Part shown: in pieces, positions 1 through 64,000 of the stretch
Position numbering within the stretch: the first letter of the stretch is position 1
Layout of the letters: each line of letters opens with the position of its first letter
Source: Crambe crambe
Lineage: Eukaryota > Porifera > Demospongiae > Poecilosclerida > Crambeidae
Length of the DNA stretch: 64,000 nucleotides
NCBI GenBank assembly: GCA_963924555.1
Contig: OZ004592.1
Span: forward strand, 930,001-994,000
Direction: 5' to 3'
Notes under the pieces: model-generated
The model's input: the letters and a program-made list of their open reading frames with translations, nothing else
Databases searched by the model: none
Told to the model about the DNA's origin: nothing
Translations under genes and position numbers: made by a program

Positions 1-822
1 CTATTGCTCCAACTTCTGTGGCAGCTAGTTGATAGCGCACTTCAATGCTTGATAACACCACTGGAAAAAAACCTATTAAGGAAATCCTCATTAGCTAGTA
101 CCACCATACATGTAACAACATTTATTCACAGATAGCTCTCAGGAAGTTTTCTTTGATAAGTTCACAAGTCATGAGATATTGTCAAGTAACATGAGCAGAT
201 ATTGTGAATGAAAATGAAGAAGTATGCACATGGAAGAAGGATGAGAAAGTGATTGTAGTTATGTGCATTGTGTGTTCGAGACATTAACTTTGTCTGTATA
301 TCAAAAGGAGTGAACTTGAACTCAATTCACTGTGACCCCCCTTGATCATAACTTTCGAGTGAAAGAAAAAATGGCAGCTTCTGCTCAGCTATAGCTACTT
401 CTATAGAACTCAATAGCTATTGGATGCACTCGTTCCCATGCAGGTCCTATTTTTTTGCAAATTACCTAAGGAGATTGATTATGCATCTATATGAAATACC
501 ATTGGGGCAAGCTAGCACAGCGAGCCCACACCTGCTATGCTCACCCCCATTCTTTGCATTTCATACTCTTGTAAGTTTGCAGCTAAAGATGTAGCTAGCT
601 AGTTAGCTCTGTCTCCATACCTAAAGCCGCAGCGCCTTCAATGAAGCAGAAGGAACAAAGTATAAAAGTGAAAAATTTGGCATCCCTGAAAATTTGCAAG
701 CATTTTGGCCTGAACCTCCCGATCCCGCAGAAATATTCCTTTTCTACTTCTTCTTGAGTATCTTTTTTAACTAGGTCGACTCCATTTAAGTCAGTAAGCC
801 TTGTAGCACTTTCAGAGTTCAT
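1..822 (-). CDS. OATP-1, organic anion transporter, 5' part only (cut by window edge)
   Basis: Two exons of an OATP/SLCO-type transporter are visible on the minus strand: exon 1 at 621-822 (ATG at 822) and exon 2 running from 72 to the window edge. Exon 1 encodes the acidic N-terminal tail, the family motif YFCGIGRFRPKCLQ and the start of the first membrane segment; exon 2 encodes the segment beginning GFFPVVLSSIE. Both are almost identical to OATP-2 at 11580-11781 and 10921-11103, so this is a recent paralogue. The intron (73-620) is also conserved with the OATP-2 copy. Exons 3-7 would lie to the left of the window. Exon limits rest on GT-AG signals matching those of the complete copies. Whether the full gene is intact cannot be seen. 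Confidence 0.8.
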
Positions 823-899
823 TTTCCCACCCGCTATAATAGATAGACTACGTACGTATGCGTATAATATATACGCTGGTCTCGCGCGCCGACCTTTTA

Positions 900-1046
900 C
901 AGTCGATTGCAGCTCCGTTCGAATTTCCGTCGGAAGCGTATGGTTTGTGCGGGCCATACAAATTTGGGCCTATCAACACTTCTATTTATGGCACGCACAA
1001 ACCATATGCTTCATACGGAATGTTCGAACGGAGCTGCAATTGACTG
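900..1046. mobile_element. Tc1/mariner-like MITE, 147 bp, TA target duplication
   Basis: A foldback element with terminal inverted repeats beginning CAGTCGATTGCAGCTC and ending with the near-complement GAGCTGCAATTGACTG. It is flanked by TA at 898-899 and 1047-1048. A second nested inverted repeat is visible inside (around 938-960 and 985-1010). The paralogous locus at 13915-13925 reads straight through TTTTACCAACCGG, which supports insertion with TA duplication. There is no coding capacity. It sits about 77 bp upstream of the OATP-1 start codon. Confidence 0.75.
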
Positions 1047-1182
1047 TACCAACAACCGGGCCGCGAGGCCGACGCGCGAGACTACACCACGTATTACTTC
1101 ATCCTGAGAGCAAATCGGCCTAGTAACTTAGAAGTGACTTTCACCAACTGCTTCGCTCGCCAATTGAATATGTTACACGACC

Positions 1183-2040
1183 ATACCCTAGTTATGGTGA
1201 TCAAATAAATAATCAAATCAAATATCATTCTGATGACCATGGGTTTTCCCTATCCCTGACCAAAAGGCTGTACGGTTTAATAGTGGACATACTGGTGCTG
1301 AGATCATACTTGCATGTGTGTGGTGTTCCAAAAAATCTACTATCGGAGAAGGGACCCAATCAGCTATCCTACCTGATGACCGATGTATGCAGTCTTCTTG
1401 GAATTACGAAATTGAATACTACAGCATACCATCTTCAGTGTGATGGCCTCACCGAGAGGTGTAATCGTACTCTCGTACTCTAAAGACACTGATATGCAAG
1501 CATGTTGATGTCTATGGGAAGCAGTGGGACAAGTATTTACATGGGATGCCTGCTTGCCTATCGAAACACCCCACATGAGGCAACAGGTGAGAAGCCATCT
1601 TACCTTGGTAGCTATCCTATTGAAGCTGCATTTCTTCCTGCTAATGAGGTAGAAGGGGCTGACCTGACAGGCTACCGACGTGACAGGAACTCACTGAGAT
1701 ACTCAGTCAATCCAGAAACCCCAGAAGCATTGCAAAAAGTACTATAATAAGGTGAACAAATGTTCTCCTATGCAGTTCAAAATTGGAGGTCTAGTGCTAT
1801 TTCGATTCCCTCAGGAAGAGTCCGGGAAGTTTCAGAAGTTATCTCGTCTGTGGCATGGACCCTATATTGAGTTGTTGAGGGGCATTGCAGGAAAACGTGT
1901 CTACACTTCAAAAGATGATATTATTCATGTACACTTAAATCTGAGTTACCCTAGTAATCTAGCCATCCCTCTACTATGGAAGAAAGTAAGCTCGGGGCAA
2001 GCTCTAACTGGAGGAGGGGGGGTGTGACAGTAACATACTT
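1183..2040 (+). mobile_element. Ty3/Gypsy-type retrotransposon remnant (integrase C-terminal half)
   Basis: Broken plus-strand frames at about 1283-1483, 1502-1747 and 1752-2027 read as the end of a Ty3/Gypsy polyprotein. The order is integrase core (KLNTTAYHLQCDGLTERCNR, from which the usual HPQTDG and ERFNR motifs have drifted), then AYRNTPHEATGEKPS, then a chromatin-side tail with VLFRFPQEESGKFQKLSR. Frames shift between the pieces, so it is dead. The reading ends in a GGGV run followed by TGTGACAGTAACATAC at about 2026, which resembles the polypurine tract and LTR start of such elements. No gag, protease, reverse transcriptase or 5' LTR is present. The paralogous copy lacks it: 14058 passes from ACACGACC directly to other sequence. 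Confidence 0.8.
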
Positions 2041-2384
2041 TTATCATTACTAACTGTTATGTAATCATCATTGTGATTTCACTTATGACGTAATCTTGTA
2101 TCACATGTTCACTCCTTGATTTGTGACCCTTGAGTAAAGTCTAATATCACTTGAGATGCTGCCTGGTGACATTACATGAATAACTATTATCTGATATAAA
2201 GTAGTCTTGTCCTACATGTAAATAATAACCAGATAGTCAACAATTTTATATAGCATGCAGTTATATTCCTACATAGGTATCCTTTCAAGGAAAAAACAAC
2301 TTGACAAACTTCAATAGACTTAACCTATGCAATTTCAATATTCATAATTATTGATTAACTTATAATCATTGGGAGGAGGGTGGG
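2041..2384. other. AT-rich spacer, possible decayed 3' LTR
   Basis: No coding frame or RNA gene is recognisable. The position immediately after the Gypsy integrase frame and a TGTGACAG start suggests an LTR remnant, but no matching 5' LTR is in the window to test this. Confidence 0.3.
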
Positions 2385-2398
2385 TTAATCTTCAAAGC

Positions 2399-3114
2399 CA
2401 GGTCCACTGGACCTGCCTAAATTTCAGCAGCAAAACTGGACCAGGTCCACTTTTTTCCCTTGCCAAAAATGGACCTGCCTGGATTTCGGCAGCGAAACTG
2501 GACCGGGTCCACTTTTTTCCCCTGCCAAAAATGGACCTGCCTAGATTTCGGCAGGAAACTGGACCGGATCCACTTTTTTCCCCTGCCAAAAATGGACCTG
2601 CCTGGATTTCGGCAGCGAAACTGGACCGGGTCCACTTTTTTCCCCTGCCAAAAATGGACCTGCCTGGATTTCGGCAGCGAAACTGGACCGGGTCCACTTT
2701 TTTCCCCTGCCAAAAATGGACCTGCCTGGATTTCGGCAGGAAACTGGACTGGGTCCACTTTTTTCCCCTGCCAAAAATGGACCTGCTTAGATATTGACGG
2801 CGAAACTGGACCGGGTCCACTTTTTTCCCCTGCCAAAAATGGACCTGCTTAGATTTTGACGGCGAAACTGGACCGGGTCCACTTTTTTCCCCTGCCAAAA
2901 ATGGACCTGCTTAGATTTTGACGGCAAAACTGGACCGGGTCCACTTTTTTCCCCTGCCAAAACTGGACCGGGTCCACTTTTTTCTTGATAAAATGGACCA
3001 GGTCCACTTTTGGCAAGGCAGGTCCACTTTTGGCAGAAGAAAGTGGACCCCCCGGTCCATTTTTTTCTGCCAAAAGTGGACCGGGGGGTCCACTTTTTTC
3101 CCGGTCCACTTTTG
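2399..3114. repeat. 61-62 bp minisatellite with GGACC(G)GGTCC palindrome cores
   Basis: About nine full units of 61-62 bp each contain a TGGACCGGGTCCA palindrome, a T-run followed by CCCCTGCC, and AAAATGGACCTGCCT. The right side (about 2960-3114) decays into short rearranged units. Because unit length is not always a multiple of three, long open frames appear on both strands. They are low-complexity shadows of the repeat and should not be read as proteins. The array is missing from the paralogous copy around 14060-14110. Confidence 0.9.
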
Positions 3115-3140
3115 GCATGACAGTACATATCTCTGATTCA

Positions 3141-3935
3141 ATCCCAGTTTCTATAGCTACTGAGTACAGGTCCCAATTGTGGAGACCTATAGCTATTCAT
3201 CAAGCTACTGAGTACAGGTCCCAATTGTGGAGACCTATAGCTATTCATCAAAGTAGTAGTCATAATAGAACAACTACAACGCAGAGCCACAAAGTTCATT
3301 TTACAAGACTATATTTCCAATTATAAATCTAGACTTAAATATCTTCATCTGTTGCCGCTCAGGATGTTGCTTGAGCTCAATGACATCGATGTTTCTCATT
3401 AACAATCTGAAAAATCCCTCCAATTCTTTCGATATCTCCAATTATCATTTAGTTCAACTGCAACCAGGTCGGGTTCCCTCAGACTAACCCACTCAAGATC
3501 CATCTCCAACTCCCAAAGACACTTCTATTTCAACAGGCTGACTAGATTATGGAACTCTCTGCACCAATTGATATAACCGTAAGTGCTCCTACCATTGGAT
3601 CAAAAATCCAAACTCAAAGATTACTTTTGGTCAGTTTTTCTGAGAAGTTTTGAAGCCAATAACACTTGCACATTCCATCTTGTCTTCCCTTGCCGAACAA
3701 ATTCCAAGCCACCCAATTATAATTATAAGACATGTAACCATTAACCAATTGTTTTTTGTTTGATTGTTTGTTTGTTGTTTTTTCATTATTTAAAAAAAAA
3801 AATCCTCTCCTCCAGTCTTGGTGGACCCTCAGCCTGCTCATCTTCTTTTTTGTTGTAACTTATCTCATTTCTTAAACCTCATCTTGTGCTGTAAATCATA
3901 AAAATAATAATAATAATAATAAATATTTTAAAAAA
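3141..3935 (+). mobile_element. Non-LTR retrotransposon 3' end, copy A
   Basis: The plus strand carries a frame-broken C-terminal end of a reverse transcriptase polyprotein: RRATKFILQDY-like, then LPLRMLLELNDIDV, then SRSISNSQRHFYFNRL and TRLWNSL. This order is typical of the tail of CR1/Jockey-like elements. The segment ends in an ATAAT-type simple repeat at about 3895-3925, as expected for a LINE 3' end. A 65-bp tandem duplication at about 3150-3245 (GAGTACAGGTCCCAATTG twice) is unique to this copy. The same remnant is at 14100-14880. Confidence 0.65.
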
Positions 3936-4062
3936 TCCTGGCAGCACTGAGTCAGAATAACAGTGCAGATGAATTCACTGCGACTGATATTTAATAACTG
4001 ACTGTGTGGAGCTATACAGTTCTTAGTCCACTATAATTATGGATCATGTCATCCCCCTAACT

Positions 4063-4207
4063 ATGTGCTGAGGTATGTGCTGAGGTATGTGCTGAGGTAT
4101 GTGCTGAGGTATGTGCTGAGGTATGTGCTGAGGTATGTGCTGAGGTATGTGCTGAGGTATGTGCTGAGGTATGTGCTGAGGTATGTGCTGAGGTATGTGC
4201 TGAGGTA
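4063..4207. repeat. 12-bp tandem repeat (GTGCTGAGGTAT)n, about 12 units
   Basis: About twelve perfect head-to-tail copies of a 12-bp unit. The paralogous position at about 15003-15016 has a single degenerate unit, so the array expanded after the segmental duplication. Confidence 0.95.
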
Positions 4208-4631
4208 GCTATAATAGGTACATAAACATATACATCATGTGCAGCAAATTAACTACAGCTAACACACATGGGTACATGGACAGTTAGAGTGAAGTGACAT
4301 GCATTTGTGTAGACATGGAACTGACTGAATGTAATCAAGGGCACATTGAGCTAGCTATAGCCACAAAGCAGCATGCAATTTCTAAGGTAGACAGCATATT
4401 AATATAAGATGTTACTAAAAATAGTGTCAGTGAACATGCAGAAATACAATCATAATAATGGACCTGTAAATTTCATGCACTGCCGATCAAAGTTGAGTTT
4501 TATGTCACTCTTGATAGGTTATGAGTCCAGAGTAGTGACTTATTATAGCAGTCTGTATGTTCTATTACAAGTTAACTCTTTTGTACATAAAGAAGTCAAG
4601 TAATGTAATGGCAGAATCCATGGTCCAATAG

Positions 4632-4836
4632 CAGGGCTGGCTCGTGAGGGTGGGCCAGGGGGGCCATGGCCCACCCAATATTTTTACTTCTCACACTTTA
4701 TTTAGCTACTCATTTTTCACACTCCATTGATCATGTAAAATATAAACCACAAGCATGTCATGTGCTCAGCTATGATAGAGGCAGCACTCTTTCACTCGGT
4801 GGCCCACCCAATATTGAATCGAATGAGCCAGCCCTG
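4632..4836. mobile_element. MITE, CAGGG...CCCTG ends, 5-bp target duplication AATAG
   Basis: The ends CAGGGCTGGCTCGTGAG and the complementary CGAATGAGCCAGCCCTG form inverted repeats. The flanks AATAG at 4627-4631 and 4837-4841 are direct repeats. The paralogous locus (about 15421-15430) holds one AATAG and no element, giving a real empty site. The interior has a GGGCCAGGGGGGCC tract. It belongs with the elements at 22631, 25935, 41611 and 42870. Confidence 0.8.
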
Positions 4837-4879
4837 AATAGCTGTGAGAATAACTCCACATAGAAGATCCTTGGGGCCG

Positions 4880-5640
4880 GGAAATCCTTAGTGGAGGATG
4901 GAGGTTCAAGTTGAGAAGTCAACTGGTAGGAATGTCAAGATTTGGACTTGACTATGAAGAAACGTTTGCTTTGAGTCAGTTTGGTCAGTCACTGTTGTTA
5001 TACATATATACACACCTAGCGCCATTGGATTCTGCTATAAGGTGCATGTGCACAAACTTGTACACATTTCCTGAATTAGCTAACATACATGGCCATATTA
5101 TGGGTACATGGACAGTTAGATTTATGTGACATGCATTCGTGTAGACATTGCAAAAATCCCATCTAAATTAGAACCAAGTGGAATTAATAGAAGTGATGGA
5201 AAGAAACCTGATAGAGTCACCCTTTGCCCTTGGAAGTGCGGCAGAATTTTGGCATGGGACTTCACTTGTCCTGACACCTTTTCTTCATTGCACGTTAGCC
5301 TGGCTGCTTGTGAAGCAGGAAATGTGGCTAATGAAGCAGAACACAAGAAGAAGGTCAAATATTCTAACTTAGGAGATCAGTACCTCTTTGTCCCATTGGC
5401 AGTAGAGACGTCAGGGTCCTTTGGTTCAGCTGCCATGTCATTTATTAAAGAACTTGGGAGAAGGATTAGGGACAACACTGGGGATGTCTTACTTTTATTT
5501 AGTGCAGAGATTGTCTATAGAGATATATACAAAGAGGTAATGCTTCTGCTGTGCTAGGGACTTATTAACTTCATTTAATCATATTATTGTTGTTGTTGTT
5601 GTTAATAATTTCCCTAGGTGTACACTTTAGCAAAGTTGTA
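4880..5640 (+). mobile_element. Second non-LTR retrotransposon remnant, copy A
   Basis: The frame at 5126-5557 contains the block VPLAVETSGSFGSAAMSF, then ELGRRI and IVYRD. I recognise this as the C-terminal end of non-LTR reverse transcriptase polyproteins that are frequent in invertebrate genomes. Upstream, the same frame is broken (CPDTFSSLHVSLAACEAG), and a frameshift follows where the second copy still shows IGIQRGNASAVLGTY. The 3' end has TTG/TAA simple repeats near 5585-5610. It is a dead fragment, present also at 15440-16390. Confidence 0.65.
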
Positions 5641-6192
5641 ATTGCATGACGATAGCTAGCTCATCACGGAATTTGGTCTCTCCAGGAGCAGAATCCTTAT
5701 ATATCATCAACAGGATCAACAGAGGAAGTACACTTATATAATCATAGCTATGCACTGTGTCTTGGTCACACTCTTTCATGTTATGTGGAATGCATAAAGC
5801 CACGTATATTGCTCATGAAATATTTACAGTAGATGAACCATGTGGAGACATAGATCATGCATGCATGGGCATCAAGCCTTTTAGTTACAAGCATGCAATC
5901 AGTTGACAAAGCAACTTCCTCATAAGAATAGCTGGTCATTATAGCCTAACTATACTAACTACATTGATACTACTCAGGCATGCAAGGAAGCATTAAAATC
6001 ATTAAGATTGTCATAAAAAATATTAAACATGCATGAAATCACCACATAGCTACACTACATAATGCAATAAATATTGCATTATGCGCATGCTCAGTGATCA
6101 GTGATGTTCCAATTATAATAAAGCGCAAGCGCAGTAATTTTGAAATAGTAGGCGTTGCTTGTACACGTCGATCAACAGCTTTTTGGCCCATC
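5641..6192 (+). promoter_or_regulatory. Upstream region of the caspase-like gene with an NRF-1-like palindrome
   Basis: The region up to about 6070 is shared with 16550-17010 and shows no coding frame. A TGCGCATGC core at 6082-6090 lies about 100 bp before the chosen ATG at 6193. A related palindrome is found in the OATP-6/Elongin A promoter. The promoter role is inferred from position only. Confidence 0.35.
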
Positions 6193-7893
6193 ATGGGACA
6201 AGTAGAGGGCACACCAACTTGCCAAGAACTTCGTTTGAACGATGATGGAGATTTTGTGATGGTTTCTAACTCTCTTCCAGAAGTCTTTCAATTTGACCCA
6301 TCAGAAAGCTACGTGATCGCTTATGGCATAGACAAGCAAGCTTCTCCTAAGTTTGACCATAAATCTCTCGGACCAGTCACGGTAGATGATGCTGAACAAG
6401 TTTTAAACGCCCTAGTAGAAATTGGAGCCGTTTCCCCGGGAAATGCCCACCTTTATGCAGCCTCCAGGAATAAAGGAAGTTGTACAGCTCAAGGAATGAA
6501 GAAAACTTTTCAAGAGGTGGCAAGCAAGGTCAGCCCAAATGGTCTCTTTGTGTTCCATTTTTCAGGGCATGGGATTAAAGTTCGCAATGAAGAATGGGGG
6601 TTAGCCCCTGTCGATTTTGATTACTCCCATGACACGTATGTTACTGCAAATGTCCTGAGCTCATGGTTGAATGAAATAGATTGCAAGCAAAGTATATTCT
6701 TGTCACGTTAGACTGCTGTTATGCTGGAGGTATTGGTGAAGAGCTTGCTAATCAAATGAACACTGAGCGTAATATGGATCTCTATGTCATAAGCGCCTGT
6801 AATGCGTATGAGACATCTCTTGTTCTTGGTTCTCTAGGTCATTCTGTCTTTACATACTTTCTATCACACTTTATAATGAAATACAAAGAACGTCCTGGAA
6901 CTCTCCTCATGAAAAAGATATTTTCCGAGTGTCGGATATGTTGTGAGTGTTTGACATCAACATTGGTCAGTTATAATGAGGAACGAGGTCTTCAGATGAA
7001 GCTCATGCAACCACAAATGTCAGTTCGGAACATAAAAACTTTCAGTGAAGACTCCACTGATGCAGCTGTTGAGAGATTCGATTTTGCTGTGCAGTTATAT
7101 GATCGAAGTTCACCAATGATACCACTTGATGAGAAGACAATAGCATACCTTGATTCTATTACGAATGTGCCTGATGGGCCTCTGATTCAGCTTGAGAAAC
7201 GAGGGTTGCTTAGAGATAGGGTTATCGACACAGTTCTTTGTTCCATCATGTACAGTATTGCATCACATGAGCTGGCCTGTGACACTAAACAACACACCAA
7301 AGTCAAGAACTCTAACTTGTCCATTACTGCTTTCATGCATGCTGCAGCTGCTATCGACATGATTCACCACAATGTGACCTTTATGGAAAACATTTTCTAC
7401 TTGAGTTGGTTATATTATAAAGACGTTATTTACAGCAATGATATTAAGTCAACAAAAATGGACGATCTTCATTCTAGACTTGCTCTTGACATTAAGAAAT
7501 TCAATGTACCGCTGGTTAGAGAGACTTCAAGTACAACCTGGAGGGGTGAAGATATGACCGATTCTGATGAAGTTGGAAGTTTGGTAAGTAACTAATTTGT
7601 TCAATAGAATTAGTTCTCATAAAATTAGCTTCATAAAATTATTGAATTTTTATCATGTTAGCTGAGAATAATAAGCAGAACTAATTTGTTGCTTACAAGT
7701 CCTCAAATCATTATTATTGTTTGTGCTTTAGGTCGAGCATTTTCACTCAATAAAAAGAAGTGGATTCCATTGTGTGAACTCACTGAACTGCCAGTGCAGT
7801 AGCCAGTGCTGTTTGTCTTTTTTTCTACTTTTTTTGTATGTAGCTAATTGTGCAATTTTTTTATATACATGTACTAGTAAAAAAAGTTTATAG
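6193..7893 (+). CDS. Caspase-like protein A (catalytic His and Cys kept, one frameshift, hydrophobic tail exon)
   Basis: The p20-type fold of a C14 peptidase is readable: LFVFHFSGHG with the catalytic His at about 6568, then ILVTLDCCYAGG with the catalytic Cys at about 6717, then YVISACNA and SVFTYFL. The frame with His ends at a TAG at 6709. The Cys-containing frame (from about 6690) is offset, so 2 extra or 1 missing base near 6688 separates them. Uncorrected, the protein stops before the Cys. ATG 6193 (MGQVEG) is the first ATG; the frame is open further upstream but begins with GTG. A good donor (TTG|GTAAGT, 7583/7584) and acceptor (CTTTAG|GTC, 7731) add a 53-residue exon 2 (7732-7893). 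That exon has a Cys cluster, a hydrophobic stretch and KKSL at the end, suggesting a tail anchor. The full length would be about 516 residues. It is convergent with OATP-2, 198 bp away. It could be a recent pseudogene or contain an assembly error. Confidence 0.7.
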
Positions 7894-8090
7894 CAGATAA
7901 AGTTTAATAAGCATAAGACAAAGGCTAATTATCAAATTAATGTGCAACTTTGCTGTCCATTGCATGATGGAAGTTAGATGCACATCACAGACATGCCTGG
8001 CTTTATGAAAGTACAGCTACAAGGGGAAGGGACAGTTTTAAGATCTAGCTACAACTTAAGAAGTACTATTTGAAGAGAAATGTTAGGCTT

Positions 8091-11000
8091 TTAGGCATTC
8101 TCAGTCAGATTATCAGCCTCAGTCTCTGTATTACTACTCTTTCCATTGATAGTATTTTCAAATATTATAATGCCATCAGTATTCTCCAATACTATCTCAT
8201 TGGTTGCTTCAGCCGTTATGGCCTTCTCTTCTTCTTTAGGAGACTTCTTAGGAAAGGTAAACAAAGCCAAAGACTGGAATATAATGCTAAGAAAGAGTGC
8301 ACAAATGCTTAATCCTGTCAGTGCATACGCAAGTACTGGATTGTCATAGAGCCAACAGTTGCCAACCCCGCCACACTCAAATCGAAATAGGAGGCAGACA
8401 GTATCAAAAATAGCTCCAAAGGCAATCGGTCCTGGAACAGTCCCAAGTGCACGGTACAAGAAAGACTGTATCCCAAGTGCTAATGTTCTTTGTTCATCTG
8501 TCACGGACCTGCAAGTACATTATTATTGCTTAATTGGCTGCATGGTTATAATTATGATCACCATTACCTAATGGTTACAAGAAGGTAGGGGACTTCCAAG
8601 GCAAAGACCAAGATCAAACCAATGATAGCAACAGCTAATTGGGGTGCAAACATTATGCAATTTTGGTCACATTCCCCAACAGTAGCTGTACTCATCGGTA
8701 GGAAGTCTTCTACACTCAATTCGATCAAAGAACTATTTCTCTGTTGTTGTTGCATGAGATTAGCAGCTATGCATGTGCACTCCTTGAACGAAACCTGCAT
8801 GTAAGAGATAAGTTAATCTATAACTTAGCACTAGCTCAGTGGACCATAACTAAGAAGTGTAAGTGTACTAAGCATCAGCTAATTAGCTCTCTATAATTAT
8901 AGACTATAGACTTTGATCTTTGCCATTAGGAAATGACACATCTGTAGACTGATGCAATACCAGCACCGAAATATTATATTACTAGCCATGCACCATGCAT
9001 GCATGCACACACGACATTGTACATATACACTGTACCATTGAATCATTGCCATTAGTATTCTTTAAGCAACCAGCCCTGCAAGGTGAAAAGTATGTGACTT
9101 GATCAGCACCACAAACTGGTTCATAAACAGATGAGTTACAGTTGCAAGTCATAGCACAGTTGGGAGAGATGAGAACATCAGAGTTATTCACCATTATTTG
9201 ATAGCTGTGAAAACACCATCATGCAGTGATTAACAAGATACTAGATATTGGCTATAAAATTAATGCTTACTTATCAGCATAAGGCTGCACAACGCCTGCA
9301 AGTTTTGCAGTAGGACAATGCAACAAGAAACCCAATAGAAATGGCATGGTTATACAAGTTATAGTAAGCAGGATGACCACCATTTTACGACCTTTGGATT
9401 TGGTGAGGAAAAGAATAAGGGATCCGATTATGGCTCCAATGACACCAGTGGGAATACCTATGGTTAATGCAATTGTCATTTATAGATGAGTGATAATGGC
9501 ATCATAAAATACTCACCAATAGCTCCTACAACTAAACTTGAAGTTGAAGGAGGGAAGGAAAACTGGGCTTCATAGTATTTTGGGCCAAACGCAACAAACC
9601 CAGAAACGTAGAAGAACTTGACTGTTATTGCCAGTGAAATAAAGAGAAAACTCAAAGTGGTTATCACCTGACAAAAAAGTCGAGGAAGGGCCTTGATTGC
9701 ATACTTGATGCCTGCTCCTTCAGGGGAAGCCTTCTTCGGTTTTTTGACCATTTCTTTCTCACGTTCAGCCTGGATTTCTTTGTGGTTTGGAAGCTTCTTT
9801 GGAAACAGTAGAAAAGGTATAGCGATAATCCACGACATAGCCATTGTGAAAATGAAGCACAGCCACCAGGCACCCACAAAACTAGGATCTGCTTCAATAA
9901 GTTGACCTTCTTCTCCAGGATCGACAAATACAGTCAGAAAAGCTCCTCCCAATCCAAATCCAAGAGCAGGTCCCAATATTGATAACACAAAGAAAGCTCC
10001 TAGATGAAGGGGGACATATTTTGGATGGGTGATTTCATCAATAAATGCAGGGCCAACAGTGAACAATGGGGCAGCTCCAAAGCCCATGATAAGTGCACCG
10101 ATAAAGAAAAAGGGCAGTGCGGCTGAGTTCTTCCCTGTCGCTTCTCCGCAAAATGGCGTAAAGTCCACATCACCCAAGCAAGACTCAAATGATTCACCAC
10201 CAGCTCCAGGTTGATACTTTCCAAAGACGAATTGTGGAAGAGCAAATATTAAAGCTCCTGCAAAGAATACATGAATACAACAGAATCTATGTGGACTTAG
10301 AAATCCGAAGGTCCGAGTTGGAGCACATGCAGTGAAGATTCTAAGCTTGGGGCCTGAAGGTTTCTAAAGCCATAGATTTTATTGGCCAAGGTGTCTAACT
10401 TGATTAGACACTACAGATCTATACTGTAGCTAGAGGCAAATCCAGGGGTGGGGGCCGGTGCACCCCCCTCTCAATTATGCTCATAAAAAATAGCTAGCAG
10501 AATAATACTGAGGCATGTAACTGACTTCTCATGTTTTTGCCTCTCAAATTGCACCAGATGCAATCTAAAACTTGAAAATTTTCCCGGGGAGCATACCCCA
10601 TGAACCCCCCTAGATGGTGTACTTTGCGTGCTGTGTAGCCTACCTTTAAGGTTCTACCAATTAAAATTCCGCAATGGAACCCTGGCAGTTGGTCTTACGG
10701 CATTGTGCCTCCCCCTTTTCAAATTCCTGGAAATCTGTCATCATGCATACTGAGTTATCTTGATATCTTCATGTAAAATTGTCATGGTTCTGGGTGCTGC
10801 AAGGTTTGTGCTCTTGATGTTTGTGGATTTTGAGGGAATTTTATTGTTCAAAGCCACGAAAATTTTTCACACTATAATAATAATATTATCGCAAATAGCT
10901 AGCTAGCATATCATGCTTACCTAATCCCATGGTTAGGAGGCTAATACCCAGCAATCTAGGCTTGTGACCATAACCCGCAAAGTAGCTGATGAATATCACT

Positions 11001-11781
11001 GAGACTGCCACAGCAACATCAAAGGTAGAAGCTATTGCTCCAACTTCTGTGGCAGCTAGTTGATAACGCACTTCAATGCTTGATAACACCACTGGAAAAA
11101 AACCTATTAAGGAAATCCTCATTAGTACCACCATACATGTAACAACATGGGCAATTTATTCACAAATGGCTCTCAGGAAGTTATCTTTGATAAAGAATGT
11201 AATGTTCACAAGTCATCATCATTTGTATGAGATATTGTCAAGTTCAATCCTTTTGGTACAGACAAAGATAATGTCTTGAACACACAATGCACATAGCTAC
11301 AATCACTTTCTCATCCTTCTTCCATGTGCATACATCTTCATTTTCATTCACAATGCAACTCAATTCACTGTGACCCCCCCCTTGATAATGGCAGACTCAA
11401 TAGCTATTGGATGCACTCATTCCCATGCAGGTCCTTTTTTTTTTTTTTGTAAATTAGCTAGTCAGGATTAATTATGCATCTATATGAAATGCCATTGGGG
11501 CAAGCTGCACAACAAGCCCACACCTGCTATGCTCACCCCCACTCTTTGCTCTTGTAACTTTAGCTAGCTAGTTAGCTACCTGAAGCCGCAGCGCCTTCAA
11601 TGAAGCAGAAGGAACAAAGTATAAAAGTGAAAAACTTGGCATCCCTGAAAATTTGCAAGCATTTTGGCCTGAACCTCCCGATCCCGCAGAAATATTCCTT
11701 TTCTACTTCTTCTTGAGTATCTTTTTTAACTAGGTCGACTCCATTTAAGTCAGTAAGCCTTGTAGCACTTTCAGAGTTCAT
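8091..11781 (-). CDS. OATP-2, organic anion transporter polypeptide (SLCO-type)
   Basis: Seven exons on the minus strand: 11580-11781, 10921-11103, 9517-10257, 9271-9457, 9036-9204, 8568-8794, 8091-8508. The spliced length is 2127 nt, 708 residues, with GT-AG junctions throughout. The model shows the OATP layout of 12 predicted membrane segments. The family signature (here FVGAWWLCFIF) is in exon 3, and a Kazal-like Cys-rich extracellular loop is in exon 5 (CNCNSSVYEPVCGADQVTYF, then SPCRAGC). Length fits the 650-730 residues usual for animal OATPs. These proteins take up bile-salt-like and other large organic anions across the plasma membrane; the substrate here is unknown. ATG 11781 was chosen because the coding match to OATP-1 begins there; an upstream in-frame ATG (11955) lies inside a transposon. 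A P-type element is inserted 62 bp upstream. Intron 2 carries a MITE-like insert (10443-10730). Confidence 0.9.
10443..10730. mobile_element. MITE-like insert in OATP-2 intron 2
   Basis: It begins CAGGGGTGGGGG and ends with a C/T-rich run and AAATTCCTGG, between AAATC at 10438-10442 and 10731-10735. Its interior (CACCAGAT, ACCCCCCTAGATGG) matches the interior of the element at 22631-22996, so it belongs to the same family. The inverted repeats are imperfect, so the limits are approximate. Confidence 0.5.
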
Positions 11782-11843
11782 TTTTCCATACCATAGATAG
11801 ACTACGTATGCGTATACGCTGGTCTCGCGCGCCGACCTTTTAC

Positions 11844-13914
11844 CATAGATACTATAACCTCCGGACACGGGATTGGAAACGGGCTCACGTGCGCCTATGA
11901 CAACCATTGAATTGCTTGCGTGCACTCCGCGTTGTAATTTTTGTTGACTGCACATAAAAGGAGAATAAAGACAGCGCTCTGAAGCGGATGAATAGAGCGA
12001 GCCGGTAAGAAAATAATTTATCTAATACTTTATACTACTCATTTTGATACTTAAAACAAAAATTTAAACCCTAGTTCATTAATATGGCTAGTTTTACCGT
12101 GGTTGGTCAATTCCTGGAGAAGAAAACTGTGTGAAAGGTTTTCTGTGTTGAATTAAACTATTTTGCATTAATTTTTCCACCAAATGGTATACATAGAGAT
12201 AAAGTTTGTTATAGAATGCTTTTTTCCCCTAAGACTTGAATATTACTGGGAAAAAATCTGGGTTTCGTAAGTTCAGGAGGCCATTAATGTTTGTAATTGT
12301 GTGCTCAATTTACCAGTCTGGGAGAAGTTTACTATGAAAAATAACTAGTTGATGTTGTAGCAAAATAAAAGTAGTTTTGCATGTGCATAGTTAGAGGAGT
12401 TGACTTTTAGTGTAAGCCTTAAGTTACACATCATAAATATGCTATAACCATAAACTTTAAAAACCAAATTGGGTGGTTATACTCCTACCTGTGATGATTT
12501 TTATTATTACATTTTATTTTATATATAGTGGCTAAAAGAAGAGTTTCTTGTCTATTTGGATGGAGTATAAAAGCAATGAAAGGGTTTTCCAAAGTTGAGA
12601 AAAAGAAAATGCTCCTTAGCCCTGAGACCTTGCTGGGTTTGAAAATGACAGGTAGCTAGCTAGCTAGAGCTTCTTGTTAGCTTGCTAATATTCTATTATC
12701 ATTAATGGAATATTCTGTTTTCCATTGATGGAGTGAAAAAAAAAAATTTGAGTGAGCACCTTTGCCAGGATCCACTGAAAAGTTTTGTGGGTGCCAGCGA
12801 CAAAGAGGTGGAACTCATGATAATCCTAGTGTCAAGGAATTTATCAACAACACTCAAGCACTATGGGTGATTAATGCATTTTGCAGAGGTCCAGTTAGAG
12901 GCAATTGCAGGGCTCACAGTTCCAAGCCTGATTTAGAAAAAGAAAATGCAAAGCAGAGAATGATTTCCAAACATGAATGAATCATTATAATATATTCAGA
13001 AAAAATATGCATGCTGCATGAATTCTTGATTTATTGGTGATGAGGACCTTTAGAATGTTGGAGGGACTTCTGCTTAAAGTTTCAACCACGCATCACCAAA
13101 TGAGAACTCCCTCATCTTGATCCACCCTTCAATGATCATTTTCAGCAACTCCTTCCCAATTTTGACATTCATCCTAATATATAGACCAATTCATTACTTC
13201 TCCCATGATTTCATCTTTTTTCTACATGACATTTCTTAATTGCTCCTACAATAGTATACCATGGACTCTGTCCTTCACAGTTCTATATATGTATCCAGCA
13301 GCATACCTCAAAGTGGCTCTTGATAAGAGAAAGGACATGCTGCTGTAACAGTAGATCCCCATCATATGTTCACCTAAAAAAAAAATCAGATGATATTCTG
13401 GAAGATGGGAAATTCATCACATTTTCTTCCACATTAAGATGAATTCATCCGATGAACAAATGCTATAATTATAAACTCCCACCTTTGTTTACAGCTGACT
13501 TTAAATAGTCAGAGCTGTTTCAAGTTTGCTAGCTGCAAGAGAGTTATATGCATGGTGCCTGGACTGCAGGAATGAATGTCAGCTTTCAAGTTTTGCTTTA
13601 ATCCATTGCAGAGATGCAGAAGCATCTGATGAAGGAATTTTAAACCCATTAGCTACCTTCTTTTACTGCCTGAATTAATATCTCAGACTCACTGAGAGGG
13701 GCCTAAAAAGTGAATTACATAGCTGGATTTAAGGTATGCTTACTTGTAGTTGAAGACGTTTCTCCTATAGCTTCAGCCATTATTTGCGAAATACTTGCCT
13801 TCACTACTGTTTGGCAACGTCTTTGCTGACTCAGCAAACAACGCGGATTGTATTCTAAAATCTCGCGCGAACCACCCGTTTCCAATCCCGTGTCCGGAGG
13901 TTATAGTATCTATG
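11844..13914 (+). mobile_element. P-superfamily DNA transposon, 2071 bp, defective
   Basis: Near-perfect inverted repeats of about 40 bp occupy 11844-11883 and 13875-13914 (outer bases CATAGATACTATAACC). The flanks CTTTTAC at 11837-11843 and 13915-13921 are a 7-bp direct repeat. P elements begin with CA and make 8-bp duplications, so this is close. The interior keeps a P-transposase-like C-terminal block (12541-12980). The paralogous locus lacks the element. It lies in the 5' flank of OATP-2 and has separated the gene from its original upstream DNA. Confidence 0.8.
12541..12980 (+). pseudogene. P-element/THAP9-type transposase remnant
   Basis: Plus-strand pieces read KRRVSCLFGWSIKAM and LLSPETLLGLKMTG (about 12530-12655), then LSEHLCQDPL in one frame. 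After a frameshift near 12785 come FCGCQRQRGGTHDNPS and NNTQALWVINAFC, followed by RGNCRA. The QDPLE-FFGCQRQRG and NTQALRVIN blocks are typical of the C-terminal part of P-type transposases. The THAP DNA-binding domain and most of the catalytic core are gone, so it cannot encode a working enzyme. Confidence 0.7.
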
Positions 13915-14099
13915 CTTTTACCAACCGGGCCGCGAGGCCGAGGAAAGGAAAGGGTCGGCGCGCGAGACTACACCACTTCATCCTGAGAGCAAATCGGCCT
14001 AGTAAGAAGTGACTTTCACCAACTGCTTCGCTCGCCAATTGAATATGTTACACGACCGGTCCCTACACTTCAATCTTAACAAGGAAAAGACTTAAAGTT

Positions 14100-14880
14100 G
14101 TAATTTAATCCCAGTTTCTATAGCTACAGGTCCCAATTGTGGAGACCTATGTTCATCAAAGTAGTAGTCATAATAGAACAACTACAACGCAGAGCCACAA
14201 AGTTCATTTTACAAGACTATACTTCCAATTACAAATCTAGACTTAAATCTCTTCATCTGTTGCCGCTCATGATGTTGCTTGAGCTCAACGACATTGATGT
14301 TTCTCATTAACAATCTGAAAAATCCCCTCCAATTCTTTCGATATCTCCAATTATCATTCAGTTCAACTGCAACCAGGTCGGGTTCCCTCAGACCAAGATC
14401 CATCTCCAACTCCCAAAGACACTTCTATTTCAACAGGCTGACTAGATTATGGAACTCTGCCACCAATTGATATAACCTTCAGTGCTCCTACCATCGCATC
14501 AAAAATCCAAACTCAAAGATTACTTTTGGTCAATTTTTCTGAGAAGTTTTGAAATAACACTTGCACATTCCATCTTGTCTGCCCTTGCCGAAACTGTATG
14601 TCAAATTCCAAGCCACCTAATTATAATTATAAGACATGTAACCATTAACCAATGTTGTTGTTTTTTGTTTGATTGTTTGTTTGTTGTTTTTTTTCGTTGT
14701 TTTTTTTAAATTTTAATCCTCTTCTGGTTGCCAGGCCAGTCTTGGTGGACCCTCAGCCTGCTCTAATTGCCCCATCTTCTTTTTTTTTTGTAACTTATCT
14801 CATTTCTTAAACGTCATCTTGTGCTGTAAATCATAAAAAAAATAAAATAAAATAATAATAATTAAAAGGAAAAAAATCCT
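14100..14880 (+). mobile_element. Non-LTR retrotransposon 3' end, copy B
   Basis: Near-identical counterpart of 3141-3935. The frame LELNDIDV, the FRYLQLSFSSTATRSGSLRP block and HFYFNRLTRLWNS are clearer here than in copy A. It ends in an A/T simple repeat (AATAAAATAAAATAATAAT, about 14838-14862). It is shared by both segmental copies, so it predates their duplication. Confidence 0.65.
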
Positions 14881-15439
14881 GTAAGTTAAGCAGCAGCCAG
14901 AATAACAGTGCAGATGAATTCACTGCGACTGATATTTAATAACTGACTGTGGAGCTATGCAGTTCTTAGTCCACTATAATTATGGATCATGTCACCCCCT
15001 ATGTTGCTGAGGTAGCTTAGCTATAAACATGTACATCATGTGCAGCAAATTAGCTACAGCTAACACACATGGGTACATGGACAGTTAGAGTGAAGTGACA
15101 TGCATTTGTGTAGACATGGAACTGACTGAGTGTAATCAAGGGCATATTGAGCTAGCCACGAAGCAGCATGCAACTTCTAAGGTAGACAGCATATTAATGT
15201 AAGATGTTACTAAAAATAGTGTCAGTGAACATGCAGAAATAGCCTAACCACAATCATAATCATGGACCTGTAAATTTCATGCACTGCTGATCAAAGTTGT
15301 CACTCTTGACAGATTATGAGTCCAGAGTAGTGACTTATTATAGCAGTCTGTATGCTCTATTACAAGTTAACTCTTTTGTACATAAAGAAGTCAAGTAATG
15401 TAATGGCAGAATCCATGGTCCAATAGGTGTGATTCTTTT

Positions 15440-16386
15440 GAACAACATAGAAGATCCTTGGGGCCGGGGAATCCTTAGTGGAAGATGGAGGTTCAAGCTG
15501 AGAAGTCAACTGGTAGGAATATCAAAGTCCTTCGTACTGATAAACGGAGGTGAACTGAGTTTGCCAATGGAGTTGTTAAATGTTACAAGGCAAGGCTATA
15601 GTTGCTTAACGCTATTCCCAAAGATTTGGACTTGACTATGAAGAAACGTTTGCTTTGAGTCAGTTTGGTCAGTCACTGTTGTTATACATATATACACACC
15701 TAGCGCCATTGGATTCTGCTATAAGGTGCATGTGCACAAACTTGTACACATTTCCTGAATTAGCTAACATACATGGCCATATTATGGGTACATGGACAGT
15801 TAGATTTATGTGACATGCATTCGTGTAGACATTGCAAAAATCCCATCCAAATTAGAACAAGTAGTGGAATCAATAGAAGTGACGGAAAGAGACCTGATGG
15901 AGTTACCCTTTGCCCTTGAAAGTGCAGCAGAATTTTGGCATGAGACTTCACTTGTCCTGACACCTTTTCTTCATCGCATGTTAGCCTGGCTGCTTGTGAA
16001 GCAGGAAATGTGGCTAATGAAGCAGAACACAAGAAGAAGGTCAAATATTCTAACTTAGGAGATCAGTACCTCTTTGTCCCATTGGCAGTGGAGACGTCAG
16101 GGTCCTTTGGTTCGGCTGCCATGTCATTTATTAAAGAACTTGGGAGAAGGATTAGGGACAACACTGGGGACGTCTTATTTTTATTTAATGCAGAGATTGT
16201 CTATAGGGATACAAAGAGGCAATGCTTCTGCTGTGCTGGGGACTTATTCATTATTCATTTAATCATATTGTTGTTGTTATATGTTGTTGTTGTTATATGT
16301 TGTTGTTATTATATGTTGTTGTTGTTGTTGTTAATAATAATAATAATAATAATTTCCCTAGGTGTACACTTTAGCAAAGTTGTAAT
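15440..16386 (+). mobile_element. Second non-LTR retrotransposon remnant, copy B
   Basis: Counterpart of 4880-5640. The frame around 16010-16200 has FVPLAVETSGSFGSAAMSF and ELGRRIRDN. A second frame, 16074-16262, ends in IGIQRGNASAVLGTYSLF, showing the frameshift that split the original protein. A (TTG)n/(TAA)n stretch at 16266-16352 marks the 3' end. Confidence 0.65.
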
Positions 16387-16387
16387 T

Positions 16388-16545
16388 GTGACAGTCGAGG
16401 GTAGAAATCAAACTTTATTCACACTTTTACTTTTGAAAAAAAAAAGTTCGAAAGGCAGAAAATTTCATTTTAAAGCATCAGTCATGACAAAAGTAAACTT
16501 TGAAAAAAACGTGAATAAAGTTTGATTTCTACCCTCGACTGTCAC
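16388..16545. mobile_element. MITE, 158 bp, 35-bp perfect inverted ends, AATT target duplication
   Basis: The ends GTGACAGTCGAGGGTAG and CTACCCTCGACTGTCAC are exact complements continuing for about 35 bp. AATT at 16384-16387 and 16546-16549 flanks it. The paralogue at about 5637-5645 reads TGTAATTGCATG with a single AATT, so the insertion and its empty site are both seen. No coding capacity. Confidence 0.85.
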
Positions 16546-17391
16546 AATTGCATGACGATAGCTAGCTCATCACGGAATTTGGTCTCTCCAGGAGCAGAAT
16601 CCTTATAATGTGGAATGAATATCATCAACAGGATCAACAGAGGAAGTACACTTATATAATCATAGCTATGCACTGTGTCTTGGTCACGCTCTTTCATGTT
16701 ATGTGGAATGCATAAAGCCACGTATATTGCTCATGAAATATTTACAGTAGACGAACCGTGTGGAGACACCATTAATTAGGTTTAGACACACAAACACACA
16801 TGTCTTCTTTAGATCATGCATGCATGGGCATCAAGCCTTTTAGTTACAAGCATGCAATCAGTTGACAAAGCAACTTCCTCATAAGAATAGCTGGTCATTA
16901 TAGCTAGCTATACTAACTACATTGATACTACTCAGGCATGCAAGGAAGCATTAAAATCATTAAGATTGTCATAAAAAAATATTAAACATGCATGAAATCA
17001 CCACATAGCTACACCAACATCTCTTTTATGTAATCACATGTATAGGTTTCAGATATGTTTGAGGGAGGACGTGAGACCACGCAAAGGCCATTAAGTTAAA
17101 ATTTGATCTGTTCATTATAATAAATATAATATATTGTCTGGCAACTGGTACATGGTGTACACAACTATGTAGTTACATAATCACACAGTCATAATAATAA
17201 GGCTAATACCTTATGTTATTATATACATTGTTTGAAAAACAGTGTGCATGTTTACATTAACTATTCAAGCAAAGTAAAGAGTTAAGTAGTTAATTCAAAC
17301 AGGGTTAATAACAATCGTTATGTTTTGACTGCGTTCACATTCTCAAAGTAAAGAGTTAAGTAGTTAATCCAAACAGGGTTAATAACAATCG
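16546..17391. other. Spacer before OATP-3; caspase gene absent at the expected place
   Basis: 16546-17010 is shared with 5646-6050. In the first copy a caspase-like gene follows at once; here the match ends near 17014 and no caspase-like frame is found before OATP-3 begins. A 74-bp tandem duplication (17271-17344 and 17345-17418) covers the last codons and 3' flank of OATP-3. Confidence 0.6.
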
Positions 17392-17418
17392 TTACGTTTT
17401 GACTACATTCACATTCTC
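17271..17418. repeat. 74-bp tandem duplication over the OATP-3 stop codon
   Basis: Units 17271-17344 and 17345-17418 both begin AAAGTAAAGAGTTAAG and end TTCACATTCTC. The gene's own stop is in the right-hand unit (17392-17394), so the left one is a non-coding copy of the C-terminal tail in the 3' flank. Confidence 0.85.
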
Positions 17419-20400
17419 ATGGATCTCACCATCTGGATTTTGTTCTATTCCATTAGCATCTGCTCTCTCCATCAGAGGAATTGGATTGACAGCAGGATTG
17501 ATACCTTCTTTCTTCTCTTTAGCTTCCATCTCTTCCTCATAAGCATTTTTCTTTGGATAAGTCAGCCAAGTGAAGAATTGAAATACTGCTACTATAAGGA
17601 GTACTAGAACAGCAAAGACTGAAACAGCAATACGAAGAAGACGATTATCATACACCCAACAGTTTCCTCTTTCGTTGCATTCAAATCGGAAAAGGAGGCA
17701 TACTGTGTCGATAATAGCCCCTACGGCAATGGGACCTGGAATGCTTCCTAGAAATCTGGAAAAAAATCCCTGGATCCCAAGAGCCAGTGATCTTTGATGA
17801 TCTGCCACGCATCTATAAAGGTTAAAAGTTAGCAATAGTAGTGTGTCCAATACGTAGCTGATTTGTTATCAGCGTGCTGATATTCTTTAAAATGATTACA
17901 GTAGACTCCCTCCAATCCAGCTACCTTTGGGCCAGCAGAATTAGAGGGGTGGCCTCATTTCAGGGGTCCTGATTAGAGGGAGTTCACTGTATTTGGTAGG
18001 TATCTGGTGAATTAGTACATGGGTGCTGATGTGCATGCCGGCTCAATAGGTTCATTGCTGTTAGCTAAATACCAAGTCCCGCCCTTCATGGCCTGTTACC
18101 TTTGAAGAATGTTCAAAATTAAGTAGCAAGTTATTGTGTGCAGTGTGAGTTTAACGTCCATGGCTGTAACTATATCTAAGTAGTCATGCACATAGATACC
18201 TGATTGTTATAAAAATGAAAGGGACTTCCAGCAAGAAGAGGAGAATAAAACCAATAACCGAAATGATGATGTGTGGAATTAGAAGTTGGCAACCTTGATC
18301 ACATGCCCCTATGAAAGCATTGCTCTCATTAAGCATGAATTCTGGATCCATAAGTGCATCGATACTGACATTGCCCATTTCATCGTTGGGTGATCCAGAT
18401 CCACTGCCCTGTTCCATTGCTTGAGCTACCAGGCGGTTGCGAATACAGGTACAATTCACAAATGACTGCAATAATAATAAATGAGTGCTTAATGATAATC
18501 GGCAAACCATTAATATTTCGTCCTCAAAGAATGATAACTAGTTATGTTACCTCTTTACTGAATTAGCTACCACATTATTGTTCGCATAGAAATAATTATA
18601 CCACGAAATCAGGTGCTCTTGTACATCCTGCCCTGCAAGGTGAGAAGTATGTAACACCATCAGTACCACAGACTGGTTCGTAAACACTCGAGGCACAATC
18701 GCAAGAAGAAGCACAGTTAGGACTAGTAGGCACAAGATTAGAACCACTGGCTAACTTGTAGCTGTAAAAAGAAGAAGAAGAAAAGATATTAGCTAGCTAG
18801 CTATAGCTACTACAAGACTGTATATGTCTTACGTACTTTGAGTCTTCACCAGCATATGGAACTTGGACCCCAGCTAGGTTTGCAGTAGGACATCCCAATA
18901 GAAAGACGAGGAGGAATGGTGTGGCAATCAGCGTCATAATAGTGTTGATAAGTATTACACGACGCACTTTGGACTTAGCCCAGTAAATGACTAGTGAACT
19001 AAGTACAATTCCAATCATACCAGTAGGAATGCCTAATTAGTAAAAATAATATGATATCATCATAATTGGTACTTTGTAGTCCTATGTATGATACAGCCTT
19101 ACCGACAGCTCCAGAAACTAAACTTGCAGTGGACGAATCAAAATAAAACTGAACTTCATAGAATTTCACACCAAAAGCTAAAGTTCCTCCAATGAGGAAG
19201 AGGGTAACTACTTGTGCCAGAGTAATAAACATAAAACTTGGAGTTATGAAAACTTGGCAGAAATTGCGGGGGAAGGATTTGATTGTATCGCTCAAGTCCC
19301 CAGTTTCAGATTCGGTTCCTTTTGTGTGTGACTTTGCCATTTCTTTCTGCCGCTCTTTCCTCACCAAGTGGCTGTCTGGAAGATATTTTGGATATAGTAA
19401 GAAAGGTATCGCAGCGAGCCAGCTAAATATACCACCTATAATAAAACACAGCCACCAGGCACCAACCCAACTTGGAAAACTGGGATCCAGTTGAGTCTCT
19501 CTCCATGGATCGACAAACAAAGATAGAAGACCTGCTGCCACTCCGAATCCAATGGCTGGACCGACAATTGAACACATGTAGAACAATCCAAGATGGATGG
19601 AGACATATTTTGGATAAACAATATCATCAATGAAGGTGGTCCCAATCGTGAATAACGGTGCTGCCCCAAAGCCCATAATCAGTATGCCAATGTAGAAGAA
19701 AAGTAGCGCTAAGTTGTCACTGTTTTGCGCATCACAGACCGTAGAGTTAGACTCTCCACACGATTCAAAAATAAATCCCCCTGGATTAGATACATATTCT
19801 CCAAAGACAAATTGTGGCAGAGCAAAGATAATAGCACCTGTGAAGGTAATAATTTATATTGTTAAAGTAATTTACAGAAGAATAATCGTGTACATTAAGT
19901 TATAGATACATATTATTACATACCAAATCCCTGCACGATGAGACTTATGCCAAGCCACCTTGGTTTGTGAGTTTGCATTCTCCCTCCGAAATAAGCAACG
20001 AAAATGATTGAGACAGCTACTGCTGAATCAAAAATAGCAGTTATCGATCCCAGTTGTGTGGCATTCAGCCGATAACGCTGCTCAATACTGGTTATCACTG
20101 CTGGTATAAAGCCTATAGAATATAGAATAGAGACAAAGTTGAAAGTTCAGCATAATAAGTAATAATTAAACCATGCCTATGAGGGATGTATGTACAGGAT
20201 AAAATTGCCTGATGCCCTAGGGCAAAGGCAATAATATCCTGTATGGCATGAGGTAAGACATGCCTATATTACAGTGGGGTAGGAACTGGGGGGGGGGGGG
20301 GGGGGGGGGCTGCAGCACCCTAAAAAATTTGATACATGGGGAACCTCCCCTTCTGGCAGGCGGGTCAAAAACACTAGAGCCCCCTAACTAAAAACATCTT

Positions 20401-22170
20401 CCTACACCATGGGTGTGCTTCTCTCAATATAAACTAGACTCTCTGCATCTCTTCTGCTACAGGCTCAACTAAACTGTTTACATCTGGAAAATAATGCAGA
20501 AGATGATGATATGTCTGCTCAAACTCCTCCAGAATAGCGTCAACAATCGGCACCAGCCGCCATCTAAATCTATGATTCGTTCATCATCATAATCATCAGA
20601 TTCATCTTCTTCAAAGGCTATAAATTCATGATCCTTTGATATACAACAATCAAATTCATATCAACTTGTGCAGTTATAACCATGTGCTTTTACCATCGTT
20701 AATTGTCCAACACAGTTTTCCTCCAAAATAGTCGCTCATATCTTAGGACTTTTCATACTATGTCAGCCATTTTGAAATCATTAGTCACGCGCGCGTCTGT
20801 CACGATCATGTGCCTTGATCTTAACCGCAAGTAGGCTTTAATAATTATCATTATTTCAGGCTAATAACAGTACTATAGCTAACAGGATGGCGAACATAAG
20901 CTACTGTGCATATAGCTACTTAGCTACTTTTATGTAGTAACCATAGCTACTATGATTGAGTCATGAATTTAGTAGTAGCTATATGAGGTGACATTACATA
21001 CTAAAATCATGAGTCTAGTGGCCCCAAAATCTAGATGTATTATGATAAAACCGGTGAGGGGGTGAGGAGGGAGGGTATTTTAAAAAGTAAAGCTCTAATG
21101 CATTCACTTGAGTGATTATGTGTGTATGATATCCTGCTTGTTCAGTGTCTGTGCATGCAGGGGTGGTTCTACTGATTTTAGGTTGGAGGGAGGGGCAAAC
21201 TTGTGCACTGGAAAATTTTTTGAAAACCACACCCCACTTTTACAAGATTAATCATTCTGACTTCTTTTCAAAACCATAAATGAGTCACATGGACCCCCCG
21301 GGGGTCCCCCCAATCAGTTCCTATACCTATGATATCCACTCCTCTTACAGCAAAAAGAGGTTATTTTAGCTAATTTTTATGCTGTTAGATGCTCAGAGTT
21401 TGTGCTCATAGCTATAGACACACACACACACACAAAATATATATTTATAGCAGCTGAAAGTGATAATTGCATGCACACAGCATTTCATCAGTCACACGCT
21501 CGATGAAAACAGGAAGCTACATCTGCATGGAAGAATTCTGCATGCAGCTGGAATGCATTCGGGTAATCCTATACTAATCACATAGGTACTATGCAAGGGG
21601 CATGGTTTTCAACTAGAGAGAGAAGCCAACTAAAGCTTAACAAGGTAGCAATATATACCAAAGGTATAGCTTTAAAGAGGAAGCAAACTTTATGTAAAGT
21701 TCTGAAGTTGTACTAGCTAGATAGTCTCGCACGCCCACCCCTCCAGAAAAATTGGAAGGGTCTGCAGCCTTGCAAGCTTTTTTTTTTTTTTTTTTTTTTT
21801 TTACGTGCAAGCTTATGAAGCATTGTATTTATCCCTTTGTGGAGGGGTTGGCGTGTACTGCAGCTTCTCCGAAATCTGGTGAGTGACACATTCTCCTAAC
21901 AGCTAGCTAGCTAATGTGCAAAAAAAAAAAAAAGGACAACTATTTAGCTACCTAGCTAGCTATAGCTGCCCTACCTGAAGCCAAGGTCCCCTCAATTAGA
22001 GCATAACAGCAGAGTATGAAGGTGAAAAACTTGGCACTCCTGAAAATCTGCAAAAACTTTGGCCTGCATTTTCCTATCCCGCAAAAATATTCTACAGGTT
22101 TTTCCTCCTCCTTTTCCAGTGTCATTAAGTCTGTCGACGAAGAAGGTTGTCCATTTTCACCCTCGTACAT
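17392..22170 (-). CDS. OATP-3, organic anion transporter polypeptide (SLCO-type)
   Basis: Seven exons: 21975-22170, 19924-20112, 19103-19837, 18837-19032, 18602-18761, 18200-18465, 17392-17812 (2163 nt, 720 residues). The exon phases are the same as in the other copies. Exon 1 ends in IEGTLASG. Exon 3 carries the amphipathic start GFGAAPLFTIGTTF and the OATP signature WVGAWWLCFI. Exon 5 has the Kazal-like loop (SVYEPVCGTDGVTYFSPCRA). Exon 7 holds the last two membrane segments and an acidic C-terminus. ATG 22170 (MYEGENG) was chosen because it aligns with the starts of OATP-4 and OATP-5; an upstream in-frame ATG at 22206 has no counterpart there. Intron 1 is long (20113-21974) with G-runs, C-runs and a T-run. 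It is expected to be a plasma-membrane uptake carrier, substrate unknown. Confidence 0.9.
20113..21974. other. Long first intron of OATP-3 with homopolymer tracts
   Basis: There is no coding frame that I trust. It contains a G-run of about 20 at 20291, a T-run of about 23 at 21780, an (AC)n stretch at 21418, and a possible MITE at about 20274-20410 (CAGTGGGGTAGGAAC near one end, its rough complement near the other). The other OATP copies have first introns of about 160-570 bp. Confidence 0.5.
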
Positions 22171-22495
22171 GGTCGGAAAGAATTCCTGCGGTTTGCGATA
22201 CTCCAATCGGTCTATCTAGGCGATTAGCTAGAATGATGGTGCGGCAGCTCTTATATATCGAGATTTGCACTCATTAATACTTGCGCACCGGAAAAATGGC
22301 TAAGCAGTATACTATAGTAGCATGGTTAGCTGCTTGTATAATAAGTGCGCGCAACAACCAACTGCGGTGCGTGGGATTGTGTGGTGGTATGCATCTTTGG
22401 TCTCACCCCATTAATTGAAGCTACTCTGGTATATCCTGCTTATATAACTATGGAATGTACTTGTTAGCTACACATGAATGCAAGTAACTATAGCT

Positions 22496-22499
<4 letters not shown>

Positions 22500-22538
<39 letters not shown>
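22500..22538. repeat. Poly-A tract, about 39 bp
   Basis: A homopolymer run in the spacer upstream of OATP-3; possibly the tail of a retroposed sequence, but no body is recognisable next to it. Confidence 0.9.
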
Positions 22539-22542
<4 letters not shown>

Positions 22543-22630
22543 TACATCAGCTAGCTAGAAAAATCACTCTTCTTCCCATCTCCATAATAGCTAGCTACTG
22601 TCATAATAGCTAGAGCTAAAAATTATATAC

Positions 22631-22996
22631 CAGTGGTGGAGAACTAGGGGGGGCAGGGGGGGCTTGAGCCTCCCCCCCCCCCCCCCCCCCCCCCAACTTT
22701 ATGTGATATGCATTCATGTCACTAACAGACTTTGTATTTTACTGATATTGGTTCCCAAACACTATACACTATAGCTACTCAACACTTGAAATTTCTGGTC
22801 TCCAATAAAACATAAAACCTCCTCAGATTGCACCAGATTGCTTCTAATGGACCCCAAAATCCTGGGGGGGGGGGGGGGGGGGGCATGCCCCCAGACCCCC
22901 CTAGATGGCGCGCTTTGTGCGCTATGCAAGGTACAAAAAATCTCTGCCCCCCCCCCCCCCCCCCCCCCCACTTTTCAGTAGCTGTCTCCACCCTTG
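22631..22996. mobile_element. MITE with poly-C and poly-G tracts, 5-bp target duplication TATAC
   Basis: It starts CAGTGGTGGAGAAC and ends CTCCACCCTTG, between TATAC at 22626-22630 and 22997-23001. Inside are two long C-runs (about 22670 and 22948) and a G-run (about 22863). It is related to 10443-10730 by the ACCCCCCTAGATGG segment. Confidence 0.65.
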
Positions 22997-23001
22997 TATA
23001 C

Positions 23002-23556
23002 CATCTTCTCTCTCTCAGAGTGAATCGGGTATGCTAGCTAGCTATAGGTTACACTGAAATTTCAAATGAATGTTAAATGAAGTAGCCTATACATGACCAT
23101 GGAGGAGGGCTCTGCTCGATTATGCATGCAGTATTTCAGACAGCCTGGCTCTCTCCGTATGCGCAATAATTATTGTGTGTTCAGTGACACTAGACGAATG
23201 CAATGCATTGTGGGGCGAGCATGCAGCTTGGCATCTCTTTCCCCTCAGTGTTCCTGGTTTTCATTCTCTCTCTCTCAGGATTTGGAGCCTGCATGGCCTC
23301 TCTTTCCCCAGCTGTCAACCACTGACTTGCATGCCCTCAAGTGCTCCAACCTACATGTCTTTTCTCTGTGTTTGAGTTGCCTTATCTCATATAGTAGCTA
23401 CCCTTTGTTTTATGAGTTTCTCTTCTTTCTGTTCAGCAGTCTCGGAAGCACACTGAACTCCCTTCTAACTACACCCAACTTTAATTAGTAGCTAGCTAGC
23501 ATGCAAACAATTAAGTTGTTAGCTATTAGGCAAGCATTTAAAAAAAATCTTTATCA
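23002..23556. other. Spacer, no supported gene
   Basis: A 131-codon open frame at 23093-23488 on the plus strand is serine/leucine-rich, has no recognisable domain, and contains TCTC-rich low-complexity sequence. I do not support it as a gene. Confidence 0.5.
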
Positions 23557-23990
23557 AGATCTCACCATCTTGATTTTGTTTCTTTAAATCTGGAAAAGGA
23601 GGTATGTATACTGTGGCAATGGAACCTGGAATGCTTCCTAAAGTCTGCTAGAAAAATCCCTGCATGGACCGTGTTCTTTGATCAGAAGATTTGCCACACA
23701 TCTATAGTATCTGCGAGGAATGTTCCATATCATGCAACATGTAGGGGTACCTGATTATCACACAAATCAATGAGACATCTGGCATGACTGGAGTCTTTTA
23801 TCATGCATGGATATAATAGGCAAGCCATGAATATATCACTTCTTCTCTGTATGTGTTTGGGGTTATGATAAGATGTAGATGTTCGTGAAATGAGAAGTAG
23901 CTATGTAACACCATCAACACCACAGACTGGTTTGTAAATACTTGAGGCACAAAGGCAGTTAGGACTAGCTAGTGGGCACAAGATCAGACC
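23557..23990 (-). pseudogene. OATP remnant (pieces of exon 7 and exon 5)
   Basis: 23557-23705 resembles exon 7 of OATP-3/OATP-4 (the stretch encoding LGSIPG and the VADHQR region, including GGAATGCTTCCTA), with deletions and frame breaks. 23900-23985 resembles the Kazal exon (ACACCATCAACACCACAGA, then TGGTTTGTAAATACTTGAGG). Exon 6 is missing between them. It is a decayed copy lying between OATP-3 and OATP-4. Confidence 0.75.
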
Positions 23991-24000
23991 CACTAGCTAG

Positions 24001-24744
24001 CTAGTTAGCTTTTTTTTTGTGTGTGTGTGTGTGTGTGTGTTTGTAGCTGCTACCTAATGCATGCCAGTATAGCTAGCTATTTGAGACAGCATAACTTTGT
24101 CTCTCCGTGCACACATGAAATGAGGGGCTGGGGGCTGGGGAAGACTGCACTGAGCATGCCCACATGTTTAGTGTAGCAATGAAGTGGACATGCAATTAAC
24201 ACAAAGCATTGATCACATAACAATGATGGGTTACTGTATCCAGTGCCTCTTAATTGCAAAGACCCACTAAACATGTGTTCAGTGGAATTTATCATAAACA
24301 CAGAGTAACTAGCCAGCTAACAGGTCGTAGCTAATAGGACAGACACGATCTTTGGATGGCCTTAGAAATAGCAATTGCTAGTTGGCCACTCCTATAGATT
24401 AAAAACAACAACAAAAAACACAACAACAGGACGAAGTGGACATGCAATTAGCTAGCTAAACACAAAACATTCATCACACACACACAGGCAGATCCCTTAC
24501 CCACCCACCCCTTCTGAAGGGTCTGGCTTGCGAAACTAGCTGCATGCAGTGATAGCTATCACCCAGTGGCCTCAAAGGCTCCATACAAGGCGGGCGTTAT
24601 TTAGACTACTTGGCTATAGCTACTAAAGTGTATACAAAAATAATGCATGTAGCTAATAGCTGTAATAAATTAATCATACTAAGCAAGGTACAAACTATCT
24701 AGGTAAAGTTGCCAAATTTAATAAGGGTTGTGATATTAGCTAGT
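24001..24744. other. Spacer with (GT)n and repeated array-specific segments
   Basis: Short (GT)n at about 24018-24040. The segment around 24250-24305 (ACATGTGTTCAGTGGAATTT) recurs near 27195, 33250, 33385 and 38395, so it is part of the inter-gene spacer that was duplicated with the OATP units. No gene seen. Confidence 0.5.
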
Positions 24745-24850
24745 TAGCTATGTTTTCACTGCATTCCCATTCCCATTCATCTCACCATCTTCATTTTGCT
24801 CTGTTTCTTTAATAGCTATCTGTTTTCTCCAGTAAACAGTAACATCTGGA
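24745..24850 (-). pseudogene. OATP remnant (3' end of exon 7)
   Basis: The stretch TTTTCACTGCATTCCCATTC through CATCTTCATTTTGCTCTG matches the C-terminal end and stop region of OATP-4 exon 7 at 27505-27580. The rest of the exon is replaced by a minisatellite. It is separate from the remnant at 23557. Confidence 0.75.
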
Positions 24851-24889
24851 TCTGGATGGATGGATCCAAATTACCATCCAGTAACAGTA

Positions 24890-25475
24890 ACTTAATTAAA
24901 AAATCCATATGATATCTGGTAGTTAACCAGAGGTAACTGGGTAAAAGGTGAAAAATAAATACGACCACTATCTTATAACCCCTGAAACCAAAGGTAACTA
25001 AGTAACAGGAGGAAAAAAATATGACCACTACTCTTATAAATGTGCCAACGATAACCGAAGGTAACTGGGTGACAGGAGGGGAAAAGTACTACCACTATCT
25101 TAAAAACGTGGTAACCTATGGAGAAAGTACCAAAGGTACTGAAGGTAACTGGGTGATAGGAGGGGAAAAGTATTACCACTATCTTAAAAATGTGGTAACC
25201 TATGGAACCAATGGTAACCGAAGGTAACTAAGTAACATGAGGGGAAAAAATACTACCACTATATCTTAAAAATGTGGTAACCTATGGAGAAGGTAACCGA
25301 AGGTAACTGGGTAACAGGAGGGGGGAAAATACTACCACTACCGAAAAAACGTGATAACCTATGGAACCAATGATAACCGAAGGTAACCAAAGGTAACTGG
25401 GTAACAGGAGGGGGAAAATACTAGCTATACCACTATGCTATAGCTAATGGGTAACCGGAGGTAACTAGATAACCA
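24890..25475. repeat. Minisatellite of GGTAAC-containing units
   Basis: Irregular units of about 75-80 bp contain GGTAACTGGGTAACAGGAGG, ACTACCACTATCTTAAAAA and GTGGTAACCTATGGA. The GGTAAC core is itself repeated several times in each unit. Open frames across it are repeat artefacts. Confidence 0.85.
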
Positions 25476-25934
25476 AGGAGGGAAAAATCCATATCATGGA
25501 ACCAAGGTCTTTCCTTTTCATTTTTAAGCACCGCAAGTGGTACCAAGAATTGCAGTCGTCACATTGCACCCATAACACATGCTTTCCTTTGTAAGTAGAA
25601 ATGGTGATTCATCAGCATCACAGATAACTCTCTCTTCCGGCCTCGTCATCATCACACTCCACTGCATATCTTTTTTTGAGATTAGCTAATGGATATAGCG
25701 TGTTGGTTCTATGGTACATCTTACACTGAGAAGTTAGAGCCACCTGCTAGTAACTCAGGCATATTTGCAGAGCGCTAGCAACCAAAAAAATGATAAGCTT
25801 ACCCAGATCTGCATATTTTTAGTGTACCTTGCATTATTAAAGCTAGCTTAGCTAGGTTGGAGAATCAGAACTAGACATGGTGTAGTGTAACACATGATTA
25901 TCAGGTGATATAATTATGAATAATTATATCTATC

Positions 25935-26196
25935 CAGGGTTTCATCTAGGAATTTTATCTTGGGGGGGAAGCTCACCGATTGTGTGGCCATAGGCCACAG
26001 CGTGCGGGAGGGGGGCGCAAAGCCAAAAATGCTTACTGCTCTGAAGTATCCCAAATTGGTCCCCTTTGGTGACTACAGGTAACAACCTGTGGTCACCAAA
26101 GGAATAAAAATGTATTTATAGCTACTTTGGGGGGGGGGGGAAGTTGAGCTGTTTGGGGGGAAGCTTCCCCTACACCCCCCCTTAGATGAAACCCTG
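25935..26196. mobile_element. MITE, CAGGGTTTCATCTA ends, 5-bp target duplication CTATC
   Basis: CAGGGTTTCATCTAGG at the left and TTAGATGAAACCCTG at the right are complements. CTATC at 25930-25934 and 26197-26201 is the target duplication. The interior has several G/C runs. Same family by ends and target length as 4632, 22631, 41611 and 42870. Confidence 0.8.
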
Positions 26197-26201
26197 CTAT
26201 C

Positions 26202-27501
26202 ACAGTGGAATTTTTATAACAATGTTGCATATTTAGAAGAAGATTTGCATACTTGTTTTGCATATAAATATGCATGATAACATACACTTGGAGGTATTTG
26301 TGGCCTGAGTGGTGGAATAATATACATAGCTAGAGTGCATGGAATTATGAATGGACAAAATGGTGGGAAGACCCTGTACTATTGTGAGCAGTTTTGAATC
26401 TACAAGCTCTAGACTAGTAGCTAAGGGAGTCATTCCAATTCACTATAACTCACCATTAGCTTTTGATATCAAGCGATTTAGAGTTCTATATAGACTAACA
26501 AGGAAGTCACTTTCATGATTCCAGTTTGTGACCCATGCACCATAGCTTTTGGCATACATTATAGCCAATGAGTTTATTATTTACCACACACTGTGTGCCT
26601 GTGTAGAGCTACTGGGCAGCATATTGTCATATGTAATCATTTGAGTGGTTTTTATACCAACTACAGTATAATTATGAGCATGCTATTTAGCTCTAAGTGT
26701 TTTAATGTGCCTGAGCTGCACGAGCATTATAGCAGTGCACCATGCATTAAAACACATGAAGCTAGATCAGACTGATTTAGTGCTGATCACATGACTTGGA
26801 TCCGATCGAATTCCAGTTGGTCCTTACAGAACCCTAGCCCTAGTCTAGTCCAATGCAGATATTCAAAAAATGAGGTAAATTCCTGTTTGAAACCCTAAAA
26901 TCTACAAAAGGAGCTGTTCATTTACTGTAATTGCTAGGGACTGAGGCTGGAAGGTCATAGTCCTAGTGGATCTTCCACTACGCGCGCTCGGTGTACTTTC
27001 AGCACAGTTCCTCAAGTGTCCACTAAAGACTTAGTGCACATAAAGGTGGGCTTTAAGAGATTTAAAGAGGATCTGATTGGTCACAAGTCATGTGACCAGC
27101 ACTAATACGTATTTTAGTCATGGTTTTAGTTCATTCTAGCTACCCAATGTAAAGAATCATCCAGTGCCCTCAAAGATTCTGCATGCCCAATTGACATGTG
27201 TTCAGTGGAATTTACTATAAACACAAAGTGGAAATGTAGCTAATTAACACAAAGCATTCATTGCATGCAATGATATCACCCAGTGCTCAAACGCTCACTA
27301 AACATGCCCTACAAGGTGGGTGTTGATTAGACTAACTACTTGGCTAATAAGACAAAAAGTATTGCATAGGTAATGTTCTGAAGTGCACACAAAATAATGC
27401 TAATGCATGTAGCTAGCTGCAATAATAATTATATTTACTAAGCAAGCATAGGTATAAACTATCAAGGTAAAGTTGCCAAATTATAATCCACAGGGTTGAT
27501 A
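26202..27501. other. Inter-OATP spacer, no gene seen
   Basis: Segments such as CATATGTAATCATTTGAGTGG (26628) and the block around 26760-26850 recur at about 31675 and 37637, and at 37770-37860. This shows the spacer was duplicated along with OATP units. No coding frame or RNA gene supported. Confidence 0.6.
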
Positions 27502-30351
27502 TTATGTTTTCACTGCATTCACATTCTCATTGATCTCATCATCTTCATTTTGCTCTGTTTCTTTCATATTTGTTTTCTCCATCAGAGGAATTGGATTGAT
27601 GGCTTCTTTCTTCTCTTTGGCTTCCATCTCTTCCTCGTAAGCATTTTTCTTGGGGTAACATAGCCAAGTTAGAAATAAGAAGATGGCTACTAAAAGTACT
27701 ACTGCACAACTAAAGACTCCCATAGCAATACGGAGAAGATGATTATCATACACCCAACAGTTTCCTCTTTCGTTGCATTCAAATCGGAAAAGGAGGCATA
27801 CTGTGTCGATGATAGCCCCTACGGCAATGGGACCTGGAATGCTTCCTAAAAGTCTGCTAAAAAATCCCTGGATCCCAAGAGCCAGTGTTCTTTGATGATC
27901 TGCCACACATCTATAAGAGGGTTAAATAAGTTACTAACACATGCACGCTATGTACAAAACCTTCCTAACCCCACCCTCTGTAGTTGTAAAGATATAGTTA
28001 TGGGTCCCCATGTAGGGGTAGCTAGCTACCTGATTGTCATAAAAATGAATGGGACATTTAGCATAAAGAGGATGGTAAAGCCGATGATTGAAAGAACGAT
28101 GTGCGGAATAAGAGTGTTGCAAATTTGTGGACATGCCCCAATAATAGCTACGCTCTTCTCAAGGAATGGGTCTGGATCAAGTTGGCCACTACTGACATCC
28201 CCCTGCATTGTCATCATCGTTTCATTGAGTGATCCATTGCCCATTTCTTCCATTGCTCGAGCTTGGAGGCGGTTACGAATACAGGTACAATTCACAAACG
28301 ACTGTAAAATAAAAATAAGAAAAATTAACGAGTTTTTATAGCAAGAAAATTAATATGTCCCTTTTTAATAACCTGACTATAATATATATATATATATATA
28401 TATAGCACTTCTTCTGTGTGCATGTTTGAGGGGTTATGATAAGATGCATGTATAGCTACCACATCGTAAGAAAAAGCTGTACCGTGAAATCAGCTCTTGT
28501 ACATCCTGCCCTGCAAGGTGAGAAGTATGTAACACCATCAGCACCGCAGACTGGTTCGTAAATACTCGAGGCACAAAGGCATGAAGAAGCACAGTTAGGA
28601 CTACTAGTAGGCACAAGATCAGAACCACTGGTTAACCTGTAGCTGTAATTAGAAGATACATTATCTAGTTAGCTATAGCTACTACAAGACTGTATGGCTT
28701 ACGTACTTTGAGTCTTCACCAGCATATGGAACTTGTAGCCCAGCTAAGTTTACAGTAGGACATCCCAATAGAAACACAAGGAGGAATGGTGCACTGATGA
28801 TCGCTAAGATAGTGCAGATAACTAGTAAACGACGCACTGATTTAACGAAGAAAATAATCAGTGAACCAAGAATGATTCCAACAAGAGCAGTAGGAATACC
28901 TTTGTAAAATATATATATTATCATCATAGCTATACTGGTACTTGTAGAACCTTACCGAGTCCTGCAGAAAGTATACTTGCAAAAGACGAATTGAAATAGA
29001 ACTGAACTTCATAGAATTTAACACCAAAAGCCAAAAATCCACCAATGATAAAGAGGCTGGTCACTATTCCCAGAGTAATAAATATGAAACTTGGGTTCAT
29101 CATCACTTGGCAAAAATTGTGGGGGAAAGATTTGATTGACTCCTTGAAGTTCCCTCTCTCAGAAGCAATTCCTCCTGCATGTGACTTTGCCATTTCTTTC
29201 CGCCGCTCTATCCTCACTAAGTGGCTGTCTGGAAGATACTTTGGAAACATCAAGAAAGGGATTGCAGTGATAAAGCTTAATCCAGCACCTATAATAAAGC
29301 ACAGCCACCAGGCACCGACCCAACTAGGAAGAAAAAGATCCAGTTCAGTCTCTCTCCATGGATCAACGTACAGTGTTAGAAAACCCGCTGCTATTCCAAG
29401 TCCAATTGCTGGACCAATAATTGAACACAAGTAGAACAATCCGATGTGGATGGAGACATATTTTGGATGAACAATATCATCAATGAAGGTGGTCCCAATC
29501 GTGAATAACGGTGCTGCCCCAAAGCCCATAATCAGTATGCCAAAATAGAAAAAAAGTAGCGCTAAGTTGTCACTGTTTTGTGCATCACAAACTGTAGAGT
29601 TGGGAGAAAGTAGAGACTCTCCACACGATTCAAAAAAAAAACTCCCTGAATTAGTTACATATTCTCCAAAGACAAATTGTGGCAGGGCAAAAATAATAGC
29701 ACCTGTATATTAAAAGTTGGTTAGATTAATAGATCTATTTAACTGGAAATAGCTATCAAACTGCATGACATTGCATTAAAAAATAAGTACGCACCAAGTC
29801 CCAGCAGAATGAGACTTATGCCGAGCCACCTTGGTTTGTGAGTTTGCCTTCTCCCTCCAAAATAAGAAATAAAAATGATTGATAAAGCCACTGCTGCATC
29901 AAAAATGGCAGTTATCGATCCCAGTTGTTTGGCACTCAGCTTATAACGCTGCTCTATACTGGTTATCACTGCTGGTATAAAGCCTATTAAAAGTGAAAGA
30001 ACAGAGACAAAATTGCCAGTTATAACAATAGATCATGCTTGGCAGCTAATAACTAGCTACTGTCACTCCTAGATCAATATAGAAAAATTTACTGACAATT
30101 AAGAGACATGAAAACTGCTGGTGAGTCAATTTAGCTATGAAATTACCTGAAGCAATGGCCCCCTCAACTAGGGCATAACAGCTGAGCATGAAGGTGAAAA
30201 ATTTGGCACTCCTAAAAATCTGCAAACACCTAGGCCTGCACTTTCCTATTCCGCAAAAATATTCTACAGGCATTTCCTCTTCATCTTCCAATGCCATTAA
30301 GTCTGTTGTTGTTGTTGGGGATGAGGGATGTCCATTTTTACCTTCATGCAT
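27502..30351 (-). CDS. OATP-4, organic anion transporter polypeptide (SLCO-type)
   Basis: Seven exons: 30147-30351, 29795-29983, 28956-29702, 28707-28899, 28483-28642, 28030-28301, 27502-27910 (2175 nt, 724 residues), no internal stop. Intron 2 uses a GTGCGT donor. The OATP signature SWVGAWWLCFI is near residue 260 and is followed by the large intracellular loop (DSHLVRIERRKEMAKS). The Kazal-like domain (SIYEPVCGADGVTYF, SPCRAGC) falls in exon 5. Exon 6 carries several N-glycosylation sequons in the extracellular loop. The C-terminus is Glu/Asn-rich. It is closest to OATP-5, with most of exons 3-7 near identical, so the pair arose recently with its flanks. Function as a membrane uptake carrier follows from the family; substrate unknown. 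Confidence 0.92.
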
Positions 30352-32834
30352 GGTCAGAATGAAGTAGTTGTGCAGTTAGAGATTAGTAGTTCTATGCATC
30401 TAATCTGGCCTGGCCTGGCCTGGCTAGGCTGATCAGATCCTTTTATATACAAAAAAAATTACATATAGCATATAATATGTGCATCTAGGCCAAATGCCAT
30501 GTGCATGCAGTACGGTGTACTTGTACGTGTCATGATTGCATACCGCTTCATAGCCCATGCATAAAAAATGCGCATGATGAACTACGCATGCGTAGTGTCA
30601 GATCTATTATTATTTTCTATGTAATGAAATTCTCATGTAAGACAATACAGTGTAGGAGATAAAATAGTGTAGAAGATGGATAGCACAGTGTAGAGGATAA
30701 AAAACAAAGGGTCAACATGTGTTCAGTCTGTATATCCTGCAGGGTATCTCTGGCTGCGCTGCCCATCCAGTGTCAGATTTTGGCCTTGATTGCACATGTG
30801 CAATGACGTTTATGCATGCCCAGTACACAGTTGTCAGTGCAGCTAGCTATATAGTTATGGATAGCCCTAAATTCGATCCTGCACAACTATGACTAAGGGT
30901 TATTCTTGCTATGACTTGAGCCTGCTAGCTAAATTCCTACATATATGCATGAATTCCACATAGAAGACCTCTCATGGAATTTTGAGGGTAAGATACCAGA
31001 CAGTGACGTTAACTAAAGGTAAGATACCGGACAGTGACATGTAGCTAGTCTGTACCTATATCCGGGAGCTGGTTTAGCTAACTGTGAGAATCACATACTT
31101 GTTGGTTGAAATCACCTACTCTATCGTATGTCTTACACTGAGAAGAAGTCAAGCCACCTGCTAGCTATAGGATATATTTGTGGTCTGAGTCAGTGTACAT
31201 ACGTAGAGTGCATGCATGGAATTATGAATGGACTGACTATTGTGAATAGAGCAGAGCTCTCTAGACTAGTAGTGATCCATCATTCTTCAATCCATGCACC
31301 AATTCAGTGATTTTAAAGTTCTAGCTATCAAGGAAGTCACTTTCAAGATTCCAGTTTATGATCCACCATAATTTTTATTATATTATAGCATGTGTGCCTG
31401 TGTAGAGCTACTGGGCAGCACATATGAGAGATCCACTGCCTCTTTCACCCCTGTCCCAGCCTAGAAACTATTTGGTTGCTCCTAGCCATCCCCTTTTTTT
31501 ATGCCTTGAACCACACAATCAAAACTGCATGGAAGCCATTCAATTCACTGCAGGCATGGTGAACATGCACATGCTAAACATTTCATTGTTGTACCTTCCG
31601 TGTTGCTGTAACAAGAGGAACAATGGCAATAATAATATGTGCTCCAAGCACACGTATGCATGCAGCAGCATTGTCATATGTAATCATTTTGTGTGGTTTT
31701 TATACCAACCACAGTAATTGTAACTGTGAGCATGCACACACATTAGGTTCATGTGTGTAACTAATGAAATGCTAAAGTCTGTAAGAGGATATGAAGCTGT
31801 TGACTTACAGTAAGTACTAGGGGCTGGAAGGTTGCTTCCACTAGGCTCCTGTGTACCTTCAGCACAGTTCCTCAAGTGTGCACTAAACAATTTTAGTGCA
31901 CATAAAGGTGTGCTTAAGCACACTTTTCAGAGGATCTGATTGGTATTGGTCACAAGTCATGTGACCAGCACTAATATGTATTTATCATGGTTTTGTATGA
32001 TTAAAGTTCAGCCTATTAAAAGTCTGTTGAATAGTTAAAGTCAGTTGATGATACCACAAGCATTAGCTTTGACTTGGGGCAACGATAAGGAGTACATGCA
32101 TTGGGGAATGTAGAGTCTACCATCTCTTAGACAATCACATACAACAATTATTAATCTTCTGCATGCAAATGATTGTGCTCAAAATTATGCATCAGGTAGC
32201 CACTCAAGATCCCTTATCATTTGTGTCTGTGGCTGATAGTTAGTACCTAGTGAGAGGAATGCTAAAAAGAATGAAAAGCACTGAAGTGCTAACCCTCAGC
32301 ATACACTGAAAAAGCTTAGTATTGACAGATATTGAGCAGATAGCTAGCTGATGAGCAGGAGGTATTTAAAAGTATCATTCATTTTTAAAGCAATTGAGCT
32401 AGCTAGCATGTGGCTACATAAAGCTTGTCATGGCAAACACCATCGTAGACTTGTCACTAAAGACATAATTATTAATGCTGTTGCTCCACTAAACAGCTCA
32501 CCTTGTCAGATTGTTTGTGCATGCGCAAACAATCTGTAGCTACCTCATGCATGAGCTCAGCTCCCTTCTTCGTGCACACATTGGTTCTATATAATGTATT
32601 TTATATCTGGAGCAATTTTCAGCATTCTAAGATAGTCCATTTCCAAGAAAAGAGCAACAATACCTAGCTGACTCATAATACCCACATCTACCCTAATGAT
32701 CGGCAGTCTAGAGTGTGCATTATAATTATAGAGTATAGGCCCAGAATTGAAGGATTTCGCTTTTTTAAATCAATAACTTTTCAGCTGCGCTAGCTCCTAG
32801 ATCAAGGAGTGACAGACAGACAGACTGACAGACT

Positions 32835-32876
<42 letters not shown>

Positions 32877-33678
32877 AAAAGATTACTATAACCCTTGCGC
32901 GCATACGCTGAGGGTTAATTAATTGCAGAGTGTTATGTACAAATACATCTACCATAGATTGTCTCTCTTTCACTCTGCCTACAATGATGCATACTCTACC
33001 AGTAGGTACACCAACTGCCATGTTCCAATCCGAACAGAATATTTCTGAAATTACTGAGACTTCTGAGCTCAGGATATAATCTAGTATTTCAAAATAGAGC
33101 TCATAGCTCGCTATGCTTACATGTGCTATGATCTATAACTATGTGGCTTGAACTGCATGCAGTATTTCAGACAGCATATCTGTCTCTCCTCCATGCACAC
33201 AGGAAATGAGGGGGTGGTGGGCTGGGGCTTATCAAAGATTTGCTGAGCATGCCCAACATGTGTTCAGTGGAATTACTATAGTAACTTGGTATAACAAGAC
33301 AAAGAGGACATGTATAATTAACACAAAGCATTCATCACACATAGCTGCATGCAATAACAGTGCCTTCAAAGACTCATTAAACATGCCCCAACATGTGTTC
33401 AGTGTGGAATTTATCATAAACACAGCTTACAGAGTAACCAAGACAATTAAAGTGGATATGCATTCGTCACACACAGCTGCATGCAATGATATCACCCAGT
33501 GTTCAAAGGCTCACTAAACATGCCCCATCATACAAGGTGGGCGTTACTTAGACCGCTCTTGGCTAATAAGACATGTTCTGAAGTGTACACAAAATAATAC
33601 TAAATACATAACTGCAATGATTATACTTAGCTGGCTACATACAAACTATCTAGGTACATTCAACAGGGTTGATATTAG
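30352..33678. other. Inter-OATP spacer, no gene seen
   Basis: Large parts repeat in 36482-38200 (for example TGCATGAATTCCACA at about 30945 and 36808, and AGCAGCATTGTCATATGTAAT at 31665 and 37623). An ACGCATGCGTAG palindrome at about 30588 and a short hairpin at 32509-32536 (AGATTGTTTGTGCATGCG) are visible. Open frames here are short and without domains. Confidence 0.55.
32811..32874. repeat. (GACA)n microsatellite
   Basis: About 15 tetranucleotide units with two GACT variants, ending in an A-run. Confidence 0.95.
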
Positions 33679-36481
33679 CTATGCTTCCACTGCATTCACA
33701 TTCCAATCGATCTCACCATCTTCATTTTCTTTTATATCTATTTTCTCCATCAGAGGAATTGGATTGATGGCTTCTTTCTTCTCTTTGGCTTCCATCTCTT
33801 CCTCATAAGCATTTTTCTTGGGGTAACATAGCCAAGTTAGAAATAAGAAGATGGCTATTAAAAGTACTACTGCAAAACCAAAGATTGCCATAGCAACACG
33901 GAGAAGATGATTATCATACACCCAACAGTTTCCTCTTTCGTTGCATTCAAATCGGAAAAGGAGGCATACAGTGTCGATGATAGCCCCAACGACTATGGGA
34001 CTTGGAATGCTTCCTAAAACCCTGCTAAAAAATCCCTGGATCCCAAGAGCCAGTGTTCTTTGATGATCTGCCACACATCTATAAGAGGGTTTAATAAGTT
34101 ACTAACACATGGTATGTACAAAACCTTCCTAACCCCACCCTCTGTAGTTATATAGTTATGCGGGTGTACCTGATTGTCACAAAAATGAATGGGACATCTA
34201 CAATAAAGAGGATGGTAAAGCCGATGATTGAAAGAATGATGTGCGGAATAAGAGTGTTGCAAATTTGTGGACATGCCCCAATAGTAGCTACGCTCTCCTT
34301 GAGAAATGAGTCTGGACCAATAAGTGTTTGTTGTTGGCCACTATTGACATTGCCCATTTCCCCCTGCATTGTCATCATCGTTTCATTGAATGATCCATTG
34401 CCCATTTTTTCCATTGCTCGAGCTTGGAGGTGGTTACGAATACAGGTACAATTCACAAATGACTGTAAAATAATAATAATAAAATGAGTCAACATTATGC
34501 CCTTCTTAATAACCTGACTATATGTAAGCACTTCTGTGTTGTGTTTGGGAGGTTATGACAAGATGTGATATTTGTAAGAAAAAGCTATACCGTGAAATCA
34601 GGTGCTCTTGTACATCCTGCCCTGCAAGGTGAGAAGTATGTAACACCATCAGCACCACAGACTGGTTCATAAATACTCGAGGTACAAAGGCATGAAGAAG
34701 CACAGTTAGGACTGCTTGTAGGCACAAGATCAGAACCACTGGTTAACCTGTAGCTGTAAAAAGAAGATATTTAGCTATAGTTAGCTACTACAAGACAGTA
34801 TGGCTTACGCACTTTGAGTCTTCACCAGCATATGGAACTTGTAGCCCAGCTAGGTTTGCAGTAGGACATCCCAATAGAAAGACAAGGAGGAATGGTGCAC
34901 CAATGATCGCTAAGATAGTGCAGATAACTAGTACATGACGCACGTTGGATTTAGCGAAGAAAATAAGCAGTGAACCAAGAAGGATTCCAACAAGAGCAGT
35001 AGGAATACCTTTATGATAATATATATACGTAATAATATATTCTGGTACTTTGTAGTCCTATGGTACAACCTTACCGAGTCCTGCAGAAAATATACTTGCA
35101 ATAGACGAATTGTAATAAAACTGAACTTCATAGAATTTCACACCAAAAGCCAAAAATCCACCAATGATTAAGAGGCTGATTACTAGTGCCAGAGTAATAA
35201 ATATGAAACTTGGGTTCATCATCACTTGACAAAAATTGCGGGGGAAAGATTTGATTGACTCCTTGAAGTTCCCTCTCTCAGAAGCGATTCCTCCTGCATG
35301 TGACTTTGCCATTTCTTTTCGCCGCTCTATCCTCACTAAGTGGCTGTCTGGAAGATACTTTGGAAACATCAAGAAAGGGATTGCAGTGATAAAGCTTAAT
35401 CCAGCACCTATAATAAAGCACAGCCACCAGGCACCGACCCAACTAGGAAGAAAAAGATCCAGTTCAGTCTCTCTCCATGGATCAACGTAGAGTGTTAGAA
35501 AACCTGCTGCCATTCCAAGTCCAATTGCTGGACCGATAATCGAACACAAGTAGAATAATCCAATGTGGATGGAGACATATTTTGGATAAGCAATATCATC
35601 AATGAAGGTGGTCCCAATCGTGAATAACGGTGCTGCCCCAAAGCCCATAATCAGTACGCCAATGTAGAAAAAAACTAGTGCTAAGTCATCACTGTTTTGC
35701 ACATCACAGACTGTAGAATTCGAAAATTGAGACTCTCCACACGATTCGAAAAGAAATCCCCCAAATGTTGTTACTTGGTATTCTCCAAAGACAAATTGTG
35801 GCAGAGCAAAGATAATAGCACCTGTATAAAATTTAGTAGATCTATTTAGCTGCAGATAGCTAGCTAGCTATCAAACTGACATTGCATAAAGACATACCAA
35901 GTCCCTGCACAATGAGACATATGCCAAGCCACCTTGGTTTGTGAGTTTGCCTTCTCCCTCCAAAATAAGAAATAAAAATGATTGAGAAAGCCACTGCTGC
36001 ATCAAAAATGGCAGTTATCGATCCCAGTTGTGTGGCACTCAGCTTATAACGCTGCTCAATACTGGTTATCACTGCTGGTATAAAGCCTATTAAGAGTGAG
36101 AGAACAGAGACAATGTTGAATTTATATTTCCTGTTAATAACAATAGATTATGCTTGGCTCAAGTAGCTAGCATAATAATTGATATAGCTAATAGCTACTG
36201 TCACTCCTAGCTCAATATAGCTAATTCTAGTAGAAAGATTCAGTTACTGACAAGAGACATGAAAGAGTCGTGAAATTACCTGAAGCAATGGCCCCCTCGA
36301 CTAGGGCGTAACAGCTGAGAATGAAGGTGAAAAATTTGGCACTCCTGAAAATCTGCAAACATTTAGGCCTGCACTTTCCTATTCCACAAAAATATTCTAC
36401 AGGCATTTCCTCTTCATCTTCCAATGCCATTAAGCCTGTTGTTATTGGAGATGAAGGATGTCCATTTTTACCCTCGTGCAT
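33679..36481 (-). CDS. OATP-5, organic anion transporter polypeptide (SLCO-type)
   Basis: Seven exons: 36280-36481, 35898-36086, 35075-35821, 34813-35008, 34591-34753, 34170-34462, 33679-34078 (2190 nt, 729 residues). Approximate protein map: N-terminal tail and YFCGIGKCRPKCLQIF motif 25-50; OATP signature WVGAWW about 257; Kazal-like loop about 455-495; long glycosylatable loop 500-560; last membrane segments 600-690; acidic tail. It differs from OATP-4 mainly in the exon 6 loop (an extra GQQQTL-type insertion) and in exon 7 (IPSPIV where OATP-4 has IPGPIA). Its 5' and 3' flanks match those of OATP-4, so both genes come from a tandem duplication of about 6.2 kb. Substrate unknown. Confidence 0.92.
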
Positions 36482-36893
36482 GGTCAGAATGAAGTCCTGC
36501 TGTGCGTGATACTCCAGTTAGTAGTTCTATGCATCTAATCTGGCCTGGCCTGGCAGATCCTTATATACAGAAAAATCCAGGCCAAATCATGCGCATGTGC
36601 AATAGGCCAAAATCTGATGCGTTTACGATAGTTTACGGTTGGCTCTATGCTGCACGTTCGCTGGGATGTACAACATTCTTTCCACTGCATTGCAGCGCGT
36701 AATATGAGCTATAGCTAGTTATAATTGCATCTCAATATCCTATAGTAAAAATTAAAAGCACAAACTAGAAGATATAAACCTCACTCACTATGCTAAATCC
36801 CTACATATGCATGAATTCCACAGAGAAGACTTCTCATGGGATTGAGATTAGCTATGTTCAAAGGTAAGATACCAAACAGTGACATTTAGCTAG

Positions 36894-36989
36894 TAGTCTC
36901 GCTAGCCAGACTCCTTTCCCCTCACTATCTCGCTCACTATACTTTGCATAAAGATAGTGAGGGGAAAAGGAGTCTGGCTAGCGAGACTA
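36894..36989. mobile_element. Near-perfect 96-bp palindrome (foldback MITE)
   Basis: Arms of about 38 bp begin TAGTCTCGCTAGCCAGACTC and end GAGTCTGGCTAGCGAGACTA. There is one length difference in the arms and a short loop around CACTATACTTTGC. It is absent from the matching spacer near 31020, so it is a later insertion or was lost there. Confidence 0.75.
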
Positions 36990-37299
36990 GACATGTAGCT
37001 GGTTTGACCTATATCTGGCAAGTAGCTATTGGGGGAGCTGGTTTAGCTAACTGTGAGGATTGTGACTTGGACATGGATGTACCTAATTACTCTATGGTGT
37101 ACGTCTTACACTGAGAAGAAGGAGTTCTAGCTATATAGCTAGACTAACAAGAAAGTCACTTTCATGATTCCAGTTTGTGACCCACTAGCTTTTGGCATGC
37201 ATTATAGCTAATGACCACTCATGTGTGCATGTGTCTACTGGACAACATACCGGGCTCTGTCCCAGCCTAGAAACTATATTTGACTGCTCCTAGCCTCCC

Positions 37300-37386
37300 T
37301 CTCCCCTCCTCCCTCTCCCCTCCTCCCTCTCCCCTCCTCCCTACCCCCTCCTCCCTCTCCCCTCCTCCCTACCCTCCTCCCCCCTT
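37300..37386. repeat. Pyrimidine-rich (CTCCCTCTCCC)n tract
   Basis: About seven units of a CTCCCTCTCCCCTC-like repeat on one strand, purine on the other. The matching spacer at about 31470-31500 has almost none of it, so it expanded here. Confidence 0.85.
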
Positions 37387-38617
37387 TATTTCCTTGAACC
37401 ACACAATCAAAACTGCATGGAAGCCCTTTCAATTCATTGACTGAAATCTCCTCATGCAAGCACGGTGAGCATGCACATGCTAAACATTTACCTTCCCTCA
37501 GTATGTCACGTACATCAATCCTTTCAAGTTCAAAATATGTATATAATTGCTATAACAAGATTATTCAATGTGTTTTCCTGAGGAACAATAGTAATATGTG
37601 CTCCAAGCACATGTATGCATGCAGCAGCATTGTCATATGTAATCATTTTGTGTGGTTTTTATACCAAAACTGTAATTGTGAGCATGCTCAGACTCAATAT
37701 CTAGCTCTAAGTATTTTAATGCGCCTGCACGAGCATTATGGTGCATCATGCATTAAAACACATGGAGCTAGATCAGACTGATCCAAAGAATTTAGTGCTG
37801 ATCACATGACTTGGATCGGTCCAATCAAATTCCAGTTGGTCCTTACAGAACCCTAGCCTAGCCTAGTACCTATGTAGCAAGCTCTGATACACGTTGCATG
37901 GGTTGATCAGCATGATATTCAAGGTAATTCCTGTTTGAAACCCAATGTAACTAGTGAAAATTTAATGCTAAAAGAAGACTTTAAGCTTATTCACTTGTTG
38001 TAAGCACTAGGGACTAAGGCTGGAAGGTTGGATCTTCCACTAGGCTCCTGTGTACCTTCAGCACAGTTTCCCAAGTGTGCACTAAAGATTTACAATATAC
38101 TTTAAGAGATTTAAAGCACACTGCACACTTTTCAGAGGATCTGATTGGTCTAATATACCACTCAAAGGTCCCTTATCATTTGAATTGTCTGTGGCTGATA
38201 GTACCTAGTGAGAAGAAGGACTAAATACATGTGTCATGAGGGATGTGCAGAGTATCATAATTATTATGTATAAATACGTCTACAAATTTGCATCTTAATT
38301 AACCAGATTGTCTGTCTCTATTTCACTCTGCCTACCACTCAATGACCCTTTGTAAGTCATTATACAATCAAATTCCACCCACTCACTGAGCATGCCCAAC
38401 ATGTGTTACTATAGTTACTGCTACAGAGGGTGGACCACAGATAGTCACTGTTGTGATTGTGGTTAGCAGATAAGAGGGTTTGTCTTGCCAATAATAGCCT
38501 ATAGTGGCTGTGGCATGTGACCCAATGATTGTTGATAAATAAAGTCAGGGCCAAACTGTCTTATAATGAAACCATAGAGCTGGTTGTAATTCTTCCTCAG
38601 AGATATATATAGCTATT
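37387..38617. other. Spacer before pseudo-caspase B, no gene seen
   Basis: The left part repeats the OATP spacer. From about 38390 it matches 44335-44640 upstream of pseudo-caspase C, so the latter part is the shared 5' flank of that gene pair. An in-frame CCTCAG acceptor-like site just before the ATG could mark a 5' UTR intron. Confidence 0.45.
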
Positions 38618-40090
38618 ATGGCAGAGGCACTGTGTTATGACTTCAAGCACAGCTCCATGCTGATACTAAGCAGCAGTGAAAGCAGTGGATCGGGTGAACA
38701 ACGCAACAACGATCAAGATGCACAACATATTCAAAATGTCTTGAGAGGCAGTGAGTTTATCCAAGATTCACTTCATATTTCTTCATCTGGCTATTCAAGT
38801 AAGAAGGGACTCCAAGAATCTTTTGAAAAGCAACTCTCCAAGGCTGTTGTAACCAATTCTGATGGTTATGGTGGCTTATTTGTCTTTGTGTATTGTGGAA
38901 AAGCGTGTGATTTATGGGATCATGGCCTCTGTCTAAGTCAAAGTGCTCCAGATGAAGATAACTTTGTCATAATTGAACCTGACATCACTAAATCCCGGTA
39001 TGTTTTGATTTTAAATGACTTTAAGCCTGAAAGTCATAAAGATCATGTTTCTGGTGCAACCATTGGTTCTATGATAGCGAATATAGAGTCCAAACCCAAG
39101 CAGATTTTAGTGATTCTGGATTGTCCTTTTGCAGAAGAAATAAGTTCGGATCTGTCAAAGCAATTGAAGGCAATGAAGGGTTGTGAATTGAAATTGTACA
39201 CTCTAGTGTCACAATCAAAGGGTCAAACCCCATACGTCATTGATGCTTTAGAATGCTCAATCTTCACCTATTTCCTTACCACCATTTGGTCAAAGACTGA
39301 GTTCACAGGCGGTATGTTTCCCCTCACCCCCGTCTTTACCAAGATAAGGAAATGCTGTGAAGCACTCTCATCAGTGATAAGTGATGGGAAAATTATGAAA
39401 AACTTTATCATCCCAAAAGCGAAATTCATGAAAATTCCCAATGAATCAAATGCAAAAATGGAAGCAATACAAGGGGAACAAGAAGAATGTGATTCGTGCT
39501 GCAAGATAGACAGTGGAGGTCACATTAGGCCTATAATGAAAAACTTTACCATTCCAAAAGCGAAATTCATGAAAATTCCCAATGAAGCAAATGCAGAAAT
39601 GGAAGCAATACAAGAGGAACAAGAAGAATGTGATTCGCACTGTGAAACAGACAGTGGAGGCCAATTCGGCAAGTTCCTCCACAAGTACTACAAAAAGCGT
39701 TTCTTCAGTCGCACCAAGCTGCATGATGAAGTGATAGATTGGGCACATAAAACAGCAGAAGGTCCTTTAACAACTCTTAAAGAGGAAGGAATGTTTGAGG
39801 GAAAAGTATTGGAAGCTGTCGTTGAATCCATGATGTTCAGCGCTGCCACCATTCAAAATGAGCTTGTTAGTGAGAGCATAGCTGACTCAAACATATTCAT
39901 AGAGGCCTACATTTACGTGGCAGCTGCCATTGATATAACAGATAATTCTGTTGATGTTTCAAGCATCCCTTTGCTCAAGCGTGCCCAACATTCGTACATG
40001 AAGGTACTACATATCAACTCTGTCAAAGATAACGAAATGTGTGAGTTAATCGAAAAAATGGATCGTGATACACCTAATATTTTTATGTAA
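38618..40090 (+). CDS. Caspase-like protein B, both catalytic residues replaced
   Basis: A single open frame of 490 codons with an ATG at 38618. It aligns along its length with caspase-like protein A: LFVFVYCGKA stands where A has LFVFHFSGHG, so the catalytic His is Lys (residue 95). ILVILDCPFAEE stands where A has ILVTLDCCYAGG, so the catalytic Cys is Pro (residue 170). The downstream SIFTYFL is kept. The N-terminus is a Ser-rich SSSESSGSG stretch. Residues 260-306 are repeated at 307-353 (MKNF.IPKAKFMKIPNE), a 141-bp tandem duplication absent from copy C. The C-terminal half is helical with no known domain, and there is no hydrophobic tail. It is convergent with an OATP remnant 253 bp away. 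A non-catalytic regulatory role is inferred from the intact frame. Confidence 0.8.
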   Translation: MAEALCYDFKHSSMLILSSSESSGSGEQRNNDQDAQHIQNVLRGSEFIQDSLHISSSGYSSKKGLQESFEKQLSKAVVTNSDGYGGLFVFVYCGKACDLWDHGLCLSQSAPDEDNFVIIEPDITKSRYVLILNDFKPESHKDHVSGATIGSMIANIESKPKQILVILDCPFAEEISSDLSKQLKAMKGCELKLYTLVSQSKGQTPYVIDALECSIFTYFLTTIWSKTEFTGGMFPLTPVFTKIRKCCEALSSVISDGKIMKNFIIPKAKFMKIPNESNAKMEAIQGEQEECDSCCKIDSGGHIRPIMKNFTIPKAKFMKIPNEANAEMEAIQEEQEECDSHCETDSGGQFGKFLHKYYKKRFFSRTKLHDEVIDWAHKTAEGPLTTLKEEGMFEGKVLEAVVESMMFSAATIQNELVSESIADSNIFIEAYIYVAAAIDITDNSVDVSSIPLLKRAQHSYMKVLHINSVKDNEMCELIEKMDRDTPNIFM

Positions 40091-40343
40091 CTATGGCTTT
40101 AGAGCTGGAAAGGAAACTTCTCATAGGAACTGTTTAGTGTGCTAGTGTAATTACAAAGTTTTGTTTTGTGTACAAAAATAATTATAATAGCTACTGTTAT
40201 CCTGCTATTGTTAGCTATTAATAATCTTTTGAATCAGTGGTGATAAAATGATGGCAAAAAATTAATATTTAAGGAGGGGGGGAAGGTGTGGATTTAGCTA
40301 GCTACAGTATTACAACTATACATGCTGGCTGGATTTACTTTCT

Positions 40344-41000
40344 TTAGTTTTGCTCTTCTTCTTTGGCAACTTCTTCCAGAGGAATGGTATTAGTCACTGG
40401 GTACTTCGGTTCTGGTCTCTGCTTGGGATATGTCAGCCATGAGAGAAAGGAGAAGATGAAATTGGCACCTATTCCAATCAGAACCATTGCTAATATGGAA
40501 TAGCTTAGCTGAGCATTATTATAGACCCAAACCCAAACGGAAATGCACACACGCCAGATCAAAAATAACACCAAAGACAATTGGACCTGGTACATTACCA
40601 AATACTTGAAAGACAAGCCGAGAGCTAAAATTCTCTGTTCTTCTGCGTGGACTAATTACATACACTCTGCTTTCTTCGTTATCTTCCCTTCCTTCCACTT
40701 TTTTTATTACAGGTTGTATCATTTTTGCTCTGCCAGAATTTGTCTTCTGTTGAATTAGCCATAAAATGGTGCGAATAATTATGATTCGAGTCCACTGGAC
40801 ACTTGACACATGAATACGTAATGTATTAGATGCAATGATAATTATCGAGCATACCTAATCCCTGGATCAAAAGGCTGACACCCATCCACCTGTGCTTATG
40901 ACCTTTCCCTCCAAAGTAACTGATGAAGAGAACTGTCATAATCACTGCCATATCAAAGACAGAGGCTATCAATCCAACTTGAGTGCCAGTCAGTTGCAGG
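40344..41000 (-). pseudogene. OATP remnant with internal deletion and an inverted piece
   Basis: 40344-40645 matches exon 7 of OATP-6, with a 33-bp-scale deletion around 40525 (the GNCWVY region) and a short one at 40613. 40850-41000 matches exon 2 plus flanking intron. Exons 3-6 and exon 1 are missing. Between these pieces, 40675-40743 matches the first part of exon 3 and its intron but on the plus strand, so a fragment was inverted during the rearrangement. Not able to encode a transporter. Confidence 0.85.
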
Positions 41001-41036
41001 GTCTATAAATTTTGCTGAATTATCATGTGGCTATTG

Positions 41037-41400
41037 CAGATGGATGTGAAGAAACCAAAGGGGAAGTCATTCAAGAAGAGGTAAGCCCTTTACCATACCA
41101 AAAACTTTGCTATAGCCAATTTTTTATTTTGTGCAGACCGATTCTTTCAGTTTGGGGATAGAGGTGGAATCAACTTCAGTTCCATGTACTCCAAACTCCC
41201 CTCAATTATCTCCGGTGCTTTGGCCAGAAACATATCTGTTCCCATATAGCTACATGTTACTAGCTAACCACATTATCTCCATGCCCAACCGGTTGGGGTG
41301 CAATGATCACATAATTTGTGACCATTTTCCTGCTAATTGTACCCACAACACACTTCCCACAACACACTGGAGGAAAAGATAACCCACTAGAGCTCATACT
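41037..41400 (+). other. Possible orphan exon pair, unidentified
   Basis: A plus-strand reading CEETKGEVIQEE ends at a GTAAGC donor (about 41081). TGTGCAG at about 41137 could be the acceptor for TDSFSLGIEVESTSVPCTPN and a further frame to about 41381. I do not recognise the protein and see no flanking exons. An open frame at 41409-41681 (MEEADEAYANATLYN) follows but is cut by the MITE at 41611. Confidence 0.25.
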
Positions 41401-41610
41401 TTGGCCAGATGGAGGAGGCAGATGAAGCATATGCTAATGCAACTTTATACAATTTAATGATAAATGACTGGCTTTATAGTTATGGTGCTTCTACTGCTCC
41501 TTTCTTTATGATTTCCGAGGACTATCTTCCTAGCCTTGCTCTCTTCTTCATGCCAGTTAATATCCTGGGAAAAAATACAGGTGGAGCTGGTATTTCTCTA
41601 GATGTACCAT

Positions 41611-42059
41611 CAGGGCCGGAGGAAGGAAAGTTTGAGTGGTCAGGCCACACTTGCATGAGGGAAATTTTTGCCCACTCTTAATTAGAAATGCCCACTTATC
41701 CTGGGATGTACATAGCTACACTGCAAAAACAGAATTGTTATTTCAATAAACATAATAGTTAGGCAAGACTAAATCATCGTTGAAACAACCAAACAGTTTG
41801 TTGTAGCTATTCACCAAAAATATAGTGTCATTTTGACAGATTTCAAATGATTAACCTTACCTAAATAACAATTTTGTTTTTGCAGTGATGTGGCATGATG
41901 TGGTTTATTATAAACAGTCTAGCTGCTTCAATTTCAGAGTTAAGGGGGGGTTCCCCCTCGAACTTGTCTAGTCTTTGTATATGGTGATCCTTACCAAATC
42001 TTGCCTGAAAAAGTGGTCAGGCTATAGCCTGACTGGCCTGACCGCTTCCTCCGGCCCTG
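41611..42059. mobile_element. MITE, CAGGGCCGGAGGAAG ends, 5-bp target duplication ACCAT
   Basis: CAGGGCCGGAGGAAG at the left is complementary to CTTCCTCCGGCCCTG at the right. ACCAT at 41606-41610 and 42060-42064 flanks it. A sub-terminal repeat around TGGTCAGGC occurs near both ends. No coding frame inside. Confidence 0.8.
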
Positions 42060-42074
42060 ACCATGGTAACATAC

Positions 42075-42313
42075 CCTGGGTTGTGGTTGACAGACTCCCT
42101 TTATAAATTTTTGGATCTCTTCCCAGTCTATCTTCTCCGATCCATAGGACTTGGGGTCTAGCCTGCCATGAAATCAAGCTATTCTTACATAGCTATCTAG
42201 CTAACACAGCATAAAACTTACAGCTCATTGCCAGCTTGTGAAGAGCGGAGTCCAGGCACATATTCCCCATTCTTGTGAAATCGAAGCTCTCCTCGATCAA
42301 CATGGGGCGATGG
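42075..42313 (-). CDS. Two orphan exons of an unidentified gene
   Basis: On the minus strand, an exon at 42222-42313 (acceptor CACCTAG|CC) reads GELRFHKNGEYVPGLRSSQA and ends at a GTAAGT donor. The next, 42075-42162 (acceptor ATGGCAG|GC), continues in phase with LDPKSYGSEKIDWEEIQKF and ends at GTATGT. Donor, acceptor and reading phase agree at every junction, which is better than chance, but no start, stop or further exons were found. A MITE begins 15 bp from the lower exon. It may be a decayed gene or transposon coding fragment. Confidence 0.35.
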
Positions 42314-42869
42314 CTAGGTGTGCATTAATTAGAAATATTCAAATTCTGTGTCAAATTCACTTACTTTGCTATTAATGCTCCCCATCAGATGAATTTAACT
42401 ACTCTTCAGTAACGAATAATGATAGATAGTACAATCACTTATACGGCCATGCACTCTGTAACTAATACCCCTATAATCATATTCATGAACCAGTCCGTAC
42501 ATCACACGTGCTCCCCTAAAACAATAGTAGCTAGCTATATTGTTTGAATTTGTTGTGTGAAAGAGTAATAAGTATTGATAAAGTGGTTGCTTTACAGAAT
42601 GCTTGTGGCCTTTAAATTGGGTTGATCAGACTCTCTTTATGTACTTCATAGGTAAGTGATGCACACAATGTGGAGTGATAGTACTCCAGGGTTTGAGTGC
42701 CTGCCAGCCTGACAAACAACCACAAAGATGTCATGAGAATAGAAATAAGTAAGGGGTGGGTGTGATGATACTAAGGTGAGGGTGTTACATAAGGGTGGGA
42801 CATAACTATAAGTTGGGGGTATGATACATTGCTAGTTTTCTAGAACACCAGATGGAGTATGATCCCATA

Positions 42870-43108
42870 CAGAGGCGGAAGAATCACTGGGGCACAGGGG
42901 GCATGTGCCCCCCAAAAAATTTTTCACAATAGCAATGTGCCCCCCAAAATTTGCTAATAATAATAACTAGCTGCATGTACTGTATATCTTGCATGCTAGC
43001 TTGTAATCGTGATAAGAATGTTTTCTTCACACTTGTACACATCGGTCAATTAAGTGCCCCCCCCCCCCCCCCCCCCCCCCCAACCGAAATGATCTTCCTC
43101 CACCTCTG
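42870..43108. mobile_element. MITE with poly-C tract, 5-bp target duplication CCATA
   Basis: The ends CAGAGGCGGAAGAATCA and GATCTTCCTCCACCTCTG are imperfect complements. CCATA at 42865-42869 and 43109-43113 flanks it. It carries a C-run of about 24 at 43057. Confidence 0.75.
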
Positions 43109-43280
43109 CCATAATGGTCAATTTTGCTGCTGTGGTCATTAATTTCCTTGTTGGGCTTAGCTAGTTCTTTCCAAAGTTTTTTGAAGCCTGGCATATGGGG
43201 CATCCCTCATGAGCCTATTTCCAGAGTTATTAGCTTTGTGTTGTATCCTGCATCCTCAGCTCTTGTCACTAGCTCTGCAT

Positions 43281-43282
<2 letters not shown>

Positions 43283-43364
<82 letters not shown>
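43283..43364. repeat. (CT)n microsatellite, about 40 units
   Basis: An uninterrupted CT repeat, without unit variants. Adjacent open frames consist of Ser-Leu or Arg-Glu and are artefacts. Confidence 0.98.
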
Positions 43365-43367
<3 letters not shown>

Positions 43368-44414
43368 CAGTGATAGTCTAAAAGCTAGATCTGTTATGTG
43401 AAGTATCAGGACACTATGCAGGCCACCATTGATTTGAGCACTGTTTGTGTATGGACTCCTATACAAGAGGGAAATTCATGTCACCATAATTCCGTGGTTA
43501 GTGAGATTTTGCAGCTAGCTATTTATACTAATAACAAAAACTCCTTGTCAGTTCAGTCCATTGAATACTCTGTTATTGTGTGCCCCTCCTGCTACCTACC
43601 TCCCACACCTCTGACTTACATATTTGTGTGTGGCTCATTTAACTGCTGAATTCCAATAAATGAATTTTTAAACTCTTTCAAGTAAAAATGGCATCTTTTA
43701 GTGTAGGAATTGATACCCTGTCCGACTTCAACGTAGCAATTTCATTATAACTCTATTCAACCATCATCCATTTATGGTGCCAGGTTCCCCTAGCTAACAG
43801 ATTTAATACACACTAACTAGAAATGGCTCCTCAGATTTGAAAGGGTTCAGAGTAAAGGAGTTTGGTCCATTATACTTCCAACCAGCTTTATTAAAATTGA
43901 GATTTATAAAAATTGAGTTCATTCTCAGTGGGAAATGATAATGTAAAAAAAGTATTTAAAAAAATGTAATTGAGTTTGATCCAGTCTGGCTTTGAACTTC
44001 TGCCAAATCTTGTGGATGTCTTTTACCATACGTGAACTTGTTCATCGCATCGTCACTTCATTCAGTGAGCTATCCTCAATGTGCTGCTCATGGAAACTTG
44101 GCAAATTAAATTGCTGGAGGGGAAAAGGGGGGAACATTAGTGACAGACCAGCAGTGTACAATGTTGGACTGCATGTGCAATGCGTGCTAGCACATAATCT
44201 CTGTCAACCTGCACAACCAGTCACCAATCAAAAGCACTGTGGGGTGAGCGTGCATGCTCAGTTTACCCAATGGTTGTCATGTACATAATTATGGGGTTCC
44301 CTTCAATTGCCTTAATTACCTTTAATTACTCTAGTATGTTACTATAGTTACTGTCATAGAGAGTAGACCTGTTGTGATTGTGGTTAGCAGATAAGAGGGT
44401 TTGTCTGCCAATAA
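43365..44414. other. Spacer, no supported gene
   Basis: Only short open frames without domains. No convincing exon, RNA gene or repeat recognised. Confidence 0.5.
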
Positions 44415-44585
44415 TAGCCTATAGTGGCTGTGGCATGTGACCCAATGATTGTTGACAAATAAAGTCAGGGCTGGAAAAACCCAGGGGGAAAAGACTGTCT
44501 TTATAGTGGCTGTGGCATGTGACCCAATGATTGTTGACAAATAAAGTCAGGGCTGGAAAAACCCAGGGGAAAAAAACTATCTTAC
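44415..44585. repeat. Tandem duplication of about 85 bp upstream of pseudo-caspase C
   Basis: CTATAGTGGCTGTGGCATGT through GGAAAAACCCAGGGG occurs twice in a row. The matching flank of pseudo-caspase B (about 38498-38570) has it once. Confidence 0.8.
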
Positions 44586-44653
44586 AATAAAAACACATTG
44601 CAGTCCAAAGAGCTGGTTATAATCCTTCCTCAGTAGTGAAAGAGATAGCTATT

Positions 44654-46009
44654 ATGGCATCTCAGATGGATGAGCTACCAGAGGATGAACTACCAAAGGC
44701 ACTGTGTTATGACCTCAAACACAGCTCCATGCTGATACTAAGCAGCAGTGAAAGCAGTGGATCGGGTGAACAACGCAACAACGATCAAGATGCACAACAT
44801 ATTCAAAATGTCTTGAGAGGTAGTAAGTTTATCCAAGATTCACTTCATATTTCTTCATCTGGCTATTCAAGTAAGAAGGGACTCCAAGAATCTTTTGAAA
44901 AGCAACTCTCCAAGGCTGTTGTAACCAATTCTGATGGTTATGGTGGCTTATTTGTCTTTGTGTATTGTGGAAAAGCGTGTGATTTACGGGATCATGGCCT
45001 CTGTCTAAGTCAAAGTGCTCCAGATGAAGATAACTTTGTCATAATCGAATCTGACATCACTAAATCCCGGTATGTTTTGATTTTAAATGACTTTAAGCCT
45101 GAAAGTCATAAAGATCATGTTTCTGGTGCAACTATTGGTTCTATGATACAGTCCAACAAACCCAAGCAGATTTTAGTGATTCTGGATTGTCCTTTTGCAG
45201 AAGAGATAAGCTTGGATCTCACAAAGCAACTGAAGGGTTGTGAATTGTACACTCTAGTGTCACAATCAAAGGGTCAAACCCCATACTTCATTGATGCTTT
45301 AGAATGCTCAATCTTCACCTATTTCCTTACCACCATTTGGTCAAAGACTGAGTTCATAGGTGGTATGTTTCCCCTACACCTCACCTTTACCAAGATAAGG
45401 AAATGCTGTGAAGCACTCTCATCATTGATGATGGTCAGTGATGGGAAAATTATAACGAAAAATTTTACCATCCCAAAAGCAAAATTCATGAAAATTCCCA
45501 ATGAAGCAAATGCAGAAATGGAAGCAATACAAGAGGAACAAGAAGAATGTGATTCACACTGTGAAACAGACAGTGGAGGTCAATTCAGCAAGTTCCTCCA
45601 CAGGTACTACAAAAGACGTTTCTTCAGTCGCACCAAACTGCATGACAAAGTGAAGGATTGGGCACATAAAGTAGCAGAAGGTCCTTTAGCAATTCTCAAA
45701 GAGGAAGGAATGTTTGAGGGAAAAGTATTGGAAGCTGTCATTGAATCCATGATGTTCAGCGCTGCCACCATTCAAAATGAGCTTGTTAGTGAGAGCATAG
45801 CTGACTCAAACATATTCATAGAGGCCTACATTTACGTGGCAGCTGCCATTAATATAACAGATAGTTCTATTGATGTTTCAAGCATCCCTTTGCTCAAGCG
45901 TGCCCAACATTCGTACATGAAGGTACTACATATCAACTCTGTCAAAGATGACGAAATGTGCGAGTTAATCGAAAAAATGGATCGTGATACACCTAATATT
46001 TTTATGTAA
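44654..46009 (+). CDS. Caspase-like protein C, both catalytic residues replaced
   Basis: A single open frame of 451 codons starting at ATG 44654 (MASQMDE); the frame is open to a GTG at 44636 but that is not an ATG. It is about 95 percent alike to protein B by eye. It shares VYCGKA in place of SGHG and LDCPFAEE in place of LDCCYAGG, so it also lacks the His-Cys dyad. It has only one copy of the IPKAKFMKIPNE segment that is doubled in B, and an extra DELPEDELPK at the N-terminus. It is convergent with OATP-6, 202 bp from its stop. The intact frame and shared substitutions suggest the loss of catalysis predates the B/C duplication and that the proteins are kept for another use, such as binding a true caspase. 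Confidence 0.8.
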   Translation: MASQMDELPEDELPKALCYDLKHSSMLILSSSESSGSGEQRNNDQDAQHIQNVLRGSKFIQDSLHISSSGYSSKKGLQESFEKQLSKAVVTNSDGYGGLFVFVYCGKACDLRDHGLCLSQSAPDEDNFVIIESDITKSRYVLILNDFKPESHKDHVSGATIGSMIQSNKPKQILVILDCPFAEEISLDLTKQLKGCELYTLVSQSKGQTPYFIDALECSIFTYFLTTIWSKTEFIGGMFPLHLTFTKIRKCCEALSSLMMVSDGKIITKNFTIPKAKFMKIPNEANAEMEAIQEEQEECDSHCETDSGGQFSKFLHRYYKRRFFSRTKLHDKVKDWAHKVAEGPLAILKEEGMFEGKVLEAVIESMMFSAATIQNELVSESIADSNIFIEAYIYVAAAINITDSSIDVSSIPLLKRAQHSYMKVLHINSVKDDEMCELIEKMDRDTPNIFM

Positions 46010-46210
46010 CTATGGCTATAGAGCTGGAATGGAAACTTCTCATAGGAACTGTTTAGTGTGCTAGTGTTTTTTTTTTTGTGTGTGTAAAAAATATACTGCT
46101 ATTGTTAGCTATTAATAATCTTTTGAATCAGTGGTGATGGCAAGAAATTAATATTTAAAAAGGAGGGGGAAAGGTGTGGATTTAGCTAGCTACAGTATTA
46201 CTGGCTGGCT

Positions 46211-49200
46211 TTAGTTTTGCTCTTCTTCTTCGGCAACTTCTTCCAGAGGAATGGTATTAGTCACTGGGTACTTCGGTTCTGGTTTCTGCTTGGGATATGT
46301 CAGCCATGAGAGAAAGGAGAAGATGAAATTGGCACCTATTCCAATCAGGACCATTGCTAATATGGAGTGGCTTAGCTGAGCATTGTTATAGACCCAACAG
46401 TTTCCACGTCTGCGGCATGGAATATTGAATCGGAAATGCACACACGCCAGATCAAAAATAACACCAAAGACAATTGGACCTGGTACGTTACCAAATACTC
46501 GAAAGATAAGAGATTGCAAGCCAAGAGCTAAAGTTCTCTGTTCTTCTGCTACACACCTGTGAATTAAAAAAGATAATTAAAGGGATCCTCTCTTCTTATT
46601 AATGGGAATGGCACCTTATGGTTATAAAGACATTGGGTACTTGAAGTATGAAGAGAACAAACAAAGCAATAACTGAAAGACCTGCGAATAGACTGAGGTT
46701 ATTGCATCCTTGGTTACAGGCCCCCACAGTAGCTGTACTATTCCTGAGCAGATCCTCTCGGTCAAAGGTCATGTTTGATATCTGCTCCAGGTTGGCAGCA
46801 ATGCAAGTGCAGTTCTCAAAAACTGGCCTCTATAAAACAATCTGCATCTGATGAAACAATGGCTGAATTTAATAGTATTACCATTGGATCATTGTTGATG
46901 AATCCCTTGTTGCAACCTGCCCTGCAAGGTGAAAAGTGTGTTATGCCATCAGCACCACAGACTGGTTCATATATCTCTGAAACGCATCGGCAATTGATTG
47001 AGCATTGTGGTGTGATTGGACCAGCAGGAAGTGGAAGTTTAAACCTGCAGAGATGTATATTCATGACCAACAGAATGTTGCAGTTGTAACAATAAGTGGC
47101 ACACTTGGTATTATTCTGAGCCAGCCTAAAAATAAATAAATAAAAAACAGAGAAAGCTGTTTTACCCATCAGGTGCATAGGGGACAGTGACTCCACCAAG
47201 CACTGTACTGGGACATTGAATCAGGAATACAAGTAGAGGAGGCATCGCTAATAATGTTACTATCCAATTGACAAGAGCAACATTGCGACCTTTGGACTTA
47301 GTGAAGTATATGATGAGAGCACCTACCACCACACCAACAGCACCGGTTGGAATGCCTGGAAATTTACCAAAAGTAAGATTCTATGTTAGAAGTAATCATA
47401 TATATGCCTACTGCTCCTGCAATTAACTGTGTTAGGGTTAGTGTGCTAGAAACAATCATACCTACTGCTCCTGCAATTAAACTGGCAGTTGCTGCAGTAA
47501 GGGAAAACTGAGACTCATAGTACTTTGGAGCAAAAGCTGTAACTCCAGTGACAAAAAAAGCTGAGAAGCTGATAGCTATAGTGATGAAGATCCAGCTGGG
47601 TGTTGTTATTATCAGAAGCAAGTGTCGAGGAAGAGATGCGAGCTTGGTGCAAAAGTTCTTGTCTTCTTTGGACATGTCTCTTCCATATTTTCGTGCCATT
47701 TCTTTATCACGTTCGGCTTTGACTAAGTGGCTATCTGGAAGCAAGCGTGGGAACATTAAAAAGGGAATGGCGATAATCCAAGATATAGCAGCTGCAAAAA
47801 AGAAGCACAACCACCAGGCTCCTACCCAACCTGGCTGTGAAGGATCTAGGAATGTTTCTTTCCAAGGATCAACATAAACAGTAAGAAATCCTGCCCCCAC
47901 TCCAAATCCAAGGGCTGGACCCAAAATTGACCACATGAAAAATATTCCAAGATGGATGGAGACAAATTTCGGTCTAACAATTTCATCAATATAGGCCGGC
48001 CCGATGGTAAACAATGCAGCAGCTCCAACTCCAATCACAATATTGCCAATGTAGAAGAATATGAGTGAAAGACTGTTTCTGTTCTCAATAATGCATGGTG
48101 GTATTTCTGGTACCATCATTGAAGTATTACCAGTTGTAGTGTTATCATCAACTGCGTCATTCATCATCTGATTATTCCCCATACCAGCAAGTCTTAGAAA
48201 AAATTCCAAGCAGGATTCAAGGCGGAAACTAGGATCAGTTTCGTAGACACCAAAGACAAATTCTGGCAGAGCAAAAATGATACAACCTGCAAAAAAGAGT
48301 GGAAGGAAGGGAAGATAAAAGAAATGTAATTAGGTACAAATCTCCACTATATATACTATCTATAAAGATAATCACTTGATCATCAGCCATGATTATTATT
48401 CCACCCCTTTTTTGCTGTTGGTGCAAAATAATTATAATGATCCATTAACTTCGAGTCCACTGGACACTTGGCACGTGAATACTTGGAACGTATAATGTAT
48501 TAGGTCCAGTGATAATTATCGAGCATACCTAATCCCTGGATCAAAAGGCTGACACCCATCCATCTGGGCTTATGACCTTTCCCTCCAAAGTAACTGATGA
48601 AGAGAACTGTCACAATCACTGCCATATCAAAGACAGAGGCTATCAATCCGACTTGAGTGCCAGTCAGTTGATAGCGACGCTCCAAACTTGACAACACGAC
48701 TGATATGAAACCTACATCATCATCATGTATAACAACCAATAATATGATGTAAGGTATTGCCATGCCAAGAATCATGGCAGTTACTTTGCTAGGAAGGAGA
48801 AGATGATAATTATTGACTATTTATGTATACATGAATCAATATCATCCCATAATTTAAATTAATCATTGCCCATTACCATCAAGCTAGCCACAGATAATTA
48901 AGTATCCATGACAATGTGCAGTCAATCTCTTGATCTTGAGTTCATTAGATCTGTATGCAGCATGACTCATTTCCCTAGTTACTTTTTTTTCACTTTGGAA
49001 TGCTATCCCAATCATATAATAATCATGTGTCATATGGCTTGCTTGATGAACCACTAGCTTACATGTAGCTAGGCAGGAAAACTTACCTGTGGGCAGGTGT
49101 GACATTCATGTATCTATGCAATTAAAAGAGCTGGGACTGATATGATAGCTGAAGAAAGACTTTGACTATTTTGAGAGGCAATAAGTCTCCATACATACTT

Positions 49201-49503
49201 AAACTCCATGCTGTCCGTGCTGCATGCTGTACATAGATGTGGCTATGCCCCACCAAATTCCTGCAAATATAATAGCTACCTACCTGAGGCCAGGGCTCCT
49301 TCAATGAAACAGTTGCAGCAAAGTAGAAAGGTGAAAAATTTAGCATCTCTAAAAACCTGCAGACACTTGGGGTTCCACTTTCCAATCCCACAGAAATATT
49401 CCACAGGCTTTTCCTCGTTTGCTTCGAAGTCTTTATTCTGTATAAATTCAACTTCTTCGATTGCTTCATTTTCAGTCACAGGTTTTTCCTTGTCTCCTTC
49501 CAT
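46211..49503 (-). CDS. OATP-6, organic anion transporter polypeptide (SLCO-type), most divergent copy
   Basis: Seven exons: 49284-49503, 48529-48711, 47462-48286, 47166-47355, 46882-47044, 46615-46829, 46211-46556 (2142 nt, 713 residues). Exon 3 is 78-84 nt longer than in the other copies because of an extended first extracellular loop with NTS-type sequons. The OATP signature reads GWVGAWWLCFFF. The Kazal-like exon 5 encodes INCRCVSEIYEPVCGADG and SPCRAGC. Exon 7 is short, ending in an acidic EEVAEEEEQN tail. Part of the exon 3 donor region is tandemly repeated in the intron (20-bp matches at 47407 and 47461), but only the upstream one keeps GT. ATG 49503 opens a Glu-rich tail before the conserved YFCGIGKW motif. 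Divergent from Elongin A, with 149 bp between start codons. Confidence 0.9.
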
Positions 49504-49652
49504 ATCTCCTTCGGCTTGAATTTTAGAGTTGGTTGCATGCTAGCCCATGCGCATGCGTACCGCCGCCCCGGTCTCCCGCACGCGCACACGCGCGTTTCAT
49601 GCCACGCCCACCTGTGCACGCGCGCGCAGTGTATCGTAGACTTCGCGGAATC
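49504..49652. promoter_or_regulatory. Bidirectional promoter between OATP-6 and Elongin A
   Basis: 149 bp separate two divergent start codons, so one region must serve both genes or the promoters overlap. It is far more GC/CpG-rich than its surroundings (GCGCGC runs) and holds TGCGCATGCGT at 49548-49558, matching the NRF-1 half-palindromes at all but the last base. Confidence 0.6.
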
Positions 49653-51911
49653 ATGGATGAGGGAGATCGAACTTTGGCTCTAGTTGAAAAGCTGAAAAAG
49701 AAACTCGCAGATGTTACTGAAGAAGAAAATGGCCAGGTGAGATAGCTATCTAGTAACAAAAAGTATCTCTTCTAATTGATGCACACCTCTAGCAAGAGGA
49801 AGACACAATCAAGATTCTCAAAAGACTCTCTCTTATTCCAATGTCTATAGACATATTGAAGGTATGTAAATTATGTGATATCAGTATTAAGCATCATTGC
49901 TTCTGGCATGCTTCCTAAGGCCACCCAAATAGGCAAGCAAGTGAACAACCTGCGTAAATGGCAAGGCAAAGTGAGCAGCAAAGCCAAATCTCTTGTGAAG
50001 AAATGGAAGCAGCTGCTTCCAGATGCCACAGAAACTCACCATCATAGTACAACTGTTTCACTCAATGCCAGTGGGATGGAGTTGAGACAAACGAGTGAAC
50101 ATAACGAGGACCATTCTGCATTTTCAAGATACACAGAGGGACATACTGAAGTTTCAAGGAGAGGCACAATTCCTGCTGTTCACATAGAGAGTGAGGAGGA
50201 TAATCTTCATAGAGAAACAAGTCACTCAAAAAAAACAAGCCATCATAGGGACAGAGAAAGAAAGAGCTCAAAGAAGAGTGGGCATAAGAGGAAATGTGTC
50301 AATGATTTGATGGAAGATGAGTTCTCTAGAGCTTTGGCAATGCCCTTGGATAAAAGCAGCAGTAGTGGTGGATCTTCTAGTAGTGGTAGTATGAAGAAGA
50401 CTTCGCATCATTTGAGTAGAGACATGAGTCAAGGAAGAACTAACCAAGAAGACGTGGTTTTTGTTGGGACTTCATATGATAGTGATTCTGCCACAATAAA
50501 GAAAGTGAACAGAGATAAGAGTCCTCTCCCCCCTAAGAAGGAAGATGCTAGCGTGGGAATGAAACGTAAAGGTGTGTATGTGACTAGTAACTCCATGCAG
50601 ATTTGAGTGTAGCACAAACCTTTTTTTGAGTGTACCTTAAGGAGGCCAGTACACTTTACTTGACCCCCTAACCATTACACTTATAATTAGGTCCCGTGGA
50701 GGCTAAGCAGGATGTGATCATAGCTCAGACCAAGAGATCACGGACACAGGTATACTCCGGAAGGAAGGTTCAAGCTGGGCCTCAAGGTGACCAATGGTTA
50801 AGTTTTTGTGACCTTTGGACTACGTTTTCTTTTCTCTCTGCAGCGGTGACTTCGTTATTTGACTTGTGTATGAAAATTCTCATCGATAACATTGATGGTA
50901 CTCATAATATATATTTTGCTGTTGTTGAGTCATCTTTATGATGGACAATTAGTGATAGAAGAAGTGGGCCCCAGCGTCCCCTACCATGTGTTGGAGCCAC
51001 TTCTCCTAAGGTAAGATATCATGCAGCCTTTACAGTAATGGAGTGGGGCCCTAATGATTAGTTGACCCCTCTAATTATGAATTCCTGTGGTTTTCCACCC
51101 TCCCTTCAAAAAAAATTTTTTTATGTGGAATGCAGGTGTACTGCTACCCAGCTCATGAAGTTAGAAGACTATAATCCAGTAAGATTATATATAGGAGGAT
51201 AGAGGGAAAGGCAACCAGCCAATCTCTTCTCACTGTAGCATTTAGTAGAAGACACTTATGAACTGTGGAAGAAACACGTTTCTAAAGATTTTAAGGAGGT
51301 AGTACTCCCCCCTGGCCAGACGTGGAGAGATCTTTACAGAGTGAGTATTTTCCATGATTTAATTGCTCATGGGTCCATGCATAACATATTTTCTTTCAAT
51401 TAGGAAAAAATGGCAGAAAGAGAAGAAAAACTGAAAAACTTGACAGCACGCATCAAGGCTAACAGTCATGCAAGAGAGGAACCAGGTAAGCATAAAGAGT
51501 TTTTAAGTAAATGTGTATTATGTCAGGATTGCTCATTATCCTATTGAAGTTCGACGAGTGAAACTTGCCGAAACAATGTTCAAGCCTGGAAGAAGATCCA
51601 GCACAAGAAGTGGTGGATTCAGTCGTCCATTAGAAAGACCACAGGCACATGGAAGTGAGTGGGGGGGGGGGGGGGGGGGATGCCATAATCACAAATAGGA
51701 TTTTGCTGAGGAGGGAAAGAAGTTAGAGGGTACCTTACTTGAGGTTTAGCTGTAAACTATTGTGTGTGTAACTGTGCAGGCCACCTAATGAAACGGACTA
51801 TGAAGATGGCTAAAGAAAGGTATAGTAACAGCTTACTTTTATTGTCTTCTACATACCCTATTTCTTGCCCATTTTAGAAACCATATGATGAAATTTAAGC
51901 TCGGGAAATGA
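49653..51911 (+). CDS. ELOA: Elongin A (transcription elongation factor B subunit 3)
   Basis: Twelve exons: 49653-49736, 49793-49861, 49920-50571, 50691-50786, 50844-50897, 50953-51010, 51136-51178, 51239-51340, 51404-51485, 51550-51654, 51780-51819, 51878-51911 (1419 nt, 472 residues, all phases consistent). The N-terminus has the TFIIS N-domain (ILKRLSLIPMSIDILK, IGKQVNNLRKWQG). The middle is Ser/Lys/His-rich and disordered. Exons 5-8 encode the BC-box and elongin-A homology region (SLFDLCMKILIDNID, VPYHVLEPLL, EDTYELWKKHVSKDF). The basic C-terminus ends MMKFKLGK. Elongin A joins Elongin B/C, stimulates RNA polymerase II elongation in the nucleus, and can serve in a ubiquitin ligase for stalled polymerase. 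Human Elongin A is about 770 residues, so this one is short, mainly in the linker. The exon 10 acceptor (TTGAAG) is weak but is the one that keeps frame. Confidence 0.88.
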
Positions 51912-52076
51912 TATTATACGTACATAAACTAAGCACAACAGATTCCATTAATATCCTTCACCAAAATAGAAAGGTAATACAAGATTTTTGTTATAGTTCA
52001 TTTTTTTCATTTTAACCATGTTGCTATCACATTTAATTAAATTTTTTTTTTAAAGAAGTGTATAGTATCGCTGTGT

Positions 52077-54510
52077 CTAGTACCCCACAAGGTCTGTGTG
52101 CTGTATGAAGTCTGGATCGAGCTGGGCAACCTTTGTAGTTATGAAGCATTCCAAGCCGCAAATTGCAAGTTGAAGGTCATCCAGTTCAATATCCTATGAT
52201 ATTATGTGCATGCATATGGAATGTATAGAGGATCACTGTAAACTTTGATGATAAGGGCAATACAGATCCTTTTTCTCAATGTATAGAGATAAGATATAGC
52301 CTCCAGTATTGCCTATGACCCTCTTAAGAAGATTTAACCTACAACCATGATATACATGTTTAGTTACCTCAGTTTCAGTGAGTTTTGAGTGTTGAATGTT
52401 GCATTTGAGTTTCAACTTGGTATGACCATCATCAGACGAGTGACGTAGATGAGAAAACGGCTTTCTCCAGAGAATGCTTGACTGTTAAATGTAAAAATGG
52501 TTGCTTATTTTAGCTGGTGTGCATTTTGCTTCTTTTTATTTATTTATTTATTTATTTTATGACTCACAAGATTGTTTTTACTGCTGAGTAGAATCCCTTG
52601 GTTGATATCAAGCACAAATTGTATCTCTTTATCTCGCCATCTTCCAGAATAGCTCACTTGCTGTAATGGAAATATCTTATGCATCCCCAACTATGGCTGA
52701 TTCTTAGCTGTTCCACTTACCTTGATTTTTTGTACAGCCTCAACAGTTGCATGATGGATGGCTCTTGTCCAATCTGCAATATTCCCCCCAGTTTCTGTTT
52801 GAAAAGAAAAGGAAATAAATACTTTGTTTTATCTTTGTGGCTGTTTTTCCTGACCACAGGAAATGATATGATTGGGGCCTTTTCCTGAAGTGATGACAAA
52901 GGAATTCGCCCTCTGATCAGGCAATGTGTGTGATTCCAGCACCTTAACAGTCATTTCAAGCAGCTTATAGTTGTTTTCAGCTCTTTCCCATTCCTCAATG
53001 CTACTCTGTACATAAAAGTGGAGTTTCTATGTTCAATAGACCATGCAGCTGACTGGCTAATGCTTACTGGTATGCTATCAAATATTTGTATATTCATCTT
53101 CTTTAGAACTAGAAACTTCCTCCGCCAAATATTTGAGTTTATAGTGGAAGAGAGATATTCGTGCACCCATCCCATCTTCACAATCTAATTGCATGGGAAA
53201 ATTTTAGAGCTGGGTCTATGGTGCAACCTCTTACCTGATCATTTCTGTCAGTATTATTGTTATAATGTTCCAGCTGCATATCAATTTCACTAATAATATA
53301 AAAGATGTGCATTTTGTATATGTAACTCACCTCTAGATTATTATGCATTCTTAAGAATCCAGTGATGGTGTCAATCCACTCTCCTGGCTCAGTCTCTCCA
53401 CACTGTAAACTCACTTTACATTTCCCATCTCTGCTAGTAACTTCAAAACCATTCGGTCTAAAAAGTAAGAGTTGTTCAGTTAAATCTGCTACTTTTGGTA
53501 GCAGCTGGAGAGCAGGTTTTTGCTTGGCTTGCCTTAGAATTGATGTTCCTGCCTGATATTTTGAGAGTGATGCCATTTGGAGTGGAATTGTTTGCATGAT
53601 AATCCACTTCCTGACAACAGGGACATGTTCCTCTTCAATATTATGAAATATGAAACAATAAAGTTGGGGGGGAAACCATGAGTCTTCTCACCTACCTACT
53701 TCCCTGAGCTGTAGTTTTCCTGTGTGCAATCTTACCACTTGCCCAGACTCTCGCAATATCTCTGCCTATATTTATCATCTAAGGTGTGTGATAAATCCTG
53801 TCTCCAGGGCACTTACTGCTTCGTCATGGCTCCTCCCCCACATTGATGTTCCATTCACCTACATACAATACATTGTTGTTATTGTTGTTGTTGTTATTAT
53901 TGTTTGTTTCACCTCCATTATGACATCTCTTTCTTCAATTTGTCCACATTGTGCAGCTAATATTAATATGATAGAAACTTGCAGTATTCAAACATAAATA
54001 GGCTTATATACCTGATGATCCATCTAGGATCTTATATACTTTGATTGGAGATTTGAAGTCTAGTCCTCCCTATACGGTTTTGTACATTCACCTTTTATAC
54101 AACTCAAAAGATTCTTATCTACCTGAATCATGATTCCTAATTTATAATCTTCATCTCTCTGTAGTGTAATGTGCTTCTCTGCAATTATATCCTACAGATG
54201 CAACACAAAAGTGGCATTGTTAAGGAATAGCTACATTCCACTCACGTTACAAGCCACGATGTCCTCATAGACTGGATCACGTTTATAGACCGCAATATTC
54301 TCCTTGGAGAGTTCTACCTTCACTTCTTCCCAATGCCCATCCTTCAGCTTAGCATGTAGCTGACCTACTTTAGGTTGCTGAAGAACAAAATCATGAGCTA
54401 ATAATTACCAGCCACTCCCCCTAGCTAGTTTGCTAGCTAAACAGTAGCTAAATCTAATTTAGTTTTGTGTACCATGAAATAAAATACGTCCTTACATTTA
54501 TTGGGTCCAT
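52077..54510 (-). CDS. Gamma-type syntrophin (PDZ-PH adaptor of the dystrophin complex)
   Basis: Fourteen exons: 54496-54510, 54246-54377, 54123-54191, 54012-54069, 53913-53956, 53817-53858, 53696-53765, 53331-53632, 53235-53273, 53068-53184, 52855-53005, 52721-52794, 52568-52660, 52077-52193 (1323 nt, 440 residues). The PDZ domain spans exons 3-7: HITLQRDEDYKLGIMIQGG, KVYKILDGSSA, ERDVIMEVNGTSMWG, EAAEILRESGQVV. Next comes the syntrophin block SIPL-like TIPLQMASLSKY. PH-domain parts follow in exons 10-12 (WVHEYLSSTINSNIWRRKFL, NIADWTRAIH). The C-terminal syntrophin-unique region is ITTKVAQLDPDF. Split PH1 is not obvious. Syntrophins bind dystrophin/dystrobrevin and recruit channels and signalling proteins to the membrane. 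Mammalian gamma-syntrophins are about 520-540 residues. Intron 8 (57 nt) has no stop in frame, so both spliced forms may exist. Confidence 0.85.
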
Positions 54511-54830
54511 TTCTAAGGCTACAATCTCCAAGCTGCTGAACCCCGCCCTTTTTACTCCAAGCGAAAATATTTCATAACAAAATCGCTTAATTTGATAAAA
54601 ATTCTGTGTCGAGAAGAAAGTGCCAGTAGTATGCGTCATGATGTAGCTGCTAGCTAAGCTAGCTACTTGACTATTAAAGTGTATGGAAGAAAATAAGACG
54701 AAGAACACAAAGGTAAATACCTGATATTCAAACCCAGCTCTACCCCATTTCTTGCTAGCTACTCTCTCTTGTTCTATCTTGAGATTTTCCCCCTTCAAAA
54801 CAGAAGAACTTGAACAACCAGACTTCAGTC
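54511..54830. promoter_or_regulatory. Bidirectional promoter between syntrophin and ABHD13
   Basis: 320 bp between divergent start codons. It contains no obvious TATA box at a sensible place and no striking motif; the assignment rests on gene order. Confidence 0.5.
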
Positions 54831-56619
54831 ATGCCTCCTCCTACGCTTCCATCTGATAGACACATGGGATTCAGTTCAGCTGAGACTATTGGTCGAATGC
54901 TGACTTTCCTCTTATGGAAATTCTGGAGGATTTGTGGGGCTGCGATTCTCATTCTTGTCCTCATTTACTGGATGTATGGAGGCATCATAATCCTAATCCT
55001 TCTCATCATTGTTATACTTGGAGGGCTCTACCACTACCAGGATTCTTTGCTCTATTATCCTGAACAGCCAGAAAGTGCACGCGTCTTTGTACAAACACCA
55101 AGCTCACTTGGTCTCCCATTTGAGAGTGTTTTTCTCACCACATCTGATGGTGTTCGTCTTGTAGCTTATTTCATCAAGCAACCGTCTTCAATGATCGGTA
55201 AAGTCCCAACTGTTCTTTATCTTCACGGAAATGCTGGGAACATCGGCCACAGGTTACACAATGCACAGGCTCTATACAAGCACTGTGGCTTCAATGTGTT
55301 CCTATTAGAGTACAGAGGTTATGGAAAAAGCAGTGGAACACCAAGTGAACGTGGTTAGTGGTAGTGAATGCCCCATAATATCATTACAATGAAACCTCCG
55401 AATAATGGAGGGACCCAGCCTTTTGTCCTTTGTAGAGAGGTTATCCTCTTTGATTATTGTATAGAGTGTATGTATACAAAGGTACCCTTAGGCTGACCTG
55501 TAATAATGATAAATTCAGGACTAATGTATTGTGAATTCAGGTCTGTATTTGGATGCTCAAGCTGGGCTGCAGTTCCTACGCAATCGTAGGGATATTGACC
55601 ACAAGAAAATCATTATCTTTGGAAGATCTCTGGGCGGAGCTGTGGCCATCTATCTAGCAGCTACTTTGTCACACAGGGACAGGTGAATCCACTAGACAGA
55701 TAGATGTAATTAAGATGTCTAAGGACAAGCCATTTTGTTGCCTTCGCAGAGTTGTTACCAAACTGGGTGCCCTTTTAAGGTTATTGTTAAACTATAGCCA
55801 AATTGACCAGTTCTTTCTAGAAACCACAATAGACGAGCAGGTTTAGCCATGTATAGCAAAACCTGAATAGGCTACAATCACGTCACATTATTATGTGATC
55901 ATAACAAGTTATCATTCCAATTCTGTGTGATGCAGCATTATGGCACTGATGGTGGAAAATACGTTCACTGGTATCCCAAGCATGGCACAGCTCATGTTTC
56001 CTGGCGTCAGCATCTTCCCTTACTTTTGCTTCAAGAATAAGGTGTGTGTAGGGATGTAATGTTGAACTTCACCTGCTACAGTAAGATCCATCCGATCTTG
56101 ATATAGTCTTCTTTCTTTTTGATCTAGTATCTCAGTGTATTCGAGATCCGGAAGGTTCGTGTGCCCACAATGTTCTTGTCAGGACTGGCAGACCAACTTA
56201 TCCCTCCCAGCATGATGATGGAGCTGTATCATGTGAGCCTAAATCAAGTCTGGTAAAGGGTCTCATTACACATACACTATTGCATGCTACAGGCATGTGG
56301 TGCAGAGCTGAAACACATAGAAACTTTTCATGGTGGTACGCACAATGATACGTGGACACGCTATGGATACTATGAACAAGTCAAGAATTTCATTGGCTAT
56401 GTAAGGGAATTTGATCATAACAATGTAATGATTACGTACTCTCTTCTTCTTCTTTTTTTTTATTTTTTATTTTAGCTGCTACAATTACAAAATCAAGCAG
56501 ATCCTGACATGGCCAAACCTGTAACACAAGAAAGAGACTCAGCATGGCAAAATGGAAATGCTAGAACTGAAAATGACTTGGCAGATGAACCAAAAGCAGC
56601 TGCATGGGTTAAGAGATGA
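54831..56619 (+). CDS. ABHD13: ABHD13-like alpha/beta hydrolase, membrane anchored
   Basis: Six exons: 54831-55353, 55541-55682, 55936-56041, 56128-56232, 56293-56400, 56476-56619 (1128 nt, 375 residues). ATG 54831 (MPPPTLPSD) is the first ATG; the frame is open slightly upstream without one. A strongly hydrophobic stretch at residues 35-70 is a signal anchor. Then come LLYYPEQPE, the oxyanion-hole HGNAGN, the LLEYRGYG motif, the nucleophile elbow GRSLGG (Ser), LSGLADQLIPP (Asp) and FHGGTHND (His). The order and spacing fit ABHD13 (human 337 residues); the extra length is a C-terminal tail of about 40 polar residues. The family is a putative serine hydrolase of intracellular membranes, with protein depalmitoylase activity reported for relatives. 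Confidence 0.9.
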
Positions 56620-56739
56620 GTCTCTAGCTCTTCAACCCACTTAATTCCAAAAAACAAGATTTCTGTCAATTTTCCCTCTCAAATTCGTGTACAAGATTAA
56701 TCTTACTTACACTAAGTTTCCTCTTGTCTTAATCTATCA

Positions 56740-56960
56740 CTACTGTACTGTACTGTACTGTACTGTACACCAATGACACTTTGTTGTACAGTGAAGATGT
56801 ACAGCAGTGAGGGCAGTGAGGGTGGTATAGTAAGGGTGTACAGTGAAGATGTACAGCAGTGAGGGTGTAGGGGTAAAGGTATACAGCAGTGAGGGTGGTA
56901 TAGTAAGGGTGTACAGTGAAGATGTACAGAAGGGTGGTATACAGTAAAGACAGCAGTGAA
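56740..56960. repeat. (TGTAC)n and GTGTACAGTGAAGATG-type minisatellite
   Basis: A TGTAC run (56744-56768) is followed by variant units with GTACAGCAGTGAGGGTGGTA and TAGTAAGGGTGTACAGTGAA. Frames through it are artefacts. Confidence 0.8.
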
Positions 56961-56974
56961 GGGTTAGGGTAATC

Positions 56975-57419
56975 TGGCGTAGCCAGCCCTGAGCGCCAAA
57001 GGCGCGAGGGTCTGGTGACACGTAATACTTGGACTTGTTCGGGGGCAGGAAGTGCCGGAAGTGCCGGATGACGCTTCCAATGATTCTTGTGTCACAATGA
57101 CACATTATGCGCGCAGTGGGCAGAACCGCTCCTGGATAGAAAAGCATCTTAACTGCTCACACTTCAACCCCAATCATATGGATCGGTACCCCAATCTAAC
57201 AGCAGTTCTGTCGGCAGCATCTTTCGATGTTGTTGCAGAGCATGTGGATTGCGAGCGCTTTTAAATGACGTCATCCAGTGGGGCGTGACGTCATTTTGCA
57301 TCACTAAATGACAGAATACGTCACATAATGATATTCATTCATTAATTTTAGCAGATTTCTTGCTAAATGAACAAGTCCAAGTATTATGTGTCACCAGACC
57401 CTCGGGGCTGGCTACGCCA
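56975..57419. mobile_element. Foldback element, 445 bp, about 50-bp inverted ends
   Basis: The left end TGGCGTAGCCAGCC and right end GGCTGGCTACGCCA are complementary. Past a 15-bp insertion in the left arm the match continues through GAGGGTCTGGTGACAC and ATACTTGGACTTGTTC. Direct repeats GGGTTAGGGTA at 56961-56971 and 57425-57435 flank it. An internal 70-codon frame has no recognisable domain. Confidence 0.75.
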
Positions 57420-57715
57420 TATTAGGGTTAGGGTATACAATGAAGGTGTAATGAAGAAGGCATACAGCAGGAGTACGTAACTCTGATGAGGTTCACTGAT
57501 CACTGAAATGTAATTTGTTATAATATGCGGTATTAAGTAACATTTGATTGGATTTCATCCTCAGAACCATTCCCGGAACCATCCCCCACGTCAAAGCTTG
57601 ATAAGAATTCTGCCAACTTAACCAACTCAAGCTGTCAACAAAGTCAGTTGTTTGTCTCTGCTGATTGAAATAGTCTAAAGTTGTTTGCTTAGCTTTCCTA
57701 CATACACAGTTGAAA

Positions 57716-58648
57716 ATGGAAAAGAACCAGAAGAAACACAACAGCAAGCTATTTTGTAGAGTATTTTTTCTGCTCCTTGCTACACTCACCTATGTTGTCA
57801 AAGTAATCCTCTCCTTATATGCATGGTGGGGAGTTCCTTCCAACATAGCTCTCAAAGTCTCACTCCAGTCAGCTTTCCAAGAGTACCGAGTACCCATCAG
57901 CCCTGGAGAGTGGACCCAAGTCTTTTGGTTAGTGTTGTACCTATGGGAGGCACTATGGATGGTATTCGCCTGGACATTTGTTTGTCGACAACACACCACC
58001 TGTACCATCCACTCAGCATTCTATCCTTTGTACTCCCTGGCTTGTTTGCTTCAGATTGGATGGGTGTTTGCCTGGGGAAGACTATTTCATGAACTGAGCT
58101 TGGCACTGGTGGCAGTCCAGGTTCTTGTCCTGATGGTGAGTGTGGGAGTGCTATCGACTTACCTTTACTACATCCGAGGAACTTTAAAGTTTTACTACAT
58201 GTGCAATTTTGTCTTGACAAGAGTACTCGTGTTGAATGGAACAATTGCATATGCTACGTTCAGTTTGATTCTCATGCTTTTCAATTTGGGAGCTGTTTTG
58301 ATAAGAAATGCTGATGTTCACCCAGATACAGTGTCTACCACTGTCCTCTCTCTTCTCTCCTCCATCGTGGTAACTTATTTCCTATTGGAGAACACCATTC
58401 TTGACCGGTTTTTGAGGTACATCTTTACAGTTTACCCTGTTGTACTCTGGACTATGATCGGAATCCTTACTGAGGTTTGGAAAGGGCGCCAAAGTCTTGA
58501 AAACCGTGATGAACTCTTTGCTCTGATTCTTACGTGTGTGGTGGGTGCTCTGAGTCTAATTAGGGTGCTCCTGTGGTTTGTGTTCATTTGCATTCGTCCG
58601 CTGCCAGAGTATGAGAAAGATGAGCCCGAAACTGTACCACTTCAATAA
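57716..58648 (+). CDS. Intronless multi-pass membrane protein, unknown function
   Basis: A single exon of 310 codons from ATG 57716 (MEKNQKK), with a basic N-terminus and about eight hydrophobic segments spread over the whole length. Tryptophan-rich blocks (GEWTQVFWLVLYLWEALW, CLLQIGWVFAW) and a later VLNGTIAYATFSLIL are reminiscent of an uncharacterised family common in marine invertebrates with TspO-like Trp-rich segments. I cannot name it or its substrate. The C-terminus is acidic (EYEKDEPETVPLQ) and cytosolic by the positive-inside rule. It is convergent with the TMCC-like gene, 262 bp apart. The lack of introns among intron-rich neighbours could indicate retroposition. Confidence 0.75.
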   Translation: MEKNQKKHNSKLFCRVFFLLLATLTYVVKVILSLYAWWGVPSNIALKVSLQSAFQEYRVPISPGEWTQVFWLVLYLWEALWMVFAWTFVCRQHTTCTIHSAFYPLYSLACLLQIGWVFAWGRLFHELSLALVAVQVLVLMVSVGVLSTYLYYIRGTLKFYYMCNFVLTRVLVLNGTIAYATFSLILMLFNLGAVLIRNADVHPDTVSTTVLSLLSSIVVTYFLLENTILDRFLRYIFTVYPVVLWTMIGILTEVWKGRQSLENRDELFALILTCVVGALSLIRVLLWFVFICIRPLPEYEKDEPETVPLQ

Positions 58649-58910
58649 CTGCAAACACATGCAAGATTATACCATTGGACAATGACCTTTAGATAAAGTT
58701 GTAAAGTGATCTTATATAGTATTAGCCTGCACCCATACTTATATGCCTTGAACCCTTGTGCCAAAATAATCCCAGGAAATTTTTTTGTGGGGCAGTTTTG
58801 GAAAGGTTAATTTTTCTCGCTAGCTATGTACACAGTATAATTCTTTTCATCAACACTGTAGCTATAGTGATAACAATAATAAAATATGTCATGATTTTTT
58901 TTTTTTGATT

Positions 58911-61900
58911 TTATTTAAGACAATAATATAACACTATGGCTAGCAATACCAGCACTGCTGCCACCATTGGTAATCGTTTAGTCCTGATGAGGAAAAAAAG
59001 AAGATTATTACTATATGTAAGACTATTGACTAATTATATTAGCTCACCTAATAATGCTCACTATTTTCAATATGAATGCCAGCAAGACCAGGAAAACACT
59101 CAGAATGCTTGCCATGGGCTTTCTGACAAAGTGACTGATTTGTTGTTCTCCATCATTATTGTCCATTAATTTGTGTACGTGGATATCCAACTGATCAAAC
59201 TAGAGAAGACAATCATCAAGTTTATATTTTAACAGGGAGGAAACTGTGGAGCAAAATGGACTTTTAGATACTTCAGCTTGAAACCTTAAGTAAAGGACAC
59301 TTATGAGGACCAATATTCATGTATAAAGGAGACTCTCTAAAATCAAAATGCTAGGTTCCAACTTGTCTGTTATTGAGAGGTTATAAAGGAGGGAAGTAGG
59401 CTTACTACCCTATAAGAGATCATATATACCTTAGACTGGAACGCTTCCACACCATCTTCCAGATCCTGACACTTGTTAGTGGTGGTGTGTTCTATTTGTG
59501 TAAGCTGATCATGCAGCTCGCCCACCTGTGGACACACAACAACAATCATAGTAAGTTATCACACCACCCTTATGTCAGATAGACCTCATGTTGATGCAAC
59601 TCGGTGATATCATTAAGTTGGGATTCCAATCTCTGCAAAGAATAAAGGAAACAAGTATGTAGTAACAGAGTTGTAGCCTACCAGCTCTGGTAGTCACATG
59701 ACGGCTTCGAAGTACAAACTACCTCCTTTTGTATGGTGGTTACTATACATAGCACTGATGGTAATTAGATTTGTGCATGCAGCTGTTCAAGTGAAATAAA
59801 AATCTATGGAATTTAATTATTCTCTCCTCATTAGGGAGGAAATGGCTTGTGTGCTGCTTACATCTCCTCTCTCTCTTTCCTGTTCCAGCTTCTCCAGGAT
59901 AGACTCTCCTAGTCTTTTCTATACACAATAGCACAGCATCATCAAATTAATACTTCATGCATCACTAAGCTAAAGAAATTTATATCCATAGTAACAAAAA
60001 TGTTCACAAATGGGAGTGCCCAAAAAATTAATTCTCCCCAAGGATGCAGCAGTACAGACAAAACAAGGATGATAAGAACATGCATGACTACACTACATAC
60101 TATTTGCTGGATCAGTTCCTCCTTCAATTTCTTGCTCTGTTCCGCACACTCTTCTCTTAGAGCCTCAAAGTCCACTCTCAGCAGGGAGATGCTATTAAAA
60201 CAAAAATAAGTAACAACACACACACAAAAAAACATAAGTAGGAAGAATTGATTTACATTTCCTCCTGCTCTGAGGTGAAAGTGTTGTGTTCTACCACGTC
60301 TTCATTGCTCCGAGTACTGAAGGAGAATACAGACACTATTATAGCTGCTACAGGCATAATGATAATATTAATGCACTCTCACATGTCATCATCGTGATAG
60401 TTTTCATCATCATCATCATCTATAGCTGTGTGTAATGAAGCAACAACAAACACAAGACATTATAATAACAAAGGTTTTTATGAACAGTTGACCAAAATCA
60501 ATTTCAATATTGGTTGTTGACTAAGGTGGATACACGGGCCACACTCTTATCACTCCCCTTTGAAATCGATAGGGACCTTGTGGAATCTACCCAAGGATAG
60601 AACTCACCTTCTTCATCCTGTGCTGTCCCTGTGATCCATTTTCTTCTAAGTCTGCTACCTGCATGTGTTCTGCATGGGAAAGAAGTAGATGAGGCAGTCA
60701 TAATGGGCATGGGGTGGGCGGGGCATGCTACCAGCATAACCTTCTATTTTTGGCAAACTAGTACGACTATTTTTAGCTTTAGCTGTACATGTTACGTTAC
60801 ATGATGTTTACATACTGATGTGGTATACTGATGTGGTATACTGATGTGGTATACTAGGATGTAGTACTCCTGTACACATAGTACATACCACACCTCAAAT
60901 AGCGTGCACTTACAGTTTTCCTTTGATAAGTCCACTGAGCAGAGATGCCATTGAATGTGTACATGGAAAAGAAATGTGGCAGTTCAAAGGAGCAAGAGAC
61001 ACATGATTAATACTCACATCCCCCTGATTCCACCCTCGATCCTGCCCCTGAGGCGAGCCCCACGAGTATCCAGGGGACCTCCCTCATGCAGGTCTTTCAA
61101 CTGTGCCTCCAGTTTTTCCACTTTTCTTCGCTTTAATTGACCACGATTGAAGCGTAAAGTTCGTCTAAAAAGGAGAAAGATGATTAGTAAAGGGAGCTAG
61201 AGTAACAGCTTATCATGCACGATTAAAAGCTCCCACTAACAATACAGAATTATGGGATAGTGATCTTCTGGTCTTTTTATAGAAGTATGGTCTTCTTATA
61301 GAAGTATGTTGACCTTCTTAGTTACTACTTGCCTATTAGAGGGTTTGAATACAATACCATCTACAAAGTCTTCATTGTCATTTATTGATGAAACATCATC
61401 GTCATCTGGAAGAGTTCTTCGAGCCTTTTCCAGCTTCCGTTCCACTTCTCGAATTTGACTCAAACGACGAAGTTGCTACAAAGATACATACATACAAGGC
61501 ATCATAATATTGAGGAAGCTACAACCGATATATCATAACGTGAACTAGTTTATTTCCTCCTCTAAATGGTGGTCCCAACAGAATCATAAAAAACACTCAC
61601 CATACTGGCATCATGATCATTATCTGTTTCATCATCATCTTCCTATGAAAAGGAAAAAAAAAAAACCTTGATAGAAAAACAGTATACCAATGAGGATGCC
61701 CCCAGTAATCATCATTACACAAGAGCCATGCAGTACAGTGTACATGATGTTCCACATAATTATAAGAACTGGTCCTACCAGACTACATCTTACTAGTATG
61801 GGACACTCATATCTGACCTCTCGGATGATGCCGGGATCGGATGTGTAGCCATCATCAGAGTGGTACTTGTCGGCCCGACGTTTAGTCCTAGAGATACAAT

Positions 61901-62134
61901 GTGTAAGTAATCATCCTACAAAGCCCTTATATATCACAACTCTACCTTTTAAAACTTCTAATCTTCTTAGGTTGGATCTGTTTCAGCATGCGAACGAACC
62001 TGGCATGGTTATCAGGAGCATCTAGAGGGTCCTGTACACACATGATACACAATAGAGTTGTTTTTGTTTTTATTTTAGATCTATCAAAAGAGCAAAAAAT
62101 TCCCATATCATCAAACTTCTCAAGGTCTGCTAGT

Positions 62135-62194
<60 letters not shown>

Positions 62195-63999
62195 TCATGA
62201 ACTGTGGGTGGGTGCTGTGGAGTCATGGTGCCCGTTGGTTTACGAAGAAATTTCTTCTTCATACCTGTTAATGCAGGAAGCATGAGATAATATCACTGAG
62301 TTCTAGCCACATAACTCTCCAGTACACAACTCCTCTCACTGGAGCACAAACAGCTAACTAAAAATAGCAAGAACTGAATCAACAATTTTTAGCTCAGCTT
62401 TTATAGAGCCAGTCAACATATACATCCAAACAGTGCCGAGGAGAACAATAGATATTGCCTTATTAGTGTCTCTGATGTCTTAATTGGTGAACATCAGAGA
62501 ACGGAACATTCCCTCATTTGCTACACAACTGCCATGGAAACTACTCCCTGAAGTTGATCACATGATAGCTTGAGCATGAGAGAGTCCAGCATTCAACAAT
62601 GAATTAATAGTAGTGAGTATAGACTAGCACTACCCCAGTGTGACCCGGGTCACATGATCCAATCCACAAATCTAGTAAGCTAAGGTACTAAATACTTTAA
62701 GCCAAGGTACCAATGAAGTGAAGATTGGGCTATATACTGGCACCTCTCTAGAGGTGACAGACAAATGGACCCAGTACCTACAGGTGTTGAGATTTCAGAG
62801 CCCTGTCGCTTACTCTCCGATATTAATACAAGCAGTTACTCCAGCCATTAAACATACTTCAGAATGACATTCACTGCTAATGTATGCTGGTGATTCAAGG
62901 CACATTCATAACTTTGAAAAGTCCATTCATCCACTGGACAGGTGGAGAGATATGCAAGTTTGCAAAAAGGATTAATAAACATGATTCATCGGACAGGTGT
63001 TTAACAGGAACCTATACCACTTTAAAGATTGCAGGGCCCTGATTGTCTCCTTTCTTCATTTCATGCTCTATTGCAGATCAAAAGAAAAAATCCAATGGAT
63101 AGGGCAAGGAATCAGTCATAGCCCTCAATCCATACCTATTTAGGCTATAAAAAGCAGTATCCTAGCAACTCTATCTGTAATTAGAGATCTTAAAATGCCA
63201 CAGTAATTGGTTCCACATACTTAATCCATAACGTCAAAAAGGGGGTCAGTGTTGTGTTGCCATGCACAACTACACAGCATCCAAACAAAGATGGGATATA
63301 TTACAGGAGTGTGGTATATAGAAACTCAAGGACAAAGAATGTGTAGTTCACACATCTGATATTCTCATGAGTTCATTTGCAAACATTGCATGCATGTCTT
63401 CAAGATCAATGTCTCTACAGAAAAATCTCTTATCACCATATACGGTATTTCATTGCAGCTAGTGTTAATTATCTCCTTTGATATGGTTTGACCTGAAGAC
63501 ATGTTACAGCTGCTCCATATAATCCTTGGCAATCGTAGCCCTAAAGACGCCTAGCGCCTCCCATTAATTTTAATGATGAAAATTGTGATAGCTCAAATTG
63601 ATCTATGTGTGGTCACCTGCCCCTAACTCTAGCTAGCAGGTTCACACCGAAATCTGAGTGCATACAGCTGTCTGTGATTCTAGTACACATGACTGGACAA
63701 TAGATAAACAACAGATGAGTGCACTCTAAATAGAGTAATCACTGATAACTTCGCAAAAAAATCCACCTGTCCATCTGTTTATACAGTTACTATGATTTAT
63801 TGTCACCTTTTTTGGATGATAAGCTCCCTGAAGACAGCCGACTGCTAATTTGTGGGGAGCCAGGATGAGATGATGCGGAAGGACCCATGAGGTTCATCAT
63901 CTGAGGCGGAGAGAGGGTCTGATTTCCATGGTTACTTCTTGGAGGAGACTCCCCTCCAGAGACACTGATCATTGAAGCCTCAGAGTGACCTCTGGACAT
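58911..63999 (-). CDS. TMCC-like transmembrane and coiled-coil protein
   Basis: Seventeen exons: 63807-63999, 62194-62264, 61946-62031, 61818-61887, 61601-61642, 61333-61475, 61018-61164, 60914-60934, 60608-60669, 60383-60419, 60257-60316, 60101-60191, 59862-59918, 59585-59632, 59430-59525, 59048-59199, 58911-59010 (1476 nt, 491 residues; phases agree at all junctions). The N-terminus is Ser/Pro-rich, then basic (RMLKQIQPKKIRSF), then DGYTSDPGI. A Glu/Lys coiled coil (VERKLEKARR, VEKLEAQLKDL, later FEALREECAEQSKKLKEEL) follows. The end has two membrane spans (ILSVFLVLLAFILKIVSII and MVAAVLVLLAIVLYY). This layout and a length near human TMCC3 (477) point to the TMCC1/2/3-Dementin family of ER-membrane proteins; the coiled-coil identity is not proven. 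Exon 6 uses a GC donor (AG|GCAAGT), and exon 8 is only 21 nt. ATG 63999 is at the window edge, so an earlier start cannot be excluded. Confidence 0.65.
62137..62191. repeat. (CT)n microsatellite in intron 2 of the TMCC-like gene
   Basis: About 27 CT units starting next to the splice donor (GAGGTGAGAGAG on the coding strand), so the repeat forms the first 55 nt or so of the intron. Confidence 0.95.
62265..63806. other. First intron of the TMCC-like gene, no feature recognised
   Basis: About 1.5 kb between exons 1 and 2 with no coding frame, RNA gene or clear repeat. It may hold regulatory sequence, but none is identifiable by eye. Confidence 0.5.
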
Positions 64000-64000
64000 G

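Follow-up and report, generated by a model that had tools for sequence, protein, structure and literature searches.

Repeated tail-to-tail pairs of caspase-like and OATP genes in a sponge transporter array trace to two local duplications

Tandem SLCO/OATP gene arrays occur in animals. By family membership, the OATPs would import amphipathic anions, and the C14 class would consist of cysteine peptidases. We know of no description of C14-class genes in the gaps of OATP arrays. Among the papers listed for caspase-like proteins together with OATPs, none deals with a link between the two, judged by titles and abstract openings, and among the matches listed on OATPs in sponges, C14 genes in the gaps of an OATP array are not described. 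The locus analysed here resembles the tandem arrays of animals in being a one-strand run of paralogues, some recently duplicated and one decayed, but differs from them in that C14-class genes occupy its gaps. The transporter identity is clear, with the middle exons of OATP2 and OATP6 scoring 202.1 and 205.5 bits against PF03137 (cut-off 25.8).

Within the window, the whole 64-kb stretch of DNA that was analysed and to which all coordinates refer, three plus-strand caspase-like (C14) genes lie tail-to-tail with minus-strand OATP partners. In pair A2, C14_1 (6193..7893) ends 197 bp, stop to stop, from OATP2 (8091..11808, stop at 8091-8093; tblastn, PF03137). The end at 7893 relies on visual placement of a predicted intron, with a GTAAGT donor near 7585 and an acceptor near 7751, and of a small last exon; the main open frame of C14_1 stops at 7595, followed by about 495 bp to the OATP2 stop. 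Pair B1 is formed by the diverged, single-frame C14_2 (38618..40090, 490 aa) and an OATP remnant (40344..40996, stop at 40344-40346) with a gap of 253 bp, and pair B2 by its sister C14_3 (44654..46009, 451 aa) and OATP6 (46211..49425) with a gap of 201 bp to the stop at 46211. The three convergent arrangements of the original prediction, with gaps of 200-250 bp, are thus present where it placed them. Directly left of the window, tblastn revealed a fourth pair, A1, made up of C14_0 (-4838..-3438) and OATP1 (-2943..903, minus strand, PF03137), of which the 5' part (1..903) reaches into the window. The minus-strand genes OATP3 (17392..22140), OATP4 (27502..30303) and OATP5 (33679..36493), the last a tandem duplicate of OATP4 (84%), are without a C14 partner. 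All gene models are predictions from the sequence. All four C14 genes of the array are convergent with an OATP, and none stands alone in it. Of the array's seven OATP genes, six are on the minus strand, as is the remnant; since the run is mostly minus-strand, any plus-strand gene in one of its gaps is convergent with its right neighbour and divergent from its left one.

Self-blastn places the pairs in two duplicated units. Unit A is a tandem duplication of about 11 kb, with a first copy at -4968..6055 and a second copy, containing C14, OATP and spacer, at 6063..17014. The stretch -4968..187 matches 6063..11243 at 97% over 5.2 kb, and beyond this the matches are piecewise at 85-95%, up to 6055/17014. 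The spacer of this unit holds a duplicated open frame of 145-193 aa. Unit B, of about 6 kb, has its copies at 38404..40996 and 44337..48670. Here, 38404..40646 matches 44337..46549 at 86-88%, and a second block, 40785..40996, matches 48450..48670 at 92%. C14_2 and C14_3 share 95% DNA identity in their coding part, and the 3' flanks of pairs B1 and B2 are homologous, as had been claimed before, with 91% identity over 199 aligned bases. Hence, the four pairs reduce to two local duplications, each of one gene pair, within a single transporter array. Co-duplication of whole units, put forward at the outset as the null, is supported by self-blastn for both sets of pairs. The outcome then named as speaking against a special pairing, descent of all pairs from one recent segmental duplication, is nearly what was found: the duplications are segmental, but there are two of them.

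The preferred reading, to which we assign a probability of about 0.9, is that two C14-OATP segments of an otherwise ordinary tandem OATP array were each copied in full, so that what had been one or two adjacencies became four pairs. The original adjacency would have arisen by chance, and the convergent orientation would carry no function, being largely forced by the minus-strand OATP run. The two kinds of genes most likely do separate jobs. The striking repeated arrangement would then be mostly a by-product of local duplication.

A cheap test of functional-pairing claims is to ask whether the partners decay together, and here they do not. In pair A2, C14_1 lacks one base near 6684 compared with its 99.6% identical sister, which breaks the caspase domain, although this frameshift could be an assembly error. 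OATP2 differs from OATP1 by nine indels over 8094-11243, a range that leaves out the more diverged first exon; seven are outside the exon blocks and two at block margins, and no exon lesion was seen. The two margin indels (9023 and 11122) fall inside the margins of the tblastn blocks and were assigned to introns by eye. In pair B1, the OATP remnant is truncated and has a large internal deletion as well as frame-breaking gaps of 26 and 10 bases. The indels between C14_2 and C14_3 are all multiples of three (5/5, compared with 3/8 in the two flanks), and dN/dS between them is 0.46 (Fisher p 0.004). Pair B1 thus has a wrecked OATP beside a kept C14 frame, and pair A2 a frameshifted C14 beside an OATP2 without exon lesion over the compared part.

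Genome-wide, the search for OATPs returned 27 exon matches, 26 of them over the PF03137 cut-off (one only together with its neighbours). Twenty-three lie in the C15 array and represent seven genes and the remnant, three lie on C12 and were taken as one locus, and one, on C19, is below the cut-off. Counting eight genes and the remnant, 4/9 OATP loci are paired. The C14 class comprises the four genes of the array, all paired, and four on C10, where the genome search found no OATP; therefore, 4/8 are paired. No C14-class matches are listed on C12, the second OATP locus, in the genome searches, and 21 short fragment matches were obtained on C9. None of the eight gaps searched in the OATP array, including those beside OATP3-5, contained a C14 relic (best E 0.24). 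Pairing is consequently not kept wherever the genes occur, as would be expected of a functional pair; both classes are also found unpaired within this genome, a distribution that had been named beforehand as speaking against such a link. The copies without a partner, together with the fact that partners decay independently, led us to reject functional pairing of OATP and C14, and nothing found demands a functional link.

Shared termination or selection on the pair, which the original prediction had raised as possibilities, gained no support. It is very improbable that the convergent pair has been kept by selection for shared 3'-end processing, antisense overlap or joint uptake of a death-inducing compound. 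With 197-253 bp between the stops (or about 495 bp in A2 by the main frame), 3' UTR overlap is indeed plausible, and both pair-A gaps contain facing poly(A) signals, but the pair-B gaps have no AATAAA or ATTAAA on either strand, 5/9 OATP loci and 4/8 C14-class genes are unpaired, and one partner has been lost without the other in both directions. Moreover, close tail-to-tail genes are frequent in a compact sponge genome, that of Amphimedon, a species other than the host. The median intergenic distance there is 587 bp (PMC4773876) and 21.0% of gene junctions are tail-to-tail; of these 5,830 junctions, 1,580 overlap and a further 2,190 are under 1 kb. C14 genes might also have been carried into the OATP array by mobile elements with a preference for its gaps. 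The single long open frame of the class, the many repeats of a piece of the C14_A gene on C9 and the duplicated open frame in the spacer of unit A agree with such movement, but segmental duplication already accounts for the array copies, making this explanation unlikely.

Whether the pairing arose once or twice bears on the history behind the co-duplication. C14_0 shares 26% identity with C14_2/3 and 38-48% with the C10 copies. In a tree with six outgroup rows (L001, L002, L004, L005, L006 and L008; L003 and L007 omitted), from which C14_1 was left out because of its frameshift, a branch of 2.4 separates the pair-A from the pair-B C14 genes, and C14_2/3 take no firm position with respect to C14_0 and the C10 genes. 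In the OATP tree, built on the middle exon only, with identical rows for OATP1 and OATP2 and without the remnant, the pair-A OATPs cluster with the unpaired OATP3-5, apart from OATP6. The distant C14 genes and this OATP grouping point either to two origins of the pairing or to a single one with loss of C14 beside OATP3-5. That one gene class arrived twice independently, each time just past the 3' end of an OATP, would require a mild coincidence. The alternative, to which we give somewhat less than even odds, is that a C14-OATP unit predates the split between OATP1-5 and OATP6 and passed to both lineages. Its C14 would later have disappeared next to OATP3-5, and copies would have relocated to C10. 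Both C14 groups are found at an OATP 3' end in the same orientation and at a similar distance, and a single C14 class is involved rather than two unrelated ones, both of which speak for such descent. It is less easily reconciled with the lack of a C14 relic beside OATP3-5, with the 3' flanks of pair A having no DNA homology to those of pair B (at E 1e-4 and in the self-comparison), and with the closer similarity of C14_0 to the C10 copies than to C14_2/3. An ancient unit would be an older form of co-duplication and is compatible with the preferred reading of whole-segment duplication. That a convergent unit of this age has been retained in certain lineages for common 3'-end regulation, with catalytically dead C14_2 and C14_3 having become regulatory beside the transporter, is hardly credible.

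Regarding the caspase-like proteins themselves, C14_0 (45 bits, E 1.4e-11) and the first part of C14_1 (27.2 bits, E 3.8e-6) both exceed the PF00656 cut-off of 21.4. C14_0 also matches NCBIfam NF047832 (caspase, EACC1-associated type; E 3.9e-15) at 55.9 bits, below the cut-off of 140. Its long C-terminal part is without a significant Pfam match, and for C14_0 the PDB, searched by sequence, yielded one match at chance level (E 0.11). The class is encoded in one long open frame. C14_0 carries SGHG and DCCYA; SGHG and DCC.A, which we take to be the active-site His and Cys motifs of C14 peptidases, are invariant in five aligned class members, and C14_0 and the C10 genes retain both. Bacterial and archaeal relatives are 23-39% identical, mostly over the caspase domain (80 of 198 matches kept), and at these identities a recent transfer from bacteria is unsupported.

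C14_2 and C14_3 matched no Pfam family at E 1, nor did C14_3 at E 10; they are called C14-like because of their similarity to the pair-A class (E 6e-15, 27% identity) and because C14_3 weakly matches a caspase family of NCBIfam (15.2 bits, E 0.011). A structure model of C14_2, with three rows from the window as input, was poor (mean pLDDT 36.4). The alignment of their His region is ambiguous owing to a 7-residue insert. In the Cys motif, DCPFA replaces DCC[YH]A, so that the presumed catalytic Cys has become Pro. Judging from their sequences, the two genes probably represent a fast-evolving, catalytically dead branch. In this they would be similar to pseudocaspases, the catalytically dead relatives of caspases, as the motif is altered relative to the class while the frame is kept and dN/dS is below 1. 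The modest interest that remains in the locus lies in this diverged, probably inactive caspase-like branch with its kept reading frame.

The OATP transporter array lies within the window and in the DNA to its left (negative coordinates), and four plus-strand C14-like (caspase-like peptidase) genes lie inside it. The plus strand carries OATP0 (-14153..-10696), the minus strand OATP1 to OATP6 and one remnant (-2943 to 49425). Of the C14-like genes, C14_0 (-4838..-3438) falls outside the window; the others are C14_1 (6193..7595, or possibly up to 7893), C14_2 (38618..40090) and C14_3 (44654..46009). All four stop just short of the 3' end of their right-hand neighbour, which is an OATP on the minus strand or the remnant. 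The convergent C14/OATP pairing claimed in the original prediction is thereby confirmed; three of the four pairs had been noted there, and the fourth, C14_0/OATP1, lies left of the window. The right-hand border of the array is an open frame (49860-50606) matching the Med26/TFIIS helical bundle (E 2.7e-8).

Both families were mapped across the genome (143.1 Mb, 119 contigs; the window is C15:930001-994000), as had been proposed, with match counts being lower bounds where families are large. The 27 OATP matches comprise 23 in the C15 array, three on C12 (3916912-3923505, taken as one gene) and one, below the cut-off, on C19. Searches with C14_3 (9 matches) and C14_0 (31 matches) together yielded the four array genes and four further genes on C10 (open frames 5419595-5421073, 5423830-5425224, 5425335-5426756 and 5558167-5559627), while C9 contributed 21 short matches. 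Neither query has a listed match on C12, and none of the genome-wide OATP matches falls on C10 or C9. Both classes therefore also occur unpaired: pairs involve 4/9 OATP loci (eight genes plus the remnant) and 4/8 C14-class members. A broader C14 search gave 46 matches, five of them belonging to the array/C10 class; by coordinates, no C12 or C15 OATP has any of the remaining 41 within 1 Mb.

Two duplications account for the four pairs. Self-comparison aligns -4968..187 with 6063..11243 at 97% identity (5,221 aligned positions), extending in further pieces of 85-95% to 6055/17014. This tandem unit A, about 11 kb long, comprises a C14, an OATP and a spacer. Unit B aligns 38404..40646 with 44337..46549 at 86-88%, with a further piece (40785..40996 versus 48450..48670) at 92%. 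Co-duplication, the null offered earlier, is thus right, each unit having been copied with its C14 and OATP. A third local duplicate, OATP4/OATP5 (84% identity), is without any C14; the upstream spacers of both match 36792..38225, ending about 180 bp short of the unit B start at 38404. The unit-A spacer carries duplicated open frames (5120-5557 and 15944-16525; 145 and 193 aa), perhaps a decayed mobile element; the 193-aa frame has no convincing Pfam match (best E 0.85). Other repeats are a ~62-bp tandem array (2346-3024) with several frames open on both strands, a 12-mer array of TATGTGCTGAGG (4062-4217) and a perfect 40-bp inverted repeat (11844-11883 and 13875-13914, 2 kb apart) adjoining the OATP2 first exon.

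The pairing may have arisen once or twice. A tree of the OATPs, restricted to their middle exon, has the topology (OATP6,((1,2),(3,(4,5)))) and joins OATP1/2 with OATP3-5 at 89/93 support. Searches of eight gaps turned up no C14 relic next to OATP3-5 (best E 0.24). C14_0 shares 38-48% identity with the C10 genes and 26% with C14_2/3, whose branch is very long and whose placement among the C10 genes is not settled by the C14 tree. Neither history needs selection on the pair. Any plus-strand gene within a minus-strand run is convergent with its right neighbour. As regards orientation, each independent arrival counts as a single coin toss, and there would have been one or two such arrivals. For Amphimedon, published analyses give a median intergenic distance of 587 bp (PMC4773876, also PMC4432959) and 21.0% of gene junctions as tail-to-tail, 3,770/5,830 of these overlapping (1,580) or less than 1 kb apart (2,190 more; PMC4773876). 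A gap of 200-500 bp would be ordinary by this yardstick, if the Crambe crambe genome is alike. In each pair-A gap, a plus-strand AATAAA faces a minus-strand ATTAAA as poly(A) signals; neither motif was found in the pair-B gaps. As judged from the sequence of this one genome, the pairing is very probably ordinary.

The partners of a pair decay separately. Between C14_2 and C14_3, both with open reading frames, all five gaps are multiples of three; in their 5' and 3' flanks, 5/8 are not. Since dN is 0.040 and dS 0.087 over 437 codons (Fisher p 0.004), purifying selection has acted on at least one of the two after they diverged. Yet the OATP remnant beside C14_2 is broken: it shows gaps of 26 and 10 bases, has lost an internal segment and lacks its 5' part. 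In pair A2, C14_1 lacks one base near 6684. OATP2, compared with OATP1 over 8094-11243, shows nine indels, seven outside exon blocks and two at block margins that, placed by eye, are intronic; its first exon lies beyond this span, in a more diverged stretch (85%). For C14_0/C14_1, dN/dS is uninformative because there are six substitutions only. C14_2 also carries an internal tandem duplication of ~130 bases (39392-39522 and 39533-39663), absent from C14_3.

C14_0 matches PF00656 (E 1.4e-11) and is similar to the bacterial family NF047832 (caspase, EACC1-associated type; E 3.9e-15) but far under its cut-off. SGHG and DCC.A are kept in all five aligned class members. C14_2/3 have DCPFA where the class has DCC[YH]A, with Pro at what we take, by C14 families, to be the catalytic Cys; their His region aligns ambiguously. 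Neither has a Pfam match at E 1, and C14_3 matches NF047832 weakly (E 0.011). C14_2/3 are probably pseudocaspases, diverged caspase-like proteins with the reading frame kept. Among the best 80 of 198 bacterial and archaeal relatives, identity is 23-39%, chiefly across the caspase domain, so a recent transfer is unsupported.

A ~160-bp piece of the pair-A C14 coding sequence (source 7172-7338) sits within a C9 repeat, with 90% identity in one copy (L058). An 801-bp repeat query gave 65 matches (63 on C9, two on C15), some without the C14 piece; the 21 short C9 matches come from the protein search. On C9 the repeat lies on the plus strand at 7.05-7.55 Mb, with a few pieces to 7.92 Mb.
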